Shown piece by piece: positions 1 through 64,000 of a DNA stretch of 64,000 bases. The stretch spans positions 24,328,981 through 24,392,980 of the forward strand of contig NC_045147.1 of assembly GCF_008831285.2 (NCBI RefSeq). Reading direction: 5' to 3'. The notes beneath the pieces were generated by a model. It was not told the DNA's origin. It was given only the letters and a program-made list of their open reading frames with translations, and did no database searches. This DNA comes from Nymphaea colorata (Eukaryota; Streptophyta; Magnoliopsida; Nymphaeales; Nymphaeaceae). The position numbers and the translations under genes were made by a program. Positions within the stretch are counted from its first letter, which is position 1. Each line of letters starts with the position of its first letter.

Positions 1-1341
1 TCTGCATAATTCAGTGCTTTCGTGAGGCTTTTAAGCTCATTTGGTTTCCTTTAGCATGAAACTGAATTTACAACACAAAATCCCTCTCTTCCTGCACGCC
101 AGGTTGATTTGATAATCTCAATAATGTTGGTCAATGAACAATAAGTGCATGAGGGTGATTTTGTATATTTATATGAACCAGATATCCATTCTAATATGCT
201 AGCTCTTGGTGTCAAGAACACATGCACAAACAGATCATGTAATGATTCTTAATTCTTTAAATCTTCAACTTCATCAAGTCATCTACTATTATAAAGTCAG
301 GTTTTTTTAATCTCCCTAATTGAAATCAGAGAGAATGTTGATGACTCAAAAACTAGATTGAAGACTTGATTTTGGGGTCAACCTCAGCCTTCTAGTCTTT
401 GGATGTGTATAAACTTATCTGCGTCATATGTTAAAGAGATAATTGACTCAAAAACTAGCTTGAAGACTTGATTTTGGGTGTCAAGCTCAGCCTTCTTAAG
501 GGAAGAAAAGTATGCTTCTTTTGATGTGTATAAGCTTATCTGTGTCATATGTTAAAGAGATAATGAAAGCTTTTGCCGAGATCGAGGCTTCTAGAATGTC
601 TTAATGATGGGTAGGCATTTTGGCAGAATTGTTGCTAGAGAAGGACATTATCTCATTGTTGTGGAAGGTTCTCAGTGGAACTTGTTGATTAGAAAGTGGG
701 GATAGACTGGTAGTTGCTGTTCAACGTCTGGTTTTTATTGTTATAAATACTACTTCTGCCATTGCTTTATTATTATTATTATTATTACTACTACTATTAT
801 TTTGTCATTATTATTAATTTGGTATTAAAAATGAAGTTAGTGAAGCTAAGGGCATAACAGGGTAGATCTTGCGGAAACTTGAATTTTTGAACTTGTGATC
901 ATCAAATCCTCAATTTAGGATGAAATTGTTAATATAGACACGATGAAGGTATTCATTGTTTTCCAAATAGATGAAAAAATGGGGTCCAAACAGCAATTCT
1001 TGTGTAAAAGGGGGCAGAAAAGAAATGGTAGGTGGCGTTTTTGCTCCCCAAGAACTTCAAGGATTGTCCTTGGTGATTATCTCTCTCTATATATAAAACA
1101 GAATGCAGTAGAGCTTGTATCCCAGAATGTCACAATTTTCATGATTACTAATTCTAAGTTCTACACTGTATTGCTTAGGGTTTTGATGCTAGAAATGGTA
1201 TAACAAGATTCTGTGATTTCACAATGTTGGCGAGGCAAATACTTTTTGGCAAGTTTAGATTTTGGCTGCTCTTTGCTTTCTCTCGAGGATATATCCTCCC
1301 ATTGATTATTATTTATGATGCTGCCTAGTGCATGAAAACAG
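1..1341. other. Probable LPA1 intron or upstream sequence
   Basis: I find no coding exon here that I can support. It lies directly upstream of the first recognisable LPA1 exon, so it is most simply an intron, but an upstream exon could be missed. It contains a (TTA/TAC)n microsatellite around 765-800 and an imperfect tandem duplication at 340-562. Open frames here have no recognisable protein similarity. Confidence 0.5.
340..562. repeat. Imperfect tandem duplication, about 100-115 bp per copy
   Basis: Two adjacent copies share the strings gactcaaaaactag, ttgaagacttgattttgg, ctcagccttct and catatgttaaagagataat. The second copy carries a short insertion near 500-525. It lies in non-coding DNA upstream of the LPA1 exons. 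Confidence 0.8.
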
Positions 1342-3527
1342 TTGAAATTTGAGGATCCAAGACCCGCTTTGTGGTCCAACCAACTAACTGAACTTTTGAA
1401 TCAGTACTTTGCAGGCATTATTGTACTTGTGGCACTGTTCATTTGGGATAACAAGAAAGAGGAAGAGCAGCTTGCACAAATATCACGGGATGAAACTCTG
1501 TCAAGATTGCCCTTGCGTTTGTCAACCAGTAGGATTGTCGAACTTGTTCAGCTCCGTGACACAGCTAGGCCAGTGAGTGTTGCCATCTGTGATCTTGTTT
1601 TGTTGATCAGTATTCCCTGACAATAATCACCGCATTCCATAGTTTATTGTTGTTGGGCATCCTTTAATTTCTTGAAGGTAATTCTTGCTGGGAGCAAAGA
1701 AACCGTTAACAGGGCTCTTGAAAAAGCTGAAAGGTTTAGGACTGAGCTCCTTAGACGTGGTGTTCTTCTGATTCCTGTTATCTGGGGCAGTGACAAAAGA
1801 GAACCTGTTGAGAAGAAAGGTTTTGGTGGTCCTGTAACTGCATCCACATCTCTTCCTTCTGTTGGGGTAAGGTGGTTATATTATTTGAACTAGACACAGT
1901 TTTTGGCATGGTCGATCTAGTGATAGACTGAGCTCTTCCTACTCCCCCTTTTCCCTATATATTTTCCCAGAAAAGTGAATAATAAATTTACTCTGATTAA
2001 TGTAATATTATTTACAAAACACAAATTGGACTTCTTATATATCATAGTTTGACCATTGAGTGAATTAGTGAAGTGGGTGCCTCAGTCCATCAAAACTACT
2101 TTGGAATACTTGACAGACTGTCCAATTCCATATTCAACTCATTGTGTCAAATCCCCGGTGGGTGATTGTAACTACTTCGGCCATTTATGTTACTAATTGC
2201 CACTTTGTTTTCCAGATGGATTAATCTCTCTTTTGTAGCTAAATAGAAAGCTCATCATGCATCCACTGTTAGTTGACATGCCAATCGGTAATTAGCACTT
2301 CATGATGATGATACAGGCAATTTTTTTAGTGAACATCTAAGCATCTTATTAATGTTTCGTTAGCAACTTGTGGAGCATAGATAACATTCTACATTTGTTT
2401 AATTATGTATTTATCTGTATCACTTTCCAATTTTCACTCTGCAATTGCATTTTCAACTATCCTTGCTTGCTGGAAGATCCACTCCACTCTGTGTCTCATA
2501 TTTATTGCTTTGATTTTTTTAATTTGTTATCATTATTTGACATGTACATTCGCACATCTGTGTAAACATCTATATACACATAAGTTCGTCTAGGATCTCA
2601 TGCAGTGAACTATCATCCAGAATTTATCTCCAAAGAACTATGGTGACAAGTGGGTTAACTTGGTTAACTTGGCTAGTGGACTACCTTATCAAACAGAGCC
2701 AAGTTCTTGAACTGCAAATAGTAGTTATTTTTTATTGACATTTTCATAGCCTGATTTATCTGATTGTTTTTTCAACTCCAGAGTCTATCCAGATTTTTGA
2801 TATTTCTGCAACTAAGACAGTTTTTTTGTGATTCTAGGATGATTTTGAAAAACGGACGCAATCTATAACTGCAAAGTCACGCTTAAAAGCAGAGGTCCGA
2901 TTCAGGGGAGAGGTTGTGTCACCCACTGAATGGGAAAGGTTGTTATATTATTCATTTCTTATCCACATAGTTCCTGGATTTATGAGCAGGCCATGTATAT
3001 GTGTATATGCAGGAAACCGAAAACACATCTTGTTCAATGAAATGCAACTTCATAAAAATTTGTTTGATTGCATGTGCATGTTAAAAGGCAATAGAGTAGC
3101 ATCTCATGGTTTGTGAAACAATCTTTGTCATTAGGTGGATAATTGAACAGCAAAAAGCTGAAGGTGTTAATCCAAGGGAAGATGTTTATATAATACTGCG
3201 GCTTGATGGTCGGGTTAGAAGATCAGGAAGGGTAAGTGCTTTTGAATATTTCTGTTTAGAGGAAAAGAAACAGGCACGCTCCTCATATTTATAAGTTTTA
3301 TTATCTGTTAGGCTGTCAATAGGGCATTTCATTTCAAATTCCAATTTTTTGTCATTTGTACAACTAATGTGAGTTTGCATGAGGTTGCTCGTTAAATTTG
3401 CTGCTCTTCAACTTCTTTTTGTGCTGACTGTGACATCTATGTTCCTACGCAGGGCATGCCGGACTGGCAACAGATTGTCAAGGAATTGCCTCCCATGGAG
3501 GCATTGCTGAGCAAGTTAGAAAGATAG
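1342..3527 (+). CDS. LPA1: LOW PSII ACCUMULATION 1-like protein, C-terminal exons (5' end outside window)
   Basis: Five exons join in phase into 230 C-terminal residues: 1342-1572, 1678-1866, 2838-2938, 3135-3231 and 3453-3527 (stop TAG). Introns 2-5 have GT donors and AG acceptors. The acceptor at 1341 is weak (aaaacag, few pyrimidines), so the left edge is the least certain. A hydrophobic stretch in the first exon (YFAGIIVLVALFIW) looks like a membrane segment. Later exons carry FRTELLRRGVLLIPV, EWERWI and YIILRLDGRVRRSGRG, and the end is MPDWQQIVKELPPM...LSKLER. I recognise this C-terminus from plant LPA1. In Arabidopsis LPA1 is a thylakoid membrane TPR protein that helps assemble photosystem II through D1. 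The TPR part should lie upstream of the window. The assignment rests on remembered family sequence, not a search. Confidence 0.75.
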
Positions 3528-4319
3528 ACCTCAGCGGAAAAAATTAAAAAGACAGATAAATTTTGCTAAGCGGTGAAAATTCTTTCATGCATTTCATGGC
3601 GTTGTTCTCGTGGCAGCAAACCTTTCGTACACTCAAGTTGCTGATAATGTCTGATTGGATTGTCGCTTCCCTCCACCATTAATTTTCAATTTTCAGTTCT
3701 CCTAGGCTCGTTTCAACAATTTGGATGGTTAAATGGGAGCTCACTTTGTAAAAAAATGTGTCCATATGAACTGTATGATCGAATAGACGATGCTCGCTTT
3801 TGACTTCTAAGCGAATATCACCACGGAATCGCTCTTCATCTACGCGTCAAATCTAATTCTTGTAGATACTGGCAACACTCTCTCCCCCTTCCCACACTCA
3901 CCCCCCGACGTGCGTGTAAGTTGCTTTCGACAATATGATAGTAGCCTTCTGATACGCTCAATAAGTATAATCAAAATATCAATATTAGCTTCGCTAATTG
4001 AACAAGTTTCTTCCCGTTTTAACCTCAAATTTTGTGTAGAACCGACGACCTTAGAGGCACATTCGCTCGCTTGCATATTCTTTCAATTACTTTCAGCCCT
4101 CATGCGTACTTTCGTACTTTGGGTCGGCCCAATTAGGATACATGCAAAAATTATATTTGGAGTGTTGACTAACAAGCTAATCATATAGATATTGGCCTCG
4201 TATATAAGATTTCTTGCTTATGTTTCTTATTAACAAAACTATATCCAACTGTCCACTTCATAACAAAATACTCAACGGAGGCTATCAGACAAATCTGGAA
4301 TGGAGGACAGTCCTATGCA

Positions 4320-4365
<46 letters not shown>

Positions 4366-5094
4366 GGCTGTCGAGCAAAGAAGCCGGGTAAGAAATAGAT
4401 ATATACCCGTTACCTCATGTGCAACATACAGCTCCCCCCGCACTCAGCATCATTTCGGTTAATTTTAAATGATTTCTGAAACAAGTTTAAAACCAGCGGA
4501 AACGGTTGTTCTCAAACTAAGGGCTTCTTTGATGAGTTGTGTGCACTTTGAATTCACGCCTGTTCGCTTTAGCTGGACAGCCAGATAAGATATCCAGCTC
4601 ATGCAATTCAGATGACTGAGATGATACTCAGCCAAGAATGGGATTCCTACAATCGTAAATATTATTGCCAGTGTCACCATTGCAAACACGAGGATCCTTG
4701 AACCTGCGCGTGAACCGTACTTATTGAATTCGTACGAACCATAGGCACTTCTCGACTTTCAAATGGAGGGCACAGCAAATATAAACATTATTGGCTCCTT
4801 CGCATCCCCTAAGCAGCATCTCCAACTCCAACTAGTTGCACCAGCACGTGACATCTCCCTTAAGAAAGGCCGACCTTGTCTATTATGCAAAAACCTAAGT
4901 GACAAAGAGAAAGAGAATAGAAGTTCATATATTTGACGTGTTCTGAATGAACCGACATTGTCCTTTCATGTAAGGAGATTATTGATCCGGTATCCTTCAC
5001 TTCAATTGCTCCACACCAAAAAATTTGAGCTTCAAACACACGCTCGGTGAAAATATCTGGCTAATAAGAGCAAAAGACTGAAGAAGCAACCTTC
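3528..5094. other. Intergenic region between convergent LPA1 and prohibitin
   Basis: The 3' ends of the two convergent genes face each other here, so it should hold both 3' UTRs. No clear AATAAA stands out on the LPA1 side. It contains a (CT)n run at 4322-4363. The open frames have no recognisable features. Confidence 0.6.
4322..4363. repeat. (CT)n microsatellite
   Basis: An essentially perfect dinucleotide run of about 20 CT units between LPA1 and prohibitin. Confidence 0.95.
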
Positions 5095-8000
5095 TCATTT
5101 CTTTGCTGGGATATCCAAATCCATCTCTTGGAGGTTCAGCAACAGATCATCCGAGCTCAAAAACACTCTGTTTGCAGAATTTGAGATTGTATGGGCTATC
5201 TCCCTTGCAGCCTCAATCTTTCTTAAAGTAATAAATGCAGGATTATTAGCAATTGCCTGACCAATCAGCTGAGCACTCTTGGCCTCTCCCTGGATGCAAG
5301 TACAAATGAAATGGTTTACAGAAAGCCAAAGCAGGACCGACAGGTTACAAAAAAACAAAAAACTAAAGGTTATCATGAAAGTCATCAAAAGAAGCGGAAG
5401 GGGCGTTCAACATCAGTAGTATTTAAATTTTAAATATTATGAACTGCAAAATTTGAATAATAACAGCCGGACCTGAGCTCTGATAACAGCACTCCGCTTG
5501 TCTTGCTCTGCCTTCTCCACAACAAACTTGGCACGCTCTGCTTCTTGTGCAGCCACCTGCTTGGCTTCGATTGCAGCAGTAAACTCCTTTCCAAATGTTA
5601 GACTTGTGATGGACACATCATCCAGTGCTATGTTGAAATTTGCTGCTCTCTCAGTCAATATTTTCCTTATCTCCCTACTAACAGCCTGCAAAGTTGATAT
5701 TTTAATGTCTGGAGAAAATCATAAAACTGACATTTAACTTAGAGGGTCATGCTCAACCATTTTCTGATATGCCTAACCAAGAAAAACACAAGTTCCGAAA
5801 TGAATATGCTGACTTGCAGATTATTTGGTTCCTGCGGCGATCAGGTTAGTTCTGAAATGAACTACAACCAAACCTAATCAGAAAACCAAGATTTTAAACT
5901 ATTGACATATACAGTCAAGAAAACAGATTCAGATAAATGATCCTACCTCTCTCTGAGTGATGAGCTGGCTAGCATTGTACTGTGCAACTACTGCCTTCAG
6001 GGTTTCATGAATTATTGAAGGTAGTACCCTTTCATTGTAATTCTCACCAAGCGTTCGATAGACTGTTGGCAGTTGATCTGGAATAGGTCGAGTAAGAACT
6101 CGAAGGCCAATTTTGACCTGCATGAAAGCATGGACTTGTTTCAATTGACAATTTGAAAGCATTAAGAAAAGAAAAAGATACTAATGTGCACTTCATATAT
6201 ACATATATGATCAGATGACTCAAGCCATGTATGAGATGAGGCAACCATCAGCAACACCAGTTTTATCAACGAGTAGTTCAGGCTACATGATTGTCAGTCT
6301 TGTTCTAAACAAGAAAGCACCATTAGATCCTTTACACAATTTAGTAAAAATACAACTTAAGCAAAATATATGTACTAATTTCTGAAAAGCAAAGCCAGAC
6401 CACCGAAGTATCAAACAGAGAGAAGGATTCCAGGCAACTCGTGGGCTAAATCCCAGATTTCCAGCTTACATGGTCCAAAGACAGAAAAAGCTCATAAGTA
6501 CCTCAACCAGAGGAAAAAAGGAGAAACATCGATTAAAAGGCAACAGAGGCAAAGAAGAAAATATCTGATACTTGCAGACACCTACAAGGCAAAGGAGGAA
6601 AAGAAAAAAGAAGGCTCAGATTAAATTTGTAGATCTAAGTGCCATCATGATCCTTGATCAAGGTGGGGTGCATGACATTTTTTATCATCACAGCCACCTG
6701 CTTGGTGGCAAGAATTAATGCACACATGCAGATATATATGAAAGAGACAGAGAGAGAGGACAGGAAATTTTAGATGCATCCAGAAGTCACGTGTGCACAC
6801 ACACACATGCAAAAAGGGGTGCTGGGACTAGATGAACAGATTCAAATAACATCACCACCCAGACGTTTATCAGAGTGGTAATTGACAAGTTTTCTCATCA
6901 TAACTACCTTTTCTTGAAAAGGCACACATTAGAAAAAGGAGACACGTTGGAGCTTCCCAACATCAACATGCCTACTTATGTGATAGCTTATGGAAAAACT
7001 ACAATGCCAGCAACCTTACCAGCGCATTAGATGCATCCTTCATCACGTAGAATGAGAGAATATTAAATTATGGCTTACTTATCCAAAGCCAAAGTAACAT
7101 AGAGGATTCATAACCATTTTAAACACACAAAGATAATTGACGTGTAAATATTAGCATAAATATGGAAAGAGGTGCAAGTAGTCTGGCAAGTGATGAATCA
7201 ACAGGAGAAAATTTTTGAAGATTAATATTGAATTCTGTGGCACTCACCATTTGCAAATCACGACTTCCAGAGGTGCTCTCCACAAGATGAGGTCTTGCAC
7301 GGACATCATAAATGACAGGTCTATCAAACCAAGGTACCATAAGATGTGTGCCTTCGGGATAAACCTACAAGTAAAAGTGTCACTAGATAGAAATTAAAGA
7401 CCATCTTTCATCACAAAGTTGAAAATCAAGGAAATTTAAATGATTATACAGTTAAGGTGTTATTATAAATAAGTTCATTGAAAAAGTTTAAAGCTATGTC
7501 AGATCATATAGCTGTAAGATATGGAGATACTGTTATTTTTATTAAGTTTTCAACTAATTTTCTGTAAAAGGGAATACAAAATGGGAACCAAAATGAACTT
7601 TCTATATAAAAGGATACAAAATGGAAAACAAAACAGTGAATCCCTGTGACATGGCTTTAAACTTATTCTCTTGGTTTCCAGCATTCCAAATTCATTACCA
7701 GAATTAGGTACTCAATGAACACAAAGCCCAGAGATAGAAAAGGGAGAAAACAGAAAACCTCAGTTGTGGACCTTGGAAAAATGGACACAATCTTAAAATG
7801 CAAAATAGATTAAACAAAATTTGGGCCATTATGATGAAATAACACAAAAAGAAAAGATATATCCACATGAAAACATGAGGCCACGAAAAGAAGGATTAAC
7901 AATTTAACACGAGAAAAATCTAAGTGTGAAAATGGTGCCCGCTAGCACAGAGTAAACTCAGAAGTGTCTGAAATGTTCTAGAATTCTAGTATGCCCCTTG

Positions 8001-9472
8001 CTTTCCATATAGTGGCATTTGACCTCAAAACAAGTCAAGCACAGTGAGTAAAGTGATGACATGTCAGTTTAGTATATTGAAGTTATTAGCTAATTTGTTT
8101 GACCAAATAACATGAAGGGTTTATCTGTCTGTCCATAAAAGAACAGAATGCTTTTTTAATCTTTATATGCGTCCCTCATCCCTTTTTTTTATCTTTTTAC
8201 ATTGTTATTACTTAAATTTGACGATAATAGGCTTGGTCCAGGTTGACTGAGTCCAGTTTCTGGACAAACATGGTCTGGTGTTCACCAAGCGTTATAAAGA
8301 ACACCAAACTTTTCTTTGATTCAAACTGATGCACATCCAAAACTGGACGAGAATGGTCGTGTATGACTGACTGCATCAACTTGTTGGACTTGCACTTTTG
8401 GCACAGACAAGGCACACAAAAGACAAGTGAACTCAAGTGCAGAAACGATTTTGGCAAGTCCATGTAACTTAAGTTCAAATGAGAACCCAGACCTGAACCT
8501 TTTGAGAACAGCAGCAATGCTCCGTAGGCTCCTTAAAAAAACCCAGGTTGGACACCTATAGCTTCAGCTTGCATGAAGAGTGATACCCATAGGAATTGAA
8601 CCATGACTGTGTACATGACAGCCAAGGCCACTCTAGTTGCCAACCCCTCGGGCCCAGCACTTGCCTTTTCTAAAATTGAGTCAGGGTTTCTGAAAGTTCA
8701 TCAAAACATATGACGTGCACACACGCTATCATGCTAACAGAAGATAACAAATAACTTGACTTTGAAATGCAGAAAGGCTTTGCATAACTAAGGAATTGCT
8801 CAGATGTCAACCTAATCACCAAAAAACAGCCAGTTATCACCAGATTCACCACAAATTTCTCAAAAAAATATGTGTTTTTCTTTAAGGCAAACTAAAGCCA
8901 CTAACACGTTTTTCATCACACTCTGAAGACATTATTGCCATTTTAGACCCATGAAGCTTCTAGTCCAAAGTAAATGTGCCTGCATATTGTAACGGATTTT
9001 AGAATTTTTAGTTGTCACATGGTAGCATAGGAGGAAGATCAGAATTAGAGATTCATCCATGTAAGCAGGAAACAAAAAAAAAATCTATTCTAGTTCTATC
9101 ATCAGCTATGGGTTCAAGTCATGTCGAAGAGAAATTATAGACAATGGTTGCTGTTCTGACTTTTTCTGGTCTTTCCCAAGATCGGTTCAAAGAAAAATCT
9201 GAATTTACTCGTGAGGAATGCACTGCTATCTTGAACCAAATGTTAGTCCTGGGTGCACGAATAAGTAGCGGAAAAGCACAGGTAAGAGCAGATACCTTGT
9301 CCTTGATACCAACGATTCTGTTAAAGACGATAGCGCGATGACCACCTTCGACGTTGTAAAGGCTGTGAGTCGCCGCATATAATCCAAGGCCGCCGAGAAC
9401 TGCCACCTTCACCAATGCCGACGCAGCACCTCCTCCTGGTACCTTTGGTACCCGGACGTTGTTGAAATTCAT
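5095..9472 (-). CDS. PHB: Type-II prohibitin, complete five-exon gene
   Basis: Exons on the minus strand in transcript order: 9472-9296, 7364-7248, 6117-5947, 5685-5473 and 5289-5095. All introns are GT-AG and each exon is a whole number of codons, giving 290 aa (59+39+57+71+64); Arabidopsis homologues are about 286-288 aa. The N-terminus [15 protein letters not shown] precedes a membrane anchor at about 21-39 and then [15 protein letters not shown], typical of the type-II branch (Arabidopsis PHB1/2/6). The SPFH/PHB domain runs to about residue 200 ([34 protein letters not shown]). An Ala/Glu/Lys-rich coiled coil follows at about 195-240, and the end is SSDDLLLNL. Prohibitins form ring complexes of type-I and type-II subunits in the mitochondrial inner membrane, chaperoning membrane proteins and m-AAA protease. 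Intron 1 is 1.93 kb and intron 2 is 1.13 kb. All key blocks are intact. Confidence 0.96.
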
Positions 9473-9983
9473 CTTGACCCCGAAAAAATGATAAAAACAT
9501 GCAAACGATATTATGGAACACTATCGTTATCTGTTTTCTACAAGCGTGGGCAAGTTAAGCAGACCAAATCAACATTTCAGGAATAGATCTCGAATGAAAT
9601 GGTAAAACTCAGATAACAGATGAAAGGGATGCTACAATGTCGCAAACAACGAAACGAGTGAGTTTCGGGACGGACGAACATAGACAAATCAAAGAATTAG
9701 TGAAGGAAAAATCTTTGTTTCGGCTTTTAACAACGGATAAACGAAAATGGGAGCTCTTAGATGCCATAAAAAAGGGAAACATAATAATTTCACCGCGGAA
9801 AAGCACCAAGGAACCAGACTTTTAGCTCCCACTGTTTGGGGAGAATGGGGGGGTTAAACGATAGGGCAGGAACTCACCGGGACCTCCTCTGTTGACGGTT
9901 ACCCAATCTCCGGTACAAAGAGCGCGGTGAGGAAGACCGCGGAGAGAGAGAGAGTGACACGACTGTGCAGGCTTCTAGGGTTT
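9473..9983 (-). promoter_or_regulatory. Prohibitin 5' leader with probable 5'-UTR intron and telo-box
   Basis: On the minus strand a good donor (CCG|GTGAGTT) begins at 9877. An acceptor lies either just before the ATG (CAAG|ATG, ending at 9473) or at about 9541 (CTTGTAG), so a leader intron of about 340-405 bp is likely. Upstream is a telo-box, AAACCCTAG on the minus strand, at 9975-9983. This element is common in promoters and leaders of plant growth and translation genes. The intron is an inference from splice motifs. Confidence 0.5.
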
Positions 9984-12116
9984 AAGCGTTTCTTGAGGTT
10001 CAAGTTGAAACGCATAAATGGGTCGGGTGCCTCCATGATCTGAAACGGATTCATATATAAAAAAGAGGCTACCAATGGATTGATTTGAATATATAAATTG
10101 TATTCGAACCCGAACCGAACAACTATTTCCGGAGCAAATAAACGACGCCGATATCGGCAGGGCGAAGAAATATGTGATACTTTGTCCTTTTTCTTGGACA
10201 AAAAAAAAAATCTCGTCGACCGTTTGAACATAACTTTCATGGCTAAATAAAACACTCTAACCCTATATGAAGATGGACACTTTTCAAGCATGTAGCTAAA
10301 GTTTTTCATGAAAATTTAATAATCAATTGTCGCGCATTTTCTAACTTCTAAAGTCATCCAACAAATATAATTTTTATTTAATCTTTGTGGTTTTAAACAG
10401 TACATATGTATGTTTCTGTGTGGGTGGCGGAATGGACCAGATTGGTCCGACTAAGTTGGCATTGTGTTTATCAAGTATGTTAAACTGCACTTTATATATG
10501 TAGTAATGATTCGTAATCGATTAAAATTCGTGATCAGAAATGTTAAAATTGTGCGTGCCTTCGTAGATATGAGGTTAAACTATCAGAGTCGTTGAGTTGA
10601 AATAATTAATTTTACTTGACTTGTGTACCAAATATTCCGGTGTTTTTTTAATGAACTCAATAAAATTCTAGCCATTTTCAAATTGTTTTTAAGGTTCCTG
10701 AATTTTCTCTATTTGCATGCGCACAACTTACGATGCAACAAATCAAAATATCATGTGTAGATGTAATTACGAAAAGTAAATATGTCGTTATCACTTAAAA
10801 TGTTTATTTTTACATGCAATGTTTTATAAATCATCAAACAAGGTCAACGAAACTTTATAAATTGTAGTTTACATATTTCATCAACACTTTGTGTACGTAT
10901 TAAAGACAACAAATATCTTATTGCCATTGAAAGAGTATAATGGGATGTTGTCCTCTTGGTTATGCCTCCAATAAGTTGGACTTTCTTGTAATCAGAAAGT
11001 GAGTTTGATGTCATATATTTCCTTTTTGAATAACCAAATCAAAGATTTCCAATTGAATGGCCATTGCTGGACTTTGGTGTGTTGTTGTTTTTACGAAAAA
11101 TAGTAACAAGGGTGACACCCGAGTCAAATGATGTATTGTTTAACCCGAACAAACCCAAAAGCAAGCAAAAATAAATATTGTGATATAAAAAGTACAGCTT
11201 TGGAGTTTCAAGCTGTAGATGTGTTTCCTCAAATTAAGTACTTAAAAAAAAAGACATTAAATTATATGCTGAAGCAATTATTGGTGTAATAAACTATTAT
11301 GCAGAAAGTATACAAAAGTGTACACTATCCTACCCAAAAAGTACGACCCTAAGTTAAAACTTCTTGATTAGATGGAAATGCAAAAATATCAATGGCTATT
11401 GCTAATCGTGATGAACTTTTCAGTGCTATTAAGAACATAAATAAGATTCGTGTCATTAATAAGAAGAAGACAGTCGTTTGTCTGAATTGATCCTAACTCA
11501 AAGCCAAAGGCACTAAAACGGGTATGATAAAGGAAAAGGAAAGCCTAACCGCATCTACCAAGTCAGATATATTTTTAAGCAGATGTTGCCAAATGAACTT
11601 ATCAACCCTTCTTACAAGACATGGAAAAAAGCCCAAGAAATCAGCCATTCTGTTTGAACTAAAAATTTAATTGGAATGCATAGACGTACTTTACAATAAA
11701 TAAGAATATTGTTTATGGCACGTACTCAAGAATAGATAAACCTGGCCTGGACTCGATTAATATTTATAATATAAAATAATATATAAATGTAATTAATCAT
11801 AATAAAATTATATATATATATATAAACATTAATAAAATAAACATTAAAAAAAATATCAGACCCATTCGGATTTATCAGTCCAATCGAGTGGACCCGATAA
11901 ATGATCGGATCGATACCATGCTCTTTTTTCTCGGTCTGGGCCCCAGCCCGAATCATGTACTCGAGGACGGTTCGACCCGGTGTTCAGTCAGACTCAGACA
12001 CGCCATGGAATTCGAATCGGATCCCTTCAAAACCGACCCACTCAACACCCGCCATAACTTCATTTTCCCTCCAGTTTCCCCGAGTGCGCTCCACAGAGCG
12101 AGAGAGAGAGAGAGAG
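9984..12116. other. Divergent intergenic region, prohibitin/RAD9 promoters
   Basis: The two genes diverge from here. On the RAD9 side there is a very AT-rich segment at about 11755-11850, an imperfect palindrome around 11868-11906 (ATTTATC...GTCCA against TGGAC...GATAAAT) and a TGGGCC site-II-like element at 11937-11942. TGGGCY elements are common in promoters of plant proliferation genes. No gene is supported. A 410-nt minus-strand open frame near 9.9-10.3 kb lies over the leader and promoter and has no recognisable protein features. Confidence 0.5.
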
Positions 12117-15100
12117 ATGGAGGTCTGTATTGGCAGCAGCAACGCGATAAAGACGATGGCTCGGTGCATAACGTGCCTTGCTCGCATTGGCAATGAGATC
12201 GTCATCCTCGCCAACCCTTCTCAGGTTACGTCGGCCGGCCAAGCCGTCTCTGGTTACTTCTTTCCTGATCCATTGTATTTACTCGTATTGCATCATCGGA
12301 TGTTATACGCTTCGCTGCAATCGAAATCCCTTTTTCTCTGGGCTTATACAATCGTTATGTCCAAATAGAACCCCAGGTACTGTGACGCCCAATCTAAGTT
12401 GGATCCGAGCGCTTTTTGTTCAAAATGTGAATGGTTTCAGTTGGGTGAGATTCTTCAACTGATAAGCCCTCTTGGCAATTAATCGTAAGATCGATGTAGA
12501 AACTTTGAACGAAATTCGCATGTAATTCGATCAACTTTTCAATGGTTCGTGAACCATTGATGAATTTATGAGGAACTTTCGAGTGTTTGATGACTTTGAT
12601 CCAATATTGGGAGGTCATCGGCGTGGATGGTGTAGCAAGTTGTTATCGTGAAACTTGAAGTGGGTAATAGATATGTTAGCAGAGGCACTGGCTGGGGTGC
12701 GGATGTCTGCTGCAGTTAGTGGCGCAGATTTCGCTGGAGCTTTTGATTAGGGTTCTAGTGCAAACTGATGGAAAGTCAAGATACCGGCGGGCCGTGAAAT
12801 TGCTCCTGCGATGCCTAAGTAAATCTCCGTGACAAGGGTATTATTTTCGGACAGTTACGGCATTTACTTCTATACATTTTTTTTTAATGGAAATTTCATT
12901 CCCGATAACGGGGTTTTCAACCGTGCTAATTTCAAGATCTGGCTGTGGCTGGATATAACTGAAGTTAGAATCGATTGCTTTCATCATGCATGCGTGTTCA
13001 TTGGTTCAACCTACTTTGGAAAATTGGATCACCTTACCGTCTCAAAACAGCTGGCGTCACAGCGAACCTGATATCAGAAGTACTACCTATTGCTCAAACG
13101 GGAGGTTCCTCTATCTGATGTTAGCCCATAGAGCCTAACATAAACACTCTCAGAGTCTGTTGGGGCCCTTGGACTTTAGCATAATTGATGGGAAGCCTTT
13201 GCACCCGCATCTTATGGCTGAGGCATAGCGGCTCCTTGCCCTAGCCCCAGTCCTCATGGTGATAATTTATCATGTACTCCAAGGACGAAGTCTCACAATA
13301 CACTTCCATGCTTATGTCACGAACAGTAGGTTCACAAATAAATTTTTGTGATATCACGATAGATCTTTGCCACATATCTACGTTGGACAGTATTCTTGCG
13401 TATATTCTCTATTACCTCCTCTACCAAATATGGTTAAAATTATTTGTAAAGCTATTTCTGTTTTTCCCATGTATGCTTTTATTGCGTTTTGTAAGCGCTT
13501 CTTTCCAGATAAAGACATTATGCTGATTTCTGCCTTTTATGTCTAGTGAGCACGGTATGCTGTGGCCTCTCATATTTAGGTTATGCATATACTTTCACGA
13601 GTGCAGGAAAAAAATGCAGAAATAGTAATTACAAATATTTGTATTCAATTACGAGTTTCATTTGGAAAATCTAATTTCTTCTTGCAGCTTGTGTTCCACA
13701 CTCTTAATTCTTCTCGATCATCTTACCTGTCGGTAACGTTCAAAGTTGACTTTTTTGACAAGTACGTACTTTTTGGAACCCATGCACAGTGCAGTGTACT
13801 TTTGAAGGTATTGTCCATCTGTATCTTATTTGTACGTGGCTAACTTGTCCCTAATAACTACTGCTGTTGTTCTAGGCTTTGTGCGCTATTCTTAGGACAC
13901 CTCCCACCAGTATGGACCGTTTATCTATGCGGCTCTCTGACACAGAGGCAACAAAATTGCAATGCACCATAGACTGCACCAATGGTTTGTTATTTGTCTC
14001 CCATATTCCCTCGTGTTCTTTGCAAATTTATGAGTAAGTTTAGCATCCATGCATATGTTGATCACGTGATGTAAGACTGCTGAATTTATTATTGTTGCAG
14101 GTATGAAAAAGACCTATTGGATAAATTGCAACGTCCAACCCGACATTCAACATCTGAACCTTGATAAGGGAAAATTTCCGAGTTATTTTGTAGTAAAACC
14201 TCGTGATTTCAACCGCTTGCTATCTAATTTCCAGGCATCCCTTCAAGAGATAACAGTTATTGCAACTGAAAACTTGCCTATGACATCCAGTACTGCAGAT
14301 GCTGTAGGAGGAAAGGCAGTCGAGCTAAGAAGTTATACAGATCCAACAAAAGGTACATTAAGGTTTATCATTTTATTCTTTTTTGTGGTGGTTAATACAT
14401 TCAAGTCTTAAACCTATCAATCTATCATATGTTTGTCTTTGTTACAGAGAACAACGATGCATCTTTGCATACTCAGCTATGGATTGATCCTGCTGAAGAG
14501 TTTTTGCAGTACACTCATAGAGGAGATCCAGTTGATGTTACCTTCAGCATGAAAGAATTGAAGGCATTATGACATTCTACAAATTTGTTGGATTCACTTT
14601 AATGCTTTATTTAGATGTGTAATTTTTGTATGCACTTTAGCAATGATAACAGTTGAAATTTCCTGCCTTTTCCACAGTCAATATACTGTCTATCTCGTAG
14701 TCCCTTATACATTAAAACATTATTCACCTTTAGCCAGCCATGTTTTCCCCATTGAATCCCATCTTCATGGTTGAGGCCTGAAGGTCGTTACTCGTTAGCC
14801 CTTTGAAAAATGGCCATTTTCAGCTGACATGAATAATTTAGGAAACTTACAAACTGAAGTGCTTATTTTGGGTAAAAATAAGACAACAATGACATACCTA
14901 AAAACCACTAGAGAATGTTTGAAGACAACTAGGATTAAATAGATGGACTAAGTTGGTTGAAAACAGAAAGTTTCATTTTGAGAAAAAGGTTTCTTTATGA
15001 CCAACTACAATGCATGCCTTTCATGTTGACAAAGTTTTTGGGACCTGCCTTCTTCCTTGGATAAATTGATGATTAAGTAGCTATGAGTAAGGTTACTTAA

Positions 15101-16626
15101 ATGCTTAGGTAATTTGACCGTTAATCAGTTTACAGAGTGACAGGCTTTTTCTCCAAAATGTCTCATGGCTAGCAGATTCTGGAAATATTGATGAATGGGC
15201 AATCAATATTTAGAATCTTTAGATTGCAGTTTCAGTGTTGGGGTTTGCTTTCAAATCATTAAGGCTGAAGGCAAGAGCAAAAAGGTGATGAAGGTTAAAT
15301 TTTTATAAAAAAATTATTCACCTTACATGGTCAGTGTTGGACCACATGGGGACTGTCAACTTATGTTAGTCAAGTAGTGGTTATAATCATGATTTGAAGG
15401 TGAAGAGTGTTTCCTTAGATAGGATTAAGGTAGATTCCTATTTGTTTTGCAACTGAAAGGCAGCTATTACAATTACTACTAATAACAATGATAATACTGA
15501 TTATAATAATAATTTGAAAAATCAACTGCAACTATCTTAGGAATCAGATAGCTGCTAGGGTTTCAGATAGCTATGATGTTTTTATTTATGTATTTTCTTT
15601 ATATTTCTCTATTGCACCATCTTTCAAGCATTCAGATAACTTGAAGAGATAATATTCCCTTATGTTCGAGTGGCAGCAACATAAATGTTCTGTCTTTTTT
15701 CCCGTTTGAAATGGCAGGCATTTCTTTCCTTCTGTGAGGCATGTGAGGTTGATACTCAGCTGTGTTTTGAGAGAGCAGGCGAGTAAGTTTACACATTTAT
15801 ATGCAACATGCTTTTACCCATTTTATGGTATGGTTCTGCTTGTCTCATTGCTCAGATCTAATTTTTTTGGTTGACAGGCCTATATTGTTGGCCCCAAAAT
15901 TTGGTTTGGAAGATACTCCTACTGCAGATTTTGATGCCACACTTGTTCTTGCCACAATGCTCTTATCACAGCTTCGAGAAGGAAATGTTTCAGAGGGATC
16001 TCCTGCTGCACCAGTGGCATCAGGGAAGCAAGATCATGGGAATCCTCATGAACATGTTCCTTGTCATGCTTCAGCTGGGGAAGCCTCTAGAAGGATGGTC
16101 GTGTCACCAAATAACTCTCAAAATCCCTCAAACCATACTAGGATCTGGTCTGAACTTTCAGGTGGAGCTATTTTCATCTTAGGAACATAGCTCTTAATAA
16201 TACTTCCAGTTCCAGGTTTACTCATTCAACAACATATGCCCAACAGGAAGTGCTGCCAACAGTTTTAGTGGTGAGGAAGAAAGGGTTGCTCCACTTGTAA
16301 GAAATTCCAGTTCCCAACAGGATGCTGGAAGACTTCAAAGGCATGATAAAGAAGATTATTTGGAGCCACAACTCATAGGGGAGAATCAACCTGCACTGTA
16401 TCCTTTTTGTAATTGAGAGTTAAAACTAAAATCCTACTACGAGTTTTCATTTTACAAATGCTTACAGTTAGGTTTGAAACTCTGTTTTCTCCATCTTCTC
16501 TTTAAATAGTATTGTTTATTTCCCTGCTATCTGTTCTTAATTTATTTAAGCAGTTGAAGCAATTGGGTATCTTGATTAAGTTTCCGGCTTTAAATATTTG
16601 ACCATTCTACAGGTGCGGTTGCAGTT

Positions 16627-16673
<47 letters not shown>

Positions 16674-17296
16674 GTCTACAAACAATAAAACTAGCAATAA
16701 CAATGAAAAAGCTATGAGTTTATCAATGATTCAATTGAAAAAAAAAAACCAATTTGTTTGTCGCTGCACCAAGCTACACCAGAGCCACAGCAGCACCCTG
16801 TGACCCATGTGCAGCAACCTTTTTGAGAAGTCCATGTTACTTAGGGACCATTTGGTGACTCTTCCGCTTAAAGTTGACTAATCTTATCCTTGAAATGGTT
16901 GTAGTTCCAACCTTTATCCAAGGGATGTTTCATTAAAATTGTGCATTTTCCAGCTAAAGTAACATCTTCTTTGGACATCGATGCTTGCATTATTAGATGT
17001 TTATGTATCACCATTCACTACTTTTATTCCAGATAAGCGTTTTCCTGATCAAGCATAATAGACATTCTACATCGATGATCCATCATCCTGTTGAAACCAA
17101 AGGTTTGTCTTGGTGGAGGACAAAGTATCATCAGGTTCCTAAGTTTCAACCGCTGTTTAAAATCTCTCTTTTCTTTGCAGATATGGCAGAGGCTAATGGC
17201 AATTATCTTTCCCAACGGCATCCTAGTAATTGGATAGATTCTGTTGATGATGAAGATGATGATGAAGGTGAAATGTATGTGCAGTCGACTCCTTAA
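12117..17296 (+). CDS. RAD9: Cell-cycle checkpoint protein RAD9, complete ten-exon gene
   Basis: Exons: 12117-12224, 13688-13807, 13876-13984, 14101-14352, 14448-14563, 15718-15782, 15878-16161, 16247-16397, 17062-17102 and 17181-17296. They join in frame to 1362 nt, 453 aa. Residues 1 to about 275 form the PCNA-like Rad9 region: MEVCIGSSNAIKTMARCITC, LARIGNEIVI, HTLNSSRSSYLSVTF, DPVDVTFSMKELKAFLSF and APKFGLED. A Ser-rich tail follows, ending NWIDSVDDEDDDEGEMYVQSTP, the acidic finish typical of plant RAD9. RAD9 forms the 9-1-1 clamp with RAD1 and HUS1, which is loaded at damaged DNA and activates ATR signalling. The ATG at 12117 follows a GA-rich leader and starts the conserved N-terminus. 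Intron 5 has a GC donor and intron 8 looks U12-type. The exon 8/9 junction is the least certain part. Confidence 0.92.
14564..15717 (+). other. RAD9 intron 5, non-canonical GC-AG intron
   Basis: Exon 5 ends GAATTGAAG and is followed by gcattatg, not GT. The next exon after ggcag begins GCATTTCTTTCC. Joining at AAG|GCA restores the continuous block KELKAFLSFCE. No GT donor in the neighbourhood gives an in-frame join. Retention gives two codons and then TGA (14571-14573), truncating the product to 237 residues. Confidence 0.75.
16398..17061 (+). other. RAD9 intron 8, probable U12-type (minor spliceosome) intron
   Basis: The donor is GTATCCTTT, an exact match to the U12 5' splice-site consensus. 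Near the 3' end, TTTTCCTGATC (17040-17050) resembles the U12 branch site TTTTCCTTAAC, and its A at 17048 lies 13 nt before the AG at 17060-17061. This join (phase 2) is the one that keeps the frame open into the HSTSMIHHPVETK exon. The nearby CCAG at 17031-17032 creates an immediate stop with this donor. Confidence 0.65.
16628..16668. repeat. (TG)n(TA)n compound microsatellite
   Basis: A run of about nine TG units passes into about a dozen TA units, inside RAD9 intron 8. Confidence 0.9.
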
Positions 17297-18165
17297 AAAT
17301 GAGGTAACACATCTTTGGTACTTATTTTTGTATTTTCAAAATAGAAGCTAGAAGATGCAAAACAAAGGGATTGTTGGGCTTATTTGTCGTGATGCTTCCA
17401 CTTCTTACAAAGGACATTGCTCTTTTACTGTTAGTTTTGTTCCTTTAGCTCAGCCAGACTTTACTCAGTGATCCATGGGGGCCATAATCATTTCTTTTAG
17501 AATTTAATTATCAGGTAGTTCAATATGTATCTTCTGCTGATATAAGCCATACACACACCCACACATATATGATAAAATTAAACAATCCTCATGGTGCATG
17601 TTTATACGTATAATATAAGTTTAACTGTAACTGGATAATTCTTTCTTGTGATGCTTATTTGTACTCAAGTTTAGATAATATGCCTAGCTCATCTGTAGTC
17701 GAGTTTAGAGAACATGCCTATGTATGTAAAAATTTTTGATCTTAATATTGATTAGTGTGTCATTCATGTGGTTCATTTTAAGCTCCATTGCTTAACTAAC
17801 AGACACACACACGTGCATGCGAATGTTATCTTTGTCTGTGTTGGTCATTTATCGTGTGCAATTACGTCATCTGTTATTTGAAAATTGTCTAAGTTGGTCT
17901 GTTCTGTTGGACAGTAATTAATGCTAGAGTGTGGAGCTTGATCCCAATTTGATAGCGAAAATTTTCTAATGGCATTATTATTATTATTTGCTATTTTACA
18001 GTCTTTTATCCTTGTTTTGATATAGTGATAGTAACCTTGTTCAGCCGTGCACATAGGAAAGCTTTGATTTTCTCCGAACCATGTAAATCCTTGTGTGTTT
18101 TCTCTTTTCTTCCTTTCTTGATCTTGTGAGTGAGAGAAGATCTTGTTCGTAACATTTTATTCTGA

Positions 18166-18263
18166 GGGGCGTTTAGTAATGTGAATGCTGCATTCTTTGG
18201 AACACATTATTACATGAATGTGTGTCGATCTGAAATGCAGCATCCTGGTTACCGAAAGTCCCC
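18166..18263. mobile_element. 98-bp MITE-like element with about 30-bp terminal inverted repeats
   Basis: The left end GGGGCGTTTAGTAATG pairs with the reverse complement of the right end, GGGGACTTTCGGTAACC. Both continue into ATGCTGCATT. Ends of the GGGGCGTTTxGTAA type are common in plant MITEs. No clear target-site duplication was seen. Confidence 0.55.
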
Positions 18264-19676
18264 TTCTATTTGATATGTTAAGCCGTCATTTTTGTCAACT
18301 TAATCAATCCGTTCCTTAGCTATTGACTTGTAAAAAAACACAACTTTTAATGGAATAACAGAGCATGTTTAAGTTTCTTTTTTTCTTTATATATATATAT
18401 CTATCTGCCTATATTTGATAAGTAATATGCAGTTAAATGAAAAAAAATCAGACTTAAACCTGTGTCTAATATACTGCCAAAGCTTGAGCCTGTTTTTGTA
18501 AAAGTTCTTTGTTTGCATTGGCACTTTGCTAGTAAAAGTTGTGTGGGCAAATTTGAAGATAAGCCAGCTTGCAGAGAAGATGTGATAGAAGGTTGTGGGA
18601 CTCGCGATTGCTTTCAACCTTTGGGCAGAATACTACCTTGTCAGTCTGTCAGCCTAAGGCACGAAACGTATCACTGAGACAGTGTAGCTGGACATGCTAA
18701 GATGGCTATGTATCTCAACGGTGAAGCTTCCTCTTCATAAATTACCTTTTGGCCGGGTCAATATTGACCATATGCTGGCTAGGTACATATTTCCGTTCAT
18801 TACCATCCAAATAAGAATGAAAATTGGATCTTGGCAATTTTTAACTGATGCTCCTTTACTTTGGAGCTGCCGTTCCAGTTGTGATGTACTACTTCTTCCC
18901 TTTTCTAATGATGAATTCCATTCTTCTGCCCTCTCCTTGTTAGTCTTTTAATTATTTTTACGGTATTGTTGTTACTATTATTTAAGTTCTTCACAAGCAT
19001 AGGCTAAATATTGCTCTTAAAAGAATTGAACAACTTCTATTTTTTGTTCAGCACTGTCCGCTGGCAGGAGGAAATTATCTGAATTGTCTTTTATGTGAAC
19101 GACTTTCAAATGTCATTTTTCCTTGGTGTGCATGGACTTGATGAATTTTAGAACTTGGGAATAGTCCTGAAAACATGACCACGGACACAGAGGGATTGCA
19201 ATTAATGTGCTAAGATGAGATATGTCAAAAGGTGGGTACGATTTGTGACTTTTTAATTTGATGGCCCCTCTCACTTCCCACTTTGTGTTGCTCTGGTGCT
19301 ACGATGACTTCCTACACCAATTATCATGCATGTGCTCCCTTATATAGCTCAAGACAATTGACTTAGTCTATCATCAAATTGTGGACAAAAAAGACCTGCT
19401 CATGATTTAAATGCTTGATGTTGATTTTGATCGACTCCTTCCCCTTGTGAGAATCGAACTTTGAACTTTTAACCTGTTAGTCCTTGTAGAAGATCAGGTA
19501 ACATGGGACCATTACTTTGTTATTGATTGACCTGCCAGTGCGCTGTTGCTGATGCACTAATAAGGAACTTCGTTTTCTATTCAAGACCAAACACTACAGA
19601 TTTGTTCTTAGTTGTCTTAACAATGTATTATTGGTGATACACTGAGAAAGAAGTTTTATGTGTTGCTCATCCACTT

Positions 19677-19916
19677 AGAGGGTGTTCTGATAAAAAGAAT
19701 TTTGTGTTTTTGGAACACATGTTCTTAAAACATATCTAAAATTTCTATGTTGTTGTTTAGGGAACACAATGTGATCACGAACGTTGTTCTTATATTTAAC
19801 AATCAAATGCTAAATATGATCACACCATGATTCTGAAAACAATTACATAATGTTTTTAAAACATGTACTGTAGGAATGTGTTTTCCAAGGACATGATGTT
19901 CTTATGAATGCCCTCT
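19677..19916. mobile_element. 240-bp MITE-like element
   Basis: The ends AGAGGGTGTTC and GAATGCCCTCT are imperfect inverted repeats. The interior has complementary segments (ggaacacatgttcttaaaac against aaaacatgtac...gtgttttcc). No target-site duplication could be assigned. Confidence 0.4.
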
Positions 19917-20040
19917 CAGATTACCTGATTTATGATTTGATCTGTTCTTTCCTTTTTGCTCTTAAGATTCTTCTTTAAACAATGGCATTCATAAACAAGT
20001 GGTGTTAAGAGAAAAAAAGTTAACATCAAACAGCAGAAAG

Positions 20041-20246
20041 ATGGCTATGAGCAACAGCAGCCCTTTCGCGAGCGGTCTTGTTCCTCGCTGTCAACATGGC
20101 CTTCATATTTTCCAGAAACATCAGGGTCACAAAATGGCGAAGGATGGCAAGGGAAATTACGTTCACCCCTTTCATAACCGCTGCAGCCTGCTCTTCGTTG
20201 TGTTGGTAGGTGCTACTCTCCCAGGAAGACTTCAGCGTTTCCATGA
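20041..20246 (+). pseudogene. Degenerate short RALF-like gene
   Basis: The block starts ATG GCT ATG, like the intact 57.6 kb gene (ATG GCC ATG). It keeps a recognisable cttcatattttccag, an aaaatggcgaaggatggcaagggaaa segment (family: KMARDGKG) and the family terminus (cgtttccatgag). Between these the frame is shifted and the Y-I-S-Y and cysteine motifs are lost. A family-type 3' block (gccagcttcgggcatg...aatctggagatatgg) follows at 20590-20670. It is best read as the oldest pseudogene of the cluster. The open frame that runs through it is not a credible RALF. Confidence 0.5.
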
Positions 20247-22266
20247 GAACCCCAGTTATTCGTGTATAAATGCTTTTGTCGACATGAATAGAAGTTCCAT
20301 CAGCTCTGTTCCAATTTAAGACATGATCTCAGCTTGGGGTTGGTGTTCGATTTCGGATTTCCGATTCTGAGGTTATTAATTCTTGTCCTATTAATGCTTG
20401 CTTCTTTTGATTTTATGCAACTAATAAGTGCTAGCACGAATAACCTTGAAGGGCTCCCCTGCATCTGATCTGGCAAGGTTTTCACAGAAACCAAAAGAGG
20501 AAAGCTTGGGAAAAAAATTGAAGGGTGCGGCTATTTCCAAATAAAGAAAGGAGAGGGGGGATACGTCTTAGCCTCTTGAGGGACTTTTCTTGTTGCCAGC
20601 TTCGGGCATGTCACGTGGTAATGCTTGTTTAAGGAGCGTGTTTGTGAAAATTAATCTGGAGATATGGTAGGTGAGGACGAATACATGAATTGGCTTTTCG
20701 TCACTAATTTTGGTTAGGGGTCAATAATACAAAATCTTTTAGTTGAGAAGGAGCATTAATATATCAAAATATGTGTACACATGGAGCTTTTATAAAGCTA
20801 GGAAATGGAAGTTCTTGTGTGTGGTTTGGTGTTTGGTGGGGGGTGGACATAGGGATGTTCAACAAGTTGAGCAAACTCATGATCGACTCAAACGCTTAGT
20901 TAAACCCAACTCGAGCTTGACTTGTTGGTTAAATGAGTTGAGTTAATCGATAACTTGAGTTTGTAAACAAATTGAGTTTGAGGTAGATGAACTTGACTCG
21001 ATTAAACTCGTTTACCATTAGTGCCTACTTTTGTAATTTAAAAACCTAAAATGGTATAGATATGAATGAGAAATTTAGCTTTGTTTTATAGTAAGACGGA
21101 TGAGCCATTTTATAATTTAGTGTAAAACATGGTGTAAATACCCTTTTTCTTATGTTGGGGACTTGCATTCTTCATGCTCACAATCCTACCCTTTGACTGT
21201 CTCTTTCTATCTCTTCTCTCAAACCCATGTTTCAGATGAGCAGTGGTAGATATGAAATCGATTCCGGCTAGCTCCATACTTTTCCAGTGACCAGGAAAAC
21301 ACCTTGAGTGTAGTTAACAATTTCCCTATCTGGTTGCCTTCCTCTCTATAGAGTTTAAGGTTTCATCTCTCCATGGTTTCAACCCTTTCTCTTAGGCTTC
21401 GGTTTCATCTACCTCTGGATGATGGTTGTTGCAAGAGGGAAGGGAAAGAGAAAATTGGGGCGGCGAAGAAGATGGTGAAAGGTCTAGTTCATCATAATGG
21501 CTACTTCACCTTGCCGATCACTATGATGTACCCCCTCTCTTACACGTGGCTCCACCACTGTCTTGATGACGTCTACTGCTCGAATTGATGTCCACCCAAT
21601 TTGCACTAACAAGTATTGCGTTTTAAAGTACCAAAATAATTGTAAGACAAAAAATTACACGGAGGCGATCAGGGAATGAGAGAATAACAAACAAGCGCTC
21701 AAATACATAATTTAGGGGTAGATGCCAAGATGTAATCGGTGCTAGCGCAGGCGTCACTAATGTTCAGATCACAATGTTTACTATTTTGTAAGCTTTTTCA
21801 AGTGAGATGTTGGATAGTCATCAATTGTTCGATCTGGTTGCCTCCAAACATGGCAGACAAAAAGCATCCAAACACCCAAATGAGGGATATGACGTGCCAC
21901 ACACATAGCAATATTTTTAAAATAAATGTCATCATTTACTAAAGTTAAAGACCACAATAGGTATTATCATTGATTCTTGTCTACCACCATACCACTAAAA
22001 CAAGCCACTTAAGGGTTGCAGATAGAACGAGTAAAACCCCACCACCTTCCCCATCAGTTCTTGTTTCTTCCACCAATTGAAGAAAAAGAGCCACCATAAT
22101 CACGGGCCACTATTGCTCCCCTCTTTCTCTTTTCATACAAGAAATGGGCCACTACGTGGCTTTAAGCCGTTACGGACGCTGCCAATATAGTCGACAGAAG
22201 CAGGCCACCTTCACTCTATTACTTCCTTTTTCTTTTATTTCTTTCTCTGTACAACAGAGAAATCAA
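20247..22266. other. Intergenic region upstream of canonical RALF
   Basis: It contains the 3' block of the 20.0 kb pseudogene. A low-complexity stretch at about 20870-21015 is rich in gagttg/ctcga-type words, reminiscent of common dispersed plant repeats. Nothing else is assignable. Confidence 0.5.
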
Positions 22267-22674
22267 ATGCGGTGGTGGTGGCTCAACTGCGCTGCTTCGT
22301 CCTTAATGCTGACTCTCCTCTTTGTAGCAATAGGTTTCGGCGAGGCGGTCGCGGGGTTTAGTACTCGGATGGGAGGAGGCTCGAGCTTAGATTCGTCTGG
22401 AGAGAGATGGGGATACAGGCAGTCAAACAATGGGTGCTTCCTGGCCGGTGGTGAGGAGGAGGAGCTCGCGATGGACTCGGAGATCAACAGCAGGATCTTG
22501 GCGGAAACAACGAATAACAGGGACGATTATATCAGCTACAGAGCATTGGAAAAAGGAAGCACCCCATGTTCAGAGAGGGGAGCACCTTACTCACATTGCC
22601 GACCGGAAGCTAAGGAGCATCCTTACAACCGTGGTTGCTCCAGGAACACCGGCTGCTATCGTTCGTCAACGTAG
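22267..22674 (+). CDS. RALF: RALF peptide precursor, near-canonical long type
   Basis: Single-exon, 135 aa. The ATG at 22267 is chosen because it directly begins a signal peptide (MRWWWLN... to about residue 29); the upstream in-frame ATG at 22144 would bury it. A prodomain follows with GCF, an acidic EEEE run and AMDSEINSRILAE, where R-I-L (76-78) fits the subtilase S1P processing motif. The mature peptide has YISY (88-91), PC-SERGAPYSH-C, HPYNRGC-SRNTG-C, so cysteines 101/111 and 124/130 have the canonical spacings of 9, 12 and 5. RALFs are secreted, alkalinise the apoplast and act through FERONIA-family receptor kinases and LRX proteins. The tail YRSST replaces the usual basic end, and the P1 context is SRIL instead of RRIL. 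Confidence 0.95.
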   Translation: MRWWWLNCAASSLMLTLLFVAIGFGEAVAGFSTRMGGGSSLDSSGERWGYRQSNNGCFLAGGEEEELAMDSEINSRILAETTNNRDDYISYRALEKGSTPCSERGAPYSHCRPEAKEHPYNRGCSRNTGCYRSST

Positions 22675-23864
22675 GGGAAGCGCCTTTTCTCTCCCTTTCC
22701 CTCTCGATCTGCCTGCTCCAGAATAGTAAGAGTTGGTCCAAGAGGTGATGTCTGGGTGCGTTAGTAATAATGAGCAAAGCCAGTTTCATTCGAGATTCTT
22801 TCCCTCCTTAGGATCTATTAATCTTAAGAGTGAAGAGAATCGTTGTGAAAAGAAAAATTGAAAAGAAGTGCGATAAATTATAAATGTAAAAAGAGAAAAA
22901 AAGATGTAAAAACCAGTCTCAAGTACATCAGATTTTATTGAATTATTATATAAAACTTGTGCCGGCCAAAATAAAAGGGTGTGTCCGGATGGCGGAGGAA
23001 ATGGTCTTAGGTAAGTCCCTCCTACGGCATGAGAAAGCATTAATTTGTCTTCCAATTCATATGGTTTTCCCAATGTCTTCCGATTCATATGGTTTTCCCA
23101 ATCAAATCTGGATGTCAAATATGTTGAAGACAATTTATGTAAAAAAGAAAGAGATGGTCTGTTAATAAGGTAGGATCAAAATAAAAGGAAATTCAAAATC
23201 GAGTTTTGGGTTTGTCTGACTACTATCCTCCATGTAGCACTGTGGCTCCCGAAAGTCGAGAATTGAGCTATATGAACGCTAGATCTCTACTACACTAACA
23301 GATTGAACTCGATCCATTAATGGTTCCCTTTGATAAATTGTACGAGTAACAGATGCAGTAGTACAATTCTTCCACCACTGAGTGAAAAAGCTTATGCAGC
23401 GATTAGAGTACCTCACTCTAATCCCAGTTAATAAAAATAATTAAAAAATGAGGCATGAAAGTTTCATAAAAATGATTTAAGAAAATAAAGAAAGGGCGTG
23501 CAACAAGATTAAAAAATTACGATGTTTTCCTTTTCTTAAGACCAAGCCAATCTATAACTAATTTTAGCTCATCATGCATAATTCTTGGAGAAGTGCAGAC
23601 CAATTATTTACTTGAAAATAAAGTGTTTGTCTTTTTGGGCATCCTTTTCCTAAAACCAGCCTTCTGTTCATTTTAAGGGTAAACTGAGTCCTGAAAACAC
23701 TTTATTGCTCATTGTTTCACAAAGCCGTCACCATCTCTGATTATTTATATGTCCACATTAACTTATATATCCTTACGAAGGGAGAAAAAAAGGATCCACC
23801 ATCATTGCTTCTGCCTTATTACAAACAAAGGCGAATAAGCATTTGTTACACCAAATTAGTAACA
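22675..23864. other. RALF downstream region plus duplicated block
   Basis: From about 22905 to 23785 this is a diverged copy of 38070-38970 (shared: gtaaaaaccagtctcaag, ggcatgagaaagcattaatt, aacagattgaactcgatcc). Within it, a 24-25 bp unit (ttcatatggttttcccaat...) is tandemly doubled at about 23057-23103, while the 38 kb copy has one. No gene is supported. Confidence 0.6.
22905..23785. repeat. Segmental duplication, copy 1 (pair at 38.07-38.97 kb)
   Basis: Long colinear similarity with 38070-38970 in the same orientation, with scattered substitutions and small indels. Confidence 0.85.
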
Positions 23865-24257
23865 AAATTTAAGAGTTGAAGGTATATTAAGTTTTGGTAT
23901 TAAGATTTTCAAAATATTTAAAAAATGGAACAACAAAAATATTTATGAAAATAAAAAGCGTGTCAATTATGAACAAGATTAAAAATCACAATACATATGT
24001 TTAAAATCTATGAATTTTAGCTCATCATGTACATTCTTGGAAAAGGGCAAACTAATCACATACTTGAAAAGATTTTTTTTCTCTTTCATTTCCTATTCTA
24101 AGAACAGTTTTTTCTTCATTTTGACTGTAAACTAAGTCCTAATTAAAAGTTTTGTCATTGTTTTCCAGAACTATCTTCATATTTTATCATTTATTTATCT
24201 TTAGAAAGGGGCAAAGGGGTTAAGGATTTTGACGTGTTCAAGAGTTTCCGATGTCTT

Positions 24258-24450
24258 TTAGGGGCGTTTGTATGACACCCTTAAAAAAAAACAAGGCTAA
24301 TTTTGAGTGCCTAAAAGAACTTAAGCCAGGTTTTGAGAAAAGCAAGGGTTCAGCAAAACCCAACGTTGCAGTCACCTAAATGTGCATGCAACGAGGTTAA
24401 TTGATTTACCTCTAAAATTTAGTTTGGGTCTGTCATCCAAATGCGTGTAA
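24258..24450. mobile_element. MITE-like element in U1
   Basis: The ends ggggcgtttgtatgacacc and ctgtcatccaaatgcgtg are imperfect inverted repeats (TTTGxATGACA). The same element is at 27728-27940 in U2, so it predates that duplication. Confidence 0.4.
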
Positions 24451-24627
24451 ATAACCTTACCAGATGGTATTGGTATTAATTAATCTAAAAGGAAACTATT
24501 GTTTTAAAATATTATAAAAAGAAAACAGTATTTTGAAAATGCGTCTAGATGATCAGGTCTAGTAAGAAAAGAACTCCATGTAAATTGTAAAGGGGTGGTG
24601 TGTTAGAGAAAGAATTGGCAACAAGCA

Positions 24628-24863
24628 GTGGCAGACCCGAGCCAGTTTGCTCCCGTCATCATTCTGGCCTTGTTGTTGTTCATATTTTCCGGAAGCTCTC
24701 ACGCCAGAAAGTTGGCGAGGGATGTGAAGGCAGGTGCTACGGGGCTCTTCAGCGACCACCTCCTTATGGTCCGCATTGCAGTAACCCATATACGTGCAGC
24801 CCTTGTTTACGCAGTTGTTCACGAGGAGGGCGCCCCCCTGGGCCGAGCGCCCCACTTCCATGA
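24628..24863 (+). pseudogene. Short RALF-like pseudogene (start lost, 10-nt deletion)
   Basis: Compared with the intact 28.1 kb copy, the stretch from the ATG through the first codons is deleted, leaving only GTG at 24628. The signal-peptide core (ILALLLFIFSGSSHARK) remains. A 10-nt deletion after the codons for KAG removes the start of the I-S-Y motif and shifts the frame. The Cys-rich end (PHCSNPYTCSPC...GPSAPLP) survives only in another frame, ending at 24863. The TATA box of the family is also altered (ccatgtaaattg instead of ccatataaatt). Three independent lesions make this a dead copy. Confidence 0.85.
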
Positions 24864-25909
24864 AACGCCACTTTTTAGCAAATAAATGCTTGATTTCCTC
24901 CATGTAAATACTTATTCCATTGCTTTGCTTTGGGATTCGAGAAGAGTAGACTTCTGTCTTTTTAACACTTGCCCTGAAGAGGAGGAAAAAAGTCGAAAGC
25001 GATTGCCGATAACAGCAAGCGTCAGTCTTGGACCCTTGTTTGCAGCTTCAGGCATGCGATGCGAGCTGGTAAATCTTGTTCCGACAGCAGGTTTATGTAA
25101 CAAATCTAGAGATATGTATGATGCCGATGGAGAGACCAAGAGTGGTGGGTGGCATTGTTATCATGTGCATGACGGTACGTCTGTTGCCGCTCTTTTACGA
25201 GCATGGAATATTGCCTCAATAAAAGCTTTCCTTCAAGATGGTATTCCAATTAAAGCTCACTTTTTTACCGCATATATAAAGCAAACCTTGTGCGATTATG
25301 CTTACAGTGACGTTTGGGTATATTTTTTTTTTGAATTTTTGTATGACATGGGTTGAGAATCGGTCTAATCATCTTGTTACCAGAGGGAAGCCATGTTTGG
25401 GACCGTGCAGGCAGCAGCCCCGCACTAGACTTGGGTTAAAATCAAGAACAAAAACATATTGGGCTTCGCAGATTCTATCAGTTAGGCAACAAAACGTTCA
25501 ACTTTGCATTAGTGCAGCTTGTACTTTTCAAATTTTTTGTCGATCAGTGCTCGTAGTTAGAGGAAGCTATGTGGTCAATTAAAGTCCCATGGGAAGCCGA
25601 TTCAACAGCCCAACTATGGGGCTATCATTTTGTTCGCCCTCACCCTCTCACCCATTCTCTCTCCCTCTTATTTATTTATTTATTTTGACAACCATTCTCT
25701 CCACCATACCATAAGATTGGTAGATCGTATAGAAAGAAAGAGATTTGAACATCTATTCGATTGGGGGCCACTGTCATTCATTTTCCAAGTCTCATTTTCG
25801 TTGATTAGATGGAGGTGAAAGGACTTGTTAAACACTAACGTTGAGAATAATTCTAAAAAACTGACAATCCTCTAATTAAGATATGGCGATGATAAGATGT
25901 TGAAAGGCA

Positions 25910-27300
25910 GTAGGATAATTTTCACTCTTAAATTATTTGAAGCAGATTCATAAAACCATAACAAATTGCTGCTGCTGCTGTTAGAAGTCGATCCTCTTGA
26001 GCATTTTCCACCACTTTTCTTTATACTCTAAGCTAGGGCTTTTTTGACTTTTTTTTTTTTTTTTTTTTTTCTTGCTTAGCTACTCGTTTTTTCGTTTTAT
26101 GTTTCTCTTTAACAAATTAATATCATATAGGATGGTGTGTGGTAAGGATGAAAAAGATAACTACTAAATCTCATCCGATTTGAGAGCAGGTTCACTCGTT
26201 TCTCAAGGCCAAAGTTGAAGGTGACAATAATTGTGAAAATACGACAGCCAAGGGAAAACTCCGATCACAGTTGCAAAGACAAGATGATGAAAGGCGGCTA
26301 TGATATTAATTTGGCCTACAAAAACTCCAAGCAAGCTTGCGGTCCGGTCTCCTCACGCCATCTATTCTATTCTATTCTATTAATTAGAACCACAACTAAT
26401 CAAGCATTCATTTATTGTGGAAGATGTGCAGCTCTCCAATACACAAATGGGTTCTTAGTTGAGTTGGCAGTTGGACAATTCAACAGATAAGAATCTAATA
26501 GGATGTGCTCATTATCATATCTCTAAATTCCTATTCGAATAATCATGTCGAAATTTGAATCCAAGTTCACAATTCAAATTCAATTTGAAACCCATTTTTA
26601 GTTTCACAGCCAAATTCAAGTCCAATTTTTAAACCGAAGCTGAAAATGGATGTGTATTAGATGCAAAATGTTTAGAACAATATTAGAATCTTAATCTGAT
26701 CTGATGTCATTTTTTTTTTTTAAATTTTGAATTTAATCCAAATTTTTATTAGATATTAAATTATTTTTCATATCTGAAAATTTTAAAGCAGTTCGGCTAG
26801 ATATCAACCTGAATTACATTTATTGACTTTTCTATTAGCAGTGGACTGTTGATGAAACGCTGATAAAGAAGTGTGTGGTATTTAACATCCATTTGATTTT
26901 TACTCTTTTCCTTTTTACAATTAGATTTTTCATGATAAACAATCTTTCCTATTGAGATTTCCACAGTATCCATTGCTTGATGTCAATTCATCCTTCCATA
27001 ACATTAAGACAGTTTAGTCCTTCTTAATTTGAAACCTTTCATCCAATCTAGGTTAGCTATTAACCCATACATATTATTTGTACATAAAAACATCAGTAAT
27101 GCATTTATTATATTCGACTCGCACACACACATATCGTTCAACAAGAAAAATATAATCTAGGATGGTGGGTGGTTCAAAAGAAAGTACAAAATTTGAGGCT
27201 GACATTCATTTGTTTCTCATGGTCTTGCTGAAGGTGACAATAATTGTGCAAAGCTACAAGATGTTGAAAGGCGGCTAGGATAAAAAAAAGCACCTCTTTC
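25910..27300. repeat. A-block copy 1
   Basis: Member of a five-copy dispersed family (others at about 33.4, 39.1, 45.3 and 50.5 kb). Landmarks: gcagattcataaaaccataac, accacaactaatcaagcatt, gaatccaagttcacaattc, ttgatgaaac. It contains a poly(T) run at about 26047-26070. It is non-coding and leads directly into U2. Confidence 0.85.
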
Positions 27301-27727
27301 ATGGGCCATTTAATTAGTAAGAAAATTTAAGAGTTGAAGGTATATTAAGTTCTGGTAGCAAGATTTTCAAAATATTAATAAAATGGAACAACAAAAAAAA
27401 TTAAGAAAATAAAAAAGCGTGTCAATTATGAACACGATTAAAAATCACAATATTTATTTTTAATTAATGCCGTGCAAATCTATGAATTTTAGCTCATCAT
27501 GCACATTCTTGGAAAAGGGCAAACTAATCACATACTTGAAAAGATTTTTCTTTTCCCTTTCATTTCTTTTTCAAAGAACAGTTTTTTCTTCATTTTCAAT
27601 GTAAACTAAGCCCTAATTAAAAGTTTTGTCATTGTTTTCCAGAACTATCTTCATATTTTATCATTTATTTATGTTTAGAAAGGGGGAAAAAAGTTAAGGA
27701 TTTTGACGTGTTTTGGGAGTTTCTTTT

Positions 27728-27940
27728 AGGGGCGTTTGTATGACACCCTTAAAAGACCTGGTTTTCAAGGCTAATTTTGAATGCTATAAAAGAACTTAAG
27801 CCAGGTTTTGTGGAAACACGGGTTTAGCAAAACCCAACGTTGCAGTCGCCTAAATGTGCATAAGACAGCATGCAACATGTTGGAGGTTAATTAATTTGCT
27901 TCTAAAATTTAGTTTTGGTCTGTCATCCAAATGTGTGTAA
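27728..27940. mobile_element. MITE-like element in U2
   Basis: Same element as in U1, with imperfect inverted ends (ggcgtttgtatgacacc and ctgtcatccaaatgtgtg). U3 lacks it within a deletion of roughly 470 bp. Confidence 0.4.
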
Positions 27941-28038
27941 ATAACCTTACCAGATGGTATTGGTATTAATTAATATAAAAGGAAATCATTGTTTTGAAAT
28001 ATTCTAAAAGGAAAACAGTTTTTTGAAAATGCGTCTAG

Positions 28039-28133
28039 ATGATCAGGTCTAGCATGAGAAGAGCTCCATATAAATTATAAAGGGGTGGGGTGTTAGAGCA
28101 AGGAATTGGCAGCAAGCAGTGACAGAAATTAAG
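28039..28133 (+). promoter_or_regulatory. Promoter module of RALF-like 28.1 kb gene
   Basis: The motif atgatcaggtctag (28039-28052) is followed by a TATA box TATAAAT at 28069-28075, 65 bp before the ATG. The same order occurs at 48.1 and 52.0 kb and, decayed, at 24.5 and 31.0 kb. Confidence 0.7.
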
Positions 28134-28412
28134 ATGGGCCTGAGGAAGGGCAGCGCCGTCAGTTTGCGACGGCTCTCTTTCCCCGTGATCTTTCTGGCCT
28201 TGTTGTTGCTCATATTTTCCGGAAGCGCTCACGCCAGAAAGATGGCGAGGGATGTGAAGGCAGGTGGGCCCATTAGCTACCGGAGTCTTCGGCGACCGCC
28301 TCCTTATGGTCCGCATTGCAGTAACCCATATATGTGCGGCCCTTGCCCTTATATACTTGGTTGTTCTTCACGAGGAGGGCCGCCCCTTGGGCCGAGCGCC
28401 CCACTTCCATGA
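28134..28412 (+). CDS. RALFL: Short RALF-like secreted peptide precursor
   Basis: Single-exon, 92 aa. The ATG at 28134 matches the start of its paralogues (MGLR.G). The signal peptide runs to about A34 (LALLLLIFSGSAHA), then RKMARDVKAGGP and ISYRSL (47-52). There is no S1P prodomain, so the mature peptide follows the signal peptide almost directly, as in small RALF-like proteins of other plants. Cysteines are 62, 68, 71 and 77; the last pair (C-PYILG-C) has the canonical RALF second-pair spacing of 5, while the first pair (C-SNPYM-C) does not match the usual 9. The end is GPSAPLP, shared with the other short genes. It is expected to be an apoplastic signal acting on FERONIA-type receptors; this is inferred from family only. 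Confidence 0.85.
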   Translation: MGLRKGSAVSLRRLSFPVIFLALLLLIFSGSAHARKMARDVKAGGPISYRSLRRPPPYGPHCSNPYMCGPCPYILGCSSRGGPPLGPSAPLP

Positions 28413-28654
28413 AATGCCACATTTTAGCAAATAAATGCTTAATTTCCTCCATGTAAATACTTATTCAATTGCTTTGGGATTCGAGAAGAGTAGTTGCCTT
28501 GTTGCTTCTGTCTTTAACACTTGCCCTTATGGATTACATGCAGATAATAAGCACCAGTACGTACCTGTGGTTCGTGGAAGGTTGCCAGAAGAAGAGGAGG
28601 AAAAAAGTCGAAAGCGATTGCCGATAACAGCAAGTGTCAGTCTTAGACCCTTGT

Positions 28655-28745
28655 TTCCAGCTTCAGGCATGCCATGCAAGCTGGTAAATCTTGTTCGGAC
28701 AGCAGGTTTATGTAATAAATCTGGAGATATAACTGTACGAGAGGT
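28655..28745 (+). terminator. Conserved 3' block with AATAAA, RALF-like 28.1 kb
   Basis: The segment agcttcaggcatg...gcaggtttatgtaataaatctggagat recurs downstream of several RALF loci. AATAAA is at 28714-28719, about 300 bp after the stop, and is the likely polyadenylation signal. Confidence 0.5.
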
Positions 28746-30600
28746 GGCATTGTGATCATTTACATGACTGTAAGTGTGTTGCCGCTCTTTCACGAGCCTA
28801 AATAAAAGCTTTTTCTTTCAAGATGGTATTACAATTAAAGCTCACTTTTTTTTTAGCGCATATATAAAGCAAACCTTGTGCGATTATGCTTACAGTGACG
28901 TTTGGGGTGGGTTTTTTTTCTTTTTTTAAATTTTTGTATGACATGGGTTGAGAATTGGTCTAATCATCTTGTTACAAGAGGGAAGCCAAATTTGGGACCG
29001 TGCAGGAAATACTTGCTCACATGGGCCTTTGGATTTTATATTAAGAAGTATCCAAGACTTCGACCCTTGTTTATATCAAGTCTTGCTTTTTTGAACATGA
29101 AGACCGCGTTAGTGTTCTTAAATAGTTCTGTTAATCCTCGTTGGATGTGTGAAAAAACCTACATTTGCGCTACTATAGTTTTGTTAGGGCCAGTTTGGTT
29201 TCTTACAAAATAAACCCAGATTAACCTCTAAATATGTGTTCATGTGAGGGTGATCATAAACGGAAGGAGGGATGAAGAGCACGAATCTGGATGAAGGAAG
29301 CAAATGAACCTGGGGAAAAGCTGGGAGGCATGATTGGTTATGAAGAAAATCGTTGATAATAAAAAGAACTCACAACCATGAGGCATGAACCTTATGAAAA
29401 GGAAATAAAGACGGAGTAGACCCATGTTCCACAGCAAGGAAGCGTATACCGTCGGCGCCTGTCAAGGCTTCAGTGGGTCTTACGACAACTCAATCTAATT
29501 CAATTGAATTTCCTTTTGAGATGAGACTAGGGCCTGAGTTAAGTTGAAGAAAAGTTGGTTGAAACTGGGTCCCATTCCTAGCCTACTGCCTATATTTATG
29601 TATGGTTGCTTTGGTTTCTTGTCGGACTCCAGCATACTAATGAACAACATAGTCATATTTTCTTTACGAGATCCATCCAAATGAGTTCAGATTTAAGTCT
29701 CTCGGGCAAACCGTACCAGATCCATTGACAACGTCCACCGTGTCAATGGTTGAAAACAATTCCTACACATCCACCGTGTCCTGGTTGAAGAATATGTGTA
29801 GATTATAATAGACATCACTTTAAGACGACGTTCCCAACGATATCACTCACTTGGTGTCAGTGTATAATTACCATTTATGATCTTTTACAGGCTAGGCAAA
29901 TCATTTTTCTTAAAATTAAAGGTAGTACTTTTTTTTAGTATACTTTAGAGCAGCTCGTACATTTTTAAAATTTAATTCAGGCGTGACAAGGTTATCCTTT
30001 ATGTGGTGAACTTAAAAGGGGAAGTCTCATGGGACATGTACAATCTTAAAAACCCTGTGCACTCATGGACGTAAGAAAACCTTGTATCAAAACCACTTAA
30101 AATCCTTGTGTCTTCTTCTTCTTTCTCTTATCTCTTTCCTTCTCCCTCTTGCTGTTAGTGTCATAGTCCCTACCAATAGAAGAAAGGTTTAAATACAAAC
30201 AAGAAAAGCAAACATAAAGTAACTGGGTGAGGAAGCCATGTAGCATTAATGAGCTGCAAACATGTTTTACGGCAACAGGCTATTCATTTCTCTTGCTGCA
30301 AAAATTTTATCCATCAATGCTCGTAGGCAGACGAAGCTATGTGGTCATTAAAGTCTCATGGGAAGCGGCTTCAACAGCCCTACTCTGGGGCTATCATTGT
30401 TTTCGTTCTCACCCTCTGACCCTATTTTTTTTTTTCTCTCTCTCTCCCTCCCTCTCTCTCTTACTTATTTATTTATTTATTTTGACAACCATTCTGATTG
30501 GTGGATCGCATGGAGAGAAAGGAATAGACTTGAACATCTATTCCATTGGAGGCCATTGTCATTCATTTTCATTGATTAGATGGAGGTGATTGGAGTTGTT

Positions 30601-31070
30601 AATTCCTAAAGTTGAAAATAATTCTAAAAATATGACAATCGCTCTAAGTAAGAAGATATGGCGATGATAAGATGTTGAAAGGCGGTTAGGACCTGTGGCC
30701 TATAAACTGGATTCTCAGTCTCTTCAAGCAATGGAGACTTCTTTGGCGTACAGCAGATTTGGATCACACTCATAATGACGTCTTCTTTCGTGGTGGGTGT
30801 TTTGATTTTCCAAAACTATCTTCCTCTTTTTATGTGAAGAGCAAAAAGGGCTTCTTGTACACTAAACGGTTTCTGTAAGCTCGCTCACACAAGTGTGGGT
30901 GATCCCAAGGAAAAACTTATTGGCGGTTAAGGAAAGAAGGAGGGCACTTGCTTTGAAATGATATAAAACAAAAGCAGTGTTTTGAAAATATGCCTATATG
31001 ATCGGGTTTGGTTGGAAAAGAAGTCCTTATAAATGGGTTGTGTGCAGCGAGAGAAGTTAAATAAGGTGGT
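30601..31070. other. Mosaic of repeat fragments upstream of RALF pseudogene
   Basis: It contains gttgaaaggcgg (seen in every A-block), an atttggatcaca segment shared with 35.2 and 54.1 kb, and a decayed RALF promoter (atgatcgggtttgg at about 30999, TATAAAT at 31028-31034). Confidence 0.55.
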
Positions 31071-31150
31071 ATGAGGAACGGCAGTGCCGCCTCTTTGTGA
31101 CCGCTTTAGTTGGCCATCATCATCATCGTCATCATCATCCCGGCTTCCTT
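31071..31150 (+). pseudogene. RALF-like pseudogene fragment with two stops
   Basis: It begins ATGAGGAACGGCAGTGCCGCC, matching MRNGSGA of the 41.2 kb gene and the signal peptides of the others. Where paralogues have CGA and TCG, this copy has TGA and TAG, giving MRNGSAASL*PL*LAIIII. Similarity stops at about 31150, where a degenerate AT-rich repeat begins. The promoter TATA box remains. Confidence 0.8.
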
Positions 31151-31154
31151 ATTT

Positions 31155-31460
31155 CATTCTTCTGTCATGTTCATAGCATTATCTCATTATTTTATAAATT
31201 TCTTACAATTTCATAAACATTATTTCATATTTATGTTTAATATTATTAAATAGATTTATCCATTATTTCATTATCTCATAAATATTTTATAGTCTCATGC
31301 ATATATTTAACATTATCTCAAACACCTGTCCGTTATCTAATTATATTATAAATCTTTTGTTATCTCATAAACATTATCTCATACTTATGTTGCATACATC
31401 TATCCGTCTGTTATCTCATTATGTCATAAACATTATCTAATACTTCTTTGTTATCTACAC
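31155..31460. repeat. Degenerate AT-rich tandem-like repeat
   Basis: Many imperfect repeats of words such as cattatctcat, ttatctcataaa and cataaacatta fill this stretch. It directly truncates the 31.07 kb RALF pseudogene. Confidence 0.6.
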
Positions 31461-32590
31461 ACATGCATATACAATATTTGAGAATGAAAGTAAATAAATA
31501 TGTATATTATTAGTAGGATCCAGCTTGAGTCCACTGGATCATTGAGACAGTGCCTGAACTTACTGCTCCATGATTTTGGTCCAACCAGCACGCAAACACC
31601 TTCTTTGGGAATTTCTCTATCAATGGGGAACATAGATCTTTATTCATATTTCCTGGTCCCAGATAAGAGCATTACGGTCCACGCCAAGCAGCTTAGCGGA
31701 ACGACAGACCAGCATGATACATAGAAGGTAATAGGAACGTGGGGTATGGTACGCTGGGGCCTTTTGTCTCTTTTATTGAGAAATAAGGTCTTACTAGAGC
31801 CAAACCAGTGAAATTTAATTTCATTTGGGCTTCAGATTAAGACTTTTAAAGAAAGACCGGATCCAATTACAAGCCAATACTTATATATATATATATGATT
31901 GCACTGGACTCTGCTCCAATCTCATAAATGGGAGCCATTTAAATGACTTCAAATTTAGTCACAGTTATCGAGCAAAACCAGGCTATGCCCATTGGCAAAT
32001 TGGTGAACTGGCTGGTGATGTGAGAATGACTTGCCTGCTATGTATACAACAAAATGAGAAGAACTGATTTTTTCATGGCGATCGGCACATCCATGGTCCC
32101 CTAGTTGAACAATATGGGTATATTATGCACGCCATATCATATGGGTAGATAACTTGATCTTGCTTACTCTGAAATGCGACGACTTCATTTAGATGAAAAA
32201 AAGCATGCTCCTGTAAGTTCATTCCTATCTTATATCTTCAAATATTATCTTTTTTTTTTACCCATTTGGTAGATAAGTCAATTCTTTCTCGTTCTCGATG
32301 TTATGGGTACAACCCCACTACTCTAACACCATGCAACACCTAAGACAGATATTGTGCAATTACACGTCAAAAATGCAGTTTTTATAATTGGAGGATATTT
32401 TTATAAGGGTGAGACTAAATTCAAGCAATCAAATCACAGGGACAAAACTTGTTACCAAATTAGCTTTCTCCATATGAGACCTAGCTTACTCCACGCGAGA
32501 CAAAAGAAGTTGCCAGTTTCATTCTTGAATCACGATGTAATGGCGGAGCAAGAAATGTTGAGCCGATGGACATGACAAAATTAATTTAAA
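31461..32590. other. Intergenic, partly duplicated
   Basis: 31525-31670 matches 36988-37130 (gtccactggatcattga, tctatcaatggggaacatag). The rest shows no recognisable feature. Confidence 0.5.
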
Positions 32591-34862
32591 AGCCCTCACA
32601 TCTTAGGGGGCACTAACAGAAATATAGTTAATACCTTTATATGAATATATATAGAGAAATTTTAGGGGGTTGGTGTCCGCAACTGCTCAGACATACCAAC
32701 CAACAAGTATTTCCGCCGCTGATGACATCCGCTACCTTGTGAGTTTTACTTTCAACATTCGTCTTCTCCTCCTCAAATAGGCAACAGTAAATGTCGAAAA
32801 GGTAGGGATGGTTTCATTATTATTGAAGTTACAGCAAGAAAAAATAACTATATGCAAATGCGATGTCCAATAAGTTCAATCAAAATGTCAATAAAAATGA
32901 GATTGTCTATTATGTACAGGCGGGATGTATTTCAAATAAAAAAATCCAAGTATATTTGGGCTAGAAGATCCCATTTCATATATACACCTCGAGGCTCGAG
33001 GAAGAAATTTTTTTATCAAATCTTCATTTTAAGAGTATGAGTATTGCAATATGGTATGCTTAATCTCACCGTCCCGGCGGAGCGTGCATCATAAGACTTA
33101 AGTTTTGCTACTGTAGTTATATTAAAAGGTCACTTTTTTTTTTTTTTTTTTTCTCTCCTTTGCAAGGTAAGCCAAATCAGATTAATTAACCTCTAAATAT
33201 ATGTTCATTTGATGTAATTGTAAACGAAACTATGGATGAAAGAGAACGAATCTGAAAAGGAAAAAATGGACAAAGTAAGCCATGAGGATCAACAAAAAAA
33301 TTGTTTTGATTAAAGCAACTTGCAGCAATGAATTTTCTGAAAGCGAGGCAGATGAGGACCTAATTTCGAGATTAATGGGGACGGATATACCGTTTGGACC
33401 TATACTTCACTTGGGTCTAACCAAAATCAATTTAGCTTAATTGAATTTCTCTCTGTCTTAAATCAATTTAATTTAATTGAACCACTTTTTGGGTTAAAAT
33501 TTCATTCATTATTGTTCACAGGCATGTCAAAATCGTTCCTCTTTTATGTGTGGGGGTGAAGTTAAAGCCTCACGGGTATATGGCTCACCGTTTTTATTTA
33601 GAAGCCATTTTGGCAACATGAACTGTTTGTTACTATTCATTTTTAAAAATGATTCATAGAACACTATAACTATCATAGAATATTTTATAAACTTATATCA
33701 ATCTTTGAAGCAGATTCATAAAACCATAACAAGTCGCTGCTGTTGCTAGAAATCGATTTCCTTGGAGCATTTTCCACCAATTTTCTTTATACCCTAAGCT
33801 GGGGCTTTTCGATTTGCCTAGCTACTCGTTTTTTGTTTTCTCTTTAGCAAATTAATATCGTATAGGATGATAGATCCTTAAGGATGAAAAAGAAAAAAAC
33901 TACAAATTCTCTCATCCGATTTGAGACCAGTTTCACTCGTTTGTCAAAGGCCAAAGTCGAAGGTGACAATAATTGTGAAAATATGATAGCCAAGTGGAAA
34001 CTCCAATTACAATTGCAAAGACATGATGTTGAAAGGCGGCTACGATATTAATTTGGCCTACAAAAATTGGACTCTCTCTCTCTTTCATCTCTCTCTTATA
34101 CGGCCGAAAATCAATTGACTTGAAGTCAATGAAATAAAAGATAGAAGTGCCTTCTTCAGTAAAATGCTTGGCGTTTTCGTTATCACTGCACCGAAAAGCA
34201 AGTTTGCGGTCCGGTCTCCCCATACCATCTATTCTATTCTATTAATTAGAACCACAACTAATCAAACATTTATTTATTTATTTATTGTGGAAGATATGTA
34301 GCTCTCCAATACACAAATGGGTTCTTAGTTGATTCGGTAGTTGGACATGTCAACAGATAAGATTCGAATAGAATGTGCCCATTATCATATCTCAAATTTT
34401 TCTATTCGAATATAAATAAATAAATGTTTATATCATATCGAAATTTGAATCCAAGTTCACAATTCAAATTCAATTTGAAACCCATTTTTAGTTTCACAGC
34501 CAAATTCAAGTCCAATTTTTAAACCGAAGCTGAACCACATAGTGATATGTTAAGAATAGATATGAAAATGGATGGGTATGAGATGCAGAATGCTTAGAAC
34601 AAAATTAGAATCTGAATCTGATTGAATTTAATTCAATTTTTTATTAGATATTAAATTATTTTTCATATCTGACAATTTTAAAGCAGTTCGGCTTGATATT
34701 AACCTGAATTAGATCTGTTGACGTTTCTGTTAGCAGTGTACTGTTGATGAAATGTTGATCCGTTTGATTTTTACTCTTTTCCTTTCCATCATTAGATTTT
34801 TCCTGATAAACAATCTTTCCTATTGAGATTTCCATAGTATCCATTGGTTTATGTCAATTCAC
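32591..34862. repeat. Duplicated block plus A-block copy 2 (pair at 44.5-46.8 kb)
   Basis: 32591-33380 resembles 44510-45285 (agtattccat/tgcaatat...tatgcttaatct, cataagacttaagttttgc). It runs on into A-block copy 2 (33380-34862), so the two were copied together. No coding content is supported. Confidence 0.8.
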
Positions 34863-37800
34863 TGACCCATTTTATCCTCTGACCCTTTTTTTTCTCTTTC
34901 TTATTTATTTATTTATTTATTTTGACAACTATTCTTTCCACCCTAAGATTGGTGGATCGTATGGAGCGAAAGGGACTTGAACATCTATTCCCTTCCCGTG
35001 GGGGCCATTGTCATTCACTTTCATTGATTAGATGGAGGTGATCGGAGTTGTCAATTCCTAAAGTTGAGAATAATTCTAAAAAAATGATAATCGCTCCAAC
35101 TAAGAAGATATGGCGATGATAAGATGTTGAAAGGCGAATAAACTGGACTCTTTGTCTCTCTATCTCTCTCTCTCTTCGGGCAACCAGCCCTCTGCAATGA
35201 CATTGTCTTTGGCTATAGGGCATGTATCTTCTGGTGGCAGATTTGGATCACTCTGACAAATAACGTCTTCCATTGATTGCACATCTTTCGTGTGGAGTTT
35301 CTAGCGTTCGTGAATGCTCTTTTGCAAATAAATGTTTGTTTCTGGCTTTTCCACTATTTTTTTTATTTTGATTTTTTTTTTTAACTGTACTGTGGCATCC
35401 ATTACTTTTAGTTTTGTTTAATGCAAGTTCCTTTTTTTCTTGTTTCTCTCTTCCTCTCTAAATAAAAGTCGGATGCTGGTTGGAATTTGTAAGGTAGATT
35501 TGAAAACTTTGCTACACATGTATTTGTTTTTGAATACGCGATCTGCTATAAAATCTGATATGGTATTTAAGGTCCAAGTACACACGCTACCTCCTACTAC
35601 CAAAGGTCATGCATGTTCTTTCGTGCATATATGGCCTAAAATGGATTCACCTGTTCTCTTAATTATGTTGTAGTCGTGGAGGCAAAAGAGCCGATAAAAT
35701 GGAAATATATAACAAAATTTGAGGACAAGAGGTTTCCTAAGTATAAAAACAATCCGTAAAAAATAAACCGCAAAAACAAAAGCAGGAAGAAGAAATATAC
35801 AATACAATGCAAAGAAAAATAAAAGAAAAAGGAAAGACGGAGCGACACAGTTACCCAGCCGCAGACATACAGCGGCGCTTCAACCGAATGGCAAACTGGA
35901 CACCCTCCTGCACAAGACGAGCTACAGAATCTGGCGAAAAAAGTGTCCTTGAAGACTCTGTTGTTGCACTCTTCTCAAATGCGCCACCAAGTTAAAATGA
36001 GCCACAGTCTCTAGACATGACCTCAAGAAGGAGTCAGGTGGGGAAAGGACATAGAGAAGCTCAGACATTCTAAAAATTTTAATCAGCTTGACAAGATTGT
36101 CCTTTATGCGGCGGACTTAAAAGTGAAGTCTCACTGGAAATTTACAATCAAAATTTTCTTTAACACTCTCATGTACTTCGTTTCATTTTTTTTTCCTTCT
36201 TTAATTTTCCTTTTCACAACCATCCTCTTCACATTAAGATGTGTGGATCTTAAGAGTGGAAAAGGATTTGAAAATCTATTTTGATTTCATTTTGGGAGAA
36301 ATTTCACTCATCTCCCAAAGCCTCGTTTCCCTTAGTGGAAAAAGTGAGAATAATCCTGAAAATATAATAGCCAATAGGGGCGATTTCTTGTATTCTTCTA
36401 TTCTAATTCTGTGACAGTGAAAAACCCTATGCAAAAATCTTTGAATCTATGTTCCCTTATAGAGAGGGTCTCGTTCCTAACAGACAAGATGTGGAAACTT
36501 GAAAGTTAAGGGAACATGAAATAAAAGTGCATCTTTCAATAAAAATCATTGATGTCGATCCTTGGTGGCTCCTTCAATCTAGCACTTACACTAACAATGA
36601 CGTGTGTGGTCTTTTGCCCATCCATCCATTTACAACCAGCGATTGATCAGACATTTCTTTGTATGGTTCTATAAACGGAACTCTCTCTCTCTCTCTTCGA
36701 GCGATGGAGACAGCATGTAAGGTGAGAATGTTTGTTTAGCTAGTAGGACGTTTATGTAATAAATCTGGAGATGTATATAGTAGATCAAAGATAATAAAGT
36801 GACGTGGCGTTGTGACATACATGATTCAAAGTGTGCTGCTGCTTTTCGGTGAGCATGGCTTGCCTCAGTTACTGTTTTCTTAGCAGTAACTGTGCCGGGG
36901 GTTGTAGAAGCAGGGATTGATTGAGGATAGTAGATTAAAAAATCTCTTGCGACCACGCAATAAGGAATAGTAGTAGTACATGGGCGACCGAGTCCACTGG
37001 ATCATTGACACACCGCCTGAACTTACTGGTCCATGATTTTGGTCCAACCTGCACGCAAGCACCTTCTTTGAGACTTTCTCTATCAATGGGGAACATAGAT
37101 CTTCATTGATATTTCCTGGTCCAGATAAGAGCATTACAGTCCACTGTATATATATATATGTATGTTTTTCTCTTGGTGTGTAAGTGTCTGTGTATGTGTG
37201 TGTGAGAGGGTACAAGATGTCGAAACTTGAAAGTTATGGCCCATAAATTATGCTCTCTCTCGATCAACTGGCCTCTTTTTTTTTTTATAAGGCCCAAGTC
37301 AATGAATTGGGTCCACATTATGGGAACATGAAATAAAAGTGCCTCTTCCAATAAAAATCATTGATGTCGATCCTTGGTGACTCCTTCAACCTAGCACTTA
37401 CACTAACAATGACGTATGTGGTCTTGCCCATCCATCCATTTACGACCAGCGATTGATCAGACATTCCTTTGTATGGTCCTCATGACATTAATACCACAAA
37501 TTTGTTCTCGGTTAACTTGTGAGTGTAGAAAAACATAAAACAATAATAGAAAAGTTCTCAAAAGGATTAACATGGTGCATGTTTCCTTTTACCAACGGAA
37601 GTCCATCAGCCTTGAAATCCATAAAACATGTCCCTTCATTTTTACAAAGGTTTTCTACAACGATTTTCGAAGATTGCTCCTAAACAATAAGAGCTGTTAC
37701 AATAGATATTTGTCCTTCTTTGTTTATTTGATAACTATGACTACCTTTTCTTTTGAAAACTACCGCAATCTTCATCGACAACGATATCTCTGTCCTGATC

Positions 37801-39060
37801 TTAATAAAGAAGTGAGTGGTCTTTTATATGGTATGAAATATTTTTATATTGTATAGATACATGTACGTAATTACGGATTCTTTGATGGATTGAATCTGTA
37901 ATTACTCATAATATAAATGGTAGTGGTCCTTAGGGTCGTGCAGAGTTAAAACATCACTTTTTAGGATTGTCTCTTCCTCATATGAGAGAAACAACACGTG
38001 CTCATGCACAAAACATGGAAGATCTTACTGCGATCACACCATCCATTTGTTCAGAGGACCCAAAAAAGTTGTAAAAACCAGTCTCAAGACGTCAGATTTG
38101 ATATATATATATATATATATATATCTATGAAACTTGTGGCGCCCAAAATAAAAGGGTGTGTCTGGATGGCGAAGGAAATGGTCTTAGCCTCTTAGGTAAG
38201 TCCCTCCTACGGCATGAGAAAGCATTAATTTGTCTTCCAATTCATATGGTTTTCCCAATCAAATCTGGATGTCAAATATGTTGAAGACAATTTATGTAAA
38301 AAAGAAAGAGATGGTCAGTTAATAAGGTAGGATCAAAATAAAAGGAAATTCAAAATAGAGAAACAAAGCATTTTGGGTTTGTCTGACTACTATCCTCCAT
38401 GTAGCACTATGGCTCCCGCCTCATCCTAAGGATGTCGAGAATTGAGCTATATGAACGCTAGATCTCTACCACACTAACAGATTGAACTCGATCCGTTAAT
38501 GGTTCCCTTTGATAAATTGTACGAGTAACAGATGCAGTAGTACAGTTCTTCCACCACAGAGTGAAAAGCTTATACAGCGATTAGACTACCTCACTCTAAT
38601 CTCAGTTAATAAAAAATAACACACAATTTTAATAATCAAAATAATTAAAAAATGAGGCATAAAAGTTTCCTAAAATTAGGCGTGTAACATGATTAAGAAA
38701 TTACGATGTTTTCCTCTTCTTAAGACCAAGCTAATCTAGAATTAATTTTTAGCTAATCATGCATATTCCTGGAGAAGCGCAGAACAATCGTTTATTTGAA
38801 AATAAAGTGTTTCGTTTCTTGGGTTTTCCATCACCTAAACCAGCCTTTTGTTCATTTTAAGGGTAAACTGAGTCCCGAAAAAAACTGTATTCTCATTGTT
38901 CCACAAAGCCGTCTCCATCTCTGATCATTTATATATCCACATTAATTTATATATCCTTACAAAGGGAGAAAGAAAAGGTAAGGCATTTGATGCACTTAAC
39001 AGCTTGTGTTAACTCTTTTAAGGATATGTAACCCTAAAAACTTATTTTGAATATACGCGT
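34863..39060. other. Mosaic of short duplicated segments, no gene
   Basis: Pairs seen: 35220-35665 with 54110-54560; 36540-36665 with 37330-37470; 36988-37130 with 31525-31670; 37560-37830 with 54745-55000; 38070-38970 with 22905-23785. 36700-36890 is an orphan copy of the RALF 3' block. (TA)n occurs at about 38100-38125. Confidence 0.7.
36700..36890 (+). repeat. Orphan RALF 3' block
   Basis: It contains tttatgtaataaatctggagatg (AATAAA at 36758-36763) and the following cattgtgacatacatga...gagcatgg segment seen after the U-block RALF loci, but no RALF coding sequence lies upstream. It probably marks a deleted copy. Confidence 0.6.
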
Positions 39061-40445
39061 ATGACCTAGACTTCACCTTCACTTGGGTCTAACCAAAATC
39101 AATTTAGCTTAATTGAATTTCTCTTTGTGTTAAATCAATTTAATTTAATTGAACCACTTTTTGGGTTAAAATTTCATTCATTATTGTTCACAGGCATGTC
39201 AAAATCGTCCCTCTTTTATGTGGGGGTGAAGTTAAAGTCTCACGGGTATATGGCTCACCGTTTTTTATTTAGAAGCCATTTTGGCAACATGAACTGTTTG
39301 TTACTATTCATTTTTAAAAATGATTCATAGAACACTATAACTACCATAGAATATTTTATAAACTTATATCAATCTTTGAAGCAGATTCATAAAACCATAA
39401 CAAATTTCTGTTGTTGCTAGAACTCGATCTACTTGGAGCATTTCCCACCTTTTTTCTTTAGATCCTAAGCTAGGGCTTTCCGAACCTTTTTTTTTTGTAA
39501 CTCCCTCTTCTAGCTACTCGTTTTCTGTTTTTTGTTTTCTCTTTAACAAATTAATAACGTATAGGATGATGGGTCCTTAAGGATGAACAATAAAAAACAA
39601 CAAAATCTAATCCGATTTGAGAGCAGGTTCACTCGTTTCTCAAGGCCAAAGTTGAAGGTGACCATAATTGTGAAAATGTGACAGCCAAGGGAAAACTCCA
39701 ATTACAATTGCAAAGGCAAGATGTTGAAAGGCGGCCATGATAATAATTTGTCCTACAAAAATTGGACGGTCTCTTTCTCTCCCTCTCTCTTTTTCATCTC
39801 TCTCTTATACGGCCCAAAGTCAATTGACTTGCTGCCTATTAGAACCAAAAGATATCCCCATGCTATCTATTAATTAGAACCACAACTAATCAAGCATTTA
39901 TTTATTTATTGTGGAGGATATGTAGCTCCCCAATGCACAAATGCGTTCTTAGTTGACTCGGCAGTTGGACATGTCAACAGATAAGATTCGAATAGAATGT
40001 GCTCATCATCATATCTCAAATTTTCTATTCGAATATAAATAAATAAATGTTTATATCATATCGAAATTTGGATCCAAGTTCACAATTCAAATTCAATTTG
40101 TAACAGATTTTTAGTTTCACAGCCAAATTCAAGTCCAAATTCTAAACCGAACCTGAACCACATAATGATATGTCAAGAATAGATTTGAAAACGGATGGGT
40201 ATTAGATGCAGAATATTCAGAACAAAATTAGAATATGAATCTCATTGAATTTAATCCAATTTTTTATTAGACATTAAATTATGTTTCATATCTGACAATT
40301 TTAAAGCAGTTGGGCTTGATATCAACCTGAATTAGATCTATTGACTTTTATGTTAGCAGTGTACTGTTGATGAAATATTGATCCACTTGATTTTTACTCT
40401 TTTCCTTTCTATCATTAGATTTTTTCCTGATAAACAATCTATTGT
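39061..40445. repeat. A-block copy 3
   Basis: Colinear with A2 and A4, from cttcacttgggtctaacc to cctgataaacaatct. Non-coding. Confidence 0.85.
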
Positions 40446-41231
40446 TTTCAGCTCATCATGCAGATTGTTCGCGCGAGGCAAAAGGAATCGTTTATTTTGA
40501 AAAGTAATTTTTTTTTTGAAATTCCACTTCTAATTGTGTTTTTCTTCGTTTTAGCACCAACATCATCTTTTTAGCTAGCAGAGGTAGGCTGAGTCCAAAA
40601 ACTTTATCATCATTGTCTCTTGCATCCATTTTCTTCTTTTATCTTTAATCCGAATTTATCTTTACAAAGGGCGGAAAAGGCTTTTGACACACTTAACATT
40701 TTCGTCAGCTCTTCTAAGAGTTAAGCACGTTGTTTGTTGTGCCTCTTCACCTGGGATGGTGGTGAAAGTCCGTAACACAAAATGCACCTTTCTTTTAAGA
40801 GTGGACAAAGAAGGGGGAAATTGTTCTGAAATACTGTAAACAAGAAGAGTTTGCTTTCAAAATACACCCATAAGATGAAGACTATTATGAAAAAAAAAAC
40901 CAGCAAGAGAGATTCAATAGTGGGGAGAATGCCATGTTCTTAAAAAGAGTAACAGTTTATTACTGATTCATTAATGAACTTCAAAAGTATTTTATCAAAT
41001 TATTAATCTGCCCCAATTAAAAAATAACCACAAACCCTTCCCATTGCCATACACGGCCTTTCCAAGAACTAAGCTAACCTCTACGAGGACACGAGAAAAG
41101 GTGAAGGAACTAGCTTTTTTTGTTTTTTTTGACGGTAGGGCCTTGGAGCAACCACCGCGGCCTCCAGCATGAATGGGTGGTGGAGGTAGGCAGGCATGGT
41201 TAGCAGCGGGCAAAAATTAATAGAGAGGGAT
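40446..41231 (+). promoter_or_regulatory. Upstream region of RALF-like 41.2 kb gene, module displaced
   Basis: A segment at about 40855-40895 (ttcaaaatacacccataag...attatgaaaa) resembles the sequence that lies about 90 bp upstream of the other short genes, but here it is about 340 bp from the ATG. No TATAAA is present close to the start. This is an inference from weak similarity. Confidence 0.35.
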
Positions 41232-41471
41232 ATGAGGAACGGCAGCGGCGCCTACTGGAGACCGCTCAGATCGTTCGCCATCATCATCCTCGCCTTTTTG
41301 TTGCTCATATTTTCCGGAAACGCGCACGCCAGAAAGTCGGGGAGGCTTGATAAGGGACAATATATAGGCTACGGGTCCCTTACAAGGCCGCCGGCGGCGC
41401 CTCGGAGACAGAGTAGATGTACTGGTACTTGCTATCGTTTCCCTCCTGGGACGAGCGCACCGTTTCCATGA
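41232..41471 (+). CDS. RALFL: Short RALF-like peptide precursor with C-x3-C end
   Basis: Single-exon, 79 aa from the ATG at 41232, which aligns with the paralogue starts (MRNGSG); an in-frame ATG at 41196 would add 12 residues. Signal peptide to about A33 (FLLLIFSGNAHA), then RKSGRLDKGQ and YIGYGSL (44-50). Only two cysteines remain, C63 and C67, in RCTGTCYRF. This matches RCSGTCLRF of the long precursor at 62.0 kb and the same motif at 43.9 kb, not the C-x5-C of the other short genes. The end is PPGTSAPFP. The first RALF disulfide pair is absent. It may be a recombinant between the short and long types. Confidence 0.75.
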   Translation: MRNGSGAYWRPLRSFAIIILAFLLLIFSGNAHARKSGRLDKGQYIGYGSLTRPPAAPRRQSRCTGTCYRFPPGTSAPFP

Positions 41472-41894
41472 GCACGTACGCCCTTCCTTCACCCTTTGCG
41501 TACAAATGAATTATTTCTTCCATGTGAATATAAATTCCATTGGTTCTGTTTCAATGTATGATCTCGTCTCCGACTCCACAGATTTCCTCCTCCCCCGAGT
41601 TGTTCGATTGATTCCGAGTTTAAATACTTTTGTTGCATATATTAACACTTGCTCCTACGCTTTATTTTCATGCAGCCGATTATATCAAGCCGTAGCTTAG
41701 CTAGCATGGTTACCCTCGAAGAAAGGTTAAGACGCCCCTGTATCTGAATGGCCACGGTCTTCGGATGTTCGAGGAAAAAAGGAAAAAGAAAAAAGAGAAG
41801 AGTTTGCTGCAATAAAAAGGCGAGAGAAAAAAGTTGCCGCTCAGTTGCAAATTTACAAAACAAACAGGAAGCTGCTTGAGTCTTAGACCCTTCT

Positions 41895-41970
41895 TTCTTG
41901 CCTCAGGCATGTCATGTGCTAATTAAAGCTTGTTTACGTCGGACGTTCATGTAATAAATCTGGAGTATAT
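41895..41970 (+). terminator. Conserved 3' block with AATAAA, RALF-like 41.2 kb
   Basis: gcctcaggcatgtcatg...catgtaataaatctgg, with AATAAA at 41953-41958, follows the 41.2 kb gene at about 480 bp. Confidence 0.5.
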
Positions 41971-41999
41971 ATGTATATAGAGACTAGCTAAGAGGTATG

Positions 42000-43799
42000 A
42001 TGTTGTCTAAAGATTAAGAATAGAAAAGGAGAATGAAATACCAAGAGAGAGAGAGAATTACACCAGGCACATGATAACAAAGGTGAAACACCAAGAAAAT
42101 GATAGGCAACATGCCTATAACATGCCCTTTGTCCTTCAGTTTACCCACTGAGATAAGAAAATAAAGAGCGAACGGAAAGGCCTTGGATAGTCTGCATCTC
42201 TCAGGCTCACTCCTTTTCAACTGAGATTGTCCCTCAAACGCGAGTCCACTAAGGTGGAATCCAAGTAAGTCGGGATCTGGAAACCGTAGATCCGGGTCAC
42301 GGCGACCATTCACCGTCCTGTCCACACAAAACCAATGAAGAATTTTTGTTTTCCGGTCTGTCCACAAGGGAGAATGTAGCGAAATGGGTCACCCCGTACA
42401 TTGCTTGCAAACGGACAGCAACAATCCTGGTTGATTTTTACTTGTAACAAATGGCTTAGCCCTACGTGCTAAAAAGTACTGTCCTGAACCCTTCTTCCGT
42501 TTACAAGTTCTATTGCATCAATGAGAACAAATCAGTGGCAGGCGTTTTCAGTATCTTTGAAACCGGGAAGCGTTGTTGAAATAACATTTGGCGTAAAACC
42601 CTCAAAGCCATGTGTTTATGTTTCCAAGGTTCTAACCTGTTACCTACAGTACACACTTTAGCGTGAATGTTGTTCAAAGCCATGTGTTTATGTTTCCAAG
42701 GTTCTAACCAGTGTAGGTGGACCTACTGTACTCACTTGAATGTCCTTCTTAGTGCAGTTTAGATAAATAATGCATGGAATGTGACACCACCAACCACTTG
42801 GATGCACGGAAACTAAACTATGTACGAGAACTTTCTGTGCTTCACTTTTTGTGGAAGAGATGAATATCTTTCCAGTACTAATTTTGTTCCACGATCAGGT
42901 TCTTGAATACAGTCGCTCATAAATATTAGTCATTTTTCAAATTCGTCTTCCCTTTCCAAGTTCATTTACGTAGGGCCGCATTCGTGCAGCAGTTTTCCGT
43001 AACCTGGACAAATTCATTTTGGATGTCATACTGGGTTGAAGCGCTCAAAAATCAACCAGATTTGAAAACGGAAGAAGTTTTATTTTCCAATTAGGATGGT
43101 TTTTGAAATAAGTTTTACTAAAAAGTTAGAGACATAGCATTTGGGCTTGGAACTTCAAACTTATTACGTGCACACTGCTAAATAGGGCACTCTACCTGAT
43201 CTCCAAATGAGTGCAGGCTTAGGTCAGCAGTAAATCTGCCCCGTTGATAAAGCTGTCAAATGATTATCCCTCTTTCTGTCTCTCAATTTTCTTCCGGGAC
43301 CAGACTGTGACCTGACGACGACTTGCGCGATATACTACACAATGAGAAGATAAGATTTTCACGGCCGGCAGCTGTAACCTACAGTTCTAAACCAATTCCT
43401 GTACTGGCGTTGTTGGCAGTTCCCAGTCATACATAATAAAATAAGTTAAGTAAATTCAAAATGAACAATGCAAATATAATTTTAACATGAGTAATTAACT
43501 ATTCCTGTTGAACCATTGGAAATTCGATCGCCGATTATGTTTCTCATTCAATATCTGGAATCCGTGGGTAATACAGAGAATTAATCAAATAAATATAAAA
43601 TCCTTCTTATGTAAATTTTTAAAAAAAATTATTTGTCAAATACAAAAGTTTTGAAAAATGATAATGTGGTCCGTGTCAAAATTTAAAAACTTTTTTAATT
43701 CAAACATAAAAAATTTCTAATTTGGCCTTTCACTTTACGTGTGTTGGCCAAAGCCATCAAAAAATAATATGTGGACCGTGCAAGTAGCCATCTCTCGCC
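42000..43799. other. Intergenic, no gene seen
   Basis: It holds a spaced direct repeat at 42603-42710. No coding or mobile sequence is recognisable. Confidence 0.5.
42603..42710. repeat. Direct repeat, about 35 bp, period 72
   Basis: The unit beginning caaagccatgtgtttatg occurs at 42603 and 42675 and continues identically through ccaaggttctaacc in both copies. Confidence 0.9.
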
Positions 43800-44252
43800 T
43801 ATATATGCCAAGTTAGGCGAGACATGCCGGGTTGTTGATTAGAGAGAGGAAGAGAGAGAGAGAGATGGGGGTACGCCCCCACACGAATTTGCAGCTTTGT
43901 CTTAAGTTTGGTGGTGCTGTTGCTGGGGGCGGCGGGCTGGGAGGTAGGAGAAGCAGGGGAGGAGTTGACGATGGGGCAGGTGGAGCGGCAGCTGGCTGCA
44001 GGGTGGTTGGAGTGTGGAGGTGATTCGAAGGGCGCCGGGTGCTTTTCCGACGAGGAGGAGTTCGCGCTGGACTCTCAGACCAACCGAATGCTGCAGAGCC
44101 GTAACGCGTACCTCAGTTATCTGGTGCAGAAAAAGGACGGTGTGCCGTGCGTGATCCATGGTCGTTCTTACACCAAATGCGGATCCCCAGCCACCTCTGT
44201 CTTCAAATATACTCGCTGCTCTGGCACCTGCCTTCGTGTTCCCTCACAGTAG
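43800..44252 (+). pseudogene. RALFL: Long divergent RALF precursor without an in-frame start
   Basis: From 43908 the frame matches the intact 62.0 kb precursor nearly throughout: LLLGAAGWEVGEAG, QVERQL, ECGGDSKGAGCFSDEEEF, ALDSQTNRML, AYLSYL. The mature end has four cysteines (VPC, TKC, TRC, GTC) and ends CLRVPSQ. The ATG at 43865 follows a GA-rich leader like that of its paralogue. However, it is 46 nt rather than 48 nt from the shared GTGGTGCTG, so it is out of frame. The only upstream in-frame ATG (43824) meets TGA after four codons. A TATATAT box lies at 43800-43806. The mature part looks conserved, so a non-AUG start, an unseen exon or a sequencing error in this stretch is possible. Confidence 0.65.
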
Positions 44253-47200
44253 ATCATTGAATCCAAGGCTGCCAGGCGTTCAACCCCTCCAGCTTATGTA
44301 CCTGGCGTTGAGTCGGTCTTCTCTTTCTCTTACTGGTATGTGCTACTTAGAGTCTGCATCTTCCTGCGGCTCGCAAAGTACTTTATTGTGGCACGGGAAG
44401 AATGTATACGTCGTGTTTCAAATATATCAATGTTAACGTGCCGCATGTTTAAGAAGCGATAGCCAGAGCTCTTCTCTCTCTAGCGATAAGAAGCGACCGC
44501 AAAAAAAACGCCAGTGCTCTCATATCTTAAGGGGTACTAATAAATATAAATAAGCAAATAGTTAAAGGCCTTTATATGAAAATAAAAAATTTTTATAGGG
44601 TTGGTCATGCGCTGCTCACACTTGCCAACATGACATGCAGCTCCTCCACCACTGAAGACATCCACTACCTCGTGAGTTGCATTTGCAACATTCGTCTTTC
44701 TCTTCCCAAATCCGCAACTATAAATGGTGAAAAGGTAAAGATAATTTCATAAGTAATCAAACTACAGCAACAAAAAGAAGTGCAAATACGTTCGACCAAA
44801 ATGTCAATGAAAGAAGAAAATGAATGTTAAAATGGAATTTTTTTAAAAAAAAATCTAAGTATGTTAGGGCTAGAAGATCCCAATTGCACACCTCGAGGAA
44901 GAAAATTTTATATCAAATCTTCATTTTACGAGCATGAGTATTCCATTATAGTATGCTTAATCTTATCGTAGCGTGCATCATAAGACTTAAGTTTTGCGAC
45001 TGTAGTTTTATTAAAAGGTCGTTGTTTTTTCTTTTGCAAGGTAAGCTAAGTCGGATCAATTAACTGCTAATTATATGTTCATTTGATGTAATTGCAAGCG
45101 CAACTATGGACGAAAAAGAACGAATCTGAAAAGGAAAGGATAGACAAATTAAGCCATGATGATTAATGGACGATTGCGAGAAAATTGTTTTGATTAAAGC
45201 AACTTGCAACAAAGAATTTTCTGAAAGCAAAGGAAAGAGAGGCAGATGACGATTAGGACCTATTTTGGAGATTAACGAGGGCTAATGTACCGTTTGGACC
45301 TAGACTTCACCTTCACTTGGGTCTAACCAAAATCAATTTAGCTTAATTGAATTTCTCTTTGTGTTAAATCAATTTAATTTAATTGAACAACTTTTTGGGT
45401 TAAAATTTCATTCATTATTGCTCACAGGCATGTCAAAGTCGTCCCTCTTTTATGTGGGGTTGAAGTTAAAGTCTCACGGGTATGGCTCAACTGTTTTTAT
45501 TTAGAAGCCATTTTGGAAACAGTAACCACTTGCTACTATTCATTCTTAGAGATGATTCATAAAACACTATAACTATAAGAGTATTTCATGAATTTATTTC
45601 AATCTTTAAAGCAGATTCACAAAACGGCAACAAATTGCTGCTGTTGCTAGATGTCGATCCCCTTGGAGCATTTTTCACCATTTTTCTTTACACCATAAGC
45701 TAGGGCATTCCGACTTCTTTTTCATTTTTTTTTACTCCCTTGCCTAGCTACTCATTTTTTGTTTTCTGTTTTCTCTTTAACACATTAATATCGTATAGGA
45801 TGGTGGGTCTTAAGGATGAAAGAGAAAAAAAAAAACTACAAAATATCATCCAATTTGAGACCAGGTTCACTCGTTTCTCAAAGCCAAAGTTGAAGATGAC
45901 AATAATTGTGAAAATATGACAGCCAAGGGAAAACTCCAATTACAATTGCAAAGACATGATGTTGAAAGGCGGCTACGATATTAATTTGGCCTACAAAAAT
46001 TGGACTCTCTCTCTCTCTCTCTCTTATACGGCCGAAAATCAATTGACTTAAAGTCAATGAAATAAAAGATAGAAGTGCCTTCTTCAGTAAAATGCTTGGC
46101 GTTTTCGTTATCACTGCACCGAAAAGCAAGTTTGCGGTCCGGTCTCCCCATACCATCTATTCTATTCTATTAATTCGAACCACAACTAATCAAGCATTTA
46201 TTTATTTATTTATTGTGGAGGATATGTAGCTCTCCAATGCACAAATGTGTTCTTAGTTGACTCGGCAGTTGGACACGTCAACAGATAAGATTCGAATAGA
46301 ATGTGCTCATCATCATATCTCAAATTTTCTATTCGAATATAAATAAATAAAAGTTTATATCATATCGAAATTTGAATCCAAGTTCACAATTCAAATTCAA
46401 TTTGAAACCCATTTTTAGTTTCATAGCCAAATTCAAGTCCAAATTCTAAACCGAACCTGAACCACATAATGATATGTCAAGAATAGATTTGAAAACGGAT
46501 GGGTATTAGATGCAGAATATTCAGAACAAAATTAGAATATGAATCTCATTGAATTTAATCCAATTTTTTATTAGACATTAAATTAGTATTCATATCTGAC
46601 AATTTTTAAGCAGTTGGGCTTGATATCAACCTGAATTAGATCTATTGACTTTTTTGTTAGCAGTGTACTGTTGATGAAATATTGATCCGTTTGATTTTTA
46701 CTCTTTTCCTTTCTGTCATCAGATTTTTCCTGATAAACAATCTTTCCTATTGAGATTTCCATTGTAGCCATTGGTTTAGGACAATTCAACCTTCCATAAC
46801 ATTGAAACAGTTTCGTCCTTCTTAATTTGAAACGTTTCATCTAATCTAGGTTAGCTATTAACCCATACATATTATTTGTAAAAAGAAACATGAGTAATGC
46901 ATTTATTATTTTCCATTCATACACACAAGAAAAATATCATCTAGGATGGTGGGTGGTTCAAAAGAAGTGCAAAAAATTTGAGGCTGACATTCATTTGTTT
47001 CTCAAGGTCTTGCGGAAGGTGACAATAATTGTGCAAAGCTACAAGACGTTGAAAGGCGGCTAGGATAAAAAAAGCGCCTCTTTCAGTAAAATGTTTGACG
47101 TCTTCCTTCCTTGTCACTGCACTGAGAAGGAAGTTTGCGGGTCTCCCCCATCCATTAATCACAACCACAACCAATCAAGCATTCTATTCTATTCCATGTG

Positions 47201-47510
47201 GAAGATGTAGCTCTTTAAGACACAAATTTGTTTTCAGTTGACGCGGCATAGATTTGTCGATTCGAATAGCGTCTACTCATTATCGTATCTCAAATATTCA
47301 CATATTTAGATTCCAATATGAACAAATAAAAAATTTATTCCATACGTGAAATTGAATCCAACTTCACAATCCAAATCCATTCTCAAAGCAATTTTTAGAT
47401 TCACAACAGAGTTTGAAACCAAATTTTAAACTGAACCTGAACCACATTTTGATATGTGAAGAATAGAGTTCAAATGGATGAGCGTTAGACGTTCAATATG
47501 TAGAACAAAA
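44253..47510. repeat. RALF 3' flank, duplicated block and A-block copy 4
   Basis: 44253-44440 matches the 3' flank of the 62.0 kb RALF (atccaaggctgccaggc, tgtgctacttagagtctgc). 44510-45285 pairs with 32.6-33.4 kb. 45285-47100 is A-block copy 4. 47215-47500 is a more diverged A-like segment. No gene is supported. Confidence 0.75.
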
Positions 47511-47945
47511 TTAGATTCAAGACCAGATTCTTCTAATACATGAGATTGCTAACTCTTTGCAGAAACCATGGAGATCATTTTCATCTGTAGAAGTATCAGT
47601 CTAGGACTCTTCTGTGCAGATGATACGGCGCTAGTAAGTAATGCTGATTTGGAGTCCATTAGATGCATCAAATAGACATTATTTGAATTTGATATTGGCG
47701 CTGGTTTAATTATAAATCCCCCTAAGACTTCAGTTATTTCATTCCATGTCGAGGAAGGACAATGTAATTTGTTAACTTGAGAGTTGGGCAGCTCAAGGGC
47801 TAATCTTCCTGTCCAATATCTTGGTCTGCCTTTATTTGTGGGAAAGCTGAAAGTGGAGTTTTGCGGACCATTAACAGGCATTTGGCTTGCTGGAAAAGAC
47901 GATTTTTGCCAACAACAGGACGGTGGATACACTTGAAAGTTTCCG
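47511..47945 (+). mobile_element. LINE reverse-transcriptase fragment, internally deleted
   Basis: It encodes FCADDTALVSNAD (about 47610-47648), matching the (F/Y)xADD active-site motif of LINE reverse transcriptases. Downstream is the LxLPLFVGKLKVEF...HLACWK region typical of plant L1-type elements, with frame breaks. It is colinear with the longer copy at 55.36 kb but lacks about 300 bp between the left end and the xADD motif. Confidence 0.8.
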
Positions 47946-48136
47946 TAAGGTCAGGTGGATAATCGTAGAGAAGCATTCCGCTTGGCTAAGAAAAAAAAAG
48001 GGAGAAATTGTTTTGAAAAACATTTAGAAAATAACTACCATTATGAAAATACGCATACATGATCGGTTCTAGTATGAAAACGAAGTCCTTATAAATGGCC
48101 GGCGTTAGAGCGAGAGATTGGTAGAAATGAAGTGAG
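47946..48136 (+). promoter_or_regulatory. Promoter module of RALF-like 48.1 kb gene
   Basis: The motif atgatcggttctagtatgaaaa (about 48058-48080) and TATAAAT at 48090-48096, 47 bp before the ATG. Same order as at 28.1 and 52.0 kb. Confidence 0.7.
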
Positions 48137-48370
48137 ATGGGTAGGGGGAACGGCGGCGTTGCCTATTTGGGACGGCTCTCGTTGGCCATCATCATCTTCA
48201 CCGCCTTATTACTCGGAAGCGTCCACGCCAGATTAATGGTGGCGAAGGATGAGAAGCGACAATACATCTCCTACGGGCACCTGAGGCCGGACCCATCACG
48301 ATGCAGTGTCCGGGGTGCTCCTTATTCCCGTTGCCGTCCATTCGGGAAGAAGAGACCACCGTTTCCATGA
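48137..48370 (+). CDS. RALFL: Short RALF-like peptide precursor keeping only first Cys pair
   Basis: Single-exon, 77 aa. Signal peptide to about A31 (IIIFTALLLGSVHA), then RLMVAKDEKRQ and an intact YISYGHL (43-49). The next part is strikingly canonical: RC-SVRGAPYSR-C-RP, with C56 and C66 at the RALF first-pair spacing of 9. It then ends early as FGKKRPPFP, so the NPYxRGCS region and the second cysteine pair are missing. This is the reverse of the 41.2 and 52.0 kb genes. The frame is open and the start, TATA box and signal peptide are intact, so it may be functional. Truncation by a stop or local deletion is the alternative. Confidence 0.8.
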   Translation: MGRGNGGVAYLGRLSLAIIIFTALLLGSVHARLMVAKDEKRQYISYGHLRPDPSRCSVRGAPYSRCRPFGKKRPPFP

Positions 48371-50540
48371 AGCACCGCCCTTTCATCTTTGCCGCAAAAA
48401 TACTCTCTTCCAAGTCAGTGGGAGTTACGAATTCAATTGCTCTCGGACAAGAGAATACCGTTTTCAAGCTCTCGTTTTCAACCTGAGGCTGATTCTTATT
48501 CCCTTACTACGTGTTCACCAAGGAAGAAATGCGCCCCAGTGTCTGATCATCCAACGTTGGCGCAGTAACGAAAGGAAGGAATTTGGGAGGAAAAAAAAAA
48601 TGTTTCTGCGATTTATAAATAAAGAGAAAGGGTGAGCATTGGCCCCTTCTTGCCAGCTTCAAGCATGTTTTCTCTTGGTAATGCGTTGTTTAAGTGGAGG
48701 ACGTTTATGCAACAGATCTGGAGCTTATCCTATATATATATAGTGGATTAAGATTAATGATCGAGTGTGAGAACTTTGTGTTCTTTTGAGTTTGATCAAT
48801 CTAAGAAACTCTTTACCCTCTTAAAGGCACATATATCATATTACATCAAAAAATTAAATTAATGCATAAGAATCAACGCAATATATTACCGTGTCGTTGT
48901 TAAGTTCCTCTTTCGTCCATGAACTTTGGGCACTTCTTATTTTTGTAACCGTGGGGCAAAATCAACGGATCAATTTAATGAGCGGATGGTATCCCTTCCT
49001 CTCCCTCGGAAGTACAAAGTTGAGCCGGTGGGACTTTTTCCTTTGAATTTGACAGAACACTGACACGGAACTTGAAAAGAGCGAAAGATCAGGATGAATT
49101 TCAGACAGATATTGTCATATAACACCACAAGTTGCTCAAGCATCTGTGAACTTATCAGAATGACTTTTCCATGTAAACAATTCTATCCCAGGGTGAAAAA
49201 ACTAATCGCTACAGTATCTTTCTTGAATCAGAAAAACGATCCCTCTTCCCCTTTTTAATTGGTGCAAAATTTTGGCACCTAGCTGATGTGAAACAAAGGA
49301 ATTGGGTTCGAGTGCATTCAATTTCACTTCTGTGCAGAGCCTTTGCTATTGCTGTTTTTTTTGGGGGCAAAATATCTCGAGTCAAACACTAAATAAGTGA
49401 CCATTTAATGGTTATTAACGGAAAGTGGGGTGCATGCATGCAGCATGAAGAGGACGAAGTAGGAAAATGGAGAAAATGTACTTGGGGAAGAGGTAAGAGG
49501 AATGGAAAGAGGGCGATGGCAAACACCCAAGCTCCACATCAAGGAAGCGTATACCAATCTAATTTAAATTGAACTTTTTTCTGGGTTGAGGCTAGGACCT
49601 GGCTTTTGTATAAACTTAAATTTTTTAAGAGACACTTGTATGTAAATGAGAAAACTGCCATGAACTTAATTTTGATATTAAAATAAACAATTTTTGTGGG
49701 ACTGTGTGGCAACTGCCCACACCTGCCTCCCATGTCAGCAAGGCATCACTTCCCAAAATCAGCAACTCAGCCTGCCTCTATTTTCCGTCCATCCGACCAC
49801 AACGACAGGATCAGCAGACGAGCATTCATAGTTGGGGGTTCAGATCGAAGAGAATCACAGCCTCCTTCCAAACCGGCAACCAGTTTGCTTACTAGCTAAT
49901 ATGCATATGATTTAAGTCGGCAAACCGGGCCAAGCCCACCGATAAACCAATCAAACTCTCCGTCTCCCCTTGCTGCCGGTGACTGACTCATTCAAATGAC
50001 TCACCGATAACCCGTCTCTACCAAGTTCCTATCTCTAATAGAGGCCGGAATGGTTGTTCTTTACAGCTAGTTTGCAGGTGCAATATGCATGGACGCTTAA
50101 AGAGATGGGAAAGTGTCAACATGACTAGCAATAGAAAAGAAAAGGATGCCTCTTCTCCATGTTAGTTACCTGCACATTTCTTATTTAGCATGGCGGTTTC
50201 AGGACTCCTTTATACATATCGATATTGAGAAGACGAACAAGGTAAGTTGTGGACCCTAATCAGAAGACATGGTTGAACGATCTACATAAGTTAGGCATAT
50301 CAATTCTTTGTCAAGTGTTTATAGCACGATGAATGTGGAAAATTGGTTTGGAAAATTGCGTATGGTCCATGTCAGGCTGGTCCATACTTGTTAGCTTTTT
50401 CTAGCCGGTTATTTTCTTAATTGTATTCTTGATTCTTCCATGGTAGTGAAAAAAGCTCAGTGTGCAGGAGCAGTAAATGTAAGAGTATCTTGTCTTCTAC
50501 CCACGTAAATCTTTGTACCTTCGTTTGCTTATTCTTCTTC
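48371..50540. other. Intergenic, partly duplicated
   Basis: 48645-48735 is a diverged RALF 3' block (gccagcttcaagcatg...cagatctggagc). 48750-48920 pairs with 56265-56390. 50265-50350 and 50430-50535 pair with 56540-56620 and 56725-56830. No gene is supported. Confidence 0.6.
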
Positions 50541-51670
50541 TTCAGTAAAATGCTTGGCGTTTTCGTTATCACTGCACCGAAAAGCAAGTTTGCGGTCCGG
50601 TCTCTCAGGCCATCTATTCTATTAATTAGAACCACAACTAATCAAGCATTTATTTGTTGTGGACTCCCAGGCCATCTATTCTATTAATTAGAACCACAAC
50701 TAATCAAGCATTTATTTGTTGTGGAAGGTATGTAGCTCTCCAATACAGAAATGGGTTCTTAGTTGACTTGGCAGTTGGACATGTCAACAGATAAGATTCG
50801 AATTGAATGTGCCCATTATCATATCTCAAAATTTTCCATTCGAATATAAATAAATAAAAGTTTGTCTTATAGAAATTTGAATCCAAGTTCACAATTCAAA
50901 TTCAATTTGAAACCCATTTTTAATTTCACAGCCAAATTCAAGTCCAAATTTTAAACCGAACCTGAACCACATAATGATATGTCAAAAACAGATTTGAAAA
51001 TGGATGTGTATTAGAGGCAGAATGTTTAGAACAAATTTAGAATCTGAATCCGATCTGATATAAATTTTTCTTATCTTGAATTTAATTCAAATTTTTATTA
51101 GATATCAAATTATTCTTCATATCTGACAGTTTTAAAGCAGTTGGGCTAGATATCAGCCTGAATTAGATCTATTGACTTCTCTATTAGCAGTGTACTGTTG
51201 ATGAAACACTGATAAAGAAGTGTGTGGTATTGCCCATTCAATTTGCTTACCGGATTTAAGATCCATTTGATTTTTACTCTTTTCCTTTCCATCATTAGAT
51301 TTTTCCTGATAAACAATCTTTCCTATTGAGATTTCCATAGTAGCCGTTGGTTTATGTCAATTCATCCTTCCATAACATTATAACACTTTCGTTCTTGTAT
51401 TTTGAAACGTTTCATCTAATCTAGGTTAGCTATTAACCCATACATATTATTTGTAAAAGGAAACATCAGTAATGCATTTATTATATTCCATTCACACACT
51501 CACATATCGTTCAACAAGAAAAATATCATCTAGGATCGTGGGTGGTTCAAAAGAAGTACAAAATTTGAGGCTGACATTCATTTGCTCCTAAGGGTCTTGC
51601 GGAAGGTGACAATAATTGTGCAAAGCTACAAGATGTTGAAAGGCTGCTAGGATAAAAACCGACTCTTTCA
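50541..51670. repeat. A-block copy 5
   Basis: Colinear with A1-A4 and, like A1, directly followed by a U-block. It includes a perfect or near-perfect 62-bp tandem duplication at about 50603-50726. Confidence 0.85.
50603..50726. repeat. 62-bp tandem duplication
   Basis: The unit aggccatctattctatt...aaccacaactaatcaagc...ttgttgtgga occurs twice head to tail with period 62. It is absent from the other A-blocks. Confidence 0.92.
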
Positions 51671-51949
51671 TGGGCCATTTAATTAGTAACAAAATTTAAG
51701 AGTTGAAGGTATATTAAGTTTTGGTAGTAAGATTTTCAAAATATTAAAAAAATGGAAGGAAAAAATATTTAAGAAAATAAAAGAGCGTGTCAAATATGAA
51801 CAAGATTAAAAATCACAATATATATTTTTAATTAATACCGTGCAAATCTATAAATAACCTTACCATCTGCATTGGTATTAATTAATATAAAAGGAAATTA
51901 TTGTTTTGAAATAGTGTAAATAGATAACAGTATTTTGAAAATGCGTCTA

Positions 51950-52037
51950 GATGATGAGGTCTAGTATGAAAAGAAACTCCATATAAAGGGGTGGTGTTCG
52001 AGCAAGGAATTGGTACCAAGCAGAGGCAGAAATTAAG
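51950..52037 (+). promoter_or_regulatory. Promoter module of RALF-like 52.0 kb gene
   Basis: The motif atgatgaggtctagtatgaaaag (about 51951-51973) and TATAAAG at 51982-51988, 56 bp before the ATG. Confidence 0.7.
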
Positions 52038-52301
52038 ATGGGTCTGAGGAACGGCATTCCCGCCAGTTTGCGACGGCTCTCTTTCCCTGTCATCATTCTG
52101 GCCTACTTGTTGCTCATATTTTTCGGAAGCTCTCACGCCAAAAAGGTGGCGAGGGATGTGAAGGGAGGTGGCCCAGGTAGGTACGTTAGCTACCGGGGTC
52201 TTCGTCCAGGTTTAGGGCATCCTGTTTATCGTTATCCGGGTTGCCGTTATAAAGCTGGTTGTTCACGGGAGCCCCTTGGGCCGAGCACCTCACTTCCATG
52301 A
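52038..52301 (+). CDS. RALFL: Short RALF-like peptide precursor keeping only second Cys pair
   Basis: Single-exon, 87 aa. Close paralogue of the 28.1 kb gene: MGLRNG, LRRLSFPVIILAYLLLIFFG, cleavage near A34, then KKVARDVKGGG. The RALF motif is YVSYRGL (49-55). The middle is rewritten (RPGLGHPVYRYPG), and only C69 and C75 remain, in C-RYKAG-C-S, the canonical second-pair spacing of 5. The end is GPSTSLP, a variant of the shared tail. The coding frame, TATA box and 3' block are intact. Confidence 0.82.
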   Translation: MGLRNGIPASLRRLSFPVIILAYLLLIFFGSSHAKKVARDVKGGGPGRYVSYRGLRPGLGHPVYRYPGCRYKAGCSREPLGPSTSLP

Positions 52302-52554
52302 AAGGCCACTCTTTAGCAAATAAAGGATTAATTTCCTCCATGTAAATACCTATTCCATTACTTTGGGATTCGAGAACAGTACCTTCTTCGAGTCGCCTTG
52401 TTGCCTCTGTCTTTAACACTTGCCCTTACGGATTACATGCAGATAATAAGCACTAGTACGTAGCTGTGGTTCGCGGAAGGTTGCCACAAGAACAAGAGGA
52501 AAAAAAAGTCAAAACGATTGCCCATAACAGCAAGCGTCAAGTCTTAAACCCTTG

Positions 52555-52680
52555 TTTCCAGCTTCAGGCATGCGATGCGAGCTGGTAAATCTTGTTCGGA
52601 CAGCAGGTTTATGTAATAAATCTGGAGATATGTATGATGCCGATGGAGAGACCAAGAGTGGTGGGTGGCATTGTTATCAT
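52555..52680 (+). terminator. Conserved 3' block with AATAAA, RALF-like 52.0 kb
   Basis: agcttcaggcatgcgatgc...tttatgtaataaatctggag, with AATAAA at 52615-52620. Nearly the same as the U1 block at 25043-25150, which has aacaaa instead. Confidence 0.5.
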
Positions 52681-54060
52681 GTACATGACTGTAAGTCTGC
52701 TGCCGCTCTTTTACGAGCATGGAATATTGCCTCAATAAAAGTTTTCCTTCAAGATGGTATTACAATTGAAGCTCGCTTTTTTGGCGCATATGTTAAGCAA
52801 ACCTTGTGCGATTATGCTTACAGTGACGATTTTTTTTATTAAAAAAAACTTTTGTATGACATGGGTTGAGAATAGGTCTAATAATCTTGTTACCAGAGGG
52901 GAGCCAAATTTGGGACTGTGCAGGCAGCAGCCCCGCACTAGACTTGGGTTAAAATCAAGAACACAAACATATTGGGCTTGGAAGATTCTATCAGTTAGGC
53001 AGCCGAACAACAAAACGTTATATCAAGTCTTGCTTTTTTGAACATGAAGACTGCGTTAGTGTGCTTAAATAGTTTTGCTAATCCTCGTTGCATGTGTGAA
53101 AAAACCTACAATTGTGCTACTATAGTTCTGTTAAGGCCAGTTTGGTTTCTTACAAAATAAACTCAGATTAACCTCTAAACACGTGTTCATTTGATGGTGA
53201 TCATAAACGGAAGGATGGATGAAGAGCACGAATCTGGAATAAGGAAGCAATGAACCCGGGGAAAAGCTGAGAGGCATGGTCGATTATGAAGAAAATCGTT
53301 GATAATTAAAATAATTCACAACCATGAGGCATGAACCTTCTGAAAAGGAAAGAAAGAGGGAGAAGAATGACACCCGTGTTGCACAGCAAGGAAGCGTATA
53401 CCGTCGGGGCCTGTCTAGGCTTCAGTGGGTCTTACGACAACTCATTCTAATCCAATTTAATTTCTTTTTGAGTGAGACTAGGGCCTGAGTTAAGTTGAAG
53501 AAAATTTGATTGAAACAGGGTCCAATTACTAGCTAATATTTATGTATAGTTCCGTTGGTTTCTTGTCAGATTCCAGACGTGGGCTTAGTTAGAGTTGTGA
53601 ATTAAAATCCTTGTGTCTTCTTCTTCTTTCTCTTATCCCTTTCATTCTCTTGGTGTCATAAGTGTGTGTGTGTGTGCATCTATGAGAGAGGGTCTGGCTC
53701 ATCAAGATTATCTGATAAATGTGATATATATGAATGGAGGTAACCTATTTCCTCATACCTATAGTGTCATAGTTGACCGTCCCTACCAATACAAGAAAGG
53801 TTTAAATACAAACAAGGAAAGCAAACGTAAGTGAGAAGCCATGTAACATTAATGAGCCCACTTGCTGCAAACATGTTTTACGGCGACAGGCTATTCCTTT
53901 CTCTCAAAAAATAATACTCTACTTTGCATTAGTGCAGCATGTACCTTTTAAAATTTTATCGATCAATGCACGTAGGCAGACGAAGCTACGTGGCCATTAA
54001 AGTCTCATGGGAAGCGGCTTCAACAGCCCTACTGTGGGGCTATCATTTTTTTTTAGCTCT

Positions 54061-55364
54061 CACCCTTGTCCCCGCTTGGCGTATATGGGCATGTATCTCC
54101 TGGTGGCTGGTTTGGATCACTCTCGCAACAACGTCTTCCATTGATTGCACATCTTTTGTGTGGCGTTTCTAGCGATCGAGAAGGCTTTTTTGCAGCTAAA
54201 TGTTGTTTCTAGCTTTTCCACTATTTTATTTATTTATTTTGATTTTGTCTTTTTAAAACTGTACTGCGGCATCCATTACTTTTAGTTTTGTTTAATGCAA
54301 GTTCCTTTTTTTTTGTCTCTCTCTCTCCCCCTCCCTAAATAAAAGTCGGATGAATGGTTGGAATTTGTAAGGTAGATTTGAGTATGATAAAACTTTGCTA
54401 CGTTTGTATTTGTATTTGAATATGCGATCTCCTATAAAATCTGATATGGTATTTAAGGGCCAAGTACACACGCTACCTCCTACTACCAAAGGTCATGCAT
54501 GTTCTTCCCGGCATATATGGCCTAAAATGGATTCACCTGTTCTCTTAATTATGTTCTTCCGGGTGAAATGCTTGGTGTTAAGTGACTCCCTGCATTTTTT
54601 TTTACTATTGTTTAGAGAAGCTCGTACACTTTTAAAATTTTATTCAGGCTTGACAAGATGGTCCTAAGTCTCATGGGAAATTTACAATCATTTTTTTCTT
54701 TAACACTCTCATGTACTTCGTTTCGTTTTCTTTTCTTGTTTACGAAAGGATTAACATGGTGCATGTTTCCTTTACCCACTGAACGCCATCAGCCTTGAAG
54801 TCCATAAAACATGTCCTTTCATTTATAAAGGTTTTCTACAACGATTTTCAAAGATTGTTCCTAAATAATAGGAGCTATTACAATAGATATTTATCCTTCT
54901 TTATTTATTTGATAACTATGACTATCTTTTGTTTTGAAAGCTGCAGAATCTTCATCAGCAGCGATATCGCTGTCTTGATCTTAGTAAAGAAGTGCGTGGT
55001 CTTGCTAGATTATCACATTCGCATCTCGACTTTTGCTCTTTTCCATTTTATCATTAGATATTTCCATTTTTTTGGAGGTAATACTTGGAAGAAACTACCT
55101 CGCGCTGAGAAACTACCTTAGTTACTATATTGGCTAAGGGCCAAGTGGGTAGGTAAAACAAAACCCAATATCGTAAAATCAATTGATGAACTGGTGTCCA
55201 ATTGGTTCAGAAATTCCGTTTTAATCAAAATGACTAAGCTTGACATGTCAAACGGCCAAAATCCGTTTTCTTTCTTATTCTAATCTGTGAAGACCTTAGG
55301 TTAAAAAAGCAAGCCCCGGTTTAGTTCACTCTTAAGCTAATTAATATGGTTAATTTTGAACAAA
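54061..55364. other. Mosaic of duplicated segments
   Basis: 54110-54560 pairs with 35220-35665; 54640-54740 resembles 36080-36190; 54745-55000 pairs with 37560-37830. No gene is supported. Confidence 0.65.
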
Positions 55365-56175
55365 ATTAGATTCAATACCAGATTCTTCTAATACATGAGA
55401 TTGCTAACTCTTTTCAGAAGTCATGGTGATCGGTTTCTTCTGCGGAAGTTGGATATTATCAAGGCGTACGACAAAATTCGAAGGCCCTTACTACGACAAA
55501 CCCATACTTCTTTGGGATTCTGTGAAGATTGGGTTAGCAAAATCATGCTTGTGTTTAATTTCTCTGCAGCATTTGCCCTTGTTGTCAATAGTAAAGAAGG
55601 TAAGTTCGTTCCTTCTTACAGAGGATTACGTTAGGGAGACCCAAAGTCTCCCATTCTCCACTTTGGTTATTGAAATTCTTTCTAGAATTTTGAGATGGGA
55701 GAGAGAAAGAGAGACTATGAATCTGCCCAAGATAATTGAAATGAAAGTGATCAGTCTAGGACTCTTCTATGCAGATGATATGGTTCTAGTAAGTAATGCT
55801 GATTTGGAGTTCCATTAGATGCAACAAATAGACATTATTTGAATTTGATAATGCCGCTGGTTTAACTATAAATCCCTCTAAGGCTTCAGTTATTTCATTC
55901 CATGTCGAGGAAGGGCAATGTAATTTGTTAACTTAAGAGTTGGGCAGCTCAAGGGCTAATCTTCCTGTCCAATCTCTTGATCTGCCATTATTTGTGGGAA
56001 AGTTGAAAGTGGAGTTTCACGGACCATTGATCGCTAAAATTAACAAGCATTTGGCTTGCTGGAAAAGAAGATTGTTGCCAACAACAGGACGTATTTGTTT
56101 GGTGAAACATATGATTTTTCAAGTTGTTGGTTATTGGATGGCATCTTTCAAGCTTCCATATGAGGTTATTGGATG
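55365..56175 (+). mobile_element. Degenerate LINE (L1-like) reverse-transcriptase remnant
   Basis: Fragments in several frames match plant LINE reverse transcriptase in order: RKLDIIKAYDKI (55443 onwards), LGFCEDWVSKIM, VVNSKEGKF, SYRGLR*GDPKSP (a TAG where Q is expected, 55632-55634), FYADDMVLVSNAD (about 55764-55802) and LPLFVGKLKVEF...HLACWKRRLL...GRICLVKHMIF. Frameshifts and stops make it non-functional, and neither endonuclease nor RNase H is seen. Confidence 0.85.
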
Positions 56176-57540
56176 ACATCCCCAAAAGTTTCTCTCTCTC
56201 TCTCTCTCTCTCTCTGTATATATATATGAAACTTTTGTGTGTGTGTATATATATATATCTATAGTGGATTAAGATTAATGACTCTTAAAGGTACATATAT
56301 TATATTACATCATAAAATTAAATTAATGCATAAAAATCAATGCAATATGTTACCGTGTCGTCGTTAAGTTCTCTTTCATCCTTGAACTTTGTACACTTCT
56401 TATATTTGTATGACGAGCTTAAGCTCGGACTGTCAAGCTGTACATAAACTACTAAAACTGTGGCGTTAAAAGGGCAGGGTTAAAACATGCTCTCCCATCT
56501 TATTTCAATTTGTTGTGGTAAATTTTTTTTACCAAGTTTAACGATCTACATAAGTTATGCATATTAATTCTTTATCAATTGTATATCACACGATGAATGT
56601 GGAAAATTGCGTATGGTCCATATGTCAAAGATGTTGGAGTGTGGAGTTTGATTCATACTTGTTATAGATCGGGTTAATTTCGTAAAGGCATTTATGTAAT
56701 CTTACGTTTTATTTGTACTCTTGATTCTTCTATGGCAGTGAAAAAACCTCTACGTGCAGCAGACCTAAATGTAAAAGTATTCTGTCTTCAAACCACAAGT
56801 AAATCTTTGTACTTTTGTTTGCTTTTTCTTCTCCGATTTTTTTCTCTTGGTTTTTCATGAGAGGGTGTGAGAGCTAGCTCGTTCATAACAAAAGATGCCT
56901 ATAAAAATCTAGTCGTCGTGCAGCAGGCAAGTCGTCCTGAAGCCACCAGCGAGTCATTGAAATGAACTTTAGAGAGAGAGAAAGAGAATAAAGGGCGAAT
57001 TTAACGCCTCATATATAGAGAATGAATGTTCAGAAAGTGGTTTTCCAATTATCTTTTTCCTCCCACTCTAGTATAGCCTAGCTACTTTTTTTTTTTTTTT
57101 AAACAACTATATCTCCACTTAAAAAATAAATTATGAGCTCTAAGGAGGAAGTGACTTAAAGAGGCTTGGAAATCTAATTTCCCATTTTGCGACCTGTTTA
57201 GCTCATTTTCCAAACTCTCATTTTCATTGATTAAATTGGATGCTCTCTCTGATCTGCTGCTCCGGTGCCACGATGACATGCTATACCGGTCGTCTCGCAT
57301 GTGCTTCCACGCATACATTGCTCAAGTATAATGATCCCCACATTAATTATGTTCAAATCGATCGTAGAAACAAATGACAAAAGTGCTTAAGGCGGTTGAT
57401 TTTGAGCGCCTCCTTTCTTGACCTCTTCCTTTCCCTCCACGTCTTCAACTCTTCCACCTTCAATCTAGGATCTCTGTCAGTTTCACAACAAAAAGGGTTT
57501 ACTGCCATTGCCTCACAATAAACCACTCAGATTCATTTTA
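56176..57540. other. Intergenic, partly duplicated
   Basis: It begins with (CT)n and (TA)n microsatellites (about 56190-56260). 56265-56390, 56540-56620 and 56725-56830 pair with 48.75-50.53 kb. No gene is supported. Confidence 0.6.
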
Positions 57541-57616
57541 AGGAGCTCTTTATAAATGGGTGGTGTTACAGCAAGAGATTGGCACCAAGCAGCGGCAGAA
57601 ACTGATTCAGATTAGG
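57541..57616 (+). promoter_or_regulatory. Core promoter of RALF-like 57.6 kb gene
   Basis: TATAAAT at 57551-57557, 66 bp before the ATG, followed by gggtggtgtta-agca-gagattggca as in the other short genes. The upstream GATC motif is not recognisable here. Confidence 0.65.
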
Positions 57617-57904
57617 ATGGCCATGGGGAACCGTAGCGCCGCCGATTTGCGACCGCTCTCGTTCGCCATCATCATCCTGGCCGTCTTGTTGCTCGTATTT
57701 TCCGGAAGCGCTCAGGCCAGAAAGATGGCGAGGGATGGGAAGGGAGAAGGAAACATTTCCTACAGGGCCCTTCCCAAAGACCCAGTACATGCTCCTCCCA
57801 TTCCGTATTGCCGTCAAAATCCTTATCATCCTCAATGTCGACGTTGCAGTTACGTTTACGGCTGTTCAATTCCCCCTGCTGGGAAGAGCGCCCCACTTCC
57901 ATGA
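57617..57904 (+). CDS. RALFL: Short RALF-like peptide precursor, four cysteines
   Basis: Single-exon, 95 aa from the ATG at 57617, which aligns with paralogue starts; a longer frame upstream crosses the leader. Signal peptide to about A34 (ILAVLLLVFSGSAQA), then RKMARDGKGEG and NISYRAL (46-52). Cysteines are 65, 74, 77 and 83: YC-RQNPYHPQ-C-RR-C-SYVYG-C-S. The last pair has the canonical spacing of 5 and QNPY recalls the NPYxRGCS block, but the first pair spacing (8) and the CRRC arrangement are unusual. The end is GKSAPLP. This is the most RALF-like of the short genes, with a clear TATA box. Confidence 0.87.
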   Translation: MAMGNRSAADLRPLSFAIIILAVLLLVFSGSAQARKMARDGKGEGNISYRALPKDPVHAPPIPYCRQNPYHPQCRRCSYVYGCSIPPAGKSAPLP

Positions 57905-60900
57905 AACAAGGCCAGTACTCTTTACCATCACTTGGACTCGAGAATTGTACCATTTTCGAGTCGCCGTGGCTTTCCCGAGGTTAGTCTTGTTATTCTAATG
58001 ATATATATATGTTTGCTCTTATGAATTTCATGCAGATAATAAGCAGTTGCAGAGTTAACCTTCCCCAGGTTAGTTGGTATGCGGGTGCAAGTGTGTTAAT
58101 GAGTGTGGCATTTGTTCTAGGGCAACTGTATTTCCTCGTAGAGGTACATATATATATTATCATATCGTTGCATAGAAATCACATGCATAACGTCTCCTGC
58201 AATCACATGTATCTGGCGACTTCTCAATAGGTTCTTTCTGGTTGTGATGCAATCGTATTCCGTGAAACTCCTAACGGTCATGGGTATGTAGGCCCTCAAC
58301 CACTTTATTGGGCAAATGATCACAAGATATTTACAAACAAAAAGTTAAAATCCCTCCCAAAGTCGATGCAAATTTACATCACAGATTCAGAGATGGGGTC
58401 CGGCCGGTTGTTGTTCTGAATGATCAGGCCCCCATTCCTTTTACACACAGGCACCGGTAAACACCTTCTGTCTTGCAGCTCGGCTTCTATCAAAGGGCAA
58501 GGGAACAAAGCCCTCTCATTTCATTGAATATTACTCTTCGCGACCAGTTTTCCCATCTCATTCTGTTTGCTTGAACTACAACGACCTCAGCTCCAACTTC
58601 TGCAATCGCTTCCAAACACCTGGATTTATGCACATGAAACAAACCTTGTGCAGTTATATGTACTTCAAAATGGACCTGCCTGCACATTCCTTCAAAAATG
58701 AACATGGAGATCCGTTCCAAACTTCTGTGTCACAGTCGCATGAAATATCACAACAAAATCGAATTTATAAACCGTGCATCACATATTCTCGGCTAAATCG
58801 GTTGTAATTACACACCCCACCAAAAAAAAAAAAGAACAATTACCTTTTTATAAAAATAAATGAAAATTGTAAAATTGAATCGAATTAGAATGGGCCCAGA
58901 CAGGATGATTTGGGCAACAATGGTGCAAACAATCCTTGGATGCCCTTTCTTTCATTCAAGGATACTACAGATAATTTCATAATTAATTCAACTCTGAAAA
59001 TGAAACATTTGCGAGTCTTATGCAAATGCGATGTTCAATATATATGTCGAAGAACCTGAATATAAACACAAAAAAGATTGCTGTTACTGTACAGGGAGGA
59101 TCGGTTTATGGAAATTTGAAGTAAAAACCCCGACATTTTGGGGATAGAAGATATAAATACCATTCAATGACAGAAAACTACAAAACTTTTTACTCCATGC
59201 ATGTCCCGTTTTTGCTGAGCACGAAGATTGCGCTAGTGTGCTTAGTTTTATTAAAAGCCTATTCCGTGTATGAGACAAGACTTATGTTTAGCTATTATGG
59301 TTTTCTTAAGGGCAATTTCCTTTTCTTACAAAACAAACCATGGGAAATTGTGAGCGCTAAACGAGGCCTGATAGCTGGAGAAGGTTGGTGTGGAGAAAGA
59401 GAATGCACCCTGATTGGTTTTGTTTATATTGCCACAAGCGGGGAGCAGGATCGTTTGAAGAAACGAGAATTTCAGTGTGCCAAACGGTACTATATTTGCA
59501 GAAACAGGAAGGAGGATGCAGATCACATCTTTCTTTTAAGTGTAATCTTGCAGTGAAAGTGTGAAAACATAGTGTGTCTCAGAGATTGAAGAAAAGGAGA
59601 AGAGCCCATTCGAGCATTATGAATCTACTCCTCTAATTGAGACTGATTAAATTGTCACTTTTGCAGCCATGTCCTAGGTATTCTTGTGCAATTTAAAATA
59701 TTTATAATAGTAAGATATGTTAAAAGAAGCAACCTGGTCCCCCCCAATTTCCAACTTATCACATCCTTTGTTTCTGATATCTGTTCTTAGGAGACCCGGA
59801 AATACAAACACGCCCAATTTACAAAAATTTACGAGCAACTGAATCTGCATAACCGCCGGACATGGCAATGGCCATCGAGAAGATCTTACATCACACAACA
59901 AAAATGCTTGAATTGATTGCCTGCGAATTTTCTTTCAATAATAAGAATGAACTTAGTTCAATTTCCAATCTAGATCTAAATCAAAATAGAAAACATTTGG
60001 TAAAGTTGTCTCGATTAAATAAAATGTTTTCTGCGATATGGAAGTCCAACGGCGCCGCCCTGATAATTGGGTAAACAAGTGAAAAGGATTGGAGCATGCC
60101 GTTCACATGGGGTTGAGATATTATGTCGCCGACAGGTTGAGGGACGGCTGCTTAGGGATCATGACAGCTGTTCAGCGTATTAAAAACAACAGTTTTTTTT
60201 TCCTTTTTCTTCTTTTTTTTGGCAGAAACCGAGCATGTGATCATCTCTTCTTTGTCCAGTACATCTATATAGTCGAAACGAAGAATTTTACTGCGGGAAA
60301 AAATAACATTTTGATCTATTATGATCAAGGAGGTCTGTTGGAAATTTTTCACATGCAGCTATCAAACTATTAACCAAGCCAAACGCAACCAATGGTTTCC
60401 GTCACACATTAAGGGCGTAATTGCTCATTTCAGTGTGTGACGTTGGATTCAGCTGGCTTTTCATGTAGGTCAAAATCTTCTACCAATAAGGAATAAAATC
60501 AAGGTCAAATCCCCTTCATAGAATGCTGTCACAGGGGAGTTCATGAAATGGGCTTATGCAAGACATCTTTATCTGCATAATGCAGTTTATGTTTTTGCTG
60601 TCTGAAGATACGCCTTCAGAAAATCGACATGGAAAGAAATAACGACAAGATTATCAAGAAATTGCAGATTGATACTAATAGTTCATGCTCGGCAGCAATT
60701 CCTACAGAGCGTGAACTATATACTTGGAGAAAACATTTGGACACTAGTTTGAGGAAAACCAGATCGTAGGGCAGTTGCAGATAAAGCAAAGGTTATGGAG
60801 GAGGAGAGTGAGAGACATTACCAGGAGGAAGAGGCAACAGCGGTCGTTTTTGTGTGCCCATCCTCAACCTCTGCTGAAGCCATCCCTCTGCTATGCTGAA

Positions 60901-61996
60901 GCGATCGTCATCAACACTGCCCATCCACCGCCAGCCCCTTTCCTTTCCATCGTCTTCCATCCATGTCGTCACACTGCAGTACCCATATGAGAACCAAGGT
61001 TTTTGGTAACCATCACCAACAAATCGCCGCTGCCCCCAAAACAGCAGCATTTTGGGTGAAAAAAGAACCCCCACCCAGCTTCTGCAAAGCCTGGCCGAGC
61101 GACGTTTCGGAGGCAAAACGACGTCGCAACTCCATAATTTCATCGTAACAAACAAAAATGGCGTGCATAGAAGTTCAATTAAGATTCATCTTAAACAAAG
61201 TTAGTAATAAGATTCATCTTAAACAAAGTTAGTAATAAATGCTGTGTTCATCACCAAAAATTTTTAAAAATTGAAGTCGGAGGACCTTTTATAGGTCCTT
61301 ATTAGCATATCGTTATGAGTAGTGTTTCAAAGATTAGGAGTTTGATAATCAAATCGAGCAAGGTGCGGATGCAGTGAAGCCGTCGACGATTCCACAGTTC
61401 AACGAAAGCACTCGTGATAATTGTTTTATTCACAAATACTAATAAAAGAACACAGAAGTGGTTTTTTGGAAAAAAGAAATTGAATTACTGAGAATCCAAA
61501 GAAAATAACATTTAATCAACATTCAACGTTGCTCTCTTAATCACGAAAGTGAATTTTGGTGATTTAAACTTCGAGTTCTTTTTCTTTGAAAAATAGAGCA
61601 GGCAGTAACCAATTCTTCCCAAGAAAATTGTCTTCTCTCGATTGATATACTTTGTGGGAAAACAGATAAAAGCGGTAAATGTAGGTTTTACTGCTTTTAC
61701 TCATCTGTTAGCATAGCATAAATGCTTAGTACGTCCAGATACATGTCACGGAGTAGTGGAGCTCCTGAGTTAATTTTCTGCCGGAGCCTTTATGTGAAAG
61801 AGTAAATACAGCGCTGCGTGTGGGATCCATCCATCAATATCAATGGCTGTGCTGTTATTGGAGGAGACTGGGGAGGACAGCTCTCTCCCCATCTTCGATT
61901 GATTTAACGCCAAGCGGCCATCAGGGTTGTCCGGCAGTGAAGACCATCCCCCCATCAGAACACAGAGAGAGAGAGAGAGAGAAGCTGCAGGAGGAG
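57905..61996. other. Long intergenic region, no gene seen
   Basis: 58020-58060 has the catgcagataataagcag segment also found downstream of the 28.1 and 52.0 kb genes. A 28-bp tandem repeat lies at 61181-61236. Open frames here have no recognisable protein features. The final 30 bp before 61997 is GA-rich leader. Confidence 0.5.
61181..61236. repeat. 28-bp tandem duplication
   Basis: aagattcatcttaaacaaag with ttagtaat is repeated twice head to tail, period 28. Confidence 0.92.
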
Positions 61997-62383
61997 ATGG
62001 GGGAATTGCATCCCGGAAGGGTTTTCGGTTTTGTTCCCCTGCTGGTGGTGCTGTTGCTCGGGGCGGCGGGCTGGGAGGTAGGAGAAGCAGGGGGGGAGTT
62101 GATGATGGGGCAGGTGGAGCGGCAGCTCTCTGCAGGGTTGTTGGAGTGTGGAGGTGATTCGAAGGGCGCCGGGTGCTTTTCCGATGAGGAGGAGTTCGCG
62201 CTGGACTCTGAAACCAACCGAATGCTGCAGAGCGGTGCCGCGTACCTCAGCAATCTGCTGCTGAAAAAGGATGGTGTGCCATGCCGGATCCCTGGTCGTT
62301 CTTACACCAGCTGCGGATCCCCAGCCAGGTCTGTCTACAAATATAATCGCTGCTCTGGCACCTGCCTTCGTTTTAACATATAG
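61997..62383 (+). CDS. RALFL: Long divergent RALF peptide precursor
   Basis: Single-exon, 128 aa. The ATG follows a GA-rich leader. Signal peptide at about 10-25 (FGFVPLLVVLLLGAAG), then a prodomain with QVERQL, ECGGDSKGAGCFSDEEEF and ALDSETNRMLQS, where R-M-L (75-77) fits an S1P site. The mature part has YLSN in place of YISY (83-86), VPC-RIPGRSYTS-C and YNRC-SGT-C-LRFNI: cysteines 96, 106, 119 and 123 with spacings of 9, 12 and 3 (the last is normally 5). The family assignment is firm. The altered Y-I-S-Y and shortened second loop suggest changed receptor binding, which is inference. It is paralogous to the 43.9 kb locus, including its 3' flank. Confidence 0.9.
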   Translation: MGELHPGRVFGFVPLLVVLLLGAAGWEVGEAGGELMMGQVERQLSAGLLECGGDSKGAGCFSDEEEFALDSETNRMLQSGAAYLSNLLLKKDGVPCRIPGRSYTSCGSPARSVYKYNRCSGTCLRFNI

Positions 62384-62640
62384 TAGATCATTTAATCCAA
62401 GGCTGCCAGGCATTCAACAATACCCTCGACAGCTTGTTTCCTCTATCTCTACATATATATATATATGTACCTGGCGTTGAGTTGGTCTTCTCTTTCTCTT
62501 CCATGTATGTGCTACTTAGAGTCTGCTTCTTCCTGCGGCTCGCAATTGTACTTTATTGTGGCATGGGAAGAATGTCTTCGTCGTGTTTTCAATATACCAA
62601 TGTTATCGTGCTGTATGTTTAGGTCTGTGCTGAATCAATT
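62384..62640 (+). other. 3' flank of the 62.0 kb RALF, shared with 44.25-44.44 kb
   Basis: The sequence after the stop (atccaaggctgccaggc, tgtgctacttagagtctgc, tttattgtggcaygggaag) is colinear with the flank of the 43.9 kb locus. The copied unit therefore extends beyond the coding region. Confidence 0.8.
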
Positions 62641-64000
62641 TGAGCTTTAATTTCTTGCCTAAATCGGAGGATGTTCCCAAGGAATTGAAGCCGAATATAT
62701 ACTTAAGAAGCACTGGATTAATCCAGACTCTGGCATTTAGCAGACATGCCCAAAAATTATGATAGCACTCAAGATTTGGCTCTCCAGTAAATGAAATGTT
62801 GGTAGTCCGGCTGTTTCCTTTTCATCCTGTAACGTCAACCATGGGTCTCAGCTTCCTGATTTTGCAGACGCCGGTTTGCTTTTGCGGGTAACTGTTAGAA
62901 AAAGAGCAGAGTCTCAGATGTATCCATTTTCGATTCTCTTTCCAGATTTTGAATCGTTCATCTTCAAACCCTTGCAAAATTTTATTTATACCTTCCAGAC
63001 AAATTAAGCAGAAACAAGAATCGAGTTCGAAGTTTCAACACAGGTGATCCCATTCCCACGGTAAAAAAAACTTGGGTAATTAGTTTCTGAGTTGTTCTCA
63101 CACAATATTTTGTCAGTCGTCGTCACAACTCGCCCCTCCACCCTCCCAGTTTTATAAGGATCGTTTGGCAACAAGAACAGTATGTGAATGTTGTGTACAT
63201 CTGGCAAAGACATTTAGGAAACACTAGTTGTTAGTGTTCTTCCTGCCAAATGAAGGGTGTTCTGAAAGTTGATATCTAAGTGATCAGTCGGTCAGTCAAA
63301 ATTCAAACAAGATGTTGTAGTGCAGTTTATTAAAATTCTCGATGTTTAATTTTAGAATTCCTGAAAAATCTTCATCTACTGATAGTGTTTGAAACTACGG
63401 GATCATATTTGGTGCTTTTGAGTTTTGGAAAAGAAAAACTTAAGAAAATACATCTTTGAAGAGCAATATGTCGTGATCATTCCCTGTTCAATTATTTTGG
63501 GTACGTGGAACTTGTTTTGAAGACAGAGACATTGGATGCTTTCTGTTTCTGAGCAGAAGGGAAGGTCGGGAGGAAGAAGCCAAACTTGGGGTTGGTGCTC
63601 TGTCAATTCCAAGTCTAAAGTGAAGGCAGTACCCAATTGCTTGTTCATGCTTAATACATTATTAAATTGAATGATTCGCTATAATCAGAAGATGTTTAAT
63701 GAAGTCATCACCCAGCCGAGCCGACGGTATAATAATAGTCCCTCTGTCCGTGACTTTAATATGTTTATCCATCTTAGCTTCTCATAGACAATTTTGCAAC
63801 AACCCGACCAATATGTAATAATGCATTGCCTCACATTTTCAAAATTACAGTTTTACATCATCACTTCTCTTGATTCGTGTTAAAGTCACTGAGTAACATG
63901 AAATTAATTATTTCTCAACAAAGGAAAAAAAAGACTGGTCAACGACCGACGGGCAGTAGGAGCGCGTGTGGGAACAGTCGGACCGATCTACAAGTCCGTG
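62641..64000. other. Intergenic end of window, nothing recognised
   Basis: No gene, RNA or mobile element could be supported here. Confidence 0.5.

Follow-up and report, generated by a model that had tools for sequence, protein, structure and literature searches.

A co-directional cluster of long and short RALF-type loci in Nymphaea colorata, with candidate propeptide-free RALF peptides

What are the short RALF-like open frames that lie among long RALF genes in the genome of Nymphaea colorata: genes for secreted peptides, or functionless leftovers of duplication? RALF peptides join a signalling role (LLG-FER) to roles in the cell wall (LRX, pectin), and these are hard to separate. Here we analyse a stretch of 64,000 nucleotides (NC_045147.1, positions 24,328,981 to 24,392,980; hereafter the window) in which 11 RALF-type loci, namely three long, five open short and three short-type pseudogenes, all lie on the + strand. 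The reading that we favour, at a probability of roughly one half, is that birth-and-death evolution gave rise to propeptide-free RALFs that would be released by signal peptidase and would perhaps bind complexes of the LLG-FERONIA type, and not cell-wall LRX proteins.

Both the number and the single orientation of these loci, first claimed in a sequence-only reading of the window, were borne out by the Pfam RALF profile (PF05498, gathering score 22 bits) together with a short-type DNA profile. This nhmmer profile, made from six short-type loci, re-found those six and added two (19988-20250, E 1.7e-19; 30998-31131, E 2.2e-19), giving eight in the window, in agreement with the earlier count of five intact short loci and three pseudogenes; it had no matches in the reversed window or in nine 10-kb flanking loci. 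Elsewhere in the genome, no short-type locus was found outside the window at E < 0.1 among the best candidates, which were scored. A tblastn search for extra RALF remnants in the window minus nine listed loci (E <= 0.05, low complexity masked) found none, as did its reversed control, at a sensitivity that missed both of the weak pseudogenes detected by nhmmer. The array runs past both edges of the window, so that only about half of a larger co-directional cluster is covered here. Our count for C10:24.199-24.394 Mb is 23 loci, 14 of them open; of those outside the window, 11 RALF-type loci or remnants lie to the left (C10:24.1998-24.2369 Mb) and one lies about 0.8 kb past the right edge.

The description of a co-directional secreted-peptide array, in which open, decayed and truncated copies are mixed within duplicated DNA (about 71-96% identity in pieces of at least 400 bases), was also supported, and such a mixture is consistent with birth-and-death. 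One block, at 39866..40440 (+), recurs at five other sites in the window (near 26376, 34238, 46166, 47151 (partial) and 50680) with 73-96% identity, and outside the window as short matching pieces only. Taken together, this looks like a tandem birth-and-death RALF cluster in which a well-known hormone family has varied locally.

All three loci called long precursors do match Pfam RALF, but one of them is frameshifted, which leaves two open long genes. The first, at 22144..22674 (66.6 bits), has the canonical Cys spacing 9-12-5, YISY, and SRIL at the position of the site-1 protease (S1P) site, and its product matches RALF4 in the PDB (E 3.3e-10). Translation probably begins at an internal Met, as the hydrophobic stretch starts only at residue 54 of the open frame. 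The second, at 61997..62383 (128 aa, 36.4 bits), has Cys spacing 9-12-3, with YLSN replacing YISY and NRML at the S1P position. The frameshifted copy (43865..44252, open part 43971-44252; 33 bits) encodes a protein 81% identical to that of 61997. Its ATG at 43865 does not share the frame of the signal peptide, and no in-frame ATG occurs until 43971, downstream of the hydrophobic stretch; since the frameshift precedes the signal peptide and the open part lacks one, the copy is impaired, and it is probably dead.

The open short loci comprise one short RALF, S48 (48137..48370, 77 aa; canonical first Cys pair only, spacing 9; YISY), and four RALF-like loci: S28 (28134..28412, 92 aa; four Cys, spacing 5-2-5; PISY; tail GPSAPLP), S41 (41232..41471, 79 aa from the homologous ATG, with a further in-frame ATG upstream at 41196; two Cys, spacing 3; YIGY; tail GTSAPFP), S52 (52038..52301, 87 aa; two Cys forming the second pair only, spacing 5; YVSY) and S57 (57617..57904, 95 aa; four Cys, spacing 8-2-5; NISY; tail GKSAPLP). 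Common to them are promoter-side DNA, a signal peptide, a YISY-like motif (in all five, exact in S48 alone) and a short C-terminal tail. Every short carries a hydrophobic stretch predicted to be a signal peptide (hydropathy 3.1-3.8), with signal-peptidase residues (Ala at -1; Ala, Val or Ser at -3) and RKMA, RKSG, KKVA or RLMV right after it. The motif TATA[AT]A stands at -47 to -66 from the ATG in four of the five and was not found in the S41 promoter. An acidic propeptide and an RRxL site-1 protease site are absent from all five. The number of cysteines is even in each (four or two), and none has the canonical four-Cys spacing, 9-(11 to 13)-5, which is present in 22144, in four upstream C10 genes and in the C5 and C3 genes. 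The tail, put forward earlier as conserved, stands as about six residues ending in [L/F]P-stop, but is altered in S48 and S52.

Among the short-type pseudogenes, that at 19988..20250 contains an ORF (20041-20319) that keeps its start and lacks both YISY and a hydrophobic signal peptide, its peak hydropathy being 0.49 against the far higher values of the open shorts. At 24549..24876 (nhmmer 270.6 bits, the copy itself being part of the profile), the start region is deleted and the frame is broken between signal peptide and core, as seen in the alignment and in tblastn pieces in two frames. The remnant at 30998..31131 is the 5' portion only (model positions 2-160).

Are the short loci RALFs by descent? 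S48 passed the Pfam RALF cut-off, at 29.5 bits, and was the only one of the five to do so; S28, S41, S52 and S57 had no Pfam RALF match at E up to 10, and NCBIfam returned nothing over a cut-off for any short. In the PDB, mature S28 had no match at E up to 10 and S48 matched only RALF4 (E 0.87). Long precursors upstream, 150-185 kb away, have the unusual Cys layout C-x(5-7)-C-x2-C-x5-C, and two that carry this shifted layout pass Pfam RALF (22.9 and 29.3 bits). By tblastn, S28 matched the upstream long near L001:3027 with E 1.2e-9 (extracted loci searched, composition correction off). The profiles used next were picked after similarity had already been noticed: against one made from three upstream copies, one of them broken, S28, S52 and S57 scored 20.5-22.5 bits (S28 22.5; 0/1000 own shuffles for each of the three), whereas S28 had only 0.9 bits against the canonical profile (96/1000 own shuffles); S48 scored 41.2 bits against the canonical profile and 22.9 bits against the canonical-core profile (0/1000 shuffles each); and the S41 core scored 14.3 bits against the profile of the 62-kb/44-kb/L008 class (0/1000 free and 1/1000 Cys-fixed shuffles). 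By sequence comparison, then, the cores of S28, S57 and the reduced S52 are related to the upstream longs of shifted layout, S41 appears to connect to RALF via the 62-kb long class, and the short loci are best read as descendants of RALF genes. The sequence-only reading had named failure of RALF profiles on all shorts as one outcome that would count against it; we found instead that S48 matches Pfam and that the other four are matched by profiles of neighbouring longs.

Recent exchange of core sequence by gene conversion was considered for five short/long pairs (S48/22144; S28, S57 and S52 with the upstream longs; S41/62 kb) and was not supported. Nucleotide identity was 0.44-0.64 and synonymous divergence was saturated or 1.53, so any exchange would be old.

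If the shorts are propeptide-free RALFs, signal peptidase would cut after AHA, VHA, SHA or AQA and free the peptide directly, bypassing the site-1 protease. By analogy with known RALFs, the YISY end may dock on an LLG-type co-receptor and so nucleate FERONIA-type receptor complexes, and the altered core, without the Tyr-Tyr pair and with lost or shifted disulfides, may block tight binding to LRX and the cell wall. We propose that, without such binding, the shorts would diffuse freely and act either as weak agonists or as competitors of the long RALFs. The review PMC12034098 reports that a RALF23 1-17 fragment promotes FER-LLG1 binding, more weakly than the full peptide. According to PMC12527185, nematode RALFs without the first Cys pair still act via FER, and LRX association requires the Tyr pair; according to PMC10442051, tight LRX binding depends crucially on disulfide-directed folding, and action via FER or FER/ANJ/HERK1 is described for AtRALF8 and RALF6/7/16/36/37, none of which has an S1P site. 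Other statements in these reviews weigh against the proposal: RALF4 contacts LLG3 mainly via the Cys2-Cys4 region, RALF1 and RALF23 require their C-terminal part for interaction with FER, and AtRALF1 requires its second disulfide, which S48 lacks, for immune suppression (PMC10442051); in addition, LLG2 is not bound by a few RALFs that lack a RALF23-like N-terminus, and this divide coincides with the S1P site (PMC12034098). AlphaFold2 models were uninterpretable, with mean pLDDT of 56.0 for mature S57 and 52.7 for a canonical C5 control.

The short loci might instead be recently dead or dying duplicates with functionless leftover frames, which we regard as fairly unlikely. Codon maximum likelihood showed no purifying selection, with omega about 1 (1.05, p 0.86, from signal peptide to YISY; 1.24, p 0.38, including the tail), as decay would predict; likewise, S28 and S52 are no more alike in their coding part as far as YISY (0.89, gap-free columns) than in their flanks (0.90-0.92), three of the eight short loci have already been disrupted, as has one long copy, and cysteines have been lost from the cores. 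Less easily explained by decay are the five of eight loci that keep start, signal peptide, frame and stop, when the flanks of the closest pair have 33 short gaps, 23 of which have lengths not divisible by three, and the even Cys number and signal-peptidase residues retained in 5/5, with the TATA box in 4/5. Across 10 pairs, pairwise dN/dS ranged from 0.58 to 0.96, and in only three of them was the bootstrap fraction of dN>=dS 0.05 or less; in the core, pairwise gap counts and the MAFFT alignment are unreliable at the codon level. In a neutral simulation at half the flank indel rate, the mean per-locus chance of keeping the frame was 0.21 at d=0.05 and 0.06 at d=0.1. Frame retention without indels, for which the product is 4e-3, or about 0.23 allowing any five of eight, is a weak argument; that the frame is kept in these shorts suggests function. 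The hypervariability of the S28/S52 core is not exceptional: of 1615 windows taken elsewhere in the duplicated segment, 169 diverge as much.

We consider it unlikely that the shorts are simply the known RALF-related clade IV and nothing new, an explanation compatible with that of propeptide-free RALFs. Their length of 77-95 aa and want of an acidic region and RRxL fit the description of clade IV (mean 88 aa, without either feature, and with the second cysteine missing in many) in PMC5258720; by the same paper, however, YISY occurs in only 3/264 of clade IV, against a YISY-like motif in 5/5 shorts (exact in 1/5). Moreover, when relatives of the shorts were sought in the genome, the closest found were long genes, of which two have RRLL. 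A reading of the shorts as first exons, or as annotation fragments, of longer spliced genes is very improbable: most RALF genes lack introns, the shorts have a homologous stop codon and tail in common, and searches of the window turned up no RALF match beyond the listed loci.

A further idea, which we put forward tentatively and hold to be doubtful, is a shell-and-core system, in which one short secreted shell carries three Cys cores, each like a different long class of the cluster, shell and core having recombined long ago to yield a propeptide-free, wall-untethered version of each RALF class. The shell would be promoter, signal peptide, YISY and stop-proximal tail. The canonical core is that of S48, resembling 22144; the shifted core is that of S28, S57 and S52, resembling the long genes at C10:24.202/24.205 Mb; and the C-x3-C core is that of S41, resembling the 62-kb long gene and its neighbour downstream. 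The array itself, lying in an early-diverging angiosperm, would supply ready separation-of-function variants, with the propeptide gone, the Cys core shifted, halved or kept, and the YISY end retained. That long genes as well as short ones show the shifted Cys layout in this cluster suggests a RALF disulfide framework more variable than is commonly depicted.

Compared with canonical RALF precursors (RALF1/RALF23/RALF4 type, PF05498), whose layout is also that of 22144 and of four of the six open upstream C10 genes, the shorts have the same signal peptide, YISY-like motif and Cys-bearing C-terminal half. They differ in lacking the propeptide, RRxL and the Tyr-Tyr pair, in an added short tail, and in Cys spacings of 5-2-5 or 8-2-5, or a single pair, in place of 9-12-5. 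They resemble clade IV (Campbell and Turner 2017) in being short, with variable cysteines and neither acidic propeptide nor RRxL, but retain the YISY-like motif and have long genes as nearest genome relatives; in S28 and S57, the alignment indicates that Cys1, not Cys2, was lost and a new Cys gained. S52 and S41, with a YISY-like motif and the second Cys pair only, are like nematode and Fusarium RALFs, a likeness of layout only, by the descriptions in PMC10442051 and PMC12527185. Unlike those nematode and fungal mimics, the shorts form a plant-encoded tandem cluster.

The RALF cluster is real, expanded and co-directional, and it shows both a short type that is local and a shift in the cysteine framework. 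The sequence-only reading had named eleven RALF loci in the window (three long, five open short and three pseudogenes), and all of them were reproduced by ORFs, Pfam and a nucleotide profile, with ORFs confirmed on the + strand at every place named. The three long precursors all match Pfam RALF (22144, 66.6 bits; 43971, 33; 61997, 36.4), but not all three stand as precursors: the frame of the 43.9-kb copy is broken, since its ATG at 43865 does not share the reading frame and the first ATG that does, 43971, lies past the signal peptide. This copy, which shares 81% protein identity with the 62-kb copy at 61997 (pair dN/dS 0.64), is probably a pseudogene, judging from its frame. For the open shorts, the RALF profile search succeeded for S48 at 48137 (29.5 bits) but failed for the other four, S28 (28134), S41 (locus 41232, ORF 41196), S52 (52038) and S57 (57617), and the pseudogene ORF at 20041 was also not recognised. 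A nucleotide profile built from six short-type loci detected eight such loci in the window, six of the eight being its own members, with no match in the reversed window or in nine 10-kb flanking loci.

The window also contains a Band_7/SPFH (prohibitin-like) exon at 5437-5718 on the - strand (Pfam 34.4 bits) and a Rad9 exon at 14070-14408 on the + strand (55.2 bits). A 575-base block (39866-40440 and copies) occurs at six places, every one inside the window; outside, it is matched by short pieces only, mostly of its positions 162-352, and perhaps it contains a small transposable element.

The genome is probably that of Nymphaea colorata. Its GH3 main-exon places fall mainly on contigs C3 (12 counted, four broken or partial places set aside) and C8 (7, with one split gene included and broken or partial places set aside), and 9 are on other contigs; for N. 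colorata, 27 GH3 genes are reported, of which 12 map to chr3 and 7 to chr8 (PMC13149400). Genome-wide, the RALF model gave 17 matches, with nine at 24.206-24.391 Mb of the contig carrying the window (C10), all on the + strand, and eight elsewhere. When the flanks were read and searched with local queries, 11 loci were counted at C10:24.1998-24.2369 Mb. In six the frame is uninterrupted between ATG and stop codon (near 24201805, 24205371, 24218xxx, 24221xxx, 24234xxx and 24236xxx); the other five, at 24199778, 24208147, 24209698, 24212898-24213294 and 24226169, are fragmentary or broken. A further long RALF-like gene lies ~0.8 kb past the window, at C10:24393819-24394292 (positions 839-1312 of the downstream piece, L008); it scores 14.9 bits with Pfam, below the cut-off, has cysteine spacing 5-12-3 and carries VIRN, without YISY. 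The whole cluster thus amounts to 23 loci, the window's eleven plus 11 upstream and one downstream, of which 14 are open: six upstream, two long and five short in the window, and one downstream. No place was listed at C10:24.249-24.309 Mb by the genome-wide RALF-type searches, the sole coverage of that interval. In the upstream piece L001, near-identical long-type copies at 844-1059 and 9213-9400 both have a stop after the signal peptide and the propeptide in another frame; since this broken frame is common to the two, duplication may have acted on a copy already broken.

The five shorts encode 77-95 residues (S41, 79 from the homologous start), and in four of the five TATA[AT]A stands 47-66 bases 5' of the ATG. 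Their signal peptide is strongly hydrophobic (hydropathy 3.1-3.8), with a predicted cut that has Ala at -1 and Ala, Val or Ser at -3. Right behind this cut come RKMA (S28, S57), RKSG (S41), RLMV (S48) or KKVA (S52), whereas the long relatives have RRxL at that site. A YISY-like motif follows (YISY, YIGY, YVSY, PISY or NISY); the core behind it varies, and the tail has LP or FP as its last two residues before a stop that the shorts have in common. The final 24 bases up to this stop (28389-28412 and homologous stops) are well conserved, with identity of 0.92-1.00 in the four short pairs compared.

Canonical longs (22144, four upstream genes, and copies on contigs C5 and C3) have cysteine spacing 9-(11 to 13)-5. 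Spacing is 5-2-5 in S28 and 8-2-5 in S57, and 5-2-5 and 7-2-5 in the two upstream longs at C10:24.202 and 24.205 Mb. Relative to the NPY preceding canonical Cys3, the shifted layout would, by eye, reflect loss of Cys1, retention of Cys2 and a new cysteine between NPY and Cys3, an assignment that automatic alignment A1 does not follow in every row. S52 has Cys3-Cys4 only, S48 Cys1-Cys2 only, and S41 a single pair, whose spacing of 3 recurs in L008 and the long gene at 62 kb; the number of cysteines is even in all five shorts. A two-cysteine RALF is in itself already known (passages of PMC12034098). In translations, none of the eight readable peptides of the window has the Tyr-Tyr pair, nor do L004b, L008 or the two upstream longs; the L002, L003, L004a, C5 and C3 copies have it.

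Descent was addressed with profiles made once similarities had been seen, scores being compared with 1000 shuffles of each peptide. With a profile of three upstream copies, mature S28, S52, S57 and S48 scored 22.5, 20.5, 21.8 and 13.7 (0/1000 each) and S41 7.5 (2/1000); with the canonical profile, S48, S57 and S41 scored 41.2, 15.4 and 10.1 (0/1000 each), and S52 and S28 more weakly (6.9, 6/1000; 0.9, 96/1000). Cores alone of S28, S52 and S57 matched the upstream profile (20.0, 16.7 and 18.2), and that of S48 the canonical one (22.9), each with 0/1000 free and 0/1000 Cys-fixed shuffles. The upstream profile missed the cores of S41 (521/1000) and S48 (275/1000), and the canonical profile those of S28 (240/1000) and S41 (546/1000). 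A spacing-3 profile matched the cores of S41 (14.3; 0/1000 free, 1/1000 Cys-fixed) and S48 (10.8; 0 and 7), and not those of S28, S52 or S57.

Evidence for selection on the shorts is mixed. Pairwise NG86 dN/dS was 0.58-0.96 over ten pairs, with a bootstrap fraction of dN >= dS at or below 0.05 in three. Codon maximum likelihood gave omega 1.05 (p 0.86) from signal peptide to YISY and 1.24 (p 0.38) with the tail included, and between S28 and S52 the coding sequence as far as YISY was no more identical (0.89) than the flanks (0.90-0.92). A neutral simulation, for which branch lengths were assumed, gave ~9e-6 as the product of the five frame-retention chances at half the flank indel rate (d 0.05 for S28 and S52, 0.1 for the others), or ~5e-4 allowing any five of eight; without indels the values were 4e-3 and 0.23. 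Frame retention suggests constraint, short of proof.

In papers that name RALF as well as N. colorata, the passages covered contain nothing on RALF genes of this species, and no description of the cluster or shifted layout was found in the literature searched, most subscription journals lying outside its coverage. Because of published precedents, we infer that the propeptide-free shorts might engage LLG-FERONIA-type receptors but not cell-wall LRX proteins. In the passages cited, the YISY end docks on LLG (PMC12034098, PMC12527185, PMC10442051 and PMC12786044 taken together); RALF23 residues 1-17 promote FER-LLG1 binding, more weakly than the full peptide (PMC12034098); nematode RALFs without the first cysteine pair (PMC12527185) and several RALFs without an S1P site (PMC10442051) still act via FER; and for LRX, disulfide-directed folding (PMC10442051) and the Tyr pair (PMC12527185) matter. 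However, the same sources also count against this receptor reading: RALF4-LLG3 binding involves mainly the Cys2-Cys4 region, RALF1/23 require their C-terminal part for FER, and AtRALF1 requires its second disulfide for immune suppression (PMC10442051), while LLG2 binding segregates with the S1P site (PMC12034098). As described by Campbell and Turner 2017 (PMC5258720), clade IV RALFs are short and mostly without the acidic region and RRxL, with YISY in 3 of 264 and the second cysteine missing in many, and C-terminal extensions restricted to lineages are noted among RALFs.
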